64,000 bases of DNA. Origin: Stentor roeselii. Its lineage: Eukaryota; Ciliophora; Heterotrichea; Heterotrichida; Stentoridae. Below the pieces are notes generated by a model. The model searched no databases. It saw only the letters and a list, made by a program, of their open reading frames with translations, and was not told where the DNA came from. Location of the stretch: the NCBI GenBank assembly GCA_006503475.1, contig RSEH01000132.1, positions 62,001 through 126,000 of the forward strand. The letters are read 5' to 3'. A program made the position numbers and the translations under genes. Shown one piece after another: positions 1-64,000 of the stretch (positions within the stretch are counted from its first letter, which is position 1; every line of letters starts with the position of its first letter).

Positions 1-253
1 TTTCTGTTTACTTCTAAGCATTTCATTCGAAACATTCATCCATTTATAATAAATTAATGAAAAAAAAAATCACATATTTATTGAAAATCATTAAATCATC
101 ATTGTCTAACTTTAAACAATCCAAACCAATAAATGCTTCCCTTACTTTCTTAACTATCAATAAATCATCACTTAAAGCAGACCAATTCACAAAAATCCCA
201 AAACACAAATTCCCCAAATTCTTTAAATCTATTCAACTGTAAATCAATCCAAC

Positions 254-1126
254 ATGTCTCTTGAAAATCGAAAAACTCTGATATCATCAATCGAAAAACC
301 AAAAGAACCTCAGTTATCCAACATTTCAATATCAGTCTCACCAGCCGACTTGAAGCAACGTGCAAGCCTAATCAACAAAAACATGTTCAAAACGACTTTA
401 AACCAAAATCGTTTAGAAAAACTCGAAAGAGAAGCCTTGCGAGGTCAATGCCGAGAAATACCAGAGGGAAAAATTCAATCAAAACCCAAAAAAAAGCTTG
501 ATCTTTTAAGTCTAATCCTGAAATCCGAGCACAAAACGAACAAAACAGGCACCCAAATCATAAAACTTCCAAAACTTCCATTCGGCCGTCACAAGAGCTA
601 CAACGAGGAACCACTATTCAAAGACAAGCACTTCTTCGAGAGTTCAAAAGAAGTGATAAACCCTGAAAAAATCAAGGAATTAGAAGAAATCACCAGAAAA
701 TTCAGACTTCATGAAAAAAAATACAAGGCTGATAAACGTGGAAGGCTTCAAACAGCGAGACCACTGTTGAATGACCTTGCGCATTACGATGTTTACGACA
801 TGGGTCCAGGTGATTTGGTCTGTGAGATCCAAAACGACGTGATCAATTCATATGAAAAGGACAAGAAGAGGTTTGTGGAGGTGTTGCAAGGTAACTATAT
901 CAGTACTTTTAGGAATTTAGAAAAAGATGCACCTGAGCAGAAGTACCTTATGAGAAAGACTATTAATATGAAATACGAGCAAGACCTTGTGGAACGACTG
1001 ATGCCTGTTCCGGAATACAAAGACACTAGGTTGAGTTTGTTTTACTCCACAAAATACTCCTCGTTATTCGAGAGTCCTGAGCCCAAGTCAGTGAGTTTCA
1101 ACTTACGAAGGTCTTCTCTTAACTAA
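254..1126 (+). CDS. hypothetical protein, 290 aa
   Basis: I do not recognise this protein. It is a complete frame starting at an ATG preceded by an AT-rich leader and ending in TAA. It is basic, rich in Lys, Glu and Ser, with no signal peptide or membrane segment. The middle (about residues 130-170) looks helical and charged. The C-terminal third is better ordered, with aromatic residues around MPVPEYKDTRLSLFYSTKY, and may be a small folded or binding segment. It converges on SEC24 with only 18 bp between the two stops, so the two 3' ends must overlap or be extremely short. No intron is needed. Confidence 0.7.
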   Translation: MSLENRKTLISSIEKPKEPQLSNISISVSPADLKQRASLINKNMFKTTLNQNRLEKLEREALRGQCREIPEGKIQSKPKKKLDLLSLILKSEHKTNKTGTQIIKLPKLPFGRHKSYNEEPLFKDKHFFESSKEVINPEKIKELEEITRKFRLHEKKYKADKRGRLQTARPLLNDLAHYDVYDMGPGDLVCEIQNDVINSYEKDKKRFVEVLQGNYISTFRNLEKDAPEQKYLMRKTINMKYEQDLVERLMPVPEYKDTRLSLFYSTKYSSLFESPEPKSVSFNLRRSSLN

Positions 1127-1144
1127 TAACTAATAAGATTCTCA

Positions 1145-3209
1145 TTATCTAGTCATCTTCGTGTAAAACTCCTCATAAGTCGTCTTGACTGTCGTGACAT
1201 CTTCAACCAGTTTACCAAAGAACCTGAATTCAAATTACAGCTGTTCTCGTGTATCGCCACTCATCATCACCATCAGATTCTGATAAACCCCGCAACTTCC
1301 TCTGTACCTTTCAATGAACTCCAGTACTTCATCGTCTTTTAAGTGTCCGTGGCTATAAACAAAGTGAGAATTCGCTTTACTATTCCCAAAAAGTCGTGAA
1401 AGTAGCTCAGGTTCTGCTTCAAGTCCATAAATAAACCTTACCCACCCAGACGAACATTTCGATTCCAGTGTCAAGAAGATAGGCTCCTTTGCCTTCCAGT
1501 GACATGTACGTTAAATTCAAGACTCGAGAAAAAGACTCATGAATCGGGTACAGTCGAGGATAGATCATTACTCCTGACTCATCTGCTGACAGTGAGTTGA
1601 ATAGAAACTTGAAGTAAAAAAAAAGGTCGAGGTTCAAGTTATCTGAATGAAAATTACACCCGAATGATTTGTTTTGAAAGACCTGATGCTTCACGAGACC
1701 TAAGACACTTGCACAGAAAAACTCTAGTCGTTCTGGTTCTTTTCCCCAGATACGAATGCAGTTTAACATGATTTCTTTAGAAAGGCTTTCAACTGTTGTC
1801 TGTCCAAGATCAGGATTATCATTGACAATCATTTGAAACAGTGCTTTTTTACATATAAAATTAACAAGAGCGTCACAGTTGGCATTGAAGAGCAAGTCTT
1901 TAACAGATTCACTAGTATTAAACTTGCGGTTATGTATTCTGAGCTTTCTTTCACCTTCACAATTAGTATACAACAGAGCAGTCTGAATGTAAAAGTCCTT
2001 CAAAGAAACATTAATCGGAGTAAGTTCAAAAGCGTAGCTTTGCGGGTAGTTATAAACAGGAATTCCAAATAAACCGTCTGGTCTCAAGTTAAAATTTCCA
2101 AAACTCTGCACAATTCTCCACTCAACACTATGTCTAACTTTCAATGAACATTCCCATGCAGTGAGTGTCGTGATGCCCATGATGACCTCGTTTTTCAACT
2201 TCTCAGCTGAAGACCTAGAACTGAAATTCGGGTAAAAAAAAACCTGCCCGCCTGTTAAAGAACTCATCGTCATGAGTCCCTGCAAGTTGCAATAAGCACT
2301 GGTCTTCACGTATTGAGAAAGTGAAATATTCCAATACGAGTACTCTGAACCGATGCTTTCGTAGAAGGTGTTACTTTGTTTGAAGGTAAACTGAAGAGGA
2401 TGTGCACTTTCGCATAACATTTCACCACAGAAACTTATCACTTTGCCTCCTTGGTTTTGAAGAACTAGTCCTGCCGCACGCAAGGCTGAACGGTACCCGG
2501 TGGAGTAAGGCACTGATGGAAGCGACTTCACAAGGTCAAGGGCCCTGATCAGCTTTTCTTCTGCATCTTCGATTGAAACTAGCAGGTGCTCTGAAGGCAC
2601 TGGAAGAAATAACTCGCCTGAGTCTGACTCTGTTATTATTGACACTGAATCATCAGCGAAACTCACGAAATGAACGGATTTGTCGAAAAACATTAGAGAT
2701 ACCTCTGTACGGGGATGGCCTGGTAGAACTTTTGAGGATATTATGATGGAAAGTGTTGTTGTCACTGTATTGATAAAGTCATTTTCTTGAGATTTTATTG
2801 AGATGTCGATTAGGAATAGGAAAATACTTGGCATTGGTGGACGTGACATGTAAGACTCTGGAGCGATTATGTCGATTGACAGCTCAGTCAGTTCAACTCT
2901 CTTAGAAATATCAATTCTCTTTCCTTGACTATCAAGATTCGAGAAATACTCAGCAGGTACCGGGTTGATTGTTCGACAGAGATTGCAAACCCATTTCGAC
3001 CCAGATTCTAAAAATTCACAGAAAGGATTAATATATCCCTTGCATTGAAAACAACGAATCACTTCAGAATTCGGGAAAGAAACAGTTGGAATTGATTCAC
3101 CTGGAAGAAACGGTTTCAATATGCACCCAAAAATGAACTTACTGTCGTCTAAGAGCAACTTTGAGGAAGGTGGACTTGAGGATGTCACTGCTAGGTACCC
3201 TTCTTCCAT
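1145..3209 (-). CDS. SEC24: SEC24-like COPII coat subunit, three exons
   Basis: This is the cargo-selecting inner coat subunit of COPII vesicles budding from the ER. The N-terminal part has the Sec23/24 zinc ribbon (CFQC near residue 53, CNLC near residue 76), then the trunk (vWA-like) domain beginning near PPMPSIFLFLIDIS, the beta-sandwich and helical regions, and a C-terminal gelsolin-like domain (FVWVG, then LEAEPELLSRLFG). The C-terminus is only recovered by removing introns. A clean 15-nt GT-AG intron at 1224-1238 joins REQL to FFGKLVEDVTTVKTTYEEF, matching the family's end. An irregular 16-nt gap at 1426-1441 restores family spacing (WVG plus 13 residues to the LFG/LGY position). The joined product is about 677 aa. 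It lacks the long disordered N-terminus of animal SEC24. Family assignment is secure; the 1426-1441 junction is less so. Confidence 0.9.
1224..1238 (-). other. 15-nt intron in SEC24
   Basis: On the minus strand this reads gtaatttgaattcag. It has GT-AG ends and A at position 10. It contains a stop in the upstream reading frame; removal continues the Sec24 C-terminus to a TAA at 1145-1147. Confidence 0.85.
1426..1441 (-). other. probable irregular 16-nt intron in SEC24
   Basis: The minus strand reads gtaaggtttatttatg. Removing 16 nt restores both frame and the Sec24 gelsolin-domain alignment. The donor and the A at position 10 fit the other introns, but the 3' end is TATG, not AG. It equals a standard 15-nt intron with one extra T before the last G. 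A 25-nt GT-AG alternative (1417-1441) also keeps the frame but deletes three conserved-spacing residues. Confidence 0.5.
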
Positions 3210-3255
3210 ATTTGTCGTGGAAAAGGTTCAAGAATCATACATTTAGGAATAACAA

Positions 3256-3852
3256 CTAAAACTCGTAGTCTAGTCTTGTCAGGGCTCGGTTTTGGTAGTT
3301 TTTTATTTGGTTCATTCGCTTTTTCACCTTTTTAAAAACGTCGTTTTTCATGGTCTTTACTTCGGGTGATGAGTTTTTACTTTTAGTAAGTTTATATGTT
3401 TTTTCTCTGCTTAGATTACGCACGGCTGGCTTTTCGAGAACTGTTTGGAGTTTTGTTGGAAGGAAACGATGAACTTTACTGTCGTCGTATGCAAGACCGT
3501 CATTCAAAATTTGCAAATCATGATCATGACTGTAAAAAGAAGTAGACAAGCTTTCTCCTAAAAGTGAGCTATCAACCAAGCTCTCTTCAAATCCTTGAGC
3601 AACATCAGCAATATCAACCAAATACGTGGAAAACATAGGTTTCAAGTGTTTCTGTTGTTCTAAACTTTTCAAACTCCTAAAAATTTTAAAAAACCTTTTA
3701 GAAAACCTAGAACAATCCGAGCTATCTTCCTAAAACTTACCTTTTTTAAACATCATAGCCAAGTAGCTCTGCATTAAATGAAGCGCTTCAGCAAGAGCAC
3801 GATTATAGCTATTCTCCAGTGCCCGAGTGGCGAATCCACTGTAGATCGACAT
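3256..3852 (-). CDS. hypothetical protein, 193 aa, one intron
   Basis: I do not recognise this protein. The 3' part is an open frame without a sensible ATG. Extending upstream on the minus strand finds ATG at 3850-3852 (MSIYSGFATRALENSYNRAL) and a 15-nt intron at 3726-3740, which joins AMMFKK to DSSDCSRFSKRFFKIFRSLK without stops. The N-terminus is helical, with paired aromatic and Leu residues; the middle is acidic; the C-terminus is very basic (KKVKKRMNQIKNYQNRALTR). No signal peptide. It lies between SEC24 and another unknown gene on the same strand, with 46 bp to SEC24. Confidence 0.7.
3726..3740 (-). other. 15-nt intron
   Basis: The minus strand reads gtaagttttaggaag, with GT-AG ends and A at position 10. 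It interrupts codon AAA-G|AT and carries an in-frame stop if retained. Confidence 0.8.
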
Positions 3853-3897
3853 ACTATAACTGTAAAAACCCAGAGAATAGTTCAAGCAATGTTTTAA

Positions 3898-4860
3898 TTA
3901 CATAACTTTACACTTATTTTGATGGACATTCGCTTCATACAGCTTCTGAAGTCTTTCACAGTCATTAAGCAGCTTCAGCATCGCTTTGCCTTCTTTGACA
4001 ACAGTGAGCCCAGTGACCATCTTCGGAAGAGCCTTAAGCACAGAAGAGCTTGCCTTGTCTTCCTTATTCTCCCTGTTCTGGCATTCAGAGTAAAGAACTC
4101 TTACTTCAAAAGGCAATTTTTTCTCATGTTTCAAGACAGCTTTATAATAAGCTGCCGGAAGTTTGACTTCTCCACCTTTCAAGCACTTTTCAAGGTACTC
4201 TTTACAGTCATCTCTTGAATTCAAGTCGAAATCGTGGATCAATACCTTGTTAAGGATGAACTCGAAGTACCTGGGAGGGTCAAGCTGTTTGAAACATGCA
4301 AGTTTAATAGAAAGATGAGTGAATTGCCACAGGACAAGCATAGTCTTCGGTAAAGGACTCACACTTTCAATAGACTTACGAATTTTTTCCAATCGCTTTT
4401 CACGAACTCCTGAAATCGAAGCTCGAACTTCAATCGCAATGAGTTTAATCAACAGAAGAAAGTGCTTCGCACTGAGGTACTCGTGGTTAGGGCTTCCTGC
4501 AGGGTCATAACAACGATAAGCAGGAACTGGGATTCTAACTGAATTGTTTGGATGCTGGATTAATATATACCCACTTAACTGAATACCTTCTGACTCAAAT
4601 GGCTCTTCAATAAACTTAGCGAAAAGTCGACTTGTCGAAGTGTGAAACTTGGAATAAGCCATCGAGTCCGATTCACAAAATTCAAGCACAAAGTACTTCT
4701 TGTTAATCTGGTAAAGTCCTGGCATCTTATTCTGTGAAAAGTCAAGAAGTCTTCTCAAATTCGCTGAAATTGAGTTCGTTGAAATCTCCGAAAGTCGCGA
4801 ATCTCCTGCTAAAGACTGAGGACCTGAAGCTTTACTTGACAGTCGGAAGGAATTTTCCAT
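3898..4860 (-). CDS. hypothetical protein, 320 aa
   Basis: I do not recognise this protein. The frame is complete, with ATG at 4858-4860 and stop TAA at 3898-3900. The N-terminal 40 residues are Ser-rich and low complexity. Residues about 45-150 look like a mixed alpha/beta domain (YFVLEFCES, GYILIQHPNNSVRIPVPAYRCYD). The C-terminal half is helical with many Lys and Leu and ends NKCKVM. No signal peptide or membrane span. Its start codon is 18 bp from the start of the divergent dehydrogenase gene, so both must share a very small promoter. Confidence 0.7.
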   Translation of the reverse strand: MENSFRLSSKASGPQSLAGDSRLSEISTNSISANLRRLLDFSQNKMPGLYQINKKYFVLEFCESDSMAYSKFHTSTSRLFAKFIEEPFESEGIQLSGYILIQHPNNSVRIPVPAYRCYDPAGSPNHEYLSAKHFLLLIKLIAIEVRASISGVREKRLEKIRKSIESVSPLPKTMLVLWQFTHLSIKLACFKQLDPPRYFEFILNKVLIHDFDLNSRDDCKEYLEKCLKGGEVKLPAAYYKAVLKHEKKLPFEVRVLYSECQNRENKEDKASSSVLKALPKMVTGLTVVKEGKAMLKLLNDCERLQKLYEANVHQNKCKVM

Positions 4861-4878
4861 GTTTTATATAGAAATATA

Positions 4879-5883
4879 ATGCAAACCACTTCAACTTCCT
4901 CCAGGTACTTCGCCTTGAAGCGCATCATGATCACTGGGGCTTCCAGTGGTATTGGTCGAGCCTGTGCTTTTTGGTTTTTAAATCAAGGAGCGCGAGTGGC
5001 TCTAGTGGGTCGAGACAAGTCAGCTTTAGATGCTATTGGTGAACATTTTCCTCATCAAGCAGTGACGGCGCAGTGCGATTTTGTTTCAGATATGAGTCAA
5101 TACGAACTAGTGACAGGGGTGGTCGAAGCTTTAGGCGGACTTGACATTTTAATCAACGCTGCAGGGCTTATCTTTGAAAACGACTTGGAAGGGACTTTTC
5201 CTCAGGATCATGATTATTTGTTGGATATCAACTTGAGGGCAGTTTTTCATATTTCTTCGATGTGCGCTCCGTTTTTAAAGAGGTCGAAAGGCGTGATCCT
5301 TAACTTTTCAGCGGAATGGGGAAACCGCCCGCAACAAGGAATAATTTCTTATTGCATGACCAAGGCAGGAATTGAGATGCTTACAAAATGCCTGGCTTTA
5401 GAACTTGCTCCTGTGAGAGTAAATGCAGTGGCTCCAGGAGTCACCAGGACAAACCTGATGAATTACTTGCTTGTTCCTCAGGAGGACCAGGACTGGGTGT
5501 ATAGAAGAATCGCGGATACTACTCCTTTGAAACGTGTTGCAAATGTTGATGATATTGCAAAAATCGTGGTTTTTCTTTGTTCGAATAAAGCACGAAAAAT
5601 CACTGGTCAGGTCTTGAGATGTGATGGAGGCCGACATCTGACAAATGCGCTTTTCACTCATTGGGATAGCTCAGGGACTATGTCGAGTAAAATATTTCCT
5701 AAGCAGAATCAACAGGTCATTGGAAGGGAAGTCTCTAGGACGTCAAATCAAAGGTTAAATTTAAGGGAAATGCTTGAAAAGTCAAGATGGTATACGGACA
5801 TGGCTGATGCTCATGTAAAAATTAGAAGTGGGTATAATGCTCGAGAGGTTGAAGAAGATGATGTTTTTGTTGGGGAAGATTAA
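4879..5883 (+). CDS. short-chain dehydrogenase/reductase with C-terminal extension
   Basis: This is an NAD(P)-dependent SDR oxidoreductase of classical type. It has the cofactor glycine motif TGASSGIG (residues 19-26), the structural NAAG (93-96), a catalytic Ser in LNFSAEWG (144) and YCMTK with Tyr158 and Lys162. The CDGG near residue 248 marks the usual end of a ~250-aa SDR. About 82 further residues follow, polar and then acidic, ending EEDDVFVGED, which the core enzyme does not need. The charged Arg in GRDKSAL suggests NADPH preference (inference). The substrate cannot be told from sequence. No targeting peptide is evident. Confidence 0.88.
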   Translation: MQTTSTSSRYFALKRIMITGASSGIGRACAFWFLNQGARVALVGRDKSALDAIGEHFPHQAVTAQCDFVSDMSQYELVTGVVEALGGLDILINAAGLIFENDLEGTFPQDHDYLLDINLRAVFHISSMCAPFLKRSKGVILNFSAEWGNRPQQGIISYCMTKAGIEMLTKCLALELAPVRVNAVAPGVTRTNLMNYLLVPQEDQDWVYRRIADTTPLKRVANVDDIAKIVVFLCSNKARKITGQVLRCDGGRHLTNALFTHWDSSGTMSSKIFPKQNQQVIGREVSRTSNQRLNLREMLEKSRWYTDMADAHVKIRSGYNAREVEEDDVFVGED

Positions 5884-5905
5884 GGTGATTAGTTCCTCTA
5901 GATAA

Positions 5906-7930
5906 TTAACTACTTAAAGAAGCTCTTTCTTCTGGCTTTAGAAGAGCTTTGCTCAGGTAAAGATTCGTAAATTCCAGTAAAATGAAGAGAAAACTTAAAA
6001 CGAACATGAAGATAAATACTTGGTAAATACTTTCCCGGGTGTTGTCACACATTGATTTCTTTAAGGTCTTCATGTAGCTTCTTACAAAGGCGCAGTTCAA
6101 AGCTTTGACAAGTCCTCTGGATCCTAAAACTTTATCATAAACAACTCCCAACTGGTCATGGTCAAAGAAATATTTATGAATTTTTTCTCTTTGAATCAAA
6201 AGATGATCAACTGACGAGTTTATCGAATTGTTCACCTTAATAAGACCTTCTTGTAGATCTAAAGCAAGAGAATCAACTGAACTTTGAAAATCTTGCAAAC
6301 TCGTCTGATACTTTTGAAGGTTTTCCAGGTAGTCTCCAAGAGAGTTCCTCAACGTGCAGTCCAAGTAACTCGAATAACGACTTGAAACTGTTAAATCGTT
6401 CCAGCTTTCAATCACCAAACAAGCTGATTGTCCTAAGTTAATCTTCGGGTTATTCGGAGGTACAATTGGCTTATTTCCACATTTCGAAGCAACGAAAACC
6501 CACTGATCAAAAAGTTTTCTTGAACAGTTTCCCATATAATTCCCAGAGACGCTACTATCTGAGTACTTATTCAGTTCTTGTAAGTTGAATTCAGGAGTCA
6601 GCTGCTGATCTTCATCGACAATATCACTGTAAGTCTCCAGTTTCTTCACTTGGTCGAAATTTTCAGTCATTGATGAAAAATCTGCGAGTTCTGGGGTGAT
6701 TCCCAGTTCGTCATAAATGTATTCTTCTTGATCGATCAGTTCTGTATAGCCTTCAAAGGTTTCATTGAGTTTTAACTGAATATATAAATCGCCGCCTTCA
6801 TTGAGACAGACATTCATATATTCGTAGATGTAGTCAGGCACTACGACGTCGTATTCTTTCAGACCTTCAGGGTCCAAAAGACTGTCGATTAACCCGCAAG
6901 AGTCATTTGAAACGATTCCGAAACTGAGAAGCGAGATACAAAGAACGAAGCCGATGACAGCGAGCAAGCCACTGAAGACCCAATAACAACAAAGCCCGTG
7001 AGATAGTTTCGGCTTGTTCAGGGCCTGGGCAGAAACCGTGATCAAGATCCCAACACAAATAAACCAACCAATAAACAAATAACTCAATGTGAATGATCTC
7101 CATCCAGTCTTCGCAGAGTCTTGATTATCTCGAATCCAGGTCTTGATGTTATCATTTACTTCTTTGTTACCGTTGATGAATTGTTGGATACTGTCATCAG
7201 CTGAATTTATTTCCTTTACTATTCTTCCAGTTTGAGAAATCGTGCTTAAATCAGCCTCTTTAAACGTGTAAATCGTTAAATCGATAGGACTTATAGATTC
7301 TAGATACTCTTGATTAATTTGATAAGTGTAAGTCCCAGATGTTGAAGTGCCTCCAAGATTTTCAATGTAATTCAGTTTTACTTTTCCAGAACTGTAAGGG
7401 TTAGGCGAGTCAGCTTTTGAGTCGGAGAAGTCTGAGTAGTAGTCATTGAGAACTGACTGAAAATCCTTAGTATCTGACTCCAGCCAGTCAGTATCGTCCC
7501 ATAAAGCGTTAGTCAAAATTGCGTATTTATCATTTAAGACTCCAACGATGTAGTCTAGGTCATCTTTCGCTGTTGCCAAACCTATCCAATTGTAGTTATC
7601 GTTACCGTTCAATAAACAGTATGGAATCCTACCTGCTGAGCATTGTAACTGCATGTAACTCTGATAGGCACTGTCAGAATAGTGGATTATGTACCCGCAG
7701 CAACCCATTGCGAGAAAAGTTACTATTGCTGAAAAAGCAACGAAAATGTTGCGAATTCTGTCACTTCGGGCTAATATCTTACGTTTACAACAAACTGCTA
7801 TAAAACATCTGATCAGTGTTGCGAAGATAAAGATTAACAAGGCAAGGGCTGCGAAGACTATCCATGGCATCACTGTCTTTATCAGATCATGTGCATAATC
7901 ATTCCAATCATAGCTACTACTCTGTTTCAT
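5906..7930 (-). CDS. five-span membrane protein, prominin-like
   Basis: A 674-aa protein with prominin (CD133) topology. TM1 is about 18-46, followed by a short Cys-containing cytoplasmic turn (RCFIAVCCKRK), then TM2 about 62-83, a first large external loop of roughly 195 residues, TM3 about 283-306, TM4 about 315-342, a second loop of about 295 residues, TM5 about 635-660 and a short cytoplasmic tail. Prominins bind cholesterol-rich membrane protrusions, including cilia and microvilli, which would suit a ciliate cortex. The call rests on topology, loop sizes and Cys placement, not on a clear sequence match, so it is an inference. It diverges from the MFS gene with 170 bp between starts. Confidence 0.55.
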   Translation of the reverse strand: MKQSSSYDWNDYAHDLIKTVMPWIVFAALALLIFIFATLIRCFIAVCCKRKILARSDRIRNIFVAFSAIVTFLAMGCCGYIIHYSDSAYQSYMQLQCSAGRIPYCLLNGNDNYNWIGLATAKDDLDYIVGVLNDKYAILTNALWDDTDWLESDTKDFQSVLNDYYSDFSDSKADSPNPYSSGKVKLNYIENLGGTSTSGTYTYQINQEYLESISPIDLTIYTFKEADLSTISQTGRIVKEINSADDSIQQFINGNKEVNDNIKTWIRDNQDSAKTGWRSFTLSYLFIGWFICVGILITVSAQALNKPKLSHGLCCYWVFSGLLAVIGFVLCISLLSFGIVSNDSCGLIDSLLDPEGLKEYDVVVPDYIYEYMNVCLNEGGDLYIQLKLNETFEGYTELIDQEEYIYDELGITPELADFSSMTENFDQVKKLETYSDIVDEDQQLTPEFNLQELNKYSDSSVSGNYMGNCSRKLFDQWVFVASKCGNKPIVPPNNPKINLGQSACLVIESWNDLTVSSRYSSYLDCTLRNSLGDYLENLQKYQTSLQDFQSSVDSLALDLQEGLIKVNNSINSSVDHLLIQREKIHKYFFDHDQLGVVYDKVLGSRGLVKALNCAFVRSYMKTLKKSMCDNTRESIYQVFIFMFVLSFLFILLEFTNLYLSKALLKPEERASLSS

Positions 7931-8100
7931 GACCTTTTTGAGATGATTCTACTTTAACCCTTACCGTTCCAATCAGCGATCTATAAAAATCATGTGCATT
8001 AGAAATATCTCCATGAACAAACCTATCAAAATCAACATTATCACAATAGCTAGGTTCTCCCATCTTAAAATATAAACAACTCTCCAACCCACTTCCAATA

Positions 8101-9525
8101 ATGGAGAAAAACATCGCCTATGAAGCTTTAGAAACAATCGGCTGGGGAAGATACAACATTTCGATCTTTTTCATCACCGGAATGGTAATTTAAAAAGAGG
8201 CATGGTTTGGGTTCGACCTGTGGTCAGCGAACATGACCTACATCATTGAAGGTTGCATTGAAGACTGGAATGAATCCACATTTAACATAAGCATCAGTGC
8301 ATCGATGCTTCAAATCGGAATGCTTATCGGAAACCTGCTTTGGGGCATCTTAAGTGACAAGTTTGGCCGAAAAGTTTGTTTTAAAGCTTCAGGCCTTGTT
8401 AATGCTGTCGGAAGTCTGATGCTGGTCTTTTCATTCAACATTTATTTCCTCAGCCTCTCGCTTTTCATCATCGGAACGGCCATGGCAGGTGAGTTAATTC
8501 TCGCGAATGTTTTTTTCTGTGAGTTTTGCCCACCTAGCAAGAGATATTTAATGACTTTGCTTTCTTTGTTCTTCAGTTTCGGGTCTATTACCACTGCTTT
8601 GGTCGCTTATTTAACAGCACTGTTAAACTCGTCAGGTGTTAGCAACTGGAGAATAATTGTTGCTTTTGGAGCTTTTGTTCAGGTTTCGTTAATGTTTTTC
8701 AGGAGCAGGATCAGAGAAACTCCTGTTTTTTTGACGACTCAAGGAAAAATCAGGGAGTCTGAAGAAGTTTTAGATGTGATTTCGAGAGCTAATCAGAAAA
8801 TTGGCTTTGAGTACTGCAAACTTGAAGGGTTCAATGAAAAAGAGCAGGAAATTGACGATGATGATAAAAAGAATGAAAAATGGAGTGCAAAACGAACTTT
8901 TCATGTGTTGTTTGGAAAGGATTTATTGAAAATTACAGTGGTTTGGAGCGTTGTAAGAGAAAATTAGGCGTATTGGCTAGCAGCCTTTTCATTTGCAGGG
9001 TTTCTTTACTTCATGAGGCAGTTTTTATCGTATTTAAGCACTTCTGAGGCGTATTTGATTATCATGATTCAACAAATTGCAGGAATTCCTGGAATTTTAC
9101 TAGGAACTTGGATGGTTGAAAGCTTTTTAGGCAGGAAATGGACAACTTTCTTCACTTTTATTGCGAGTGGTGTTTGTGTTTATATTTTTACTTTAAGTGA
9201 AGAACCGGTTTTTGTATGTTTTAAGCAGGTTCTTGTTATTACCGCGTTTTATTACTTTTTTGTTTATCTCTCATTTGCTGCGCTTTATACTTTCGAAGCT
9301 GAGTCTTTTCCTTCTGAAATCAGGAATCGGGGAGTTGGATTTGTTGGAGTTTTAGCTCGAATTGGAGGAGTCGTTGCTCCTGTTTTCACTGGCGGGCTGC
9401 TTGAGTATGAAAATGGAGTACTTTTGGTGCTGTATTCTTATGCTTTTAGCTATATAACGAGTGGGGTGTTGATGATCTTGCTGAAGGAAACCAGGGTAAG
9501 ATATGATAAAGTGAGAGATGCCTAG
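8101..9525 (+). CDS. MFS transporter, SVOP/sugar-porter type, three exons
   Basis: A 12-span major facilitator transporter of about 464 aa, in the group with SVOP/SV2 and organic-ion or sugar porters. The N-terminus LETIGWGRYNISIFF matches the family's opening GxGxYQ/N helix, and the MFS loop 2-3 signature appears as GILSDKFGRK. The frame is broken twice by 15-nt introns (8185-8199 and 8953-8967); removing both gives a continuous protein from the ATG at 8101. Exon 1 encodes exactly 28 residues. The central cytoplasmic loop contains a charged stretch (KEQEIDDDDKKNEK). The substrate is unknown. Confidence 0.85.
8185..8199 (+). other. 15-nt intron in MFS gene
   Basis: Reads gtaatttaaaaagag, with GT-AG ends and A at position 10. 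It is phase 0, between ITGM and AWFGF. Retention adds an in-frame TAA. Confidence 0.88.
8953..8967 (+). other. 15-nt intron in MFS gene
   Basis: Reads gtaagagaaaattag, with GT-AG ends and A at position 10. It is phase 0, joining VVWSV to AYWLAAFSF. The last three bases form an in-frame TAG if retained. Confidence 0.9.
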
Positions 9526-9655
9526 TCTCATTATCATTTGAATCAAAGCCTTAAATCCCAATTCTTCTTCGCCACCTCCTCAAACTAAACTAACCCTTTA
9601 AGGCTTAACCCAAAAAATCATCCCCAATCTCTTCAACACCCACTCACCCAATAAA

Positions 9656-10903
9656 ATGGAAGACCTGAAGCGCGCAACAGAGCTGAAAGAATCAAACCCC
9701 TCAGAGTCCATCTCGATCCTCTCATCACTAGTTTCCTCCGATCTTCCCCAAAGTGACTCCTCAAAAGTGAAAGAATCCGCGATCCTCCTTCTAGGAAAGC
9801 TTTACGCAGATCAAAGCCGGAGCGAAGATTTAGCTTCATTAATCCAATCAATCCGTCCTCTCTTCACTTCCTTTCCAAAGGCAAAAACCGCTAAAATCGT
9901 TCGTTCTCTGATCGACTATTCAGGTTTGATCCGTAATTCCCAGTCACTTCAAATCAAGCTCTGCGAAGAGACAATCAGCTGGTGCCAAGAAGAAAAGCGA
10001 ACTTTTTTAAAGCAAAGACTAGAAACGAAACTTGCTCAATTATACCTCGAATCAGGTCGTTTCAAAGAAGCACTGGACACTCTTTCACATCTGTTAAAAG
10101 AAGTGAAAAAACTAGACGACAAGCTGCAGCTTGTCGAGATTCAAGTGATCGAAAGCAAGGTTTTTCAAAGATTGTGCAACATTCCTAGAGCCAAGGCGGC
10201 GCTGACAGCGGCGCGGTCCTGTGCGAACTCGATTTATTGCCCAGCTGTGCTTCAAGCTGATATTGATTTGATGTCTGGCATTTTGAACTGCGAGGAGAAG
10301 GACTACAGGACAGGGTACTCGTATTTCTTCGAGGCCCATGAAGGCTTCAACTCGATTGAAGACCCTCGCGCGTTGCAGAGTTTGAAGTACATGTTGATGT
10401 CGAAGATCATGGCGAGAAGACCTGAAGACGTCTATGCGCTGGTCACTTCGAAAGGTGGAGTTAAATACACAGGCAGAGAAATCGAGTCCATGATCGCTGT
10501 GGCAAAGGCTTTGGAACTCAGGTCTTTGCATGACTTTCAAAAAGCATTGGAAAACTTTACAAGTGAACTTAAAGGCGACTTTGTAGTTGACCGACATATT
10601 CAAGAGCTTTATGAAACTATGCTTGAACAACATCTTATTAGGATTATTGAACCTTTCAGTAAAGTCGAGATTCAACATGTGGCTGACTTGATAGACCTGC
10701 CCATTCAGCAAGTGACTTCAAAGCTCTCTCAAATGATACTTGATAAGAAGTTCGAAGGGACTTTAGACCAGGGCATCGGCGCTTTGATTGTGTATGACGA
10801 GCCTCCTACTTCGAAGTTCTACAGCACTTCCTTGAAGTACCTGGAAAGTCTTAACACTGTAGTAGACTCCTTGTTCCAGAAAGCGACAGTTATTAAGAAT
10901 TAA
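9656..10903 (+). CDS. RPN6: 26S proteasome lid subunit Rpn6/PSMD11
   Basis: A scaffold subunit of the 19S lid that clamps lid, base and 20S core together. At 415 aa it is close to the usual ~420. The N-terminal two thirds are TPR-like helical repeats, with the family's most conserved block visible as SYFFEAHEGFNSIEDPRALQ followed by LKYMLMSKIMARRPEDV. The C-terminal third is the PCI domain (KVEIQHVADLIDLPIQQVTSKLSQMILDKKF), then GTLDQGIGALIVYDEPP and a final helix. The start is the first ATG, after an AT-rich leader. It converges on NUP98 with 12 bp between stops. Confidence 0.95.
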   Translation: MEDLKRATELKESNPSESISILSSLVSSDLPQSDSSKVKESAILLLGKLYADQSRSEDLASLIQSIRPLFTSFPKAKTAKIVRSLIDYSGLIRNSQSLQIKLCEETISWCQEEKRTFLKQRLETKLAQLYLESGRFKEALDTLSHLLKEVKKLDDKLQLVEIQVIESKVFQRLCNIPRAKAALTAARSCANSIYCPAVLQADIDLMSGILNCEEKDYRTGYSYFFEAHEGFNSIEDPRALQSLKYMLMSKIMARRPEDVYALVTSKGGVKYTGREIESMIAVAKALELRSLHDFQKALENFTSELKGDFVVDRHIQELYETMLEQHLIRIIEPFSKVEIQHVADLIDLPIQQVTSKLSQMILDKKFEGTLDQGIGALIVYDEPPTSKFYSTSLKYLESLNTVVDSLFQKATVIKN

Positions 10904-10915
10904 GTTTAGACTATG

Positions 10916-13288
10916 TTAGAGGTGTTTCAGTCTTACTACAAATTCTCCAGTTTCTTGGTTGTAAGACATGAATTCTGAATGGTTTCGACTGCAGCAATTT
11001 CGAGCTTTTTCCTCTGCTCGCTCTTTGGGACCTGAGATGTGGATGTTGAACATTGTGAACTCACAGGCTTTGTTCAGTCCTCTGCCCACTGGAGGCTTGT
11101 CTGAAGGGTCTCCTGGGTAACCTGTCAGTTCATTTCCTACGATTTGAAGCGACTTGCCTAGGTCTAAGCCTGTCACGTCTGTTGTCCCTGGAAAGAGGAC
11201 TTTGCCGTATTTGTTGAAAACTGTGAAATTTTCAACTTTTCGCAAGTCTTCAACACTCATTCGCGCCATTTCAAGGTAGGATGGAATCGTGTTGTAACCT
11301 TCTGGGATCCTTGGAAGAAGGTCTTCTGATGCGAAGGCTTGCTTTGAATTGTGGACTATTGGAGTGTTTATTACGATCAGCTCGTCGTTGTGAACTATGC
11401 CCAGTGAACGGATTGTGTCACCTGGACTTAAAACGTTTGATTTGAAGAGAAGTTGGATACTGTTTTGGTCGATGTCTGGAAGGTGACGGGATACTTCTGA
11501 GAGGACTTCTCGGATTGTTTTGTCGAAGGTTACTTGAAGCACTAGCTTTATTGGGTTGGGGTCATGAGCTTTTACGGTGATCTCGAATGACTGTTCAGTC
11601 CTTCTAGTAGTAGATCCCGGCATCTTGAAATACTTATTCCCATCCTCATCCTTATACTCCTCCAACTTCAAATTAACAAAGTTAGTTCTCTTATTAACAA
11701 AAAAAGGTTCAGTTTTTCTATTCCCAAGTAAATCGAAGCTATTACTGCTTTTCAAACTTTTCTTTTCCTGCGAGTTTTTCCATTTTTCCGCCAATATCTG
11801 AGGATAATTACTAACCCTCTTGGGTTTAAACAACCTTTCAACAACACTCAAAGGTTCAGCAGAGATCTGAGTAGCATACCTTTCCTTATAATTTTTCAAA
11901 ACAGATTCAGGAATAATTTCAGGAAAAAGCCAATTCAATCCATGAGGGTCTCTAAAAGCCGAGCTAAACACATCATTCGGAGCATTCATCTGATTTCCAT
12001 TAAATCCTGTCCCCTGCTGTCCTGTCATCGGATTCATTGTCGAAAAATTCGGAGTCGCCTGGACTGCTGGCTTCGGGCCGAAAAGACTTGAGCCGCTTGT
12101 TGCTCCGGGTTGATTGAAAAGTGACCCTGAAGGTTGCGGGTTTGAAAAGAAAGAACTGCTCGTCGAGGCTTGAGGAGTCGGGTTGAATAGAGAGCCACTT
12201 GAAAATAGCGAAGGCTGGTTTGTTGGTAAAGCGGCACCTCCTGTTGGATTCCCTGTGAATGGACTTGATGTGGTTGGGAATGTTGAGGGAGATGGAGACG
12301 GGTTCTGGAATAAAGATGATCCTGATGTCTGTGGGAATAAAGAATTAACTGGCTTTGGATCTGATGGCTTCTGGAATAAACTTGTTTGGGAAGTGAGAGC
12401 TCCGGTGTTGAATAAAGATGGACTGGTACCTGTTGTGAATCCTAAGGGATTTGATGATTGAGGGTTCGGCATTTGCGGCATACCTGATTGACGTTGCTTG
12501 TAGTCGGCTTGTCGCTGCTCGTCAATACTCTTGCCTAACATTTCAGGCATCGCGCAGAGATGTAATACGTTTATGTTTGATGTATCTTCTCGGACTGAAG
12601 TTGGCTTGTATTTTATCCCTCCCTGAGGTGCTTGTCCCCCGAACCCCCCGGCAGGATTATTGATAGCAGAAAAATTTCCTCCCGAAAACAAGCTTCCCTG
12701 TCCCGGTGCTCCAAATCCTGTAGTATTACCCGAAAAACTATTATTCAACGGTTGTGAAGGATTCGTGTTCTGTCCAAACAAAGACCCTCCTCCAAAGCTA
12801 GGAGCCTGGCTAAATCCCGAGTTGAAATTGTTCGGTTGTGTAACTTGTGCACCACCAAATCCTGTATTCTGAAAAGAAGGAGCTGCGGGTGTGGCAGTTG
12901 CCGGTTGGCTCATAAAACCTGTGCTGAAGCCGCCTTGGGTGAAAGGGTTCGAGGCTTGTGCAGGGGCTGCGAATCCTGAGTTGTTGAAAGGGTTTGAACC
13001 AGGACCTTGCGAAGGGGGGGCTCCGAAAGAACTTGGCTGAGAACCGAAGCCTCCAGAAGACCCCCACCCTGGGTTCTGAGGGTTCTGGGCAGAGTTGAAA
13101 GACGAAAAACCTCCGAACGGCTGCGGCTGAACTGGCTGGGGTGCTTGGCTTGTCTGAGCACCGAAACCTGGCTGAGAACCGAATGAACCGAACCCCGGGT
13201 TCGACGGAGTCTGTCCGAAGGCAGGTTGGTTTGAGAAAGAACTACGAAAAGGCTGATTTGCTTGGTTGGACCAGCTGGGAAAACTCAT
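10916..13288 (-). CDS. NUP98: nucleoporin Nup98 with FG repeats, GLEBS motif, a ubiquitin-like insert and APD domain
   Basis: A 790-aa FG nucleoporin. Residues 1-220 and about 280-440 are Gly/Ser/Asn/Pro-rich with FG, GFG and SLF repeats. Residues about 224-268 form a GLEBS-like Rae1/Gle2-binding motif (VREDTSNINVLHLCAMPE...KSIDEQRQADY). Residues about 566-643 look like a ubiquitin-like fold (IKLVLQVTFDKTIREVL ... IQLLFKSNVL ... TIRSLGIVHNDELIVI), which is not part of animal or yeast Nup98. Residues about 650-790 are the autoproteolytic/pore-targeting domain (VENFTVFNKYGKVLFPG, GRGLNKACEFTM). The protein stops at VRLKHL, just where other Nup98-96 precursors are cleaved (HF|S), so it is a stand-alone Nup98 with no Nup96 part. 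Confidence 0.93.
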   Translation of the reverse strand: MSFPSWSNQANQPFRSSFSNQPAFGQTPSNPGFGSFGSQPGFGAQTSQAPQPVQPQPFGGFSSFNSAQNPQNPGWGSSGGFGSQPSSFGAPPSQGPGSNPFNNSGFAAPAQASNPFTQGGFSTGFMSQPATATPAAPSFQNTGFGGAQVTQPNNFNSGFSQAPSFGGGSLFGQNTNPSQPLNNSFSGNTTGFGAPGQGSLFSGGNFSAINNPAGGFGGQAPQGGIKYKPTSVREDTSNINVLHLCAMPEMLGKSIDEQRQADYKQRQSGMPQMPNPQSSNPLGFTTGTSPSLFNTGALTSQTSLFQKPSDPKPVNSLFPQTSGSSLFQNPSPSPSTFPTTSSPFTGNPTGGAALPTNQPSLFSSGSLFNPTPQASTSSSFFSNPQPSGSLFNQPGATSGSSLFGPKPAVQATPNFSTMNPMTGQQGTGFNGNQMNAPNDVFSSAFRDPHGLNWLFPEIIPESVLKNYKERYATQISAEPLSVVERLFKPKRVSNYPQILAEKWKNSQEKKSLKSSNSFDLLGNRKTEPFFVNKRTNFVNLKLEEYKDEDGNKYFKMPGSTTRRTEQSFEITVKAHDPNPIKLVLQVTFDKTIREVLSEVSRHLPDIDQNSIQLLFKSNVLSPGDTIRSLGIVHNDELIVINTPIVHNSKQAFASEDLLPRIPEGYNTIPSYLEMARMSVEDLRKVENFTVFNKYGKVLFPGTTDVTGLDLGKSLQIVGNELTGYPGDPSDKPPVGRGLNKACEFTMFNIHISGPKERAEEKARNCCSRNHSEFMSYNQETGEFVVRLKHL

Positions 13289-13635
13289 TTTTATAAGGAA
13301 ATAGAAAATTTCCTATTATTCCTATTAACTCATCCTATTTTCCTATTCTTTGGGGATTTTTTTTTATTTGGTTGGGGGTGGATTTTGGATTTGGATTAAG
13401 AGGATTAGGAGGATTAGGGGGATTAGGGAATTTTTTAGGGAGGTTTTGGTTTGGATGTGGAATTTTGATCAGTTTTTGAAGAGTAGGGTTTTTTTTTGAG
13501 GAATGATTTGATTTGGGAGATTTTGTTTTAGTGGGTCTTGATATCGGATTTTCCGTTCTATTGGAAAAATTTTGAAATAAATTCAGCCACTATTTGGGAT
13601 TATTAGAAATGCCTTAGAAAAAGCTAGTTATTAAA
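13289..13635. promoter_or_regulatory. gap upstream of NUP98
   Basis: No gene seen. This is the 5' flank of NUP98 (minus strand) and the far side of the next minus-strand gene. It contains T- and G-rich stretches and the TTAGG-like repeat block listed separately. Confidence 0.4.
13393..13428 (+). repeat. imperfect GGATTAGG tandem repeats
   Basis: Four consecutive degenerate units (ggattaag, aggattagg, aggattaggg, ggattaggg), with another ttaggg at about 13435. They resemble internal telomere-like or G-rich minisatellite DNA about 105 bp upstream of the NUP98 start codon. Confidence 0.6.
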
Positions 13636-14274
13636 TCAGACCCAGCTTAGAAAATGATCCACAAGTTCTATCTGGGTGTAGTTTCTGCTTTTCATCCATT
13701 TGCAAAACTCAGACAGAAAGTGAAGTTCTTTCTTTTTTTCGAATAGAGGTCGATGCAGAGGTAAATACTCATCTACATAAAAGTTGAGTATATTCGGAAT
13801 CAATTCAGCCTTCTCAGTCATCGTATAGTCATCATACCTAAGAAAATCATTCGAATCAATTTTTTCAGGATTTTGGTTGATGCAGTCTCTCAAGCTAAAA
13901 ATGCATTTTTTGAGTTCTTCATACTTCTCATCCGAGACTCGTTTTTGTTTTTTCATCAAGAACTCACCAAAAATTTCATCACAAGTTTCCCCCGGCCTTC
14001 GTTTCTTCACTTTTGCGTTTTTTTCCTTTTCTTTCTGAGAATTTGGAAGGGCTTGGCAGGTATTTTCATCATTTTGGTTATCTTTTATCAGCTTGGGTCT
14101 TCCTCTTTTCCTGGTTATCAGGTCTTCAGCTGTGATCGACTCAGGATGCTTGCTTTTCTTGTGGATGTAAAGAGCTTGATGACTGAAATAGCTTTTTCCA
14201 CAGTCACAAAGGAAAACTCTTCCATCAAGGTCTTCTTTAGACCTTCTCTTTCTTTTAACTTCTGTTGAGTCCAT
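13636..14274 (-). CDS. C2H2-like zinc finger and AT-hook protein, 212 aa
   Basis: Probably a nuclear DNA-binding protein. Residues 23-43 form a single finger-like unit, CDCGKSYFSHQALYIHKKSKH, with the two Cys separated by only one residue rather than two to four, followed by His-x4-His. Residues 55-61 (RKRGRPK) are a typical AT-hook. Basic nuclear-localisation-type runs occur at residues 7-11 (KRKRR) and again near KKRRPGE. The C-terminal 100 residues are helical and acidic/aromatic (IDSNDFLRYDDYTMTEKAELI...). I know no family with this exact layout. Its start is about 525 bp from the divergent EF-hand gene. Confidence 0.75.
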   Translation of the reverse strand: MDSTEVKRKRRSKEDLDGRVFLCDCGKSYFSHQALYIHKKSKHPESITAEDLITRKRGRPKLIKDNQNDENTCQALPNSQKEKEKNAKVKKRRPGETCDEIFGEFLMKKQKRVSDEKYEELKKCIFSLRDCINQNPEKIDSNDFLRYDDYTMTEKAELIPNILNFYVDEYLPLHRPLFEKKKELHFLSEFCKWMKSRNYTQIELVDHFLSWV

Positions 14275-14799
14275 TATTTATGGTAAAGAATTGCGAGAGT
14301 TTCGCTTGAATTACATGGACTGTCAATGAATGGGATGTGCAGAAAGGATAAATTTTTTAAGGGATCTTGAAAATCCCCTGCATTTAAAGAAAAGGTTTGA
14401 ATTTTTTAAGGAAAACTAAAGTCAGTTCAAAAATTTCCGGTTTTTTGTGAAAGTTGGTAGAATTTAAATTGGGGCTTTTAATAAAGCTCCTGATTAAGGC
14501 TTTTTTGAATAATTGAAAGGAGGTCTTTTAGTTAGAAAGAAAATAAAGTTTTAACTGGTAGGAGTGGATATTAAACTGATATTCAAGTAAGTTAATCCCA
14601 ATCATTCTCATATTTTAGATCCATTCAAATCATTCTTAAAGCTTTTTATTCAAAGACGCATCTGAACTTATCCATCATGGTCACCATTTAAACCTCTTCA
14701 CAACCACCTCGAAATAATCAAAGTCAAACTCTTTCTTTAATTTTAATCATTTGCAACTTTCTATCGAAATAGTCTGTAAAAGTTTGTTATAAATAAAAG
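14275..14799. other. intergenic, divergent promoter region
   Basis: No gene seen. AT-rich DNA between two divergent start codons. It holds a small hairpin-type inverted repeat (gggat...atccc near 14362) and many T and A runs; nothing else stands out. Confidence 0.3.
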
Positions 14800-15153
14800 A
14801 TGGGAGCTTGCATTCCAAGAGGTTCTTTGTCACCTGAAATAAAACAGTTAGCTGTCGACATATTCAATGAAATCGACTCTGACGGGAGTAAATTCATCGA
14901 TATTAACGAAACTCTGAAGTTTTGGAATAAAAACTACGCAAAAATCAACTCGCAAGCCATGTTCAGAGCTGTTGACAAAGATGAAAACCAGAAAATTGAC
15001 TTGAAAGAGTGGAAGTCTTTCTGGCTTAAAGTCAAGAGGAATGGACATAGTGATGAAGAGATCAAAGAAGAACTCTTGAATATCAGGAACCGGGGATCGT
15101 GGGTTCAGTTTGTTGATGTTCCTAATGCCAATAAGGAAAAGAGAATAGATTAG
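14800..15153 (+). CDS. small EF-hand protein with N-myristoylation-type N-terminus
   Basis: A 117-aa calcium-binding protein with two EF-hand loops: DSDGSKFIDINE (residues about 27-38) and DKDENQKIDLKE (about 61-72). Both have acidic residues at positions 1, 3 and 12. The N-terminus MGACIPRGS fits N-myristoylation of Gly2 with a palmitoylatable Cys4, suggesting membrane attachment. Such short EF-hand switches could act as calcium sensors at the contractile cortex, but that is inference. The C-terminal helix (HSDEEIKEELLNIRNRGSW) is probably a partner-binding segment. Confidence 0.85.
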   Translation: MGACIPRGSLSPEIKQLAVDIFNEIDSDGSKFIDINETLKFWNKNYAKINSQAMFRAVDKDENQKIDLKEWKSFWLKVKRNGHSDEEIKEELLNIRNRGSWVQFVDVPNANKEKRID

Positions 15154-15559
15154 AAAGTGTTTAAATAAGGAATTTAGAAGTTTTGATGTTTATCACTTTT
15201 TAAAAGGTCAAGAATTAGGAAGTTGGGAGAGGAGGATGAGGGAGATTTTTTGATTTTGGTATTTATTTGAATGGTGAGTTTTATTTCAAGGGATTAATAG
15301 TGATTGTTTCAAAAGATGTTTATCTTGTAGGACAGATAAGTTTTTGAGCCCATATCCATAATATTAACAGATAAGGCTGAAAAAAGGGGAATTTTTATAA
15401 AATTCAATTGAACTTATTCCGTTATATTAAGGTTTTTTTGATAGCCTTTCCATCAAATGCTAAAAAAGACATGAAATTATTTTAATTATTTATCACTTCT
15501 TCTTTTATTTTTTCTAACTGTTATCGAACTATAGAGTTCTGGAATAGCTTCTAATAAAA
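15154..15559. other. intergenic
   Basis: No gene seen. AT-rich spacer between the EF-hand gene and OPA3; a purine-rich stretch (gttgggagaggaggatgagg) lies near 15220. Confidence 0.3.
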
Positions 15560-16069
15560 ATGATCCCAATTTTCAAGTTGGTTTCTTTGATCATCCGACT
15601 TTTCACAAAGCCGATGACTAATTACTTCAAAGCTTCTCTGAAATCAGGGAACATAAAAAAACCTCTGATGAGAGAGCTGATCATGGGCCTAGGGCAAAGA
15701 TACAACAGATGGAATGTGATAATCACAAGATCTTTCAGTGGTATGGGCAGCATTGATTATATTAAACCTCTTAGTGATGAAAAAGCTCTGGACTCAGGAG
15801 CAGAGTTTATTGGCGAAGTGATTGCTTATGGAACTCTCCTTATTTGGGGGATTTATGAAGTGAATAAGCTTGGTAAAGATACTAAAGCCAAAGAAGCTAA
15901 GCTTAATGAATCTATTCAAAACTTAGGCGATCAAGTAAAAAATATAAGTGAAGAATACCTGGTTCTTGCTAAAAAAGTCAACGAGCTCAGAGAAGAACTT
16001 GAAAAACAGCAAACGAAAGTAGAAAATGAGCCAACCGATTCAACTGAAACAAGTATAACAAGTCAATAA
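15560..16069 (+). CDS. OPA3: OPA3-family mitochondrial membrane protein
   Basis: At 169 aa this is close to human OPA3 (179). It shares the opening amphipathic helix (FKLVSLIIRLFTKPMTNYFKASLKS), then LGQRYNRWNVIITR, and the diagnostic block IKPLSDEKALDSGAEFIGEVIAYG, equivalent to [20 protein letters not shown] in human. A membrane segment follows (about 83-101), then a C-terminal coiled coil (about 105-155). The family acts at mitochondrial membranes in shape and lipid metabolism; exact biochemistry is unsettled. The start is the first ATG; the N-terminus would serve as the mitochondrial signal. Confidence 0.9.
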   Translation: MIPIFKLVSLIIRLFTKPMTNYFKASLKSGNIKKPLMRELIMGLGQRYNRWNVIITRSFSGMGSIDYIKPLSDEKALDSGAEFIGEVIAYGTLLIWGIYEVNKLGKDTKAKEAKLNESIQNLGDQVKNISEEYLVLAKKVNELREELEKQQTKVENEPTDSTETSITSQ

Positions 16070-16119
16070 TAAGGCTTAGTCAATCCTCACTAGTAAATAG
16101 AGATTGATACTTCATATAT

Positions 16120-17676
16120 ATGGAGGGTAAAAAAGATGTGATAGACTATCAGAGCAGAGACTGGAAATACTGGAAATCTCTGTTCATTTCATTGAAAAAC
16201 AAATATGAAATCTTATCTGAAAAGTACTCAAAACTAGAAAAAACACTAAACTTAGAAAAACAACGACAAAAAATTGATGAAATGAACATCAAACTTCTAA
16301 GAGACCGGATGAATAAGATGAACTCTTCGCCTTCTCAACAAGTTTATCATGCGACTTCGTCTTCTAATGAGTTTGATACTAACTCATCTTCGGGTCATGC
16401 TGAAAAACGACTTTTTGAGACTTTTCTGATATTTTCTTGTGATAATGAAGAGGTTTCAAAGATCTATTCTTATTCTCCGAGTGACTTGCCATCCTGCATT
16501 AATTTGGATATTTTATCGTACTTTCTTATTCAGCCTGAATATTCGAGATCATCGTGCCCATTTCCTTTGACCCCAGAACTATCGACAATAAGAGATGTCT
16601 TTTCATTACTGTATCCGAAAGTTACCCGTGATAACAACAGTTTCGTGTTCACTCTAAAAGTTCCAGATTCAAAATCCCCAACCTCCTCAAACAAAGACCT
16701 TCTCTACGGTTGCTGTGTTCAAGTAAGCGACATTCTCCAAAGTTCCCTTCATCATTCAACTCTAACATATTGCCTTTTAACCTTCTGTCCAAGTTTTGAC
16801 CTTCACTTCCAAGTCCTTTACCGAGTGATCGAAATCCAAAGAAACGAGAGAATTTCCGAACTAATGAAGCCAGAGCATCTTTTTCTGGACTTCCAAGAAA
16901 TTCTATCATTATCATCATTTAAATCTCCGTCAAACGAGGTGATTTACGTTCTTCAGTCCCTGACCGGTTTCTCAGTCCAGCCTCACCTGTCAATAAAAGT
17001 AGACCTAAGCGATTCCCAATCAATAGAATACGAGTTCCCCAATGAACTTTCCTTAATCGACGCACTTTGGCCATGCGTGTTAGTTTTTTCTTTACTTTCC
17101 TTTGAAGAGGTGATGCTTTGCATCACTTGTTGTCTTCAAGAATGCTCAGTAGTCTTCAAAAGTGAAAACCTTGCATATCTTAGTTCTTGTGTTTTAGGTC
17201 TACATGTTTTGATAAGGCCTTTCAAGTGGACTCACGTGATTTCACCGATTTTACCTGAACAAATCAAAGAACTTCTTAATTGTGACTTGCCAATTATCGC
17301 CGGGGTTACTTTTGAGATTGAAAAAACAAAAAAAAAAGTCCTTTGGGCTGACCTCGCCTCTGAGTTCAAAGCGGACTTTGAGGTTGTTTCTCCTGACTAC
17401 TCTGCACTTGCTCAGAACTGCAGAGGTGACTATGAAAAGTTGTATAAAAAAGCGACTTATCAACCTACTCAAGCTCAAGAAATCGCTTGTTATAGAATTG
17501 TTGTTCAGGTCAGGAAGTTTCTAAGTGAAATCGCTGAAAAAATCAGTGATCAGGGAAGGTTTGATGGAAGTCTTTATGATGATGGGAAAAATCAGTCTGA
17601 TAAAGAGTTTTTGATCAGACTTTCTAGGACTCAGATCTTTGAAGACTTTTTTCGTGAATCATGCCAAAATAACTAA
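16120..17676 (+). CDS. DENN-domain protein (candidate Rab GEF)
   Basis: A 518-aa protein. Residues about 15-75 form a coiled coil. The rest is a DENN module: an upstream DENN-like segment (KRLFETFLIFSCDN...PLTPELSTIRDVFSLLYPKV...LLYGCCVQVSDIL) and a core DENN with the classic sequence SLLSFEEVMLCITCCLQECSVVF, then SENLAYLSSCVLGLHVLIRPFKW and a block ending ILPEQIKELLNCDLPIIAGV. DENN domains exchange GDP on Rab GTPases, so a trafficking role is likely. The target Rab is unknown. It lies 50 bp downstream of OPA3 on the same strand. Confidence 0.88.
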   Translation: MEGKKDVIDYQSRDWKYWKSLFISLKNKYEILSEKYSKLEKTLNLEKQRQKIDEMNIKLLRDRMNKMNSSPSQQVYHATSSSNEFDTNSSSGHAEKRLFETFLIFSCDNEEVSKIYSYSPSDLPSCINLDILSYFLIQPEYSRSSCPFPLTPELSTIRDVFSLLYPKVTRDNNSFVFTLKVPDSKSPTSSNKDLLYGCCVQVSDILQSSLHHSTLTYCLLTFCPSFDLHFQVLYRVIEIQRNERISELMKPEHLFLDFQEILSLSSFKSPSNEVIYVLQSLTGFSVQPHLSIKVDLSDSQSIEYEFPNELSLIDALWPCVLVFSLLSFEEVMLCITCCLQECSVVFKSENLAYLSSCVLGLHVLIRPFKWTHVISPILPEQIKELLNCDLPIIAGVTFEIEKTKKKVLWADLASEFKADFEVVSPDYSALAQNCRGDYEKLYKKATYQPTQAQEIACYRIVVQVRKFLSEIAEKISDQGRFDGSLYDDGKNQSDKEFLIRLSRTQIFEDFFRESCQNN

Positions 17677-17899
17677 GGTTCTTGGGTTTAAATAATTCAA
17701 GAATTTTTAGATGGGTCTGGAGATAGATTAACTAGCGTTAAATATGTGAAGAAGAGGAAAATTATTGAAAAAGTAATTTTAAATTATTTCTATTATTTTA
17801 AATCATGATAAAATATCATTTCCACCTAATATTAACAAATTTCAAGATTTTCTTCAGCCATCAATCATCCAAAAACCAATTAATAATAATATTTGATCA

Positions 17900-18535
17900 A
17901 TGCAGTCAAATATCTTTTCTTGCAAAAAAACTCTAAAAGATTCTCTATTTCTTCCCAGAGCCAAAATCGCCAGTCAAAGAAGTCCAGGCAGTTCACAAAG
18001 TCCAGTGACAGACAAATTTTCCAGATATCGAGTAAACAATTTAAAAACCAACCCGATTTCTGAAAGTCTTCCTAGAACGGTCCTGGGGACCAAATCAATG
18101 AAATCTCGAATCAAGGACTTTGAAGAAATCGGAGTTTTTTCTGACTTGATCCACCCGAAGAAGTTCTTGAAAGACGACTTGGAAAATTCATCACGACAAA
18201 CAATTTATATCACTGACTTCATGGCTCGAAAGCAAAAAATTCAGCTCACTCAGTTCGCTGAGCTTGACTCGAATTATGAAATTGCGAGACGAGGGTATCG
18301 ATACAAGTTTTTAGCAAGGAATACTATTCTTTCGTCATGTTTAACGCCTAGTGAAAAATTACCGTCGTTTTTTTCTACTCCGCAGGTATCGCCTAGAACT
18401 CTTCAAGATAATGAATTTGATTTCAAAGCTTTTATTAGGAGAGATCAAAACCCAAGAGCAGCCCAGCTCGACACCCTCATAGAAAAATGTAACCAAGCAA
18501 TAAACCTACGTATAAAAAGTCCAGCACCATCATAA
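17900..18535 (+). CDS. hypothetical protein, 211 aa
   Basis: I do not recognise this protein. It is basic and Ser/Arg/Lys-rich, and mostly looks disordered in residues 1-80. The better-ordered middle (about 100-150) contains IYITDFMARKQKIQLTQFAELDSNYEIARRGYRYKFLARN, which could be a short alpha/beta or helical module. No membrane segment. ATG lies after a leader containing AATAATAATATTTG. It converges on the small Cys-rich gene at 18600. Confidence 0.65.
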   Translation: MQSNIFSCKKTLKDSLFLPRAKIASQRSPGSSQSPVTDKFSRYRVNNLKTNPISESLPRTVLGTKSMKSRIKDFEEIGVFSDLIHPKKFLKDDLENSSRQTIYITDFMARKQKIQLTQFAELDSNYEIARRGYRYKFLARNTILSSCLTPSEKLPSFFSTPQVSPRTLQDNEFDFKAFIRRDQNPRAAQLDTLIEKCNQAINLRIKSPAPS

Positions 18536-18599
18536 AAAATCTTCCTATCATTAAACTAGTTATTTCCATTAGTTCATCAAAAGTTATTCAAATAAAGAT

Positions 18600-18884
18600 T
18601 TAGTTGATCGGAGTAGGACTTCCATGAAGATTCCAACTCGCAATGCTATTTTCACTTCCATAATCCGGTAAATTCAGACTAATTACTTCACTTTCAATCA
18701 CAGCTTCAGGGATCGGACTGCGAATGTTAGAAACTGATGGCCGGCATGAAGGTTTTAAGCTGTTTTGAAAACTTGACTTGAAAGAAAAAAACCCGGTGCT
18801 TGATGAATCCGCAGTTTTTTCTTCTTGAGGGGTATTTTCGAAGTTTTGCTCTGAGACTTGATTCATGCAATAGCAGCAGCCCAT
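18600..18884 (-). CDS. small protein with dual-lipidation-type N-terminus, 94 aa
   Basis: I do not recognise this protein. It begins MGCCYCMNQ: Gly2 for N-myristoylation and Cys3, 4 and 6 for palmitoylation, the layout used by Src-family kinases and other plasma-membrane proteins. The rest is Ser/Pro/Asn-rich and probably disordered, ending GSPTPIN. It could be a membrane-anchored adaptor or phosphorylation target. Short length lowers confidence, but the start motif and clean ATG argue it is a real gene. Confidence 0.6.
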   Translation of the reverse strand: MGCCYCMNQVSEQNFENTPQEEKTADSSSTGFFSFKSSFQNSLKPSCRPSVSNIRSPIPEAVIESEVISLNLPDYGSENSIASWNLHGSPTPIN

Positions 18885-19157
18885 TAATAATGAAAGAATT
18901 ATGATGATTTCTGTGAAGACTGTTTTGCTAAGACTTGATAATGATAGTGAAAATGTTTATTAGTTAATTTAACATTTATTATTAACATCAATAAATTAAA
19001 AGACTTTTTACTACAACTGCCCTATTATCCTGGGGTAATAAAACCAAATCATTCTAACAAATTTCATCTCTAAATAAACATCTTCCTAAAAATAATCAAT
19101 CAGAAAGATTCCTCAATCCCAAAACTCCTCAACTTTAAAATCAGTTAATAATAATCA

Positions 19158-20930
19158 ATGGAAGGTATCACCAAAGACTTCACCTTGTCCTTCACAGACA
19201 TCCAGTCCTTAGGCGATCTTAAAAAAGACTCATTCACCCTTGAAGTCTCCAGCAAGTCCTTTTCCCACTCCTTGAAATTCGGGGGCTGTGTGGAACTACG
19301 AGCATGTGAAGCAACAATATCGTTAAAGCGAGATTCTTCAAAACTAGGAGAAACAATAGTAGACCTTGACGAGTCTTTAAACGCGTGGATCCCGATTCCT
19401 CCCTCGTTCCAAATAAAGCTGATCGGAAGTGTTTCAGCCCACCCGAAGAAGCTTGCAATTCAAGTGGGTCCTCCAGGGGTGTCCAAGTGTTCATACGTGA
19501 AAAAACTACAGCAAATCGAGCAGAGTGAAAAAGACATTCAATCCCGAATGACTGAGACTTACTTTGCACTTCCAGGGCAGTATCAAGACGTCTTCGGCCA
19601 GGGTGTCTCGATTTCGCCTGGAAAGGGATTTTTCCGCAAAAGGACTTTAGACTCTGTCAATTCCAATGTGATTGCACCGGACTTTACCTTTGCAGGGCAC
19701 TTTGAAGTGTCAATCGCGAATATCTCTGTGAGTGAAGTCGATATTTTGCAGCATCTCGCAATTGGTTTGCTTACTCGCAAGAAAGAACTCGAGTTTCAGT
19801 TGCAGGAAATTGAAGTTCATCAGGAAGCCTTAGTTGACTTCGACTTCTTCATCAAAAGCTTGGGGGACTCCATGGTTGAGACCAAGGGGCAGTCAGAGGA
19901 AGAACTTAAAAAAATGAAGGAAAATCAAGAAAAAGTCACAGAAGAAATTCAGGAAATCTTAAAAATCACTGAAAATGTTGATAAAAAAATAGAAAAAGTT
20001 ACTAATGAAGTTCAAGAACTTAGAAAAAAATGTGAAAACTTGAAAAATGAAGCTCAAAACGCCTTGCAAAAAGATCTGAAACCGACTCAGGAACTCAGAA
20101 AAGAATTGAATAGGTCGCAAAAGGAAATTGAAAATGAGGAGAAATTGATTGAGTCAGAAACTGAGAAGTTCTGCAGAGAGTATCCAGAAAAAGAATACGC
20201 CAGTGCAGTGAATGCGAAAATTCTTAGTCTTGCTGAACTGCAGAGACTTGTGAATTTAAGAGACTTGGAACTACAGGAAAACTTGAGACTTCAAAGCGAG
20301 GTCTGTTTTTTACAGTCAGAACTGGAAATAAATTCGAATTTAAATGAAATAACTGACGTTGCACATTCACAAGAAAAACAGTTCAAGTCACTTTTAACAG
20401 CTAACAAGGAAGAATTCTTAAAGATTTCTGCTGATTCTAAAAAGAACTTAGAAAAAACCTCTGAAGAAACAGAAAAAATCACTTCTAGTTTAGCGCCACT
20501 GGAAGCAAAAAACAAGGAATTCGAAGAACACCTTGAAAAAAGCCAGGAAAAAATCAAGTCTCTTAAAAGTCAACTTGAAAACATGGAGAACTTAAAGAAA
20601 AGTATTATTTCAAAGACTCCTCAAAGGTTATCAAGGGAAGAATTTCTTCACAGTTTCGAGAAGACCCTTCAAACTGATGCAGTGATTCGAAGTAACTTGA
20701 GCAAAGAACTTGAATACCTGAGTAACCTTTTAATGAGAAGTGCAAGTTCAAGTTTAAACACGAAAAGAGTCTTTCGTTACGTTGAACATCATCTGGAAGT
20801 CCAAGGTCTCCAGCACAAGTCAATAGTGAACATAATTTCCAACATGAAAGACAAGAACCCTTTGTTCAACTCTTCAAAAATCAACCCGATCAACGCTGCC
20901 CTGGGGAAAGTCCTCGGGAAAAATAACTAG
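19158..20930 (+). CDS. coiled-coil protein with N-terminal beta domain, 590 aa
   Basis: I do not recognise this protein. Residues about 1-105 look like a beta-sandwich (FTLSFTDIQSLGDL...FTLEVSSKSFSHSLKFGGCVELRACEATISLKR...IQVGPPG). Residues about 200-490 are long heptad coiled coil rich in Glu, Lys, Leu and Gln. A helical C-terminal segment follows and ends LGKVLGKNN. No membrane span. A cytoskeletal or centriolar role would fit this shape but is not shown. It converges on RRP6 with 28 bp between stops. Confidence 0.7.
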   Translation: MEGITKDFTLSFTDIQSLGDLKKDSFTLEVSSKSFSHSLKFGGCVELRACEATISLKRDSSKLGETIVDLDESLNAWIPIPPSFQIKLIGSVSAHPKKLAIQVGPPGVSKCSYVKKLQQIEQSEKDIQSRMTETYFALPGQYQDVFGQGVSISPGKGFFRKRTLDSVNSNVIAPDFTFAGHFEVSIANISVSEVDILQHLAIGLLTRKKELEFQLQEIEVHQEALVDFDFFIKSLGDSMVETKGQSEEELKKMKENQEKVTEEIQEILKITENVDKKIEKVTNEVQELRKKCENLKNEAQNALQKDLKPTQELRKELNRSQKEIENEEKLIESETEKFCREYPEKEYASAVNAKILSLAELQRLVNLRDLELQENLRLQSEVCFLQSELEINSNLNEITDVAHSQEKQFKSLLTANKEEFLKISADSKKNLEKTSEETEKITSSLAPLEAKNKEFEEHLEKSQEKIKSLKSQLENMENLKKSIISKTPQRLSREEFLHSFEKTLQTDAVIRSNLSKELEYLSNLLMRSASSSLNTKRVFRYVEHHLEVQGLQHKSIVNIISNMKDKNPLFNSSKINPINAALGKVLGKNN

Positions 20931-20958
20931 AATTAATATGAAAAGATTTACTTAACAC

Positions 20959-22776
20959 CTACTCCCAGCCTATGTCTTTAAACACCTTCTGAAGGTTTAA
21001 AGTGCAGGACTTTTCTGGAGAAAGAACTTCGGATAAGGTTTTTATCTTGTTTTTGTTCTTTTTACGGCTGCTGTTTGCAAGTTCGAAGATCTCTGATAGA
21101 GTCTTTGGAATCAGGTTCTCGTCGACTTCGCATTCTTCTAGAAGATTGTCAAGACTCTTCATTGGTTTTGAGTCTTCTTGTGAGTCATTTGAGGATTTTG
21201 CGGAATTTAATATTTCGGACACGTCGTGAAGGACGTCTTCGAAGGAGTACTCGGCTCGTTTCATCTTCTCGTATACTTCCCAATATGGAAGTTTTTGCTC
21301 GTCGACCCAATCGGCATCTTGGAAAAAGTCGTTTGAAAAGTGATCTTTTTGCTTTTTTTCTCCGCGGAGAACGGAAAACAGGTACTTTCTGTATTTTTCT
21401 AGATAAATGTTCTCGGACATGGAAACAAGTTGTTCAACACTACCAGGTTTTTCACTGACAATAGCAAGTAGCAAAGTATGAGGCATGATAAACTCCGGGT
21501 TTTCATCCTCAAGCCTAGCAATCAAATCCCTCGCTTTACACAACAAGTAAAACTCACTATTCCCAGGGTCTTTTGGTAAACTAGGTTTAACATACATCTT
21601 CAAGCAGACCTGCCTGCTCTGTTCCAAGACCCTTAAAATCGATTTTTTTCCATCTTCTCCAGAAGCTTTGCTTTTATGAATAAGTTCTTCTCTGAGCCTA
21701 TCATAAATAAACAGTAAAAAATGCGTATCACATCTGGCATACTTGACCATATCAGCAGGTAACGGTCTCAACCTCCAATCTGCAAGTTGATATCGTTTAT
21801 CACTATCAACATCACAGAAGCTTTTCAACAAAAACCCAAGTCCACAAGAGGCATATTTCAATTCTCTTGCCGCGAGACCAGTGTCAAAAAGATTAACAAC
21901 AAAAATAGAAAAGTCCCTTTGAAGCCATTCAACATCATTTTCACTTCCATGAAAGACTTTAACAATCTTCGGGTCAGCGAAGACTGAAGCTAACTTAGGA
22001 AGGCTCGCCCAAAGGGCGAGCGGGTCAATAATATAATCTTTATCCCTGGTGCTTATTTGAACAAGACAACAAATGCCTTGATAGCTTCTAATAGAGTGAT
22101 TTTCGAGGTCCACAGCGATTTCAGTCTGATTCTGAAGGTCTTGAATCATTTTCTCGAAAGAAGACTCACAGTCGACTATTTCCAAAGGTACCAAGTCAAG
22201 ACCCAAGAAGTTAGAAGCTTTAGGTTCGAACTGGCCAGGTAAATAATTCAAAGTTTCAAGTTCAAATGAGTAAGGATGAGTGACTTCTTCGTAATGGTCT
22301 ATTTTTTCAGGGCGAAAGTTCAATTTTTTCAACTGTTGAGCCTTGAGGATCCCCAAAGGAACGTCTTTTTTCCCGTGTTCCTTGTGGAGAAGAGAAGGGA
22401 TGAACTCGGAGTAGCTGTTGTCTGGAGGCTCGGAAAAGCTTTCCTGAGGCTTTGGAAGGGTGAAGGTCAGAGACTCTTGTAAACCTTGAGGCGATTTTAA
22501 TGTTTCAAGCTGGGATTTTACTGTTTCGAGGCAGGATTTTGAGGCTTTTGATACGTCTTTGAAGGTTGATAGGGGAAGGGATAGAAATGAAGAGAGTTTT
22601 GAGATTAAAGATAGAACTTTGAATTGTTGTGCTTGGATTGAGGACTCGAACTCGGGAAAGGTTAGGAAGTATTGGAAGTCGAGTTGTGATGGAAGACGGT
22701 TTGCTTCTTTAAAGCACTTTCCTAGGTCTTGGAATAACTCGGGGACGTAGTTTGTGTTGTGGAATAGACCTGACAT
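20959..22776 (-). CDS. RRP6: exosome 3'-5' exoribonuclease Rrp6/EXOSC10
   Basis: The nuclear exosome DEDD-Y exonuclease that trims and degrades rRNA, snoRNA and aberrant nuclear RNAs. At 605 aa the catalytic set is intact: motif I VDLE (Asp223, Glu225), motif II HGSENDVEWL (Asp281), and motif III YARCD (Tyr346, Asp350). The N-terminal ~100 residues fit the PMC2NT/Rrp47-binding region. An HRDC domain lies at about 390-500 (PGNSEFYLLCKARDLIARLEDENPEFIMPHTLLLAI). The C-terminal tail is acidic then basic (SRKKNKNKIKTL), suited to a lasso or nuclear signal. Starts diverge from the 22848 gene with 71 bp between. Confidence 0.95.
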   Translation of the reverse strand: MSGLFHNTNYVPELFQDLGKCFKEANRLPSQLDFQYFLTFPEFESSIQAQQFKVLSLISKLSSFLSLPLSTFKDVSKASKSCLETVKSQLETLKSPQGLQESLTFTLPKPQESFSEPPDNSYSEFIPSLLHKEHGKKDVPLGILKAQQLKKLNFRPEKIDHYEEVTHPYSFELETLNYLPGQFEPKASNFLGLDLVPLEIVDCESSFEKMIQDLQNQTEIAVDLENHSIRSYQGICCLVQISTRDKDYIIDPLALWASLPKLASVFADPKIVKVFHGSENDVEWLQRDFSIFVVNLFDTGLAARELKYASCGLGFLLKSFCDVDSDKRYQLADWRLRPLPADMVKYARCDTHFLLFIYDRLREELIHKSKASGEDGKKSILRVLEQSRQVCLKMYVKPSLPKDPGNSEFYLLCKARDLIARLEDENPEFIMPHTLLLAIVSEKPGSVEQLVSMSENIYLEKYRKYLFSVLRGEKKQKDHFSNDFFQDADWVDEQKLPYWEVYEKMKRAEYSFEDVLHDVSEILNSAKSSNDSQEDSKPMKSLDNLLEECEVDENLIPKTLSEIFELANSSRKKNKNKIKTLSEVLSPEKSCTLNLQKVFKDIGWE

Positions 22777-22847
22777 TTGAATTATAACGTTAATGGGGGA
22801 ATAAACAATTCACCTTTTTATTGAATAGTTAGATTTTTTTTGGTAAT

Positions 22848-23867
22848 ATGAAACAAACGGAAAGAAGTTTTCATGCTTTTAAGAGGAAACAAAATATTAC
22901 ACCTAGCACGGCTTATTCGTTTTCGGAAACTCCGCTGATGGAAATCACTGAGAGTAATCTACTGACTAGAAATCTCACAGCAATGCAAAGAAAATTAGCA
23001 GCCAAGCTAAAAAAACAAGGTCACTACTTATCTCTCCACATTCCTGTCCTTCAAAATCGCTCAGATCTCGTAGATCTAAAACTTGAAAAACTCAGAAACA
23101 ACAGAGATATCCTCGAAAACACATTAAAAACCTTAGAAAAGTTCGAAAATCCCGAGATTTTCGCAATAGAGATCGAGAAACTAGAAGACAACAACGAGGA
23201 AAACATGCGAAAAGCTATTCTCATGGAAAAAGAGGTAAACCTTTTAAAGAAAAAACAAAGAGACATCAAAAGACTCGAGAAAAAAGAAATCATTCTAAAC
23301 GAAAAATCCCGACTTTTCAGTGAAGAACTTCTAAAATTCAACAATTTCCGTAAAGAACTCTCTGAAAATTCAAGCGAAATCCATTCAGGCCAGTTAAAAA
23401 TTGTAGAAATTTTTCATCTGTCCAAAAAAAGACTTGAAAATCTGATGATCAGCAAAGAAGAACTTCGACTAAGCATCCCTCTTCTTCACCTTTCAAAAGA
23501 AAATTCCGATTTCAAAGAAACCCAAAAAATAAAATCTCAAAACCTTCACCTTCGACAAGTTCTTTCTTCTCTACAGCAAGACCTTCAAGTCCTATCACAA
23601 AAAAACTCCCAGGGGCGAAGAGACTTAGAAAAATGGCTTCAAAACTTCAAAAGTCGAGAAGTTCTACTCAAGGTCCAGGCTCGTTACTTGGAAGAGAAAA
23701 AAGCAAGAATTGACTTCGTCAAGTCTGAACTGGCTTCAATCGAAAAAGCCTTGTCACAGGTAAAAACAACGACAACCTCATCAAAGCCAAGCCGGATTCA
23801 GTCATTTCCTCGAGTTTCAAACAAATCGAGTAATTCTCAGAAAAGTCCTTGTTTTAAGTGTTCATAG
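22848..23867 (+). CDS. coiled-coil protein, 339 aa
   Basis: I do not recognise this protein. After about 50 Ser/Thr-rich residues it is almost wholly alpha-helical heptad repeat to residue about 300, with a Ser/Thr-rich tail ending SPCFKCS. It may be a structural protein of cortex, centriole or cilium (inference). One stretch reading gtaaaccttttaaag looks like a 15-nt intron, but position 10 is T and the heptad pattern runs through it, so I treat it as coding. Its stop is 5 bp from the stop of the convergent GTPase-like gene. Confidence 0.7.
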   Translation: MKQTERSFHAFKRKQNITPSTAYSFSETPLMEITESNLLTRNLTAMQRKLAAKLKKQGHYLSLHIPVLQNRSDLVDLKLEKLRNNRDILENTLKTLEKFENPEIFAIEIEKLEDNNEENMRKAILMEKEVNLLKKKQRDIKRLEKKEIILNEKSRLFSEELLKFNNFRKELSENSSEIHSGQLKIVEIFHLSKKRLENLMISKEELRLSIPLLHLSKENSDFKETQKIKSQNLHLRQVLSSLQQDLQVLSQKNSQGRRDLEKWLQNFKSREVLLKVQARYLEEKKARIDFVKSELASIEKALSQVKTTTTSSKPSRIQSFPRVSNKSSNSQKSPCFKCS

Positions 23868-23872
23868 TTAAT

Positions 23873-24430
23873 TCAGCAACACTCTTCACTTGTTTCTTCC
23901 CGTCTTTCTAGGATTATTCCTCGGTTGAGCTTGTTTATTTCGTAGGTTTCAGTTAGTTTAAAGATCATCCATTCGAATAGATTAAGAATAGTCACTGGGT
24001 CATCTTCTGTTACTAGAAATGAGAAATGACTTGATAATATTTCGCTTGGGGCTGTTGTTGGTTCGAATGAATTGCAGTAAGTCACGATTAGTTTAAAAGC
24101 TTTTGCGTGGAGAAGATGAATTAAGATTTTTTCACTGTTTTGAAGGTTTTCTTTTAAGTTGTACTCGGTTTCAGAAGATATGTATAAAGTTGCGTGGATT
24201 TCTGGAAAAAATGTGTTTGATATGATTTTTGAGGATTTGTTTAGATTGAGGTCTAGGATCTTGTAGTGGAAAAGGTCTTGTTTTTGAGAAAGGATGCCGA
24301 TCATGCAGTAGGTGTTTAGGAAGTTTAGCGAGTCTGGGGTGCAGTAGGATAGGAAATTTTGAAGGAGACGTGATTTTTTTGAACCTTTTTGACCTAATAC
24401 AGCGATTTTTAGCTTTTGGTTTGAGATCAT
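23873..24430 (-). CDS. degenerate small-GTPase-like protein with CC terminus
   Basis: A 185-aa protein shaped like a Ras/Rab GTPase. It opens KLKIAVLGQKGSKKSRLLQNFLSY, where the P-loop GxxxxGKS has Lys18 in place of the second Gly. The switch region is short, HYKILDLN sits where the DxxG strand should be, and there is no NKxD guanine motif. It ends EECC, a Rab-type double-Cys geranylgeranylation signal. It is probably a membrane-anchored pseudo-GTPase with weak or no nucleotide hydrolysis. The family call is inference from layout. Confidence 0.55.
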   Translation of the reverse strand: MISNQKLKIAVLGQKGSKKSRLLQNFLSYCTPDSLNFLNTYCMIGILSQKQDLFHYKILDLNLNKSSKIISNTFFPEIHATLYISSETEYNLKENLQNSEKILIHLLHAKAFKLIVTYCNSFEPTTAPSEILSSHFSFLVTEDDPVTILNLFEWMIFKLTETYEINKLNRGIILERREETSEECC

Positions 24431-25670
24431 ATATTAATAATAATCAAAAAAAAATATATATTGCTGCTTGTCATCTGATTCATTAATATCTGAATTGTCT
24501 CTTACTCAATTTGATCTCAATAAATTAACCCTTGTAAAAATAACCTCGTAGATAATAAAGTATGAATATTTTTTTCCTAAAGTTTTAGATTTAATAATAA
24601 TCTAGTCTGTGTTAGTTGAGAATATAGTTTGGTGTCAAAATTATTTTCGCTATTGTAAGCGCTATAATCTTATCGTAATTCTGAATATTGAAATATAAAT
24701 TCCAATAATCCTATATTATTATTGAGACAGGTAAACATAATTGAAAACGAGTGATGAAAGAGTTTTTTTCTACTAAGGAACATTACCAAAATATTTAAAT
24801 TCTGTGATTTCGACACACGAAAAACCAAAACTCCATCCGCATGATGGAATGTATCATAACTATATTTCGAGTTTTACCCTCATTTGAACTTTATTACATT
24901 TATTACTTATTTTAAGTTCTCTATCATGCAAAGATTTTCAATATAGCTTTGAATTAATCTAGGTAAGATAAAAAGTTTTCACTACTCGATGCTAGCATTT
25001 TTATAGCTAAATTTACACTTGTTTTATCAGGCATAAATAATATAGTTGCAGAATTTTAAAATTAGGTATCTTTTATTTTAAAATACATAGAAACTCATTT
25101 TTTGGAACTTTTATAACTACAATTAAATTCATTTATGTTCAATTAATATCATAGTTTGGTAGATTTTCACATCTCTTAATTTTTGTAAAGATTGCATTCT
25201 CAAGAGCATAAGCAAATGATGAGGTTTCATCTAAGTGCATATCATGAAACTCATATAGACTTGGAAAAGTCTTATTTCAAGAAAATGGAATCCATTCTTT
25301 ATATCAATCAACTAAAGTTCATAATCAAAATTTAATTTTAAGATAAAAAACTACAGAAATTTATATTAATATCTGCATTTTAGAGGACAAAATCTAAGAA
25401 AATTCGAAAATATTATACTCACTACTACTTAAATTATTAGGCCACTTGATTCTATCATAATACCTGCACAATAAAGTTAAAACTAGTTGTCCTATAATTT
25501 TAATCTTGATGGTTTCTCTTAAAACTACTTAAGTACCTTATAATATATTTTTCACTAAGATTGATTATATTTATAATGTTCTTATACTGTATCTTATTGT
25601 GTGTTATTTGACATCAAATTAGTTTACTTTAACAATTCTAATGAAATCCCTATAAAAACTATAATTCTAT
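24431..25670. other. long intergenic, no gene seen
   Basis: 1.24 kb of very AT-rich DNA, with no convincing short frame even when 15-nt introns are allowed. A small perfect hairpin lies at 24832-24848 (TCCATC, 5-nt loop, GATGGA). I saw no tRNA-like B box. Confidence 0.4.
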
Positions 25671-26699
25671 TTACAACAATCTACAAACTCTCTGATTTTG
25701 CAAGTCCATTTTCAATATTCCAAGAATTCTGAATCGATGCCCAATCTTTTTCATTCCAATGCACCTTATTAGAGTGTTTTCCTCAAAATCTTTAAGATTA
25801 TTAATCATTTCAACACAGGATTTTAAGTTTAGCCCAGCACTTTCAAACTTTCCAATAAACTCTTCCAACTTCAAAAGCCTAAGCAAAGTTTCCAAATCCG
25901 TAAACCTTAAAACCTTGACACCTTCCTTCCTCTTCCGTAACTCATTCAAAATTTTAAATCGATCTTGGTGCCTATTGACTCCAACCTTCTCCAAGACAAA
26001 ATGATCCAAAGGCATCAAAGTATTCATCTGCATAGCCAAGAGTTCCAAATGATCAAATCCATTTCTAACAAAAGCAGCAAAAAATCTTTGAAGTTTAATA
26101 GAATGCAAAAAGTCGAAAATATCTTCAGTAAAGCAAATTCTCGAAGTTTCAATCATTTCCTGATTGCCCTGCATAAGAACCATAGAATGATTAGTCGAGT
26201 ACTGATATCCTTCAAAGCTAGTCTTAGAAAGATTAGCAGGTTGAGCTAAGAGTTCATCAGAAAACGAGCAGCTATAAGAAAAATCGACTGATTCAAGTCC
26301 AATCTGCTCATAACCCAAGATCAAATCTTTAATTTCATTTTCATTAAACTCTTCAGCATAGTCCAGAGGACTTTTTCCTTCAAAGTTAAGAATTTTCGCT
26401 TTAGAAGCATATTTCAATAAAAGATTCACAATTTCTAAATACCCTCGAAATACCGCAATATGAAGGCAAGTCTCTCCTGAAACATTCTGAAGATTCGGGT
26501 CGCAGCCTAGTTCAAGAAGCAGCTGAAGGACTTGAAAGCGGTTGTTGTCAGTTGCAATATGAGCAAGTCCTTCTCCGTCCTGCATGAAACTAACAAGGCC
26601 AGGATTGACTTGAAGGACCTGAGCCAGACTGACGGAATCATTGACCAAGACGAGAGCTGTAGCTGATTGAAACTTATTTGAAAATTCAGAGGTTTTCAT
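25671..26699 (-). CDS. ankyrin-repeat protein with two SAM domains
   Basis: A 342-aa protein. Residues about 42-130 are three ankyrin repeats (EGLAHIATDNNRFQVLQLLLELGCDPN; SGETCLHIAVFRGYLEIVNLLLK; GKSPLDYAEE). Two SAM domains follow, at about 195-260 (DIFDFLHSIKLQRFFAAFVRNG...ILNELRKR) and about 268-335 (DLETLLRLLKLEEFIGKFESAG...GHRFRILGILK). Both repeats and SAM domains mediate protein binding, so it is likely an adaptor. The frame extends 10 codons further upstream, but I choose the ATG at 26697-26699 (MKTSEF), because the longer start would overlap the divergent gene. That leaves just 9 bp between the two start codons. Confidence 0.85.
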   Translation of the reverse strand: MKTSEFSNKFQSATALVLVNDSVSLAQVLQVNPGLVSFMQDGEGLAHIATDNNRFQVLQLLLELGCDPNLQNVSGETCLHIAVFRGYLEIVNLLLKYASKAKILNFEGKSPLDYAEEFNENEIKDLILGYEQIGLESVDFSYSCSFSDELLAQPANLSKTSFEGYQYSTNHSMVLMQGNQEMIETSRICFTEDIFDFLHSIKLQRFFAAFVRNGFDHLELLAMQMNTLMPLDHFVLEKVGVNRHQDRFKILNELRKRKEGVKVLRFTDLETLLRLLKLEEFIGKFESAGLNLKSCVEMINNLKDFEENTLIRCIGMKKIGHRFRILGILKMDLQNQRVCRLL

Positions 26700-26708
26700 T
26701 ATATTATT

Positions 26709-27263
26709 ATGAGTCTTCCGCCGATACACAAACGGAACGGTTCAGGACTTTCAAACAAATTCTCTTTCAACTCAGCTTGTCAAGTTAAAGTCCTTCATCC
26801 ACTTGTCCCGCTGCTTACCCCCTTGTCGATGAAAATGGAAAATAAAGAGATCAACAAAGCTGCTATTGTGATGAGTTCATTTCCTCCAAATGAAAATATT
26901 TCAAATATTGTAAAGACTTCAAGACTTTCTCCTGTTAATTTTGAACAGTTGAAGAAAAAGAAGAAAAAAAGCTTTCTTAAAAATCGAAATCATGAAAAAA
27001 GTTTTAATGATGATGAAATGATTGAAGAGTGGACTGGATTTCATAGACCTGCTAAGGATTACTTTTTAGAAGCTTCTTTTGAGAATAAGGAACGTTTAGA
27101 TCGGTTTGAATCTGGGACTCGAGTTGTTTTGAAGAAGGTTGATGTTGTGAGGAATGCGAAAAGAGATTCTCAGAGTTTGAGTAGGGTGAAAAAGGAGTAT
27201 GGAATTGGAAAGGATCAGGGAAATTTTCGTGTTTTGGGAAGTTTTGCTACTCAGACTGATTGA
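26709..27263 (+). CDS. hypothetical protein, 184 aa
   Basis: I do not recognise this protein. It is basic, with a Lys run (LKKKKKKSFLKNRN) near residue 80, and a more ordered C-terminal half (EWTGFHRPAKDYFLEASFENKERLDRFESGTRVVLKK). It ends TQTD with TGA. Its start codon is 9 bp from that of the divergent ankyrin-SAM gene, so the promoter must overlap coding sequence of one or both genes. Confidence 0.6.
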   Translation: MSLPPIHKRNGSGLSNKFSFNSACQVKVLHPLVPLLTPLSMKMENKEINKAAIVMSSFPPNENISNIVKTSRLSPVNFEQLKKKKKKSFLKNRNHEKSFNDDEMIEEWTGFHRPAKDYFLEASFENKERLDRFESGTRVVLKKVDVVRNAKRDSQSLSRVKKEYGIGKDQGNFRVLGSFATQTD

Positions 27264-27563
27264 GGCTTTTTTTTTAGGTTTATTAGGTTTGGGAAGTTAA
27301 TTTAATTGATTAGATTGTTTGAGGAATGAATTAAGACTTATTTTTTAAGATTATCAAAAGTTAATTTGAGGCTTAGTCTTATTGGATGTGTTATGCTATC
27401 GTAATCAAATGATCAAGATTTTGAGAAATTGAACCTTTGTGGTAGATATGATGCTCTAATAATTAATATATTAGAAGATATGTTTAATTAGACCTTGCAT
27501 CATCATTTTAAAACTAATTCTAATTAAATCCTTCCTTATTTACTCACTCTTACTCAAACATAA
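27264..27563. other. intergenic
   Basis: 300 bp of AT-rich spacer ahead of the F-box gene. No gene or strong motif seen. Confidence 0.3.
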
Positions 27564-28796
27564 ATGCTAATCTCCATTATAGACTTACCGTCAGAGCTTC
27601 AAATTCTAATCTTTGAGCATCTTCCATTATTCGATATCGTCCAATGCGAAAAAGTAAGCAAGACCTGGTACAATCTTCTCAGTTCTTCAAATGCTTCCTG
27701 CCTTTACAAGTCAATCGATGTTAAAAAGAGAGAAGGTGAGTCTTGTTATCTCTGGCTTAGCAAAAAGCTTTCAATTCATAAAGCATTTAAGCTGAACTTC
27801 TCAGGATGTCGCTTTGATCATTTATCACTTTCTAATCTTTTGTTCCTAGCGAGTGATTCATTGGAAACTCTTGATATTTCATTTCATATACTTACATCAA
27901 AGTTTTTTACTGATTTGTCCTTTATTTCACTAAAAAAACTTATTATTAATGACTCAAAGTTGAAAGATTCAAATCTTGAGCTAGTTCTTTCAATACCTCA
28001 ACTGGAGCACTTGAACATAAATTACAACAGTTCTCTAATCGGAAGACCATTATCCAGCACAGACCGCAAGTTAAAAGCCCTGTGGTTCGAAGGTTGCGAG
28101 CGAATCGAATACCAACACATATTAACCTACGTTCAAAACCACGGAAGTTCCTTATCCCAGCTAGGTATCGACGGCGAGTATTATTCATGTGACGAAGTCT
28201 GCACAATCCTAACATTTTCTCCAAACTTACTCCAATTCGCGATCGAATTCGCCAATGAAATGAGCGGGTGGCTTTCAGACTACCTAATAAAAAACGACTG
28301 GGAACACCTTAAAATCAGAAGAGCTTTAAACATCCCTACATCCTCCTTCAGTAAAATATTCGAAATGAACCTTTCAAAGCTTCTTCTTCTAAACCTCGCT
28401 GAATGCACTTATGTCGACGACTCAATTTGCATAATGATTTCCAAGAACTGCCCAAATCTCGAAAATTTTACATTAACCTGGTGCTCAGATGTAAGCGACT
28501 CAGGAATAGAAAAAGTTATTTTTTCTTGTTCTCGTTTAAAGTTCGTTGATTTGACGGGACTTAAGGAAATCACTGACAGGTCCTTTCCACTCGAGCCGCT
28601 TGGAGTTTATCGTAGTTTGGAAATGGTTGTTTTGGAAAAGTGCAACAAGATCTCTGATGAGCATCTTTGGAAGTTGTCAGAAGAGTACCCTGGGATTAAG
28701 ATCAAGAACTACTATGGAGAGTTTAAAGAAGGGTGGACTGGAATCGCTGGACTTGAGTTACGGATGAAGAAAGCAAGAAATAATGATAATTTTTAA
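27564..28796 (+). CDS. F-box and leucine-rich repeat protein (FBXL type)
   Basis: A probable substrate receptor of an SCF (Skp1-cullin-F-box) ubiquitin ligase. The F-box is at residues about 5-42 (IIDLPSELQILIFEHLPLFDIVQCEKVSKTWYNLL). LRRs of the Cys-containing FBXL type follow to residue about 385 (for example LLLLNLAECTYVDDSICIMISKNCPNLENFTLTWCSDVSDSGIEKVIFSCSRLKF, in two adjacent repeats). The substrate is unknown. At 410 aa it is a usual size for FBXL proteins. Confidence 0.9.
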   Translation: MLISIIDLPSELQILIFEHLPLFDIVQCEKVSKTWYNLLSSSNASCLYKSIDVKKREGESCYLWLSKKLSIHKAFKLNFSGCRFDHLSLSNLLFLASDSLETLDISFHILTSKFFTDLSFISLKKLIINDSKLKDSNLELVLSIPQLEHLNINYNSSLIGRPLSSTDRKLKALWFEGCERIEYQHILTYVQNHGSSLSQLGIDGEYYSCDEVCTILTFSPNLLQFAIEFANEMSGWLSDYLIKNDWEHLKIRRALNIPTSSFSKIFEMNLSKLLLLNLAECTYVDDSICIMISKNCPNLENFTLTWCSDVSDSGIEKVIFSCSRLKFVDLTGLKEITDRSFPLEPLGVYRSLEMVVLEKCNKISDEHLWKLSEEYPGIKIKNYYGEFKEGWTGIAGLELRMKKARNNDNF

Positions 28797-28860
28797 TGCA
28801 TTTTCGTGGAATTATGATTAATACACAGTTTATTTACTGTGATTTTTTCGCTTATGAATA

Positions 28861-30861
28861 ATGGATTTCAACTTATTCCTTGAAAAATCACTTAACAAAA
28901 GGTCAGAAAGTTTTAATTCTACCCTTCCTAGCATTTCAACTGCATCAAGTGACTCAAAGTTCGGCCTTCAAGACTCGAAAAATTCAATAATCGGTCTTTC
29001 TCCTGAAGAGATGTTGAAAGAAATAAACCAGTCATTAAAACAAATAAAAGAATCAGATGATCTTATTCGAAAACTAGCTGAAAGCCAAACAAATTTAAAA
29101 CTATTGGAAAATTCCTCAAAAAATTTCATTCTACGTCTTCCGAAGTACAAATTTCACTTTCAAAGCCTTCCAATTACTGAAGAGTTTCGATCACGAAGAA
29201 ATGACATAAATTTAGAAATCTGCCAAATCAGGAAAATGCGACCTCGAATAAAAAATGATACTTTTTCTCTAATTGACCCTGATGAGAACATCAGTACAGT
29301 GATTCAAAGTTTTGAAAGTAAAAATATCATTTTTCGTCCATCAGGGAAGCGAGTTTCAATTCATTCTTTCGGCGCTTCAACTGAAAATGTTCAAATAGTG
29401 CGAAATCGTAAGTCTTCCTTATTAAACCCAAATCTTGGAGAAGTTTTAGAGTCGTCTTCATCGTCCGAGTCTTCAGCGGAAGAGCAGAAAATCCCAAAGC
29501 TCTACATCGAGCGACAGGCTCTTTACACAACTCCTTTGACTTGCCGTTATTCTTGTCTTTGTGAAGGAAAATCTGAAGGTCTTTCCAGGAAAGACTATAA
29601 AAAAAACAAGTTTAAAGGAAACCGGTTTACCTCATCATCTGAGATTTCAAATAAAAAAGTGATAAAATTCGGATACCTCAACAAAAGAATGGCAAAAACT
29701 AATAAATTCCATCCGAGATGGGTAGTCCTCAGTGGATTCAAGCTTTTTTGGTACAGATCTCAAAGCAGTGGGCACTTTAAAGGACAAATCACCCTGACCG
29801 ACTCTTTACTCTCCCAGATCGAGGTAGGCAAAGAGCGATGTTTATCAATAACAGGCCTCGAGCGTCAATTCGACTTTTTAAACGACAGACAAGGCACTGA
29901 ATGGAAAAACGTCCTTAACAGTCAAATCGGTTTCAAAAGTTACTTAAGCACTTTTTCCAACCCTTCTTACACCCTACTAGAGTACTTCCAAGACCTGAAC
30001 ACAATATCCCTCCGCCTTGAAAACCTTTCAGATTCCGAAGATCTAACTTTTTCCCTATTTAAATTCATAAGTTTTTCCCTTCCAGCTCACGAAAGACTTG
30101 AAACTTTAGAACTTTTCAACTGCCAGGTCACAGACGAAATCGTTTTTAACCTCTGTGAGATGATTAAAGGCAATTGCCACATCAAAGCCTTGCTACTCGC
30201 TCAGAACTTCTTGACCAGCAAAGCAGCGGGAAGCCTTGCCTCTCTCATCAAACAAGAAGAGGCGGAGTTCAACAGCATCATGACCCTCGACCTTTCGAAT
30301 AACGGGCAGGTTTCAGATGAAGGAGTTGAAATGATTGCCGGGGCTCTTACTGTTCGCTTCGAGCAGCTTTTCTTCCCGAATAGTCTTCATCAGGTGCCGA
30401 TTTACTCGTTGAAGCTTAACTTTATCGGCATGAAGGACAGAGGACTACTTGCTTTGAATAAAGTCGTCTCCAGGGCGCAGCAGATTATGCAAGATGAAGA
30501 AATTGACTCAAGAATGACTTTAGAAATCAGTGGAAATCTTTTCGGTAGTCAAAGTTTTCAAACTTTTGCGGAAAGTCTTGCGCAATTTCGAGGTATCTCG
30601 AAATTGAATATTAGTGAATGTAGTGGCTTGCGGGATTTGGATGTTGTTAGACTTGTTGATGCTTTAGGAAGCAACTTTTCTATCACTGATCTTGATTTGA
30701 CGGGGATTAAGATCACCCGCAGTGGGTATCAGGAACTTTTCACGCTTTTCAATCAGAACTGCTCGATTCGCAATGTTAGGGTGTTGATTGATGATGAGTT
30801 TAAAATCGCGGTAGTTGAAAAAGGGACGATTATGAAACATTTTTCAATTTTGGGAGAGTAG
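28861..30861 (+). CDS. PH-domain and leucine-rich-repeat protein, 666 aa
   Basis: Residues 1-260 are low-complexity, with helical stretches and an acidic Ser cluster (ESSSSSESSAEEQK). Residues about 268-355 form a PH domain (KFGYLNKRMAKTNKFHPRWVVLSGFKLFWYRS ... ending GTEWKNVLNSQIG, with the invariant Trp). RI/NLR-type leucine-rich repeats run from about 395 to 655 (LETLELFNCQVTDEIVFNLCEMIKG...ITDLDLTGIKITRSG). PH-LRR layouts occur in actin and membrane regulators such as CARMIL, but no CARMIL C-terminus is present. It would localise to phosphoinositide membranes (inference). The next gene starts 24 bp downstream. Confidence 0.85.
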   Translation: MDFNLFLEKSLNKRSESFNSTLPSISTASSDSKFGLQDSKNSIIGLSPEEMLKEINQSLKQIKESDDLIRKLAESQTNLKLLENSSKNFILRLPKYKFHFQSLPITEEFRSRRNDINLEICQIRKMRPRIKNDTFSLIDPDENISTVIQSFESKNIIFRPSGKRVSIHSFGASTENVQIVRNRKSSLLNPNLGEVLESSSSSESSAEEQKIPKLYIERQALYTTPLTCRYSCLCEGKSEGLSRKDYKKNKFKGNRFTSSSEISNKKVIKFGYLNKRMAKTNKFHPRWVVLSGFKLFWYRSQSSGHFKGQITLTDSLLSQIEVGKERCLSITGLERQFDFLNDRQGTEWKNVLNSQIGFKSYLSTFSNPSYTLLEYFQDLNTISLRLENLSDSEDLTFSLFKFISFSLPAHERLETLELFNCQVTDEIVFNLCEMIKGNCHIKALLLAQNFLTSKAAGSLASLIKQEEAEFNSIMTLDLSNNGQVSDEGVEMIAGALTVRFEQLFFPNSLHQVPIYSLKLNFIGMKDRGLLALNKVVSRAQQIMQDEEIDSRMTLEISGNLFGSQSFQTFAESLAQFRGISKLNISECSGLRDLDVVRLVDALGSNFSITDLDLTGIKITRSGYQELFTLFNQNCSIRNVRVLIDDEFKIAVVEKGTIMKHFSILGE

Positions 30862-30885
30862 TGGAAAACGGAAATAGTAATAAAA

Positions 30886-32112
30886 ATGTTGTACTTTGGA
30901 ATTTGTCTTGTGATAGTTAGTAGCAAGTATATTAACTCGTATCTTGCACTTACTGAAGAGAATCCTTGGCAGCCCTTGACTGATTTTGGAATGACGATTG
31001 GAACTGGAAATTTTACTTTTAGAGCTAAGTCTGCTAATCCGACTCCGGGTGACAACTCACTTTCAAAAATTCAGTTTTCTTTGTACCTGGCTAATGACTG
31101 GGTACCCACCCTAGCTCGTCAGAAGTGCAGCGAAAAGTCACTCGACGCGATAAAGTCTTACGACGTGCTGATTCCAGCAAATGGTGAATGGAGTGAAGAC
31201 ATAATCGGAAAACTAACTCAAAGACGTAAGCCACAAGTTTGGTATTTCGTGATTTCTGACTGCAAAGGTGACTTAAAGTCCAGTAAAATAAAAGTGCAAC
31301 TTTCAGTAGTAAACCCAGGCAACGAGCACTTCCCAGCTGAAATGATTGGAGTGAATAACGTCTACTGGTTCATCCTCGCCTTGTTACTCGTCGCTTTAGG
31401 AAAGAACTCTTATGAGTTCTTTTTCAAAATCAAATCAGAAGGAGACGTTTCAGGGCCTTTAGCGTGGTTGATTTTTTCTATCATTTTTCATATCATTGGT
31501 GTTTGCTTTGCATGCATTCATTATTATTTTTACTCAAGTGACGGTGAAGGTCTTGGAGTTTTAGAGTTTTTTTCTGAGTTGTTTTTAGTTCTTTCCAGTC
31601 TTGCAGTGTCTTGCCTGCTGATTATTATTGCTAGTGGATGGACATTGGTTTATAAAGAATTCCCTTCACCTGAAAAGTTCTTACCTGGCATGTTTTTGGT
31701 ACTTTTCTGTCATTTGATGACTATTGCTGTTGACTTTGTCGGTGAAAAGACTGGGTTCAGCAAGTATGAAGGGTGGAAGGGGTTGATTATTATTTTCATC
31801 AACTTGCTCATGTTTTGTTGGTTCTTGTGGAATGTTTGGGAAACTAACAAAAATAAAGCATTGAAAAATACGGGGTTTTTTTATTTGCTTGGATTGGCTG
31901 GAACTGTTTTTTTCTTAGCGGTTCCTTTGCTGGTATTTGGAACTTACTTGTTTCCTTTGCATCGTAGGGAACTGGTTATGATCACTGGAAGTCATTTAGT
32001 CCAAACTGCAATTTTTTACTTCTTGTTCTTGATTTTTACTGGGAAAGGAGATTATCATAAGATGAACACGGTTCTCAATATTCTGCCTGGATCTAGGTCA
32101 CATATTTATTAA
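30886..32112 (+). CDS. seven-transmembrane protein of the GPR180/TMEM145 family
   Basis: 408 aa with a signal peptide (about 1-22), an external domain of about 130 residues, then seven membrane spans between about 155 and 390. The pre-TM block LSVVNPGNEHFPAEMIGVNNVYW and the TM core (CWFLWNVWETNKNKA; HRRELVMITGSHLVQTAIFYFLFLIF) fit the rhodopsin-like family that includes intimal-thickness receptor GPR180 and TMEM145. The ligand and coupling are unknown in this family. The ATG is 24 bp after the previous stop. Confidence 0.75.
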   Translation: MLYFGICLVIVSSKYINSYLALTEENPWQPLTDFGMTIGTGNFTFRAKSANPTPGDNSLSKIQFSLYLANDWVPTLARQKCSEKSLDAIKSYDVLIPANGEWSEDIIGKLTQRRKPQVWYFVISDCKGDLKSSKIKVQLSVVNPGNEHFPAEMIGVNNVYWFILALLLVALGKNSYEFFFKIKSEGDVSGPLAWLIFSIIFHIIGVCFACIHYYFYSSDGEGLGVLEFFSELFLVLSSLAVSCLLIIIASGWTLVYKEFPSPEKFLPGMFLVLFCHLMTIAVDFVGEKTGFSKYEGWKGLIIIFINLLMFCWFLWNVWETNKNKALKNTGFFYLLGLAGTVFFLAVPLLVFGTYLFPLHRRELVMITGSHLVQTAIFYFLFLIFTGKGDYHKMNTVLNILPGSRSHIY

Positions 32113-33435
32113 TTAGGGTTTGATAAGTGGTTTATGGTTGAAAATGATGAAAGTAGGTTTCTATAATTATTTAATTAGGAATTGTGTTTAGGTTGGAGGA
32201 TTAAGTGTTATTTTATTATTTTTTTAGGTGCTTTGAATTATTTTTTTTAATGGTTTAGAATTGGGATTTGGTGATTACCGAAAATTTTCAAGGTAATATA
32301 TTATAAGGATTTCCTATATTTTTTAATTGAAGAAAGTTGGGAATGATTAGAAAGGATGAAAACTAATTTTCTAAGGTAACAAAAATTGATAAATAGCTTT
32401 CATTGAAGTATTCATTTTAAGATAAGAAATTCTATTTTTTTTGAAAATTAATCTGTGGTTATCACAATAGGAATTTTAAGTCGATTCTAAGAAATTTACT
32501 GAAACAATTTAATCCTCGCCTTTTATTTCTTAGTTCAAATTCAAGAAAATAACTGTATATAGAGAAGATAGCCAAGCATTAATCACTTGATGAAGAAAAC
32601 TATTTAAAAAAGAATTAAATAACTTGGATTCAACGAAATGATAATTATTATGGTTATGTATCAGTGTTCATATTTGATACTTTCTATTTTATGGTTAACA
32701 TCGGAGTTATTTTAAGATTTCTATAAAAATCTTTAATTCAAATTCTCTTGAAATATCAAAATTTTATTTAACTTCACAGATTGATTTGTGTGAAGAAAGC
32801 TGACTTGCTAGTTAATTGAATGAGTATTTTTGTGCTGTTTCAAACATGGCTTTGATGACAAAAGCTTTTTTGGCAGAATTAAATTTAACTATGAGATTGG
32901 GTTTTTGAAAGTAAAAACATTTTCTAATAATTAAGCCGATTAAGTAGATTTGTGGCATTTAATAAAATTGTTTTATCTTATAAATATTATAGGATGTATA
33001 TTCAAGGTATAAACGCTTTGAATAAAATGTATTCAATTTTGATGAAGTTTACAACTTTTACCATCATAAGGTTTAACTTTCAATTATTTTAACAAACTTC
33101 TTCTAATTCAAAACTAAATCACAAATCCTAAGAATGAGAATATCAAAAACTTCTCAATACAAAAAAATCAAAAATTCGCAAAACTTCTTTAATTTTCCAA
33201 ATCTCGAAACTTATTCCCCACATCAATAGTCAGTACTTTAAAAGGCAATATCCAAGGCAAAATTTTATTCCTAATAAAAAAAGCTAGCTTGAGTCAATCC
33301 TCCGAGAATAAAAATAAATCTTTAGTAGTTTTTTAAAACTTTATAAACTTTTTGAAATTATCCCAAAAATAGTTTTAATCAAGTGTAATCAAATCTAAAA
33401 ATCATATTTTAAAGCTAAATAATCCTCAGATAACT
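32113..33435. other. long intergenic, no gene seen
   Basis: 1.3 kb of AT-rich sequence at the start of a sparse region. I found no short frame with a recognisable product, no tRNA-like box and no repeat longer than simple A/T tracts. Confidence 0.4.
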
Positions 33436-33867
33436 TCAATTTTCTTCAAATTCGATCAAAATTTTAGGTACTGGCAATCTGATATCGAAACTCTGCGGGC
33501 TCACTGGAGGAAGTAAAACTTTTTCTGATTTTTTTCCTTTTTTGTGAAACGTGGTAAGATGACTAGGTTTTTTTCCGAAGAGTTCTATGACCAAAGAAGC
33601 TAAAGTCTTTAAGTCGTAGAAGCAGTGGACAGGATTTTCAGTTTTTGATTTATGAAGCAGCCTGTGGCAAGACAGCTGACTTGCCTGCTTGTATTTAAGA
33701 TTGCATCCAGGAAATTTGCATATGAAGGAATTTTCCCCTGTGTGAAGATTCATGTGTTGATTCAGATTCTGCTTAGAAGAAAGTCGCTTTTGGCATACTG
33801 AGCATAGAAAAGTTGGCTTCGATTGATTTTTTTCTTGCATTTTTTGTAAAGTATGAGCCATTGACAT
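33436..33867 (-). CDS. two-finger C2H2 zinc-finger protein, 143 aa
   Basis: Two C2H2 fingers occupy residues about 21-74: CSVCQKRLSSKQNLNQHMNLH, a TGE-type linker, then CKFPGCNLKYKQASQLSCHRLLH. The conserved linker is HTGENSF. The tail carries DLKTLASLVIELFGKK and ends with Pro-rich and acidic residues. It is clearly paralogous to the gene at 36338-36742, which shares SSKQNL, CKFPGC, ASQLSCH and the DLKT tail helix. Likely a DNA-binding regulator; target unknown. Confidence 0.85.
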   Translation of the reverse strand: MSMAHTLQKMQEKNQSKPTFLCSVCQKRLSSKQNLNQHMNLHTGENSFICKFPGCNLKYKQASQLSCHRLLHKSKTENPVHCFYDLKTLASLVIELFGKKPSHLTTFHKKGKKSEKVLLPPVSPQSFDIRLPVPKILIEFEEN

Positions 33868-34775
33868 ATATTTTGATTGAATTCAAATAAAGACTTAATG
33901 TAAGAATATTTCAAGAATTATTGAGTTTTAGTATCCAAAGTATTTGGATTCAATTTATAGATTTTTTTGGTATGTGAAAATTTTTATGGATTATTAGAAG
34001 TTTTGGCTCATCTTGAATATTTTGTATTCAAAATTTTTTGGGTGTCTAAATTTGTACTTCATTAAGAATTTTTATTAAAATTTATAAATTTTTTTTTTAC
34101 GATTTTTCAAATACAAACTTTAATAATGCTGACATTATCAATCACCTAAACATAGACTAGAAGTAAGTTTTCTAACTAAAAAGTGCTATTAAATTAAGAA
34201 AATTTCAAAAAATTACAAAATTGATTAGATTTGGTTTTAACTATTAGGCTAGGTAAAATATCCTTAAAATTATAGATTAGGGATTGTCAGGCGATAATTG
34301 TAATTCTTTAGTCCGAAGAATTATAATATAATTAACGAAACGTTAGTGCTTTAGTATGATTAGTAGATTGAAATGATTGATAAAATAGAACAGTTAAAAT
34401 TTTTCGTTTTCAGCAGAAATTCTAATCAACTTAAAAGAATTTTAATCAGGCTCGAAACTAATATAACTTTAATCAGGGAAATTAGCGAATCTAAACAAAT
34501 AATAAAAAATAACCTTTTACCTTCGAAATAGAAGATTTAAAACATAACTTTCTCCCTATTGTGCTCTTTCTTCTGCAATACCTTAACAAATATGCAATAA
34601 TATCTTCAAGATCTCTATAAAAATATCAATAAATACCATTCCTCATTACAAAAGCCTATCTTTCTTAAGTACTAATTCAAAAATGTTAAATAATCAAACT
34701 AAATAATTATCATTCAACCAAAAGACCAAAAATCCAAAAGATATTTGTAAAGTTATCCAAACTAATTATTCAAAT
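33868..34775. other. long intergenic, divergent promoter region
   Basis: About 900 bp of AT-rich DNA between the divergent C2H2 and tail-anchored genes. It has T runs (a 9-10 nt run near 34090) and repeated ttaatcagg words near 34440-34475. No gene seen. Confidence 0.35.
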
Positions 34776-35423
34776 ATGGAATGCAAAAGGAGTTGCCTTA
34801 TGTGCGAAAAACCTCTAAAAAGACACATAAACTACTCCAAACATCACGGAGTATGTGAATCTCATCGTCCTTCTAACATAATTCAGTGCATCCATTGCAA
34901 GTCAATTGTTCCTGTATTAATAACCCAATCCAGTGATGAAGAGATCAAAAATGCTCCTAATAAAGAACTTTTTCTCTTTTCAGAAAGCTGCAAAGGACTC
35001 AGATTAGGAAAAACTCAGAAAATTTTACGATTTGATCCACAACAAAACAAAGCACCACGTCTTATCAACTCTGCCAAACCTCTTGATGAACCTTTTGAAA
35101 AAAAAACTAATAAAATGATTGAAAATCTTTTAGAAATTCCTCATTTTATTCCAAGTGAATGTAAAAACCCTGAATTTCATTCACAGGTTTTGCATCTTCC
35201 TTGTTCAAAGATAGGTCAGGATGATAAACAAAGAGATCAACGTTTGATGCATTGTGAAGACATTTCACAGGATGAGGGTTTTCAGGGTATTACGGAGAAT
35301 TTGAATCCTTTGGTCTTGTTGAATGATGAGGGAAATAATGGTCTTCGAATTATTATCCCAGTTGTATCTGTCTTGATAATCTTTGGTATTTCAATACTAT
35401 TGAAGTTGAAAAATAAGATTTGA
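34776..35423 (+). CDS. tail-anchored protein with N-terminal Cys/His motif, 215 aa
   Basis: I do not recognise this protein. The first ~50 residues have paired CxxC motifs and His residues (CLMCEKPLKRHINYSKHHGVCESH, then CIHCKS), likely a zinc-binding module. The middle is polar and probably disordered. A single hydrophobic segment at about 191-209 (IIIPVVSVLIIFGISILL) followed by KLKNKI ends the protein, as in tail-anchored ER or outer mitochondrial membrane proteins. The zinc module would face the cytosol. It ends in TGA. Confidence 0.65.
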   Translation: MECKRSCLMCEKPLKRHINYSKHHGVCESHRPSNIIQCIHCKSIVPVLITQSSDEEIKNAPNKELFLFSESCKGLRLGKTQKILRFDPQQNKAPRLINSAKPLDEPFEKKTNKMIENLLEIPHFIPSECKNPEFHSQVLHLPCSKIGQDDKQRDQRLMHCEDISQDEGFQGITENLNPLVLLNDEGNNGLRIIIPVVSVLIIFGISILLKLKNKI

Positions 35424-36337
35424 AATAAGGATGATTATTTTAAATTAATTCATCGTAATTTTTTTATTTAAATGAATACTTTTTACTTATGATTTCATTG
35501 CAGGATTAATGTTGTTTTATAATTGTGAATAATCATTTGCTCTAAGAAATTTTATGTTAGATAGTTTGATGAAAAGATTATGATACAATAATCAGAAATA
35601 AATTACAAATCATAATGTTTATTGAGAAAGAGGTAAGATACTTAAAACTCCAAATATCCAAAAAATTTTTAAAATATTTTATATACTCTATTTTTAGAGA
35701 TCTCGAGGTGTTTTAATTTCAATAATTACTATCTTTTTCCTTGTCTTCATATTATTACATCAAATTATATTTGGTAAAAATGCGATAATTTTATATATAA
35801 TCGACTCATATTTGAAAATTTTTAAAATATTTAATATTACTCTATTTTTAGAGATCTCGAGGTGTTTTAATTTCAATAATTACTATCTTTTTCCTTGTCT
35901 ACATATTATTACATTAAATTCTATTTGATAAAATGCGAAAATTTTATATATAATAGACTCATATTGAAAATTTACACAATGAGTAAATTTTTGATGTAAT
36001 CATACTCTAGCCTCTTTATCACATCCCAAAAGAAATTAATATATTTACTTAGAATTACGATGAAATGAATTATTAAAGACTCAAAATGTCTAAAAATTTT
36101 TATTTCAAAAAGACTAAAAATTGATGCGTTTTACATCATTTGAGAAAAAAAATCCTCCCATCAAAACCAGGTGATATTAAAAAAAATTTATGTTAAAATT
36201 CTCTTCAAAGTGAATGAACCCTTCAAAGAAATCCCTTTTTTTGTATCAAATATTTAAGCAAATTAAAAAGCCAATATATTAAATGTAAAAATTTTTTTAG
36301 CCTAAGAGAGAATTATAAGCATTCTAAGTCAAAACAA
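35424..36337. other. intergenic holding a tandem duplication
   Basis: About 910 bp without a gene. It contains the 153-bp direct duplication listed separately; the rest is A/T tracts. Confidence 0.5.
35662..35971 (+). repeat. tandem direct repeat, two copies of about 153 bp
   Basis: Copy 1 is 35662-35814 and copy 2 is 35815 to about 35971. The copies share long identical blocks, including tctatttttagagatctcg and agatctcgaggtgttttaat, with only a few substitutions and small indels. The core holds the palindrome GAGATCTC next to CTCGAG. Each copy has no open frame. The high identity in an otherwise drifting spacer suggests a recent duplication or constraint. Confidence 0.9.
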
Positions 36338-36742
36338 TTAAGCCTGTCTTAATTTAATCAATTCATAATGAAGAGGCAGCTTCACATCACTTTCTTTAAC
36401 CACAATCAAAGGAAGTTTCAATTCATCGTCAGTGAATATCGACTTTTCCGGTTTTGCTTTGAAACCTTTTTTCGAAGTGAAAAGTTGAATCAAAAGCCTT
36501 GCAAAAGTCTTCAAATCTCCTAATTTTTCACTAGGGTCAGAATCTTTTTCCTTATGAAGAACTTTATGGCATGATAGTTGACTTGCATGCTTGTATTCAC
36601 ATTTACATCCTGGGAACTTGCATTTAAAAGGTTTTTCTCCAGTATGGGTATTCAAATGTTGCTTAAGGTTCTGCTTGGAAGAAAGAAACTTCTGACATAT
36701 GGGACACACCAGTGCCGAGGATGCATAATTCACATTCTGCAT
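36338..36742 (-). CDS. two-finger C2H2 zinc-finger protein, 134 aa
   Basis: Paralogue of the 33436-33867 gene. Two C2H2 fingers at residues about 13-66: CPICQKFLSSKQNLKQHLNTH, linker TGEKPFK (a perfect Krueppel-type linker), then CKFPGCKCEYKHASQLSCHKVLH. The tail helix DLKTFARLLIQLF also matches the paralogue. Likely a sequence-specific DNA-binding protein. It sits alone between two long AT-rich spacers. Confidence 0.85.
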   Translation of the reverse strand: MQNVNYASSALVCPICQKFLSSKQNLKQHLNTHTGEKPFKCKFPGCKCEYKHASQLSCHKVLHKEKDSDPSEKLGDLKTFARLLIQLFTSKKGFKAKPEKSIFTDDELKLPLIVVKESDVKLPLHYELIKLRQA

Positions 36743-37830
36743 ATTTTATTAAGGAATTCAATTAAAAAAATTCTGAGATAACCTTTGCTTGGGTTTATTA
36801 GATAAGGTGGTGATAAGGTAAATGAAGTGAAAATTGAAATTTTGGGCTTTTAGTATTGAAAGAAATCTGAAAAAAAGTCGAAGAATTTTAATTACAAAGA
36901 AGAACTTGAAGAGTTTAAGACAGAAACTATATTATTCTACGACTGGAAAAGAAATCTTATGTTTTCATCGAAGAGTAGGAAATTATTAAGTTGAAATTCG
37001 AGATTTAACTCTTTGTAGCTTGGACTTTAAAGGTAATTTTTATGATTGCAGCTCAAAAAGACTAAAAAAACTTTAAAATTTGATTTTGGAGATATGGCTT
37101 AGTGCGCATTGTGCAGATTTAAAATGTGAGCAGGCTTTCAGGCTCTTTATTATTTTCGATAGTAATTGGCCAAATGAATCAAAAACAGGTGATAAGGGAA
37201 ATCTAGGAATTTTAAGAATAGCTTTGAGAGACTTTCAAAAGATTTTATTATAAAGATTGTTTTGGTTCAATCTAGAAATGTCTGAACGCTTTGGCTTTGG
37301 ATTCAAAGTTATCTAGAAAAGATGAATATGTTTCTAATGATAATTAATCGACATCATTTTATTCAAACTAATAAAAAGCCAAAATAATAAGGATGAATCT
37401 GACTTTGAGTTTACTAATTGAAAATATTCAAATTACTCTTCCTCATGAATAATTTTTTACAATAAATGGTTTATTCATTCTAAATTAATAGCTCAGATGA
37501 TTGTTTCATGATGATATTCTTGATATTATTTATCTAAATTGAGTTTTAATATCTTCTATACGCTTGATTTTAATTCAAATACATTTTCATACACTTTTAC
37601 TTTGGGTTTTCTAGATTTAAATTAACTCATGAGGCATAGATATATAATCTTTTTGGTATAGGTTCCGATAACTAATGTTGAAACATTGTAAATTTATGAT
37701 ATTTTAATCTAACAGATAGCACACTTCATATAATTAATCAATGATTCATAAGTACTGTACCTCTTCAAAAAAGCCATTTAATTAATAATTAAAAGTTTGT
37801 TATAGGTATAATAGAGAGTTTGATCAAAAA
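36743..37830. other. long intergenic, no gene seen
   Basis: 1.09 kb of AT-rich DNA. A small GAGC/GCTC hairpin lies near 37129. No frame, tRNA or repeat array could be supported. Confidence 0.35.
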
Positions 37831-38826
37831 TTATCCTAAAATACTAATTTGATTCGAATATTCAAAAGGTTTCATAAAAGAGACTTTTACCTCACTATCA
37901 ATACAATAAAACAGATTCTTGATAATTTCCTGTCTTTCTTCAAATTTTCTCCCTTTATCCAAAGCAAAAAAAACCTTGCTTCCAACCTTTTCCTTCACCA
38001 ATTTTCCAAGGTTTTCATAATGATTAAGTCGATCTCCAATCTCAAGATGAACAATCTGCTGATGCAAAACACGTTTTTTCGATTCTAAATTTTTTAGTGC
38101 TTTTTCCAAATCCTGAAATTTATAAAATTCACATTGAAGCCTAGCGTTTTTCTTTTCACTCAAACTCAATTCTTTAGACTGATCTATAACCTGATCGACG
38201 ACATTCATCAACTGACTCCAAGACCCATCAAAATCGACCTGATTAATCACCAAAATTTTTCCATTTGTTTTCATTTCATCGACTCGAATTTTTAGAAATC
38301 TTTGCAAGTCGAATTTTTCATTTTTTTCATCATTTTCTTGATTTTCTTGAATTTTTCCGTATTTATCGAGTTCTCCTGGAAGATAAGATATGATCAAGTC
38401 ACTATCTTCTAAATTTTTAACCCAGTGACTTGAGTTCACCCCAGCCCAATAAAGTTTTTTACATGATCCTAAAATATCTTCCCTCAAGGCCAGGCTGAAA
38501 AAACTGTTCCAATCGCAGGGATGCGCCCAGACTGGTTGAACAAGAGTTTCCCTGAAATTCGTAGCTTTTCCAATAATCCGCTTCACAAGTCTCAACATTC
38601 CTTGAGCAGAACCCTGTGAATAAAGACCGATTTTTCTAGTTGTTTGGTTTGAATCATCTAAAGAAGAGATTAAATGATTTTCAGATGCTTCATCAATAAA
38701 ATCCAAGACTTTTTCGTCAAGGTCTGAAGTAAAAACATTGAATTTCTCGTATTTTGGGAACTGTGGAAAGAGGGGTGCAGGGTGGGTAGCGGTAAAAGTC
38801 CTGATAATATTTTTCCCAATTTTCAT
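37831..38826 (-). CDS. SABATH-type methyltransferase-like protein
   Basis: A 331-aa protein that resembles the SABATH family of SAM-dependent carboxyl methyltransferases, best known from plants. Alignable blocks are KIGLYSQGSAQGMLRLVKRIIG (in place of the SAM-binding region), HPCDWNSFFSLAL (family DLPxNDFNxLF), AGVNSSHWVKNL (family SSLHWLS), and FDLQRFLKIRVDEMKTNGKILVIN (family FLxxRAxEL-GG-MVL). The glycine-rich SAM site is altered (LYSQGSAQG), so activity is uncertain. The start codon is 16 bp from the divergent coiled-coil gene. Family call is inference from spaced motifs. Confidence 0.45.
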   Translation of the reverse strand: MKIGKNIIRTFTATHPAPLFPQFPKYEKFNVFTSDLDEKVLDFIDEASENHLISSLDDSNQTTRKIGLYSQGSAQGMLRLVKRIIGKATNFRETLVQPVWAHPCDWNSFFSLALREDILGSCKKLYWAGVNSSHWVKNLEDSDLIISYLPGELDKYGKIQENQENDEKNEKFDLQRFLKIRVDEMKTNGKILVINQVDFDGSWSQLMNVVDQVIDQSKELSLSEKKNARLQCEFYKFQDLEKALKNLESKKRVLHQQIVHLEIGDRLNHYENLGKLVKEKVGSKVFFALDKGRKFEERQEIIKNLFYCIDSEVKVSFMKPFEYSNQISILG

Positions 38827-38842
38827 TCTTTTTCTCTAATAA

Positions 38843-39730
38843 ATGTCAGACACCCAAGAACCGGATGAAAATGATTGGCCGAATCCGAAGTTGGTACGTG
38901 AAATCATTGAATGTCGGCAAGCCGTGAGTGAAAACTTAACTTTAACATACCTGCTTACTTACTACAAAGGGCAAGTTTCAGATCTTGAACTACAGATAAG
39001 TGACTTAAAAGCAAAGCTAACAGCTAAAGACCACGAGTTGAGTCTTTACAAGTCGAAATCGACGCTGAAGTCACAAGGCAACATCTTAGACCCCAACACG
39101 ACATCTCTGCTTTCATCGAAATCAGACCGAAACGAGATCCTCTCAGCAGAAGAAACAACTCATTTAAATCTCGATTATTTAACTCTGCAAAACGACCTTC
39201 TTAATCAAAAAGAAGCAAATTTCAAAAGTCTTGCCGAGATCGAAAGACTTCAGAAAAAAATAGAAAACTATGAAAAAACTTCAAATCATTTTTGCAACAG
39301 ACCAACTGAAGAACTAGTCCTTTTAGTTCAAAGACTTGTAGAAGAAAACGAAGAATTAAAAGGAAAAAATAATGAAACTCGTAGCACGGCTCATAAAACT
39401 TTCAATTCAAGTGAAGTTAAAAGTGGATCAATGCTTTTTAATGATACTGAAAGTGCCTCTATCGCTGAATCTACACCTAGAGGGGAAGAACCAATACCTG
39501 CCGTTAAGGAAATTTGCTTTAATACTGGGTTTTTCGCTCAAAATTTCAATAAAAGGTTTGAAAACCCGGAACCTCCGAAGACCAGGTGTCAGTTGAATGC
39601 TCCTCAAAAGGTTTTACATTCAAGGAAGACGAAAGTTGTCAGTTGTGACTTGACGGAAATATTAAAATCACCTCCGAAGTATAAAAGTTTGGCTGAGTTT
39701 TGCCCGAGTTTTAAAAGGAAGTTTAAATAG
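38843..39730 (+). CDS. coiled-coil protein, 295 aa
   Basis: I do not recognise this protein. Residues about 40-80 and 110-170 are heptad coiled coil; the C-terminal 110 residues are Ser/Thr/Pro-rich and then basic, ending FCPSFKRKFK. No membrane span. It diverges from the SABATH-like gene with 16 bp between start codons and converges on RNase H2A with 16 bp between stops, so virtually no noncoding DNA flanks it. Confidence 0.7.
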   Translation: MSDTQEPDENDWPNPKLVREIIECRQAVSENLTLTYLLTYYKGQVSDLELQISDLKAKLTAKDHELSLYKSKSTLKSQGNILDPNTTSLLSSKSDRNEILSAEETTHLNLDYLTLQNDLLNQKEANFKSLAEIERLQKKIENYEKTSNHFCNRPTEELVLLVQRLVEENEELKGKNNETRSTAHKTFNSSEVKSGSMLFNDTESASIAESTPRGEEPIPAVKEICFNTGFFAQNFNKRFENPEPPKTRCQLNAPQKVLHSRKTKVVSCDLTEILKSPPKYKSLAEFCPSFKRKFK

Positions 39731-39746
39731 GTGTTAATAACTTAAT

Positions 39747-40481
39747 CTATAAAAAAGAGTTTTTCATTCCTAGAGTTTCGTAATAATAAAAAGGGTTCGC
39801 TTCTTGCGATTCTGGCCATGTTACCTTTGGAAGAGTTTCCATTGCGGTTGTGCAAGTTTTCCAGGAAATTCTGACATATCGGCTTGGGTACCCAAAAACA
39901 GGATGCATCGAATTTTTAAGCCAGTTCTGCGTATTCGGATCAGCAGGGTACCCAGAGCCCACATCTCCAATAAAATCTTTATAGCTCTCAACAATCTGAT
40001 CCCTGGTGACCTTTGCGACAATACTTGCAGCACTGACGACCGGGAACAAACTATCAGCTTTCGGGGTGACTTTGAATTCAATTCCAGGGAACCTTGACGA
40101 GAGCCGAGACTGATAACTTTCAGCAGTGCCGACAGTATCAACGTAAACATTCGTGATTCGAGTTCCTTTTGTTAGCAGTCTTCGAATGAGAGTCTCTGCA
40201 CTTTCCATTGAAATCACATTCAGACTGACCTTTACTCTGCCTAGCATCATGTTGGAGATGTATTCAGGAGTCAAGATTTCAGTTTCGTATAAGACTGAAG
40301 ATTCACTTTTCAAGTCGTTGAATAGTTGTTCTCTTCTTTTTTCTGTCAATGTCTTTGAATCCGCGAAACCTAGAGAAGCCAACCGTGCTTTTTCTTTGAC
40401 TGGCCAAGCACAACAAGCATAAATCATCGGACCTATCACAGGACCTCTTCCTGCTTCGTCAATTCCTACTTCGTATTCCAT
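39747..40481 (-). CDS. RNASEH2A: ribonuclease H2 catalytic subunit A
   Basis: Removes ribonucleotides from DNA and RNA from RNA-DNA hybrids. At 244 aa all four metal ligands are in place: Asp8 and Glu9 in GIDEAGRGPVIGPM, Asp115 in VYVDTVGT, and Asp143 in KADSLFPVVSAASIVAKVTRD. Their spacing (107 and 135 residues from the first Asp) equals that of human RNASEH2A. The SGYPADPNT and VFGYPSRYVRISWKT blocks are also typical. Start is the first ATG. Confidence 0.95.
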   Translation of the reverse strand: MEYEVGIDEAGRGPVIGPMIYACCAWPVKEKARLASLGFADSKTLTEKRREQLFNDLKSESSVLYETEILTPEYISNMMLGRVKVSLNVISMESAETLIRRLLTKGTRITNVYVDTVGTAESYQSRLSSRFPGIEFKVTPKADSLFPVVSAASIVAKVTRDQIVESYKDFIGDVGSGYPADPNTQNWLKNSMHPVFGYPSRYVRISWKTCTTAMETLPKVTWPESQEANPFYYYETLGMKNSFL

Positions 40482-41183
40482 TTGTTTTATGTTGCGATGG
40501 TGATTGAATCAGTGATACTTATATTTTGAATCATAGATTAAAATTTGTAAGATATCGGGTTATATTTTTATTGGGATGAAGATAATTACAATAGTTATAA
40601 GTATTTCAAAAATTCTTATAATAGATATAATGCTAAGATTGATAATAGAAGACCTTTGAGGTCTAATTAGCATTATTAAAGGCGGAAGAGTTCATAAATT
40701 AAATAAAAAAAATTCTAGATTTTCAGGTGGAATATTCCGAATATTACCCTTCATTGCTGTGAAGCCTATTGAACTACCTAATTATACAATATCATCAGCC
40801 AAACAGGCTTAAGTCACATAGTCTAAATTTGGTTTGTATAAATTTCTAAAAAATAATCTATTAAAACCTTGAAATTTAAAAATTTTCTTAATTATTAATC
40901 CTTCTTCATAATCAAGATATTAAATATTCTATTAAAATTATAACTAAAAAAAAATCAACATTATCCCCAATTTCAAACTAAGTCTACGGGGTGCACTTAT
41001 AATAATATATCTAATGGATCAAATAAATTCTCAAATATTCTAAACAGACCCTGAACTATTCAATAATAATCAAGATCAACTATAATAATATCCGCATCTG
41101 AACATTTCTCAACTACCAATTCCTACCCCTCAAGAAATCCATTCAATTATTTATTAATCATATCTTATCTCTAAAAAAATTAA
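40482..41183. other. intergenic with nested inverted repeats
   Basis: 700 bp without a gene. At 40629-40674 an 8-bp stem (AATGCTAA / TTAGCATT) encloses a 5-bp hairpin (AGACC-TTTGA-GGTCT). At 40758-40818 TGTGAAGCCT pairs with AGGCTT...CACA. These could form a structured RNA or be chance; no known RNA family is recognised. Confidence 0.35.
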
Positions 41184-41849
41184 CTACTTGCACCAAAGTT
41201 TAGAGACTTGCATACAAGAACAAGTGAGTAAATACTGTCTAATATCTTTAAGATACCCAGGCCAATACACCCTGAGTTCACAAGCACGATCAACACACTT
41301 AGCCATAGTAAGATGGACCCCTCTCTTCAAATGAATGATTTTCAATATTTTACTAAGTTCATCACGATAAGGAATAGCCCGTTCAGGGTAATTTTTCCTA
41401 GTATAGCAAAAATACGACTCAGTAATAGAAGAGACTTTTTCCCTATTAATCGAGTAATGTTCAGCAACTTTTTTCAATGTTTTCTTGCCTTCCATGCCTT
41501 CTTTATAACCTTTTGGGTAAAAGTTCACTTTGCGGTACCTGTAAATATCATGCAAAGAATAATGTTTGCTTTCATCTTGCCCTGCAAATTCTCGTAAACG
41601 ACCTTCACTGTCGTATTCTGTCGATGTTATCACGTCAATGTTCGCAAATTTCTTACCTGTCGGAAGTTGGATGCTTTCAAATGACAGGCCACTCAAGTCC
41701 GCCTTTCCTGAAGGGGTCGATGTTCCGGCAGAGTAAAAGTTCAGAGATGGGACTGGACTGGTCACGCTTGGCTGGAATTTGAATACGTTTCCGCCCAGGG
41801 GGGTTAAGGATGGTTGACGCTTTTTAGGAAGATTGAAGGAGGGCTCCAT
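41184..41849 (-). CDS. protein with integrase-type H2C2 zinc-binding-like C-terminus
   Basis: A 221-aa protein. Residues 1-80 are Ser/Pro-rich and disordered. Residues about 95-165 are basic and helical. Residues about 170-221 resemble the HHCC zinc-binding domain found ahead of retroelement integrase cores: H-x5-H, then about 30 residues with VYWPGYLKDIRQYLLTC, then a Cys pair. No integrase catalytic core, reverse transcriptase or end repeats are visible in the window. It may be an old domesticated fragment serving as a host protein, or a convergent zinc module. It sits 197 bp from the divergent vWA gene. Confidence 0.5.
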   Translation of the reverse strand: MEPSFNLPKKRQPSLTPLGGNVFKFQPSVTSPVPSLNFYSAGTSTPSGKADLSGLSFESIQLPTGKKFANIDVITSTEYDSEGRLREFAGQDESKHYSLHDIYRYRKVNFYPKGYKEGMEGKKTLKKVAEHYSINREKVSSITESYFCYTRKNYPERAIPYRDELSKILKIIHLKRGVHLTMAKCVDRACELRVYWPGYLKDIRQYLLTCSCMQVSKLWCK

Positions 41850-41882
41850 TTTTATTATTATTCTTTTTGCGCCATTTCAGAA

Positions 41883-41997
41883 TTTTTGGATTTTTAGGAG
41901 ATGTGGGAAGGGTTTAGTTGATGAGGAGAGGATTGAGATTGGGAGTTTAGGTTTTTTGCAATCCTTCAAAACCTCTAAAAATCCAAAAAAACCTAAA
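41883..41997. repeat. inverted repeats in a divergent promoter
   Basis: TTTTTGGATTTTTAG (41883-41897) pairs with CTAAAAATCCAAAAA (41975-41989), and TTTAGGTTTTTT (41946-41957) with AAAAAACCTAAA (41986-41997). They lie in the 197-bp gap between the two divergent start codons. Confidence 0.6.
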
Positions 41998-42046
41998 AAC
42001 CTAAAACCTCCATTTCTCCAGCAATCAAATCCGGTAATAACTTAAA

Positions 42047-43828
42047 ATGGAATGCGCTATGAATTTCGCCTATTTCGACGAGAACCATTCAGGTCTATCC
42101 GAAACGAACATAATCGAGTTAAACCTAAACTGTTTAAAGCAAGGTTCCCAAATAGCGACAGGTGAAGCAATTTTCTGTTCCCTGTGCAAGTCAATCTTAA
42201 ATTCCTATTCCAAGTTAACCAAATCGCTCGATACTCACGAGTGGGTCTGTGAATTCTGCGGCACTTCGAACTTGCTAACTCTCGACCCAGACGAGATCCC
42301 ATGCGAATCGGAATTGACCTATGTATTAGAATCAGCGTCTCAAGCCTCATCATCTTCAAGTCTTGCAAAGCGAGGAGGTTTAATTTTCTGCATCGACATA
42401 TCCGGTTCAATGTGCGTTTCTAAGCCAGTCGAAGGAAAGCTAAACTTAAAGACCTGCCGAATGGAAGAGCTCAGAAAAATGATAATCCCAGGTCAAGACG
42501 ACCCAAATTTTTCAGAAGAAAACGTGACTTACGTCTCAAGACTCGAATGTGTCCAAGCCGCAATCGAACACCAGCTTCAAGTCCTGTCAAATTCTTCACC
42601 AGACCTCAAAGTCGGCCTCATCGCCTTCAGCGGGGAAGTCAGAGTCATCGGCGACGGTGTGAATGAAGAGGTCATCGCCGGTGACCGACTTGAAAACTAC
42701 GAAGGTCTTAAAGAATGGGCAGAACAACGAAAACATCTTTTTTTCCAGAAGACAGTCTCACAAAATCTTCAAGTTTTAAAAGAAAAAGTCCTGGAATTAC
42801 AGGAAAATGGACTCACCGCATTAGGACCTGCACTTCTAGTCTCTGTCATTTTGGCTTCAGAAACTGGACCTGGGTCGAAAGTGATTATTTGCACTGATGG
42901 ACTTGCTAATGTGGGAGTTGGAGCTTTGGATGGAATGGTGACTAGTTTTTATGTCATGGTTGGAAATTTAGCTTGTCAATTGGGAGTCTCGGTCTCGATT
43001 ATTTCTATTGAAGGGGAAGAGTGTCAGCTGGAGTCACTTATTAGTGTCACGGAAAGCACGGGAGGAGATGTCATTCGAGTAGCTCCTGAAAAAATTTCAG
43101 AGGAATTCGCGAATATTTTGTCTTGTGAAGTTATTGCTACTCAGGTTGATGTTCAGGTCACTTTGCATAAGGCTATTGAGTTTAGAAATGAATATCCTCA
43201 AAATTTGAGCTTTGCTAGGTCGAGATTGGAGAAAGTGGTTGGGAATGCTACTATTGATTCTTCGTTTTCTTTTGCTTTTAATTTGAAACCTAGGGACCAG
43301 CTGGAAAGATTGGGAATTGATATCAATGAACTTAAGGCGATACCTATTCAAGCAGTCATAAGTTACACAAGTCTTGAAGGTATGAGATGCGTAAGAGTAA
43401 TCAATAAAATCCAGCCAATCACCCAAAACAAATACCAAGCTCAAGGTAGTTCAAAAATCGAGATGATGGCGCGAGCAGGCAAGAGACAAGCCGCACGATT
43501 TGCAGAGCAAGGCCAATACAACGAAGTCCGCCAATTACTAAACGAGTGGAAAACAGAATTACGAGGAACCGTACTCGACTATGAACAAGAAGCAAATCTG
43601 ATTCAATTCAACGAAGAAGCCGAAGTGTTCGAAAGAGAAGTGCTCAATGAAGAACTAAACCATAAACGATTTGAAGAAGAAGAAAAGTTATCCTCTCCAG
43701 AAATAAGAGAAACGATTTCAAGAAACAAAACCGAATTAGAAAAACCTCCTTCTTCATTACAAGTAAGAACTCGCAATCAAAGTGACCGATATGTAAGTGC
43801 CGTTCAACGCTTTAGTAAAAATAAATAA
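42047..43828 (+). CDS. vWA protein with Sec23/24-like zinc ribbon, 593 aa
   Basis: Residues 44-71 form a four-Cys zinc ribbon (C44xxC47, C68xxC71), as in Sec23/24. Residues about 110-350 form a von Willebrand A domain: the MIDAS loop DISGS (117-121) is preceded by GLIFCI, and IICTDGLANVG gives the later Asp. A beta-rich region follows, and residues about 470-560 are helical and acidic. This ribbon-vWA order mirrors the Sec23/24 trunk, but no gelsolin domain is present, so it is not a true COPII subunit. Its role is unknown. The next gene's ATG lies 2 bp after its stop. Confidence 0.75.
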   Translation: MECAMNFAYFDENHSGLSETNIIELNLNCLKQGSQIATGEAIFCSLCKSILNSYSKLTKSLDTHEWVCEFCGTSNLLTLDPDEIPCESELTYVLESASQASSSSSLAKRGGLIFCIDISGSMCVSKPVEGKLNLKTCRMEELRKMIIPGQDDPNFSEENVTYVSRLECVQAAIEHQLQVLSNSSPDLKVGLIAFSGEVRVIGDGVNEEVIAGDRLENYEGLKEWAEQRKHLFFQKTVSQNLQVLKEKVLELQENGLTALGPALLVSVILASETGPGSKVIICTDGLANVGVGALDGMVTSFYVMVGNLACQLGVSVSIISIEGEECQLESLISVTESTGGDVIRVAPEKISEEFANILSCEVIATQVDVQVTLHKAIEFRNEYPQNLSFARSRLEKVVGNATIDSSFSFAFNLKPRDQLERLGIDINELKAIPIQAVISYTSLEGMRCVRVINKIQPITQNKYQAQGSSKIEMMARAGKRQAARFAEQGQYNEVRQLLNEWKTELRGTVLDYEQEANLIQFNEEAEVFEREVLNEELNHKRFEEEEKLSSPEIRETISRNKTELEKPPSSLQVRTRNQSDRYVSAVQRFSKNK

Positions 43829-43830
43829 CT

Positions 43831-44430
43831 ATGGACTGGCAAGTCGTCAGCAAAAAGTCAAAATCGCGAATTCGATCACATCAGACAGGTACCAAAACAA
43901 GTGATTTCCGGGTAAGTTTTATTAATTTTCAAGAGATTCTCGAGAAATGTAAAAATGACTCATCTTTCCAACAGATGAAAGAAGACCTTACAGGAAGAAT
44001 CACTAAAAAAGTAGTCTCTGTAGGAATCGGGAATTTTTCTAGTTCACTTTACAGTCTGAGCCAACAAGCTCTGTTTGAAGCGGTCTCAGAAGAAGGGTCT
44101 CAAGTTTATGACCCTGACTATCTTTTAGAAGAAGTGGAATACTTGAAAAGAAAAGGTTTTGATGTGAATCCAGGACTTTTTTTTGAATTTGAAGAAGAAG
44201 AAGTCACGTTTTTCATGGTTCATTGTCACTTTTCATTGTATCAAACGCTTCTTGCCAAGGACTGGGTAGGTCGAAGTCGAGTTGTCATCTTCGGAAACTC
44301 ACTCGAGTCGATAAAAAAACAGATGACTGACCCTCAAGCTTTAAAAAATGCTGAAAAGTTCAAAGAAAGCCGGTTTTTTACTGATGACCTGGCCTTTAGT
44401 GACACTTTTGTATCTAAAAACTTTGATTAG
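43831..44430 (+). CDS. SRR1: SRR1-family protein
   Basis: A 199-aa member of the SRR1 (sensitivity to red light reduced) family. It shows the family blocks VVSVGIGNFSSSLYSLSQQALF, VYDPDYLLEEVEYLKRKGFDV, TFFMVHCHFSLYQTLLAKDW and VVIFGNSLESIK. Plant SRR1 is linked to clock and light responses; animal and yeast relatives to transcription or haem-related regulation. The biochemical role is unresolved. The ATG is 2 bp after the stop of the vWA gene and in a different frame, so its 5' UTR or promoter lies within that gene. Confidence 0.85.
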   Translation: MDWQVVSKKSKSRIRSHQTGTKTSDFRVSFINFQEILEKCKNDSSFQQMKEDLTGRITKKVVSVGIGNFSSSLYSLSQQALFEAVSEEGSQVYDPDYLLEEVEYLKRKGFDVNPGLFFEFEEEEVTFFMVHCHFSLYQTLLAKDWVGRSRVVIFGNSLESIKKQMTDPQALKNAEKFKESRFFTDDLAFSDTFVSKNFD

Positions 44431-44446
44431 AACATTTTTAATTAGT

Positions 44447-45154
44447 ATGAACTCTGGGTTTATTGAACTTTTTAATCCGAATTTCAATGATCTTCATGCT
44501 GCCAAAAGTGAAATATTGAGGAAAAACTTTAAAAAAATCACACGATTTGAAGAAATCTCTGAAAAACTTCAAACTATTCAGCTTGTTAAAAGAAATAAAG
44601 GAAGGTCTGGTCTTAGTAGTTCAAATTTAACACTTGTTTTAAACAAACCTCGCTTTTTCAAAGAGGCTTTTCAGGAAAATTTTAAAGAGATTCATGAAAA
44701 AGTGAAAAATCTGAATAAGACTGAGTTGAAAAGAGAAAATTTCAGTAGTTCTAATGTTAAAGAAAGGGAAAATAAGAATAACATGAAAGAATCAACTAAA
44801 TCGATGAATTCTAGTTCAGGGTTTTTAACTGTTGATTCAAAATCCTGGCATCTCAGGAAACAACCGAGCGTTGTAAATTTTTCAATTGTGAAACAAAATG
44901 AAAACTCTTGCCAAGAGAAAAAAATTTTCAGGACAACTGTTTCAGCTGCTCGCTTTAGAAAAAATTATTTTAAAAATAAAGAAGATGGTCCTCAGTTCCC
45001 AGCACTTCAGGTTCCTTTGAGGATGAAAAAGCAGCAGGATCTGGAAGTTGCTAGTAAAAGCTTTGCTGATTTGAAAAGTCTTCCTATTCATAGGCTTTCT
45101 ATTGAAAGTAATATCTTTTCCAGGATCAGGAAGATTCGTGGAAAGCTACAGTAA
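44447..45154 (+). CDS. hypothetical protein, 235 aa
   Basis: I do not recognise this protein. The frame extends further upstream, into SRR1, but I choose the ATG at 44447 (MNSGFIELFNP), which follows SRR1's stop by 16 bp. The protein is basic and rich in Lys, Asn and Ser, mostly disordered, with helical stretches (FFKEAFQENFKEIHEKVKNL). It ends with RLSIESNIFSRIRKIRGKLQ. No membrane span. Confidence 0.6.
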   Translation: MNSGFIELFNPNFNDLHAAKSEILRKNFKKITRFEEISEKLQTIQLVKRNKGRSGLSSSNLTLVLNKPRFFKEAFQENFKEIHEKVKNLNKTELKRENFSSSNVKERENKNNMKESTKSMNSSSGFLTVDSKSWHLRKQPSVVNFSIVKQNENSCQEKKIFRTTVSAARFRKNYFKNKEDGPQFPALQVPLRMKKQQDLEVASKSFADLKSLPIHRLSIESNIFSRIRKIRGKLQ

Positions 45155-46131
45155 GTGATGTTTGGGATAAATTAATGGTTTATGTAAAGTTTTGAATTTG
45201 GATAATTATGGCTAAGAAACAATTAAGGAGTATTATCAATTAAGATTAAGGTTTAGTCAGATTAATTAGTGAATGATATTCTATAAAATATTAGAGTACT
45301 AGAGGAATTCACCAACAAATCGTGGAGAAAGTATTAGTGTGCACATAGTTATATATAGAAAGATGAAATATGATTGAGGAAACAATGTGATTGAATAATT
45401 CTTGGTGGATTGAGGAATCATATAAGAAGGAGTCTTTCTAATTGATTCTGCATAAATAAATTTAAGAGCTTATTTATGTAATATTAAAGTATGTTCTGCC
45501 TGAATCTATAATTATTAATAAATGATTGTAAGGGGAATTGAATTGGATTATTATTATTATTATTAAACATTTAGTTGTAAAATATCAAAACACAAGCATG
45601 AAATAATATCATGAAAAAGAACCTATAATTCAATTAAACACGCTATTGAGACTAGAAACAGAAAATAACTTTTCAACAGCATCTATTCGACGAAGAATTA
45701 ACAAGACTCTATAATACGGTCTCTGTTGGAATGCTATTCTTTAGTAAAATTTTCACAATAAAAATGAGATCATTAGATTTTCTAGTATTCAGACTCTTTA
45801 CTTATAAATATTGTTCTCACTTATATTTTTAATCAAAATAATCTCTAGATTTCTAATAAAAAAATCCTCTAGATACCACCAACTTTTTGAAATTCAACAA
45901 TCTCCCCATAAATATAAAAAATCGTAATCATTCACTATTTAAATAATACCCAGAATTGAATTTAATCAAAATTACATCTAAATAGTCCAATAATCCAAAT
46001 GAAAATATAAAAAAAATATTATCTCACTTTCTGTTGGGCATTTATAAATTTGTTACTAAGCCAAATATTTACATGTCTCAAAACCTTTCATTGAGAGTAA
46101 GAATGATGAATACCCAAATCCCTAATAATAA
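45155..46131. other. long intergenic, no gene seen
   Basis: About 980 bp of AT-rich spacer. A (ATT) microsatellite of 19 nt lies at 45547-45565. No frame or RNA gene could be supported. Confidence 0.35.
45547..45565 (+). repeat. (ATT)n microsatellite
   Basis: Six uninterrupted ATT units plus one base. Confidence 0.85.
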
Positions 46132-46779
46132 ATGGAAGAACCCCAAAAAAATTCGCCAGAATCCTGCCAAGAAGTGATTCCTCGAATGAAAACCGATAGT
46201 TCAATCCTTGACTACCCAGTGACATTAGACCCAAATCAAAACATCGAAAAGAACGAAATAAAATATCAAGTCAACGAGACAGTAGTCCATCAGGAACCCT
46301 CTAAATCATCAAAAAAATCAAAAATATGTAAACCAAAATCTGTCACTTTTCGAGACCCTGATTCAAAATACGTTATTTTTGCAGTTATTCTGAGATTTGT
46401 TATTCTTGTTAAAGTGATTTTGTACAGCAGTATTCTTTTTAAAGTTCCTGTTTTAAGCATTCTTCTTATTTTTGAACTTTTCGGGTTTTGCTCTTTGACT
46501 AGCTTGAGGAAGAAAATGATGATTTTTTATGTTGTTTTTCTTGCGGCTGCCTTTGTTGGGAAAATCATTGGTATTGTTGACTATGCTAAAAATAACTCTG
46601 GAAGTGATAGTTTCCAGGTTGTGGTCACTGTGCTGGTTTCTGCTGAGATTATTGAAGGACTTCAGATTGTTCCTCAGATAGTTTTAACTACTTGGATCTA
46701 TAATATGCATGAGTCTAGGATTTTTGAGATTTATAAAAAGAATATTCAGCTTTGCTGCTGCTGTAAGAAGATTAAGTAA
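46132..46779 (+). CDS. multispan membrane protein, 215 aa
   Basis: I do not recognise this protein. The first 80 residues are polar and cytosolic. Four hydrophobic spans follow at about 82-101, 104-121, 127-147 and 163-195. The C-terminus ends LCCCCKKIK, a four-Cys cluster beside Lys that is a likely palmitoylation site. Converges with the Pol delta-like gene, leaving 69 bp. Confidence 0.7.
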   Translation: MEEPQKNSPESCQEVIPRMKTDSSILDYPVTLDPNQNIEKNEIKYQVNETVVHQEPSKSSKKSKICKPKSVTFRDPDSKYVIFAVILRFVILVKVILYSSILFKVPVLSILLIFELFGFCSLTSLRKKMMIFYVVFLAAAFVGKIIGIVDYAKNNSGSDSFQVVVTVLVSAEIIEGLQIVPQIVLTTWIYNMHESRIFEIYKKNIQLCCCCKKIK

Positions 46780-46848
46780 TTTCAACTAATCTAATTTCTT
46801 GAATTCATAAACCTAATAACTTTAAACATCATTAATTAACCACTAACT

Positions 46849-48231
46849 TTATTTCTTAAAAAAGTTAAGTTTCATTTGAACTCCTTCCTTTTTCCCAATC
46901 ACATTTGTAGGTCTCTGCAAAATAACCTCTTCTTCAGATGAATAGTCCTCACTAACAATTTTTCCATTTTCATACAAAGTTCGAGTTTTCATCACTTTTC
47001 TTTTATGCACAAGAGGAGTATCATTTTCAAATATTTTAGAAGCAGGCCTCTCAATTTTTCTATCTATTAACTTTGTTGTTGTTGCAAGTGAACTTTTGAT
47101 CACTGGCTGAGTTTTCACAGGACTAGGTGAATAAGTTTCGTCGTCTTCTTCAGTGTTGTAAAGATTTTTGTTGGAAAGGATTTGATTCAGATCATCTTTT
47201 GACTTTTTTGAATTTGAAGACTTTTGGGTTGACTTGACTGGCGTTGCTGGTTCTTCTGAGAATTTTTTGAAATTTGAAGAATGTTTTGATTTTTCTTGTT
47301 TTATTTCTAAACATTGGGAATTTTCTTGCTTTATTTCTGAAGTTTTGGTATTTTCTTGCTTTATTTCTGAAGTTTTGGTATTTTCTTGCTTTATTTCTAA
47401 ACTTTGGGAATTTTCTTGCTTTATTTCTGAAGTTTTGGTATTTTCTTGCTTTACTTTTGAGTTTTGTGTGTTTAGATCACTTTTTTCTGATTTTGTTTCT
47501 GTGGGTTCTGACTTGATCACCGAAGACTCTGTCTTGATTTCGATGGAGGTTGAATTGAGTTTTATGGGTTTTGAAATTATTTCTTGTGGTTTAGATATTG
47601 ATGATTCGCTTTTTGTTTTTATTTCTGAGGGCTCTTCAATCTTCGGCTTTTTGTAGGGTTTGGACATGACAATCGATGGTAATTCAGGAGGATTCACATT
47701 TTTTGCAGGAAGTTCATGAATAACTTTAGATTTATTAGAATTTGCAAGAGACGGCTGCTTTAAAGCAGACTCATTTTTAACAAAAACTGAAGTCTTAGCC
47801 GGCATATTTTGTGTATTAACAAACTGTCTTCCACCAGCAGACGACACAACAGGTTCACTTTTAACGACTTTATCCTTATAAACAACCTTCCTTTTTTCCT
47901 GTATAAAAATCCCACTATCAGCAGGGGGGTAGACCAAGTCATCACTTTCATAGAACTGCGCCTTCAATTTCATTTCGATATTAAAATTCTCTAGATCATT
48001 ATTAGGAAATCCAACAGCATAGATCGTTGAACCTGGCAAAAGTTTTTTAGTAATGATGACTTTTTTTGGTGAATAAGATGTATAATAGCTGACTACCCCT
48101 TCCATTGGGAGAATCGACTCAAGCACTTCTCTGGCGTCTTTCAGTTTGATTTTCAAGAATCTTGCTAAGAGATTCCTGGATATATATCGATGAGTCTTTA
48201 GGAGAGATATGCAGGTTTCGCGCTCTGACAT
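46849..48231 (-). CDS. candidate DNA polymerase delta subunit 3 (POLD3/Cdc27-like)
   Basis: A 460-aa protein. The N-terminal ~110 residues look like a winged-helix domain (YISRNLLARFLKIKLKDAREVLESIL...) as in POLD3. The rest is disordered and Lys/Ser/Glu-rich. The C-terminus MKLNFFKK resembles a PCNA-binding PIP-box (QMKLNFF), one residue shorter than the usual QxxLxxFF. The middle holds about six 10-aa repeats (EIKQENTKTS type, genomic 47288-47458), each with IKQE or VKQE, matching the SUMO consensus psi-K-x-E; at least ten such motifs occur in the protein. Human POLD3 also has repeated charged linkers and a terminal PIP. The family call is inference. Confidence 0.5.
   Translation of the reverse strand: MSERETCISLLKTHRYISRNLLARFLKIKLKDAREVLESILPMEGVVSYYTSYSPKKVIITKKLLPGSTIYAVGFPNNDLENFNIEMKLKAQFYESDDLVYPPADSGIFIQEKRKVVYKDKVVKSEPVVSSAGGRQFVNTQNMPAKTSVFVKNESALKQPSLANSNKSKVIHELPAKNVNPPELPSIVMSKPYKKPKIEEPSEIKTKSESSISKPQEIISKPIKLNSTSIEIKTESSVIKSEPTETKSEKSDLNTQNSKVKQENTKTSEIKQENSQSLEIKQENTKTSEIKQENTKTSEIKQENSQCLEIKQEKSKHSSNFKKFSEEPATPVKSTQKSSNSKKSKDDLNQILSNKNLYNTEEDDETYSPSPVKTQPVIKSSLATTTKLIDRKIERPASKIFENDTPLVHKRKVMKTRTLYENGKIVSEDYSSEEEVILQRPTNVIGKKEGVQMKLNFFKK
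47288..47458 (-). repeat. 30-bp coding minisatellite in the Pol delta-like gene
   Basis: Five to six near-identical 30-bp units encoding EIKQEN plus a variable four residues (TKTS, SQSL or SQCL). The two variants alternate, suggesting duplication of a two-unit block. Confidence 0.85.
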
Positions 48232-48477
48232 TATTTCTCTGTTATTAGAATATCAAGATCTGGGATTTTTAGTGAATCAAGGAATTGTGAGGGGAGAAGT
48301 CTTGATGGAAAAGTTTAGGTGAATGGAAATTTTCTGGATTTTGGAAAGTTTGAGGAAATGATTGAAATTCATGGGTTTTTAGAATGGTTTAAGAGATTGA
48401 CTTTAAAAGTCTTTCTTGTTGTTTGGTTTTGGTTTAGAGATATTGGGTAGGGTGCAAGAAGTGATGATACTAATTAT

Positions 48478-48588
48478 TTAAGCTTTTATTTGGTTCCTTT
48501 CTTCGATACCTAAGAAGTGGTAAGCGATTATCATGAAAACGATTCCTGTGCCTAAGTAGTTGAGGAACTGATACAGCTCGTACTCCAT
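48478..48588 (-). CDS. OST4: OST4, 36-aa subunit of oligosaccharyltransferase
   Basis: A microgene too short for usual gene finding. The 36-residue product begins MEYELYQFLNYLGTG and has one membrane helix. It aligns without gaps to human OST4 across the helix: FxNxLG and then YH nine residues after the Gly (FLNYLGTGIVFMIIAYHF here, FANMLGVSLFLLVVLYHY in human). OST4 is a membrane subunit that stabilises the ER complex transferring N-glycans to nascent proteins. ATG is at 48586-48588 and TAA at 48478-48480. The start lies upstream of about 410 bp of spacer, leaving room for its own promoter. Confidence 0.85.
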   Translation of the reverse strand: MEYELYQFLNYLGTGIVFMIIAYHFLGIEERNQIKA

Positions 48589-48998
48589 TTATATTCATAT
48601 TTAGACGACTTGCTAAACTCTAAATTTCACAACTATTCTTACAATTAAAGTCTTCCTGATAAAAAAACTATCATTAAATAGATATGATGTCATTTATCTC
48701 TTTATAATAACTATGAAAGTAATCATTCAAGATATTTCAAGTTTCCAGTCATTTAAGATATTTGAAACTAATATCCAAGTTAAATAAGAGTAATATCAAC
48801 TATCTAGCTCTATTAAAAAGACCTTTAACTTTAAACTATAAATTCAAATTAATTATAAATATCCCTTTATAATTTTCTCACTATTGCCCAAATTCTTATA
48901 AACAAACCCTTAAAATCTACTTAAAAGTCAAATTCTTTAGTCATCAACTTTCGCTCAAATTATATTAAAATTCACCTAACAATACAATAGAAAAATTA
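48589..48998. promoter_or_regulatory. divergent promoter region
   Basis: 410 bp of AT-rich DNA between the OST4 and RING-H2 start codons. No further gene seen. Confidence 0.35.
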
Positions 48999-49949
48999 AT
49001 GTTGGGTTATTATATCGTTTCAATCCTAGTATTCCAATCATTGATTCCAAGAATTTTATCTAAAACTCATTCCGAAGGCTATAAAATCAACTCTTTAACC
49101 TGCTCATTCAACATACCCTGCAAAGCCGGTTGTTTTTCATGCAAAGACATTTCCAGCTACTTTGAATGTTTAGATTCTTCCTCGATTCTCTCATGTCTTG
49201 AAAAATTCGTAAGGGTTAATTAGAATAAATGCCAAGATTCACATTCAAATTCCGATTCAGGCAGTAAAAAAATGAACGTATCATCTTCCCTCTGTTTATT
49301 CGAAATCGATTTACGCACAAAAGACTCTTCTTTATTGTTTCATATGCATTTCCAGTCACCCTTATCAAAATCAACCCTTTTGGCTTACAAGCACCTTCCA
49401 AGTGATTCTTTCGATTCACTTTTAAATGAAAAGCCAGAAGTTCATGCTTTATCGAGCGATTTTAAGAAAATTAAAGGAAATTACTTTATTATCGTTATTT
49501 GGTCTCAAAGTTCATCAAGTAATTCCTTAGAACTAGAATGGAAAACAGAAAAATCAGAAAAAAATCAAATGGTTTTAGTTTTGACTTCTGTTTTAATTCC
49601 TTGTTTTGTGGTCAGTTGTTGTTTTCTCTGCATTTTCAGTTATTTTAGGAGAAGGAAAATGATTAGTCGTCGAAGTGCGGTTTATGAAGCTGTTGAAATG
49701 AGAGATTTTTGTGAAGAGTCTTTTTTTGATTCTGTGTTTCCACTAAGGTACTACCTGGTGCAAACAGAAGAACTGTGCCCGATTTGTTTTGAATTGTAAT
49801 AAAAATGAAGGTTTTCTATTGGGCATCAAGTGAGAATAACTATCTGCAACCATTTATTTCATGCAGAATGTTTTGAAGAGTGGATTCAAAGCAGGCCTGT
49901 TCACTTGAACTGCCCGATTTGCAAGTCACCTCTGATGACATCAAAGTAA
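48999..49949 (+). CDS. transmembrane RING-H2 ubiquitin ligase, three exons
   Basis: A 306-aa protein reassembled across two 15-nt introns. A signal peptide opens it (MLGYYIVSILVFQSLIPRIL), then a luminal region with a short Cys-rich motif (CSFNIPCKAGCFSCKD), a single span (about 188-211, LVLTSVLIPCFVVSCCFLCIF) and a cytosolic tail with a RING-H2 at 255-298. The zinc ligands are Cys255, Cys258, Cys273, His275, His278, Cys281, Cys295 and Cys298, a complete C3H2C3 set. This is the layout of PA-TM-RING/Goliath-type ligases of the endomembrane system, though the luminal part is shorter than a PA domain. Confidence 0.88.
49209..49223 (+). other. 15-nt intron in RING-H2 gene
   Basis: Reads gtaagggttaattag, with GT-AG ends and A at position 10. 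It is phase 0, joining LEKF to NKCQDS; the last codon is TAG if retained. Confidence 0.88.
49796..49810 (+). other. 15-nt intron in RING-H2 gene
   Basis: Reads gtaataaaaatgaag, with GT-AG ends and A at position 10. It is phase 2, splitting the Leu codon after CPICFE. Removal completes the RING-H2 ligands, strong functional support for splicing. Confidence 0.92.
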
Positions 49950-50000
49950 ACCGAATGTTCTTCATAAATTAACCTCATTAATTTAATAACAATCTTTTAA

Positions 50001-51395
50001 CTAAAACACTCCAAACCTCGAAGCTTTAGGAATGACTTGATTGACAAATTCAGAGTAACTCACTTTTCCATCTTTATTCGAATCAAATCTTTTCACAAGA
50101 GACTTCAAGTCATTGATAGTAGGTTGAATGCGGTACTTTTTCAGTAGTTCCCTGAAGTCATTCACAGAGACACTTCCTTTAGCTTCGACATCAAGGACCT
50201 GAAACAAGTCATTCAAATTACTGTTAGTGTTAACGACTTCCCTTCTTAAATTTTCAGCATAGTGCTCTAGTTCAATTATCAGCAAAAAAATTTGGGTCAA
50301 CATCGCTTTAGTCTCCACTGACAAAGGAACATGCGGGTCTCGGTATTTTACGAGTAGTTGATGAGTCTTTGATGTGGAAACCAGCATGTCTTCGAAGTCT
50401 TCATTTGAAAGAAATCCGTCTTCGTTTGAGTCAAAATGTCGAAAGATTAAAAAAATATTATTCGCTGATGTCCGGATTCCGAAGTCTTTTAAACCTTTTT
50501 CCATGTCTAATTCACTTAAAATCTTTTTGTGCTTTCGGTCGAAAGACTTGAAAACTGCTCCTATGGAAAAATCGACTCGGAAAGAAATTTCTCTTCGACT
50601 GGTTTCGAGAACTTTTTCTTGGTGGATAAAACCTTTTATTAGCTTTTTTAAGGAAATTTTTGAACTTTTGGAAGGTTTTAAAGAGTTTTCGTGTAAAGCA
50701 TGGGATATTGTGGATTTTGTTTCGTTTGATAGATTACCTGATGATTTTACCTTGGATAGATTGGAAAATTCTTCTTCTTGGCTGAAGGTTTCTACAAAGT
50801 CAGAGACTGAGACTAGTCCATCAGCATCCCGATCAAGTCTTCTCATCATTGCAAAGACGTTAGATTCAGTGATATTTATCCCATGACTAGTAAGAAAAAC
50901 CAGGAGATTTTCCCTAGTAAACGAATTCTGCCCTTGCGAGATATAATCAAAAGAAGAAAGCAGAGACTTCTTAATATGAAACTTGAATTTCGCTTTAATA
51001 TCTGAGAAGTTCTTTTGAAAATCGATTTCCTTTGAAAAAACTCTTTGAATTGAGTATTTCTGGTCAAATGAAATCACTTTAGACTCGGAAGATATCTGCA
51101 TTGGAAAAGTATTCAAAGGAAGTACCCAGTATAAAAAGTCCTGATATGTAACTCGCTTTGAAATTGAAATTGACCAGTCTTCTATCAATTTTGAAATATC
51201 CTTGTCTCGGTGCAAAGATGTTAAAATTGCATGAAGGTCTGAAAAATCAAAAAATCCTTTAGTGTCCTGGTCCAGGTATTGAAAAATAGGGTATAGGTTA
51301 TTTGAAGATCGCTCACAAAGAACGTGCTTCACTACCTCAACTTGTTCTTCGAGAGCTGAAAGGGAAGAAAAGAAACTAAGAAGGTGATTTTTCAT
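50001..51395 (-). CDS. multi-EF-hand calcium-binding protein, 464 aa
   Basis: Six EF-hand-like units. Good or fair loops are DQDTKGFFDFSD (42-53), DRDADGLVSVSD (188-199), DSNEDGFLSNED (322-333) and DSNKDGKVSYSE (438-449). Degenerate loops are DRKHKKILSELD (286-297) and DVEAKGSVSVND (402-413). The spacing suggests three pairs. No membrane span or kinase domain. Long EF-hand proteins of this kind are common in heterotrichs and could serve cortical contraction or ciliary calcium signalling (inference). Confidence 0.88.
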   Translation of the reverse strand: MKNHLLSFFSSLSALEEQVEVVKHVLCERSSNNLYPIFQYLDQDTKGFFDFSDLHAILTSLHRDKDISKLIEDWSISISKRVTYQDFLYWVLPLNTFPMQISSESKVISFDQKYSIQRVFSKEIDFQKNFSDIKAKFKFHIKKSLLSSFDYISQGQNSFTRENLLVFLTSHGINITESNVFAMMRRLDRDADGLVSVSDFVETFSQEEEFSNLSKVKSSGNLSNETKSTISHALHENSLKPSKSSKISLKKLIKGFIHQEKVLETSRREISFRVDFSIGAVFKSFDRKHKKILSELDMEKGLKDFGIRTSANNIFLIFRHFDSNEDGFLSNEDFEDMLVSTSKTHQLLVKYRDPHVPLSVETKAMLTQIFLLIIELEHYAENLRREVVNTNSNLNDLFQVLDVEAKGSVSVNDFRELLKKYRIQPTINDLKSLVKRFDSNKDGKVSYSEFVNQVIPKASRFGVF

Positions 51396-51458
51396 TTATT
51401 TCATTGTGAAATATGAGCTAGGTATTTAATTAACTTCAAAAAGCATTTAATTAAACAT

Positions 51459-51662
51459 TCAAAACAAACATGTCACAAAGTTCAAATCAATCTCAACGAT
51501 AAGTTTCGGTTCAAGTTCAGACATCGAGTTACAAAACCCAACCATTTCCCCAAAACTCATCGAAAAATCCGATTCCTCTGAAAAATCCAAATCAAACTCC
51601 GAGCATCTATCACCTTCAAAAACGATTTCTGAGCATTCTAAAATCATCAAACGATTTTCCAT
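51459..51662 (-). CDS. small acidic hypothetical protein, 67 aa
   Basis: An acidic frame (many Glu, Asp and Ser) starting 9 bp downstream of the stop of the 51672-52295 gene on the same strand. Nothing is recognised. Biased composition unlike random AT-rich noise supports it, but the short length leaves doubt. Confidence 0.4.
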   Translation of the reverse strand: MENRLMILECSEIVFEGDRCSEFDLDFSEESDFSMSFGEMVGFCNSMSELEPKLIVEIDLNFVTCLF

Positions 51663-51671
51663 TTATAATCC

Positions 51672-52295
51672 CTAAATATCCCCAAATTTCTTCTTCTCAA
51701 TCATACATTCAATAATTGAATTACTTCCAAAGACGGGTTCCATCTTCAAAGAAAGACTTGATTCACTACTAAAGTCAAGATTAGTTTCTTTGCTGACCAT
51801 GATGCTTTTTCTCAGGCTTTTTTTGGGAAACTCCGAATAATTCGTCGCTATTACCGGCTGAATCTTTCCACTTCTGCTTGTTTTTGAGTTATTTCCCACT
51901 GAAACTCTTGGATTGGCTGAAAGTTGGACTTTATTTGCAAGGACTCCTTTGTTTAAAGGCACAGTTGGGAGTTTTTTAGGACTTTTTATGTAAGGAGTGC
52001 TTACTTTGCTTTGAAAAGTTGTAAAAATCGACCCTTGGCTTTGAATTTGACTTGTTGGAGATAGGGAAAGTGTTAGTTTTGCGTAGTTTAACGGCTTTTT
52101 TGAGACTGGATGATCTTTAGGCTTGGGTTGGGTCTTTTTTGGATTTGTTTCGAGACGGACTAGGTTTCTTTTGAAGTAATCGATTGCTTCGGAGAAAGTT
52201 GCAAGCTTTTGCATTGATCTTACTTGTTTTTTGTTACAACGGGCGGAGTTTATATGATTTTGGTCTTTACGAGAGGAGTTTTCGAAGATAAACAT
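51672..52295 (-). CDS. hypothetical protein, 207 aa
   Basis: I do not recognise this protein. It is basic and Ser/Lys/Pro-rich, probably disordered, with short ordered pieces (SMQKLATFSEAIDYFKRNLVRLE; RKSIMVSKETNLDF). No membrane segment. It is followed within 9 bp by the small acidic gene. Confidence 0.6.
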   Translation of the reverse strand: MFIFENSSRKDQNHINSARCNKKQVRSMQKLATFSEAIDYFKRNLVRLETNPKKTQPKPKDHPVSKKPLNYAKLTLSLSPTSQIQSQGSIFTTFQSKVSTPYIKSPKKLPTVPLNKGVLANKVQLSANPRVSVGNNSKTSRSGKIQPVIATNYSEFPKKSLRKSIMVSKETNLDFSSESSLSLKMEPVFGSNSIIECMIEKKKFGDI

Positions 52296-52495
52296 TGTTT
52301 ATTATGCATTCATGGTTGTAGCAATAGGAAGAGACTTGATTATTAGGAAAGAATGGAAGGACTAAAGGATTTGAAGATGGTTGAAGAGTTCACATCATTC
52401 AATTTTTTATCTTTTCTTATGGAATTATTTGATTACTCGAAAAAACTCTTAATTTCATTAATAACTTTGAACTAACAAGAAAATCGTCTAAAAGT

Positions 52496-53008
52496 TTAGT
52501 TCCAGTTTTTGATTTTCTTTCGAAGTAAATGCTGGATATAAAGCTCTTTATACCCTGATGATGTTTCATTTTCACTATGAGTTTCAATAAAGCTTCTTTT
52601 TGGAACACTTTTCTGCCGAATTAGTTGAGGAAATTTTTGCTCTTCGTTTTTAGGTCTTTTCCCTGTGAACCCACTTTTAGCGAAAAAAGACCCAACATTG
52701 AATCCTTCAACTTTAAGACTTGAACTAGAAGATCTATAGTTTTTAAAGTCTTCTTGAAATATCATCTTTTGTAAACTTTTTCTTCCCAAAGGAGTGAAAA
52801 GAACTGTTTTTTTTGATTTGAAAATCGGACTTTGTTGGTCTTTTGATCTGAAAAGTTTGAAGTCTTTTGAAGGGTTCGGAATGTGACAAGAAAGGTTTCG
52901 AAGGCTGAAGGTTTGGTTTGGACTTGTTTGTCTTGAATAGTCTTTTAGTCCTAAGTTCGATGGAGGTTTGTAATGCTTAATTTTGTATTTTTTTTTAAGT
53001 ATTTGCAT
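52496..53008 (-). CDS. hypothetical protein, 170 aa
   Basis: I do not recognise this protein. It is strongly basic, with Ser, Pro and Lys runs, probably disordered. Its C-terminus is helical and basic, ending IQHLLRKKIKNWN. Its composition resembles that of the 51672-52295 and 17900-18535 proteins. Confidence 0.6.
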   Translation of the reverse strand: MQILKKKYKIKHYKPPSNLGLKDYSRQTSPNQTFSLRNLSCHIPNPSKDFKLFRSKDQQSPIFKSKKTVLFTPLGRKSLQKMIFQEDFKNYRSSSSSLKVEGFNVGSFFAKSGFTGKRPKNEEQKFPQLIRQKSVPKRSFIETHSENETSSGYKELYIQHLLRKKIKNWN

Positions 53009-53528
53009 GAGGCTTTTTGGTAGTTATTTATATTATTTATTAAAGAAACTAGACATGATTTAACTTTAGATATATTTATCAAGTATTTTTATTGATTATC
53101 GAATACTTAAGTCAAATTAATCATTGGAAATATTTTTAATGTGCTCAAATTTAATCCTTATCAGTTAAAAATTATTTTTATTCAGGAAACTTTCATCTAG
53201 ACTTTTTGGGGTTTTCATTATCGAGTAATTTTGAGAAATTTTTAAAATTGGATTTAGGCAAAGAAATTCAAAGTTTTGATGTTCTTCTCAAAACTGGTCT
53301 CTTCTTTATAAGAAAATCCATCTAGAAAAGGTTTTGGTATCGACTTAAATATTCCCATTTAAAGTTAAAACTCTCTCAAAGTAACATATTTTTTCAAGCT
53401 AAAATGAGAATTTTTATTTTCCTGTAAAAGTTTCGTGTGAAATTATTCTCAGTATTGACAACTGTAAAATTAATTCTTTGGGATAGAAGGAATTCAGTTC
53501 ATGTTTAAGAATTTTTAGTTATTTCAAC
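53009..53528. other. intergenic
   Basis: 520 bp of AT-rich spacer between the unknown basic protein gene and the C2H2 gene. No gene seen. Confidence 0.3.
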
Positions 53529-53984
53529 CTAAAAAACGAATTTCGGAAAAGGTAGAATCTTGAAACCTTTTCTGCTTTCTTCGATTGCTGGTAAACAAAT
53601 ATTTACCTGCTTTACATCCATCTCAACTTTGTCAAACTTCATATCAGAAACATCAAATTCTGATTTACTTGTTTCAAGGGTGGTCCCTTGAGAGTTATGA
53701 ACTCTTTTGTGTAAAGATAGCAAAGAAGCCTGTCTGAAGGATTTATCACAAGTAATACATCTGAACGGCATAGCACCTTGATGCTTGTAGTAGTGTTCTT
53801 TCAGGCTTTGTTTGCTTGAAAAAAGATTTTTGCAAATCGAGCAACTGAACTTCTTAACTTTGAGGTGCACAGACTCGACATGTCGCTTAAGATTATACTT
53901 CGAAGAATATTCGCTTCCACAGGCAGGATACATGCAACAGTAGAAATTTACTTCCAAGTCATAATCTTGCGCAGTTTGTTTCAT
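53529..53984 (-). CDS. three-finger C2H2 zinc-finger protein, 151 aa
   Basis: Three C2H2 fingers: CCMYPACGSEYSSKYNLKRHVESVH, CSICKNLFSSKQSLKEHYYKH and CITCDKSFRQASLLSLHKRVH. The second and third match the finger pattern of the 33436 and 36338 genes (SSKQ-L and QAS-LS-H), so it is a more distant paralogue with an extra finger. The tail (KVEMDVKQVNICLPAIEE) also has the short LP motif of the others. Likely DNA-binding. Confidence 0.85.
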   Translation of the reverse strand: MKQTAQDYDLEVNFYCCMYPACGSEYSSKYNLKRHVESVHLKVKKFSCSICKNLFSSKQSLKEHYYKHQGAMPFRCITCDKSFRQASLLSLHKRVHNSQGTTLETSKSEFDVSDMKFDKVEMDVKQVNICLPAIEESRKGFKILPFPKFVF

Positions 53985-54876
53985 TTTATATTAAATAAAC
54001 ATCAATAATTTAAGAAATATTTGCAACGGATATATGAAGTATTATTAAATGTTATAAGACGCCAAACATTAATGGAATTCTTTATGTTCGATTAGAAGAT
54101 CTGCATGAACATTGAAGTGTGAGAAAAGAAAATCCAGAAAAACGAGAAAATTGTAAAGTTTTTGAGTTTTTTGAAAAGAGGTTATTTATATTGCTTGGTA
54201 AATACTTAGAACTTGTGAAGAGGTGATTTTAGAAAGAGAATACTATTAAAATATTGTGATTTGTGATAATCGGAAGTAATTTAGAGTTTTTTAGAGTGAT
54301 TAGGTTTTAATTGAATTGCTTGAGATTAATGATAAATTTTTATAAGTTGTTAATTAGAAAATTTGGAATGGTTCATTGTTTTGATTTAGTTTTTGTGATT
54401 GTTATCTGTAAAAATTTTAATAATATAATCGAAAATTGTAGTATGAAGTTTCACTTACTGAGCGAGTCATTTCTATCAAAAATTGTTAATTTTGAAGTTT
54501 GGCTTCATTCTTGATAATCTACCCTTAGAATTTTCAAAAATAGTTCAGCAGTGTTACTTAATAAGTGCTCATAAAAATGAAAAAAATTCCCCCTAAGAAT
54601 TTTTTTTTTTTCATATTTAATTCTAACTTGTGCTATTCTCACAAGGTTTAAAGCAGTTCAACTAAAAAGTTTCTACCAAGTGCCTCTTTGATTCAAGAAC
54701 TTTATTTCTCTAAAAATATTCTATGTTAAAATTTTACAAAACTGTTTAAAAATTAACTAAGTTGTCCTAGACTTTAAATAAAACAAAGAAAAGTTCAATC
54801 CAATCAATCCCCAGACTAAATCTAAATCTACAATTCCAAAAACCATTAAACCTAAAAACTCTTCAACACCTTTCCT
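53985..54876. other. long intergenic, no gene seen
   Basis: About 890 bp, AT-rich, with a 12-13-nt T run near 54600. A 67-codon frame at 54311-54514 lacks family features and I do not accept it. Confidence 0.35.
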
Positions 54877-55566
54877 CTAATAAAAAATTTCCTGATTAGT
54901 CTTACTTAACAATTCATCATTCAACTCATTAATCATTTTCATCAAGCTCTGGAATTCTTTAGGGTTTCTCTTGACAGCTTCTTCGATTTCTTCAGGTTCA
55001 CATCCGAATTCTTCATAAATGTCGTCTTCAAGGCACTTCATCTGCACGTTTAACTCAACAGGGTCGTTTTCATTGAATTCTTCTACCCTTGCGATGTAGT
55101 ACTCGAGAATAGATTCAAGTTTCGTGTAGATTCCTCCTGCAACTTTTGAGGTTTCAACACTGCACAGTTTAGAAAGAGCTGCTTTTACTTCAGGGTCTTG
55201 TTCGAAGTGCTTGTAGGACTCTGATAGAATGTCTTCGTTCAGACCGAAACGAGTCAAAACTTCTTCAACTGCTTTCTGGATGTATTCTTTTGATTGGTCT
55301 TTTAGCTCTTTCACTAGGTTACGGTATTCTCGACCTCCGCGGTGGAGTCCTCGACGTTTTTTACGATTTAGACGAAGAGGAACAGCGAATTTCTGAGAAT
55401 ACTCAGACCTAATCTGTTGTAGTATATAAATAAAAGAGCTTTTATCAAGAATCTGATAGTTTTTAAACCTAATCTGCGAACTTGTCCTAAAAAACAGAGC
55501 CAAACCCGTAGCAACCGCGATCAAAGACCCGCCGTAAGCCAGGATTTTTTTCATTTTTATAATCAT
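54877..55566 (-). CDS. membrane-anchored hypothetical protein, 229 aa
   Basis: I do not recognise this protein. An N-terminal hydrophobic segment (KILAYGGSLIAVATGLALFF) may be a signal anchor. A basic patch follows (LNRKKRRGLHRGGREYRN), then an acidic helical domain (about 85-225). Two starts are possible: MIIKMKK at 55564-55566 or MKK twelve bases downstream. The longer one leaves 27 bp to the divergent QALGGH gene. Function is unknown. Confidence 0.7.
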   Translation of the reverse strand: MIIKMKKILAYGGSLIAVATGLALFFRTSSQIRFKNYQILDKSSFIYILQQIRSEYSQKFAVPLRLNRKKRRGLHRGGREYRNLVKELKDQSKEYIQKAVEEVLTRFGLNEDILSESYKHFEQDPEVKAALSKLCSVETSKVAGGIYTKLESILEYYIARVEEFNENDPVELNVQMKCLEDDIYEEFGCEPEEIEEAVKRNPKEFQSLMKMINELNDELLSKTNQEIFY

Positions 55567-55593
55567 TCCAAAGATCCGTATCTTATATAATCA

Positions 55594-56142
55594 ATGTCTT
55601 CAAAAGAGCTTTCCTCTCTGAAGTGTCTCGAAAGGTTCGAAAGTCCAACAAAGAAAACTTTACATCTAACCAACCCTTTGATTCACGTGGACCAATCAAG
55701 TCGTTCAAACCATTATTTATGCTGCGAAAGTCACGAAGCCGAATTTCAAGAAGACTTCGAAAGTGACGACGAGTTTCTAGTCTTCAACGACTACTTCGAA
55801 GGACTCGTTTTTTCTCATCAGTCTGAAGTAGTTGACTGGATGAAAAGCAAAGACGAAGTCGGTACTCAATGCAACGGAGGGACTCCTATTTCTCTGCAGG
55901 CTTTAAGCAGGGAAGACATCATTGAGACTCATTACAAGGTCATCATTCCAAGGAAAAATCAGGAGTTTCTTAAACATGAACCACTTGTGATGCTTCCAAG
56001 GACTGCTCCTCATGTTTCTTTGCCTGATACTGATGATGAAGGCGCTTTTCAGTGCAGGTATTGCTTTAAAATATTTCTCACGGGTCAAGCTTTAGGAGGC
56101 CATATGTCACGAAAACACCCGAGTAATCAGGGAAAAATTTAA
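55594..56142 (+). CDS. single C2H2 zinc-finger protein with QALGGH motif
   Basis: A 182-aa protein. The last ~30 residues are one C2H2 finger, CRYCFKIFLTGQALGGHMSRKH, containing QALGGH, a motif regarded as characteristic of plant EPF/SUPERMAN-type fingers. The N-terminal part is acidic with Ser and no clear domain. It is possibly a transcription or chromatin factor. The ATG of DBP10 follows the stop by 12 bp. Confidence 0.8.
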   Translation: MSSKELSSLKCLERFESPTKKTLHLTNPLIHVDQSSRSNHYLCCESHEAEFQEDFESDDEFLVFNDYFEGLVFSHQSEVVDWMKSKDEVGTQCNGGTPISLQALSREDIIETHYKVIIPRKNQEFLKHEPLVMLPRTAPHVSLPDTDDEGAFQCRYCFKIFLTGQALGGHMSRKHPSNQGKI

Positions 56143-56154
56143 TATTTAATAAAT

Positions 56155-58221
56155 ATGGTTAAGGGCGTCAGCTTCGAAAGTCTCGGACTGGAGCCCTGGC
56201 TTTATCGAGGAATTAAGAATAAAGGGTATTCTTTACCTACTCCTATTCAACGAAAAGCTATTCCTGCAGCTTTATCGGGAACGGATATGATTGCGGTCGC
56301 GAAAACTGGATCGGGAAAAACTGCAGCTTTTCTTGTTCCTTTGTTGCATCGGCTTAAAGAACATTCGAGTACTGTTGGGGCTAGGGCTGTGGTTATTTCA
56401 CCTACAAGAGAACTGGCGATCCAGACGCTCAGATTCGCGACAGAACTCGGAAAATATAGCAATTTAAAATTCGCACTGCTAGTAGGAGGAGACGGTTTAA
56501 AACAAGAGTTCACAAAACTATCCGAAAACCCCGACGTGATAATCGCGACCCCAGGACGACTGATGCATTTCATAATCGAGCTGAAGTACTCATTAAGCAA
56601 GGTAGAAATCTCAGTTCTAGACGAAGCAGACCGACTAGTCGAAATGGGTCTAATGGAGCAGGTTAAAGTGATTTTAAGTTCAATGAGTTTAGGTTCAAGG
56701 CAAACCCTGTGCTTTTCTGCGACCCTTCCAGATACCTTGGCAGAGTTTTCGAAGACAGGACTTTCTCAGCCGCTTTTGGTGAAACTGGACCAGGAGTTCA
56801 GACTTCCTGAAACTTTAGACCTGGATTTTTTTGTTGTGAGAAGTGAAGATAAACTTGCTGCTTTGGTTCATGTTTTGAAAGGGTTTGGAAGACAGTCTGG
56901 AATCGTTTTTGTCGCAACTAGACATCATGTGGAGTACCTGGAAATGTATCTTGGACTTATTGGCTTCTTGGCTATTGGACTTTTTGGAGCTATGGATGAG
57001 GAGGCTAGGAGAAAGGCACTCAAGATTTTTACTAAGAAGAAGAAAAATTTATTGATTACTACGGATGTCACTGCTAGAGGGATTGATATTCCGTTTTTAG
57101 AGTTTGTTGTACATTTTGACTTTCCTGCTACTCCTAAACTTTTTATTCATCGGTCGGGAAGAGCTGCACGTGCTGGTAGGTATGGGAAGTGTGTAGCCCT
57201 AGTATCCTCTCCAGATATCCCCTATCTAATCGACACATTTTTACAAATAGGAGGACACGACGAGCGTCGTCTAGGCAGCATACCCGAGGACTTACTAACC
57301 TCCGAAAAAGAAGAAATAAATCAATCCCTTCAAAACCAAGACCTAAGTGACCTAGAAAGAAGAGAAAAAAGCGTAAAAAACGCAATAAAAAAGTACAACA
57401 AGACCCGTCCAAGCGCATCCTCAGAAAGTGTCCGTCGATCAAAAGACTTCAAATACTCTCTTCACCCTTCCTTCGACTCAAAGCCAGAAATCGTTGAAGA
57501 CTTCACAAAAAAGTTAAAAGATTTCCGCCCAACTTACAACATTTTAGAACTAAATGCGAAATTTGCAGGAAAACACGAAATCGCTGAACAAATGAAAGAA
57601 AAGCGAATGAAACTTAAAAAGGAAAAACCAAGTTCAAGCTTTATTGAAGACCCTGAAGAAGTAAGAGAAATGGAAGAAATCACTAAAAATATCAACTTGT
57701 CTTCGAATGTTGACGGAAAAGTTAAAAGAGGACAGATGGGAAGTTATAGAGCTGAAGGGTTTTTGAACTATGATGGAATTAAAAGCTTTGAGAAAGGACA
57801 TGAAATTTCACAGTTGTCACTTGAAATGCCGATGGATGATGAGCTTGGACTTAGGAAAAGAGATAAAATGGTCTGGGATAATAAAAAGAAGAAATATATT
57901 CAGATGCAGAAAAAGAAGGAAAAGTTTGAAGTTAATCAAAAATCTCAGAAACTTTATAAAGAATGGAAAAAAGAAACTAAGAAAAGAATTCAAAATGTGG
58001 GAGAAAATGAAGACCCTGATATTGTGAAGAAAGTTGAAAGGAGGAATAAAGATCGATTTGCAAAGGACCCTAGGGAGAACTTCAATAAAATGAAAAAGGA
58101 TAAGTTTAAAGAGAGGATGATGCATAAGAAAACTAAGAAGTTTGATTTGAAGAAAAAACTTGAGAATAAGATTCAGAAGAAGTCAGCTTTCGGTAAATCT
58201 AAAATGATCATTCGTAACTAA
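56155..58221 (+). CDS. DBP10: DEAD-box RNA helicase Dbp10/DDX54
   Basis: An ATP-dependent RNA helicase of 60S ribosomal subunit assembly in the nucleolus. At 688 aa all motifs are visible: Q motif around PTPIQRKAIP (28-37), Walker A AKTGSGKT (49-56), PTRELA (83-88), TPGR (132-135), DEAD (156-159), SAT (188-190), and HRSGRAARAG near 333. The C-terminal ~200 residues are Lys-rich with a DBP10CT-like stretch (GSYRAEGFLNYDGIKSFEKGHEI...KMVWDNKKKKYIQ), which sets it apart from other DEAD-box proteins. Transcription direction matches the flanking genes, with 12 bp upstream and 11 bp downstream. Confidence 0.94.
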   Translation: MVKGVSFESLGLEPWLYRGIKNKGYSLPTPIQRKAIPAALSGTDMIAVAKTGSGKTAAFLVPLLHRLKEHSSTVGARAVVISPTRELAIQTLRFATELGKYSNLKFALLVGGDGLKQEFTKLSENPDVIIATPGRLMHFIIELKYSLSKVEISVLDEADRLVEMGLMEQVKVILSSMSLGSRQTLCFSATLPDTLAEFSKTGLSQPLLVKLDQEFRLPETLDLDFFVVRSEDKLAALVHVLKGFGRQSGIVFVATRHHVEYLEMYLGLIGFLAIGLFGAMDEEARRKALKIFTKKKKNLLITTDVTARGIDIPFLEFVVHFDFPATPKLFIHRSGRAARAGRYGKCVALVSSPDIPYLIDTFLQIGGHDERRLGSIPEDLLTSEKEEINQSLQNQDLSDLERREKSVKNAIKKYNKTRPSASSESVRRSKDFKYSLHPSFDSKPEIVEDFTKKLKDFRPTYNILELNAKFAGKHEIAEQMKEKRMKLKKEKPSSSFIEDPEEVREMEEITKNINLSSNVDGKVKRGQMGSYRAEGFLNYDGIKSFEKGHEISQLSLEMPMDDELGLRKRDKMVWDNKKKKYIQMQKKKEKFEVNQKSQKLYKEWKKETKKRIQNVGENEDPDIVKKVERRNKDRFAKDPRENFNKMKKDKFKERMMHKKTKKFDLKKKLENKIQKKSAFGKSKMIIRN

Positions 58222-58232
58222 TTTCCTTAAAA

Positions 58233-59186
58233 ATGGCAAGGAAACTTCAGCTCTCTGAGCTCGACATACTCCAAACCCTAGGAACCGGTTCATTTGGTCG
58301 CGTGCGTTTAGCACGTATAAAGAATTCCGGTGTCTTCGTGGCATTGAAAATCTTAAAAAAGTCAGAAATTCTAAAACTGAAGCAAGTAGATCACGTAATC
58401 TCGGAGTTTTCAGTCTTACGTGTGATAAACCATCCGTTTCTTGTGAACTTGCTTGGATACACTCAAGATGAGAGATATTTGTACTTCATGTTGGAGTTTG
58501 TTCAGGGAGGAGAGCTTTTTACATACCTTAGGAATATTGGGAAACTTGAACTTGATCATGCAAGGCTTTATTCTGGACAGATTGTTTGCATGTTCGAGTA
58601 CCTCCATTCGATGAATATTGTTTATAGGGACTTGAAACCTGAAAACTTACTCATCGGGTCAGACGGCTACCTAAAACTTACTGACTTCGGCTTCGCGAAA
58701 GTCATCGAAGGAAGAACTTACACCTTATGTGGGACTCCTGAGTACCTGGCTCCTGAGATCCTTCTAAACAAAGGACACGGTAAGCCCGTAGACTGGTGGA
58801 CATTAGGAATCATAATCTACGAAATGTTAGCCGGTATCGACCCATTCAGCGACGAAGACCCAATGGCGATATACCAAAAGATCTTAAAAGGCAAGATAAA
58901 ATTTCCTCGTTCATTCGACTCAAACGCCAAGAGTCTAGTAAAGCATCTTCTAGTCGCCGACCTAACAAAACGTTTCGGGAACATGAAAGGCGGAGTAAAC
59001 GACATAAAAGGTCATCGTTATTTCTCAGGTTTCGACTGGGTCCGTCTTCTTCAAAAGAGTCTTCTGATGAAGTTCATTCCAAGCATCAAGAGTCCAAACG
59101 ACAGTTCAAATTTCTCTCATTACCCAGACTCAGCAACTCAATCACCCCCAGTGAAGAGGTCAGACGATCCTTTTATAGACTGGTAG
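58233..59186 (+). CDS. cAMP-dependent protein kinase catalytic subunit (AGC kinase)
   Basis: A 317-aa Ser/Thr kinase with the full catalytic set: G-loop GTGSFGRV (17-24), VALK Lys39, helix-C Glu58, YRDLKPEN (Asp133), DFG (151-153), and the activation loop TYTLCGTPEYLAPE with Thr164 as the phosphorylation site. PKA features include the GTPEYLAPE block, VDWWTLGIIIYEM, and a C-terminal tail ending FIDW in the place of FxxF. The short N-terminus lacks the PKA A-helix. It is PKA-like, though PKG cannot be fully excluded. Likely roles are ciliary beat or signalling. Confidence 0.9.
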   Translation: MARKLQLSELDILQTLGTGSFGRVRLARIKNSGVFVALKILKKSEILKLKQVDHVISEFSVLRVINHPFLVNLLGYTQDERYLYFMLEFVQGGELFTYLRNIGKLELDHARLYSGQIVCMFEYLHSMNIVYRDLKPENLLIGSDGYLKLTDFGFAKVIEGRTYTLCGTPEYLAPEILLNKGHGKPVDWWTLGIIIYEMLAGIDPFSDEDPMAIYQKILKGKIKFPRSFDSNAKSLVKHLLVADLTKRFGNMKGGVNDIKGHRYFSGFDWVRLLQKSLLMKFIPSIKSPNDSSNFSHYPDSATQSPPVKRSDDPFIDW

Positions 59187-59210
59187 TTAGTTAAAATATT
59201 AAAAAAATTA

Positions 59211-60365
59211 CTATCGAGGTGATAACTGGTTCATATCAATAAATTTAAAGACCTCTTCATTTACATTTGAATTACTTTTTGAGTACTTTGAACGAGTTAC
59301 TTGTTTTGGTTCTTTTTCTTCTTTGACTTGGATAAAATCATGAGTTTTTAAGTAACTTTGAGCGAGTTTTTCATTGTTTTCTAGAAGAGTCTCGTTTTCT
59401 TTAGAGATTTTAACGAGTGCTTCTGTGATTTTTTCGATTTCTAGCTTCATTGACTCGATGTGCTCCTGGATGTCTAGGAAGACTTTATCGTCTTCTTCGT
59501 TTTCTTTGTAGCTTAGAGCCATTATGTCGAAGGATAAGGTGTGTTGACGGTTTAGGCTCAGTTCGAAGAGGTTTTGAGAAGTGTTTTTTAGTGGCGCTAC
59601 TGATAAGGGAACTACGTGCTCACCTTCGCTTTCTTCATCACTTTCACGTGATTTTATTATCTCCATGCTTAAGTCGTTTTTGAAGTTTGAGTTCATTCTT
59701 TCGATCCCGAACTTACGATTCATCGGGTTTTTCATCAAAATCTTTAATTTTTCTACCTCTTTTCGTAAGATTTCAGAATTTTCAGCTAGTTTTTCTTTTT
59801 TGGTTTGGAGGGCGTAAAGGTTACGAGCTTCGTAGGATAAAATCATTTTCAGATCTTCTACCCGACAGTGAAGATCGAGGTAGTCTTCGTTTGGAGGGAC
59901 CACGATCATGTTTCTAGATTTTTTGTAAAGTTCTGAATCTTCTTCTAGTTGTCTGATGCGAATTGACAGTTCTGAAATGATTTTACTTCTTTTATCATTT
60001 TGGAAAATGATATCAGTAATTTTATCATTAGACTCTGCAATCAACTCTTGTTCTTTTCTTATGTATTCAGTGGCGATCTGCTCATCCATCAAAGCCTTTG
60101 CCTGGTTGTCTTCACATTCTTTGACCTTTTTTAAATATAGGTCTTCCATTCCTCTGACTTCTCGCATCAATTGAGAGATGATGTTTCCTGTATCGGAATT
60201 AGAGATTTTGTTGCTAATCAACTCGAATAAGACTTGCTTGTTCAATGAAAGACTTTTTTCCATGTCTTGGATGTAGTTGTGTAAGTCTTCGTTTTCCATT
60301 GAAATCCACTTTGAACGAAGAGCTCTTCGTGAAGTACTACTTGTTGCTGCTGCTGGGTCTGACAT
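59211..60365 (-). CDS. coiled-coil protein, 384 aa
   Basis: I do not recognise this protein. Heptad coiled coil covers about residues 20-215 and 280-345. A linker with acidic Ser (SRESDEESEGEH) lies between. No membrane span. It may be structural (basal body, cortex or spindle), which is inference. It converges on the PKA gene with 24 bp between stops. Confidence 0.7.
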   Translation of the reverse strand: MSDPAAATSSTSRRALRSKWISMENEDLHNYIQDMEKSLSLNKQVLFELISNKISNSDTGNIISQLMREVRGMEDLYLKKVKECEDNQAKALMDEQIATEYIRKEQELIAESNDKITDIIFQNDKRSKIISELSIRIRQLEEDSELYKKSRNMIVVPPNEDYLDLHCRVEDLKMILSYEARNLYALQTKKEKLAENSEILRKEVEKLKILMKNPMNRKFGIERMNSNFKNDLSMEIIKSRESDEESEGEHVVPLSVAPLKNTSQNLFELSLNRQHTLSFDIMALSYKENEEDDKVFLDIQEHIESMKLEIEKITEALVKISKENETLLENNEKLAQSYLKTHDFIQVKEEKEPKQVTRSKYSKSNSNVNEEVFKFIDMNQLSPR

Positions 60366-61211
60366 TTTTAGTGATTTTGGATTTAAAAATAAGGAGATGG
60401 GTTTTAAGTATGGGTTGAGGAAATTAGTTGGAGACTAGGATTGGTAGAATTTAATGAAAGAGAGATGGATTTATATTAATAATAAGGTTTAAAGGTTTTA
60501 TTAGGATGTGTTTTTTTGATTTGTTTTTGTTGATCAAAGATTTTTACAAATTTTGATTTTTGAAGATTGGTTTAAAGAAGTATCAATATTTTCAATTTGA
60601 GACATGGTTAATTTTAAAATTCCTAGATATATAATATAAACTATAAATATAGAGAAAAAATTTATAATAGCTAAATCTTAAGGAATAAGAGCGATCTCAA
60701 TACACTTGCACTTAATTTTCATTGATCTTGTTCTAAAAGTAAAAGCTATTATAAAATTTTAATTACCTATTACAATGAATCACTTAGTTCAATGTTATAC
60801 GATATAATTTAAAAATTCTCATCATTTATATTCTTTTAAACAAAATTTAAGATTTCACCAGGTTAGATGTTAAAAGTAATCTTTAAAATTGAAATTATCA
60901 TTTTTCGAGGAGCGCCTATATCATTCTTATAACAAAATCAGTCATTATTCCAGATTATCATCCTTAAATCTCAAGATTTTAATTGTTTACTATTGATTGT
61001 ATCTATTAATAAGTCTCAGATGCGCTTACTAGTGTCTCGTTAACAAGAGAATATATATTCCTAATTTAAGATTTTTATTAGGTTTAGAATTAATATCTGA
61101 ATTGATAGAAGAGACCTTTTAATACTAAGCTAAACGAGATCATGGTATTCAAATAGATATATAATTTTATAAAGGATATTATGAGATATATTTAATATTC
61201 TAAAGTAATTA
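60366..61211. other. long intergenic, no gene seen
   Basis: About 850 bp of AT-rich DNA between the coiled-coil gene's 5' end and the 3' end of the Cys-rich gene. No frame or RNA gene supported. Confidence 0.35.
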
Positions 61212-64000
61212 TTAAGACAACTCTGATTTTCTGAGTTTGTTTAGTTCAGTCCATAGTACTTTCAATGTTTGATAAAAGCAGTACATCGATAATAAAACTT
61301 GAAAAAATAGTGAGAAGATTATGCTAAAAATGATCGCAAGTTCTATATTTTTTTGATGTTTTTGACTTATTTCCCAGCAAAAAGTATAGCAGAGGGTCGA
61401 TACAAAAATAATGCATATTTCACTCGCAACATTAGAAATCTGAATTGAAAATTCTTTGAAAGGCTTGTAATACCCTAAAAAGAATAAAGAAAAAAATGAT
61501 AAGATAACATTAATTCCTCCTTGAACCTTCGGAAGAAAATTAAAATAAACCAAGTTAATTCCATATAAAACCCTTCTCAAAAAATAAAAAAAATAAAACA
61601 AAAAGCTGAAAAATCCTTTATCATTTTTGAACTCATCAAAAAGACTTCCCCATTTTTTCCTAAATTCAGCCGAGTTTTCTTGAATACTTTTAAAAAAAAT
61701 ACAATAAAAAATAAATACCAAAATTGGTGTAAAAACCACTCCAATCTAAATAATTCATACGGCAGCTAAAAATGCAAAACATAAATTAAAATACCCTTGA
61801 TTTCTTATTAAAACATTCTATTTATTCCATACAGATCTCATCTGAATTAAACTAAAAACAAAAATTTCTAAATAACTTTGAGTCCAGAACCTTAAAAAAA
61901 ATCCATAATGATAATTTCCTAAGATTTTTAAAATTTTCTGCAAAAACTTTCCCATCGGTAACACTTTTGTAAGAGCATATAAAATGGGCCAAGCTGAAAG
62001 TGTTGCAACAAAAATAAAAAAAATCTTTCCAGTATTAATAAAAAATACAGATGATTTGATTCCGTAACGTCTGGCTTCGAGATATGCAGATGAAGAAGCA
62101 TCTGAATCAAATAAAGAACTTAAAAAATTCGGAAGAATGTTGTAATCTGAAAAACCTTTTAAAAAAGCTTGAATTGTTGGAGTTAGTTTATTTGAACTTA
62201 TAGGTAAAAATGTTAGGATTTGAATTGAATTCAATAAAGCCCAAGCTGCTGATGGGTTGCTTATTATTGAAGCGCCGATTGATGTTGAAACAGCGCTTTT
62301 GCTGATTGAACCTGCGGATTTCATAAGTGCTTCAACTGCAGGGTTTTGATTTATTAAGGTAAATAAAGGAAGGATACTGTGAAATGAGTAGTTTTCTAGC
62401 ATGGAACCTGAAACACTGTAAATTTTTTCTTTTAAGATCCTGAGTTGGATTATTGTGTCTTCACCAACTGACTCGTCAAATTTAATAGAAAACAAAAATT
62501 CTTTATTTGATTTGTTTTTTAATAACTGAGTTTTAAAATCTGTTATTTTTTCAATAAAAAATTCAAAATCGCTTTCTGTTATAAATGTTTTAATTTCTTC
62601 GGAAAAAGATAGTTTTAACAGAAAATCTGAATTTATTGTAAGATCTGCTCTGAAATATTTTTCGATGCAGATGTTTTCTGAAGGTTGGAATCCTTCAGGA
62701 CATTCACAATAGTTTAAGCTATTTAAGGTTGAGTTTTCTACACATTCAATACATAGAGGATTGCATTTTTTACAAAGAGATGGGCACCATCGGCAGGTAT
62801 CATTGAATAAATAAGTAAAATCAGGGCACTCAAGAGTACAAATTCCAAAAATAGGAAAATATGAACGACGACGACATTTTAAACAGAATGTACTGTTAAG
62901 ACATGATTCACAATCTTCTGTGCAATTATGGCAAGAGTAGTCATAAAGATACATTCCATAATTACATGAATCGCATTTTCCATTAATTTTAATAATATTG
63001 CTAGCACAAGATTCACAATTATCACTCCCTTCACCAGAACAGTTCAAGCAATGTCTATCACAAATTCGTGCATAAAAACTTAAAACAGGATCATAGTCAA
63101 TAAAAAATCCTTGTTTAGCAACACATGTATCATTTTGAAGTTCAGAGTTTTCAGGACATTCACAATTTCCTTTAAAATTGCTCATTTGTTTAAATAAGCA
63201 AATTGTGCACATTGTAAAATTTTCACATTCAATGCAATTCTCTGGACATTTAGAGCAACTTAGAGAACTATTTGATGACGAATTGTAAAAACCTGAAAAA
63301 CATTTGCAAAAAGGACTTTGTGGAAGAGCGAAAGGGTCAGAACAATTAGAACAAGTACTGGAATCTTCACAGAAGCTGCAATCAATGTGACAAGGTTCGC
63401 AGGTAGTATTCTTATAAAAACCATCAAGACAGTCACATCCTTTTTCTGAAGACGGAAGAGAATAAGGGTCATTACATGATACGCAAATTAATGGATCATC
63501 ACATGTTTTGCATTCACTGTGACATTTGAGGCAAGAGCCTTGAAAAGTGAGTTTTGAATCATTGAAATATCTTTCTTTGCATAAACATCCGCCGGTAAGT
63601 TGAGGTTCTGAGTTTATATCAATACAAAAATTGCAGGTATAGTTATTTGAACAATTCTTGCATTCATTAAAACAAGGTAAGCATGATTCTCTATTATTTA
63701 TAATCGATTCATTATAAAAACCTTGTTTACAGTAGCATCTTTGAGTGTCTAAAAGGTATGAATTTGGATCAATACATGATAGACAGCTGAATTCATTAGA
63801 ACAGTTTTTGCACTCTTTTAAGCAAGGTAGGCAAGATTGATTATTATTTATTTCTGAGGTGTTAAAAAAACCTTCATTGCACAAACATCTTCCTGATACT
63901 AAAAGGTTAGAGTTGAGGTCTATGCATGAACTACAACTGATTCCATCCAAACATGTTTTACATTCGCTCATGCATGAAAAGCATGATTGATTATTTTGAA
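61212..64000 (-). CDS. large Cys-rich repeat membrane protein, 5' end outside window, three exons visible
   Basis: The frame is open to the window edge, so the N-terminus is missing. About 918 residues are present. The first ~430 consist of repeated furin/EGF-like Cys units (C-x2-C pairs about 10-20 residues apart, such as ESCLPCFNECKNCSNN). A ~200-residue region with fewer Cys follows, then several membrane spans. Two 15-nt introns (61818-61832 and 61746-61760) join the first exon to a short 19-codon exon and a 177-aa C-terminal exon containing more spans (SLFFLGYYKPF, LAIIFSIIFSLFF). The membrane part somewhat resembles TRP/Flc-type channel domains (weak inference). Such Cys-repeat giants are typical ciliate surface proteins. 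Confidence 0.8.
61746..61760 (-). other. 15-nt intron in Cys-rich gene
   Basis: The minus strand reads gtatgaattatttag, with GT-AG ends and A at position 10. Phase 0 between FLAA and IGVVF; TGA in frame if retained. Confidence 0.88.
61818..61832 (-). other. 15-nt intron in Cys-rich gene
   Basis: The minus strand reads gtatggaataaatag, with GT-AG ends and A at position 10. Phase 0 between QMRS and NVLIR; last codon TAG if retained. Confidence 0.88.

Follow-up and report, generated by a model that had tools for sequence, protein, structure and literature searches.

Fifteen-nucleotide introns of a Stentor-like heterotrich ciliate and the stop codons that their splice signals appear to supply

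The fixation of intron length at 15 nucleotides takes away the shift in reading frame by which unspliced mRNA is normally exposed. As 15 is a multiple of three, a retained intron always leaves the frame intact, and decay of the unspliced messenger can depend only on a stop codon inside the intron. In the window (the whole stretch of 64,000 nucleotides analyzed here), an initial annotation recognized eight such introns through broken reading frames, each carrying a stop. The question is whether these 15-mers form a genuine intron class, and whether their stops reflect selection or the way in which they were found.

Eight interrupted reading frames

All eight 15-mers start with GTA, end with AG and have A at position 10, as first described. 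The donor is GTAA in six and GTAT in two; four lie on each strand, and a phase and an in-frame stop can be assigned to every one.

1224..1238, minus strand: 15-nt intron GTAATTTGAATTCAG, phase 2, stop TAA within GTAA; Sec24 gene, gelsolin region
3726..3740, minus strand: 15-nt intron GTAAGTTTTAGGAAG, phase 1, stop TAG at intron positions 9-11; gene without Pfam match
8185..8199, plus strand: 15-nt intron GTAATTTAAAAAGAG, phase 0, stop TAA at intron positions 7-9; MFS transporter gene
8953..8967, plus strand: 15-nt intron GTAAGAGAAAATTAG, phase 0, stop is the TAG acceptor; same MFS gene
49209..49223, plus strand: 15-nt intron GTAAGGGTTAATTAG, phase 0, stop is the TAG acceptor; N-terminal part of a membrane RING protein gene
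49796..49810, plus strand: 15-nt intron GTAATAAAAATGAAG, phase 2, stop TAA within GTAA; inside the RING finger
61746..61760, minus strand: 15-nt intron GTATGAATTATTTAG, phase 0, in-frame TGA and TAG; Cys-rich membrane protein gene
61818..61832, minus strand: 15-nt intron GTATGGAATAAATAG, phase 0, stop is the TAG acceptor; same gene as 61746-61760

Removal of 1224-1238 yields a protein that aligns to Sec24C across the region. In the MFS gene, the MFS_1 score is 119.6 bits when spliced, against 101.8 with 8185-8199 retained and 102.6 with 8953-8967 retained; Sugar_tr (102.3 spliced) rises slightly to 103.8 on retention of the former and falls to 96.5 on retention of the latter. MFS_1 marks a further motif match, at window position 9214, as exonic (119.6 unspliced, 104.9 spliced), with Sugar_tr neutral (102.3 and 103.0, respectively). 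Splicing of 49796-49810 raises zf-RING_2 from 36.2 to 46.0 bits, while 49209-49223 links an upstream ATG exon with the RING gene at a junction over which the Pfam search places no domain. For the gene holding 3726-3740, the same type of search gives no homology against which to check the intron. A paralogue, L023, has an intron at 461-475 that is also 15 nt long and shares alignment column and phase with 61746-61760; it is intronless at the position of 61818-61832, where the alignment is gap-free over the junction.

A class of fixed length

The eight 15-mers belong to a genome-wide class of 15-nt introns. This class emerges from a length-agnostic gene model that asks for GT-AG ends and any length from 12 to 24, requires neither length 15 nor A10, and takes account of stops only through the ban on stop codons in coding sequence (initial settings, which broke genes into 2486-2925 'genes', were discarded). 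Over 314 kb, 34 of its 65 predicted introns are 15 nt long and every other length has 0-6, while five control dinucleotide pairs give 2, 1, 3, 1 and 0 introns of length 15 in the same model. Counting restored frames alone is noisier, yet GT-AG candidates again peak at 15 (14/104). The 16-nt predictions number six, near noise, the best being L011:1053-1068 in a kinase-like gene. Six of the eight window introns are recovered, among them 1224-1238 and, in the overlapping register 3722-3736, the intron for which a motif-weighted run selects 3726-3740. Both runs miss 61746-61760 and 61818-61832, where the gene was ended at the intron stop; support for these two comes from the paralogue alignment.

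Position within genes and comparison with relatives give further information. Introns lie within the first third of the coding sequence in 22 of 40 cases, and a common intron column and phase are found in an L019 pair of paralogues as well as between L023 and the 61746 gene. When 44 sites were compared with a sampled proteome, a spanning match was obtained at eight; the two strong ones (the L019 pair) favor splicing, whereas the weak matches, which do not exceed 38 bits if L023:4459 is set aside, point both ways, and several of them have the higher score in unspliced form. At L021:2068, within an ABC transporter, a motif match of lower score was rejected as exonic (ABC2_membrane 88.5 unspliced, 74.9 spliced).

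A at position 10 is present in 32 of the 34 15-nt introns of the motif-blind model and in 39/40 of the motif-weighted run. The initial annotation had made its reading hang on enrichment of A at this position, and the reading withstands the comparison: genome-wide, the pattern GTAAN5AN3AG, with 10339 matches, outnumbers its counterparts with A at 9 (6462) and at 11 (8181). Reversed-letter controls are not below this count (10765 versus 10339), and shifted-A patterns served as the reference in their place. In coding sequence, the raw GTAA pattern with A10 and AG shows no excess (13, versus 13-23 for other A positions). Length-blind modeling and genome-wide counts thus support introns of a single length, bounded by GT-AG and almost always carrying A10, which, from its position and the literature, would be the branch point.

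The genome (44.4 Mb, 522 contigs) encodes snRNAs of the major spliceosome. U1 carrying ACUUACCU and U2 carrying GUAGUA score above the Rfam cut-offs, as does U6, and a U5/U2-snRNA-binding domain, which we take to be that of Prp8, reaches 242.5 bits. Among 87 ORFs of at least 900 nt in 264 kb, 55 end with TAA, 24 with TAG and 8 with TGA, so that the standard code fits. Three copies of the telomere repeat CCCTAACA in tandem give 547 overlapping matches (reversed control, 0), with none in six sampled 300-base contig ends. The standard code, these telomeres and the canonical U1 and U2 together point to a Stentor-like heterotrich ciliate.

Two readings without splicing have to be considered. Ciliates excise short intragenic DNA elements, according to the available part of PMC9942806, and the 15-mers could be internal eliminated sequences that persist in the DNA and undergo removal at that level, not from RNA. 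This is very improbable: their ends are GT-AG, with A10, instead of TA repeats, and the single length, the snRNA genes and the telomere-capped contigs agree with a somatic genome that carries spliceosomal introns. The reading was rejected on these grounds. Alternatively, ribosomes might bypass or read through 15-mers retained in the mRNA, as could be imagined where a stop breaks the frame at all eight sites. Yet the EMC2 gene is interrupted likewise by a 15-mer without a stop, and the specificity for GT-AG over five control pairs points to the spliceosome, so bypassing was also rejected, as scarcely credible.

The 15-mers are thus very probably U2-type spliceosomal introns of a standard-code heterotrich macronuclear genome, with A10 as the putative branch point and with splice sites that appear to supply stops in a phase-dependent manner. 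In the mechanism proposed, introns overwhelmingly of 15 nt and of the form GTA(A/Y)N5-A10-NNYAG would have their 5′ end paired with the end of U1 snRNA and a YAG acceptor five bases after the branch-point A10. The loop of the lariat would be ten bases long and its tail five, as proposed for Stentor.

Stop codons and intron phase

A stop in every 15-nt intron, as the window suggested, is contradicted by stop-free cases. In EMC2, the alignment is gapless only once the stop-free 15-nt intron is removed. The initial annotation had also suggested scanning coding frames for a depletion of stop-free matches; in coding sequence, 7 strong ones occur where 1.2 would be expected, and one of the 7 is probably exonic. 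Its suspicion that discovery through broken frames favors stop-containing introns was therefore justified. Gene models built in this way overlook stop-free introns and add five spurious residues to the protein at each site. One candidate, absent from the initial list, lies in the window itself, in the Sec24 gene of 1224-1238:

1643..1657, minus strand: candidate stop-free 15-nt intron GTAATTTTCATTCAG, phase 1

It has the top motif score among all stop-free coding matches, and its removal raises 10 of 16 PDB scores and lowers six. Among the other strong candidates, L023:4459 is probably exonic, judging from its closest paralogue; at L004:689, L005:3594 and L005:9652 the junction is not covered by any known domain, and L011:2867 has no spanning match in the sampled proteome. 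With position 13 ignored, the excess is weaker (8 versus 4.2 at score 12; 11/200 shuffles) and is absent at scores 11 and 13. Middling intron look-alikes are depleted from coding sequence (12 versus 24.3 expected; 0/300 shuffles as low).

Stop-bearing introns are nevertheless more frequent than expected. The permutation tests were confined to the score range in which stop-free matches, too, would be visible; there, 29 of 37 introns carry a stop against 21.3 expected (23/20000 phase permutations as high, ∼0.001), and in a second test 19 of 26 against 14.6 (374/20000). The sequences themselves differ by phase, in tests covering 26-44 introns with phases from the ab initio model. T at position 13 occurs in 15/18 phase-0 and 5/16 phase-2 introns (p 0.0045; 0.0016 with three hand-added introns), and at scores of at least 13 in 7/9 and 2/10 (p 0.023 with or without these three). 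GTAA is found in 10/18 phase-0 and 15/16 phase-2 introns (p 0.019; 0.010 with the hand-added three). Phase 1 accounts for 6/40 introns, and its strong introns mostly have no stop. Splice sites might also vary with phase for reasons unrelated to stops.

Splice signals therefore appear to double as stop codons, depending on the position of the intron relative to the codons: the TAA of GTAA would be the built-in stop at phase 2 and the TAG acceptor that at phase 0, selection seeming to preserve either signal in the phase that puts it in frame and to relax it elsewhere. Phase 1 would have no such built-in stop, and few introns lie there. In the reading proposed, the consensus is phase-dependent because it doubles as a stop codon. 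That phase 2 retains GTAA and phase 0 retains TAG, with phase 1 under-used and coding sequence in turn cleared of middling look-alikes, is judged fairly probable.

A rival view keeps the same introns but dispenses with selection for stops: discovery bias and small numbers would then account both for the differences in splice sites between phases and for the scarcity of stop-free cases. Introns with stops are indeed easier to detect, GTAA at phase 2 always gives one (phase-2 introns moved to phase 0 or 1 would have a stop in 37.5% or 6.2%), and dropping position 13 from the score blurs the stop-free class. The excess of stops persists, however, at scores that do reveal stop-free matches, and no phase-2 stop-free coding match occurs at a score of at least 11, where by our own arithmetic ∼12 would be expected from the phase-0 rate of non-GTAA donors. 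Absence of selection is accordingly considered unlikely. The earlier view that the stops are as expected for decay stands insofar as they are enriched beyond detection bias, by permutation on a small sample; their presence in every listed intron was ascertainment. Decay of unspliced mRNA would be consistent with the presence of UPF1, whose zinc domain gives 8 matches (198.9 bits), and with UPF2, matched in the C-terminal part of its domain only (positions 81-132 of 133, 34.1 bits).

Relation to known intron systems

Introns of 15-16 nt were reportedly described in Stentor coeruleus by Slabodnick in 2017, and Jaillon is said to have described stop enrichment of 3n introns in Paramecium in 2008. 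In the available text of PMC9505925, 8173 of 8806 S. coeruleus introns are 15 nt, mostly GU-AG, and 90.9% of all introns have A at position 10; also documented are U1 ACUUACCU, U2 GUAGUA, the standard code and a 5′ bias of introns. The present genome agrees in length, A10, U1 and U2 motifs, code and position of introns. Introns of the Stentor type also include a smaller class, 16 nt long and with A at position 11; the six predictions of that length here stay close to noise. The intron type is thus already known, that of the ordinary tiny introns of a Stentor-like heterotrich (PMC9505925).

Blepharisma stoltei, as far as the available text of PMC9942806 describes it, has introns mainly of 15 and 16 bp, the CCCTAACA telomere repeat and a 41-Mb AT-rich, gene-dense somatic genome; it differs in reading UGA as tryptophan, whereas TGA terminates long ORFs here.

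The introns themselves add one further heterotrich genome to a known picture, and any greater weight lies in the stop pattern. If splice sites evolve by phase to give a stop, mRNA quality control shapes the splicing code. The main text of PMC9505925, in its available form, is silent on stop codons, nonsense, in-frame codons, multiples of three and retention, and no account of a phase-dependent stop pattern was found in the available parts of the heterotrich and Paramecium intron papers cited. In Paramecium and other ciliates, according to the accessible part of PMC5014332, 3n introns are under-represented and enriched in in-frame stops (the stop counted being TGA), which is attributed to decay of unspliced mRNA. 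Unlike in Paramecium, introns of 3n length are here the dominant class, and it is largely the splice sites that provide the stops, as the TAA of GTAA and the TAG acceptor.

The eight introns and their homologues

The initial annotation described eight introns, starting at 1224, 3726, 8185, 8953, 49209, 49796, 61746 and 61818, and this description is exact. Displayed with their flanks, all eight (four on the minus strand) measure 15 nt, begin with GTA, end with AG and carry A at position 10 (A10); the donor is GTAA in six and GTAT in two, and translation of the joined and unjoined frames shows every one to be interrupted by one or more in-frame stops in its exon-joining phase.

Domain scores support several removals. 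In the MFS gene, retention of 8185 changes MFS_1 from 119.6 to 101.8 bits and Sugar_tr from 102.3 to 103.8, while retention of 8953 changes them to 102.6 and 96.5; in the RING gene, retention of 49796 lowers zf-RING_2 from 46.0 to 36.2 bits. The gene at 61212-63971 has a distant paralogue in L023, a 10-kb stretch sampled from the same genome, with 26-27% identity over the matched parts and gapless alignment across both junctions. The paralogue's own 15-nt intron GTAAGGTTTATTTAG (L023:461-475) matches 61746-61760 exactly in alignment column and in phase; an intron is absent at the position matching 61818. At 1224, the joined Sec24 protein aligns with Sec24C across the junction region; the support for 49209 consists of frame and start codon, and 3726 is without homology support and has an overlapping alternative register, 3722-3736. 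Large cysteine-rich membrane proteins (window 61212-63971, L005:3170-5769, L023:461-6322) turn up repeatedly among the sampled stretches; the C-terminus of one has a weak TRP-like match of 17.0 bits, which is below cut-off.

Among 44 sites compared with the sampled proteome, eight had a junction-spanning match. The weak matches gave a mixed outcome; the two strong ones favour splicing (152 versus 147 and 157 versus 151 bits) and belong to a paralogue pair in sampled stretch L019:

L019:2510-2524 and L019:3991-4005, opposite strands: phase-2 15-nt introns in the same alignment column of neighbouring paralogues, ~44% identical

A 15-nt class with adenosine at position 10

A gene model comprising start, codons, stop and GT-AG introns of 12-24 nt was applied to the window and to 25 sampled 10-kb stretches of its genome (314 kb in total); the length prior was flat, and the model contained no further motif. 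Of 65 predicted introns, 34 are 15 nt long, each other length being represented 0-6 times; with control dinucleotide pairs in place of GT-AG, the numbers at 15 nt were 2, 1, 3, 1 and 0 for the five pairs. No further length class appeared with a range of 12-80 nt (24 introns at 15, at most three at any other). Though A10 is no criterion of the model, it occurs in 32 of the 34, and in 39 of the 40 15-nt introns obtained when the model is weighted by the learned motif.

The proposed enrichment of A at position 10 holds genome-wide (44.4 Mb), GTAAN5AN3AG having 10339 matches versus 6462 and 8181 for the 15-nt forms with A at 9 and 11; the 16-nt form with A at 11 has 5363. Patterns read backwards gave 10765 (A10), 11439 (A9), 11183 (A11) and 12449 (16-nt A11), but the shifted-A comparison is preferred because a backwards pattern differs in composition. 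An estimate that combines the counts for the three 15-nt patterns with the base use of the motif-weighted introns, and assumes equal chance levels, puts real GTAA introns at roughly 3,500-5,000 genome-wide.

In-frame stops and phase-dependent splice sites

A search by broken frames yields stop-containing introns only; the initial annotation had cautioned of a bias in this direction. A motif score was trained on the motif-blind introns less one of ambiguous register (33 of 34), all with stops; in the main search for stop-free introns, position 13 counted solely by whether it was a pyrimidine or a purine. The 248 kb of coding sequence contain seven stop-free matches that score at least 13, where 300 synonymous shuffles predict 1.2 and not one was as high. 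With position 13 ignored, the excess is weaker at score 12 (8 versus 4.2; 11/200 shuffles) and absent at 11 or 13, and GTAA...A10...AG counted alone shows no excess in coding sequence. One of the seven has strong homology support, GTAAGAAATATTCAG (L014:2837-2851, phase 0) in an EMC2 gene: its removal gives a gapless alignment to human EMC2 (6ww7_B) at 115.2 bits, its retention a five-residue insertion at 107.1. Stop-free introns thus exist, and the generalization that every intron has a stop does not stand. Removal of another of the seven, the candidate 1643-1657 in the Sec24 gene of the window, raises 10 of 16 chain scores and lowers six; a further one, L023:4459, is probably exonic, because its closest paralogue gives 99.4 without splicing and 90.1 with it.

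Exons seem to avoid medium-strength intron look-alikes, which occur at about half of the expected frequency: in the coding sequence of the window and the 25 stretches, 12 matches score 9-12 versus 24.3 expected from synonymous shuffling (0/300 as low), a deficit that weakens with position 13 ignored (24 versus 33.2; 13/200 as low).

Splice sites vary with phase, that is, with where the intron cuts the reading frame. Among the model's 40 introns, T at position 13 (acceptor TAG) is found in 15/18 of phase 0 and 5/16 of phase 2 (p 0.0045), and in 7/9 and 2/10 (p 0.023) at scores of at least 13, the range where stop-free introns are also detectable. Conversely, the GTAA donor, whose TAA is in frame in phase 2 only, is found in 15/16 of phase 2 and 10/18 of phase 0 (p 0.019). 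Including three hand-added phase-0 introns gives p = 0.0016 and 0.023 (T13) and 0.010 (GTAA). No stop-free phase-2 match scoring at least 11 was found in coding sequence, where arithmetic assuming that phase 2 used non-GTAA donors like phase 0 predicts ~12.

Phases were permuted over all introns and stop-free matches, two probably exonic matches being included as introns. At scores of at least 11.5, stops are present in 29/37 versus a mean of 21.3 (23/20000 as high), phase 1 having a stop in 1/6; at 13 or above, in 19/26 versus 14.6 (374/20000). Of the proposal that stops target retained transcripts for decay, the enrichment survives beyond phase-blind expectation and the universality does not: stops are favoured. 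Decay would fit, because stops exceed expectation and the genome codes for both UPF1 (198.9 bits) and, at 34.1 bits, a partial UPF2 domain. The UPF1 zinc-binding domain has eight matches genome-wide (handles C52, C515, C90, C49, C505 and C1), one strong at 198.9 bits and seven weaker at 52-83 bits, which suggests an expanded UPF1-like family. The parts of the ciliate and Stentor intron literature that were searched, text of PMC9505925 among them, do not describe splice sites that vary with phase and act as stops.

Genome type and known heterotrich introns

Long ORFs (n=87) end in TAA (55), TAG (24) and TGA (8), indicating the standard code. U1 with ACUUACCU and U2 with GUAGUA exceed Rfam cut-offs, U6 is also found, as is a domain of Prp8. 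The telomere repeat CCCTAACA is one that Stentor shares with Blepharisma. Three tandem copies have 547 matches (reversed control, 0), lying, among the matches listed, at contig starts, or at contig ends where the end position is known. For Blepharisma the repeat is given in PMC9942806. Taken together, code, snRNAs and telomere repeat indicate that the genome is most likely heterotrich macronuclear with the standard code, Stentor-like rather than Blepharisma.

Two places point to possible 16-nt elements beside the 15-nt class:

L011:1053-1068 (sampled stretch): predicted 16-nt intron GTAAGGCTAAAAATAG with its A at position 11, early in a kinase-like gene
Window 1426-1441, minus strand: frame break in the Sec24 gene, within the gelsolin region

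At the frame break, conserved spacing would suit the absence from the mRNA of the 16-base GTAAGGTTTATTTATG, one base longer than the intron at L023:461-475; possible readings are therefore an indel in the assembly and an atypical GT-TG intron. The L011 intron is convincing and fits Stentor's minor 16-nt class. PMC11441545 reports that ~95% of heterotrich introns are 15 bp long and the remainder 16 bp, and that Loxodes and other ciliates show a depletion of 3n introns. Of the 8806 introns of S. coeruleus, 92.8% measure 15 nt, and 90.9% of all have A at position 10, a proposed branch point (PMC9505925). Because these published introns match those described here, the intron type is already known and is found here in one more genome.
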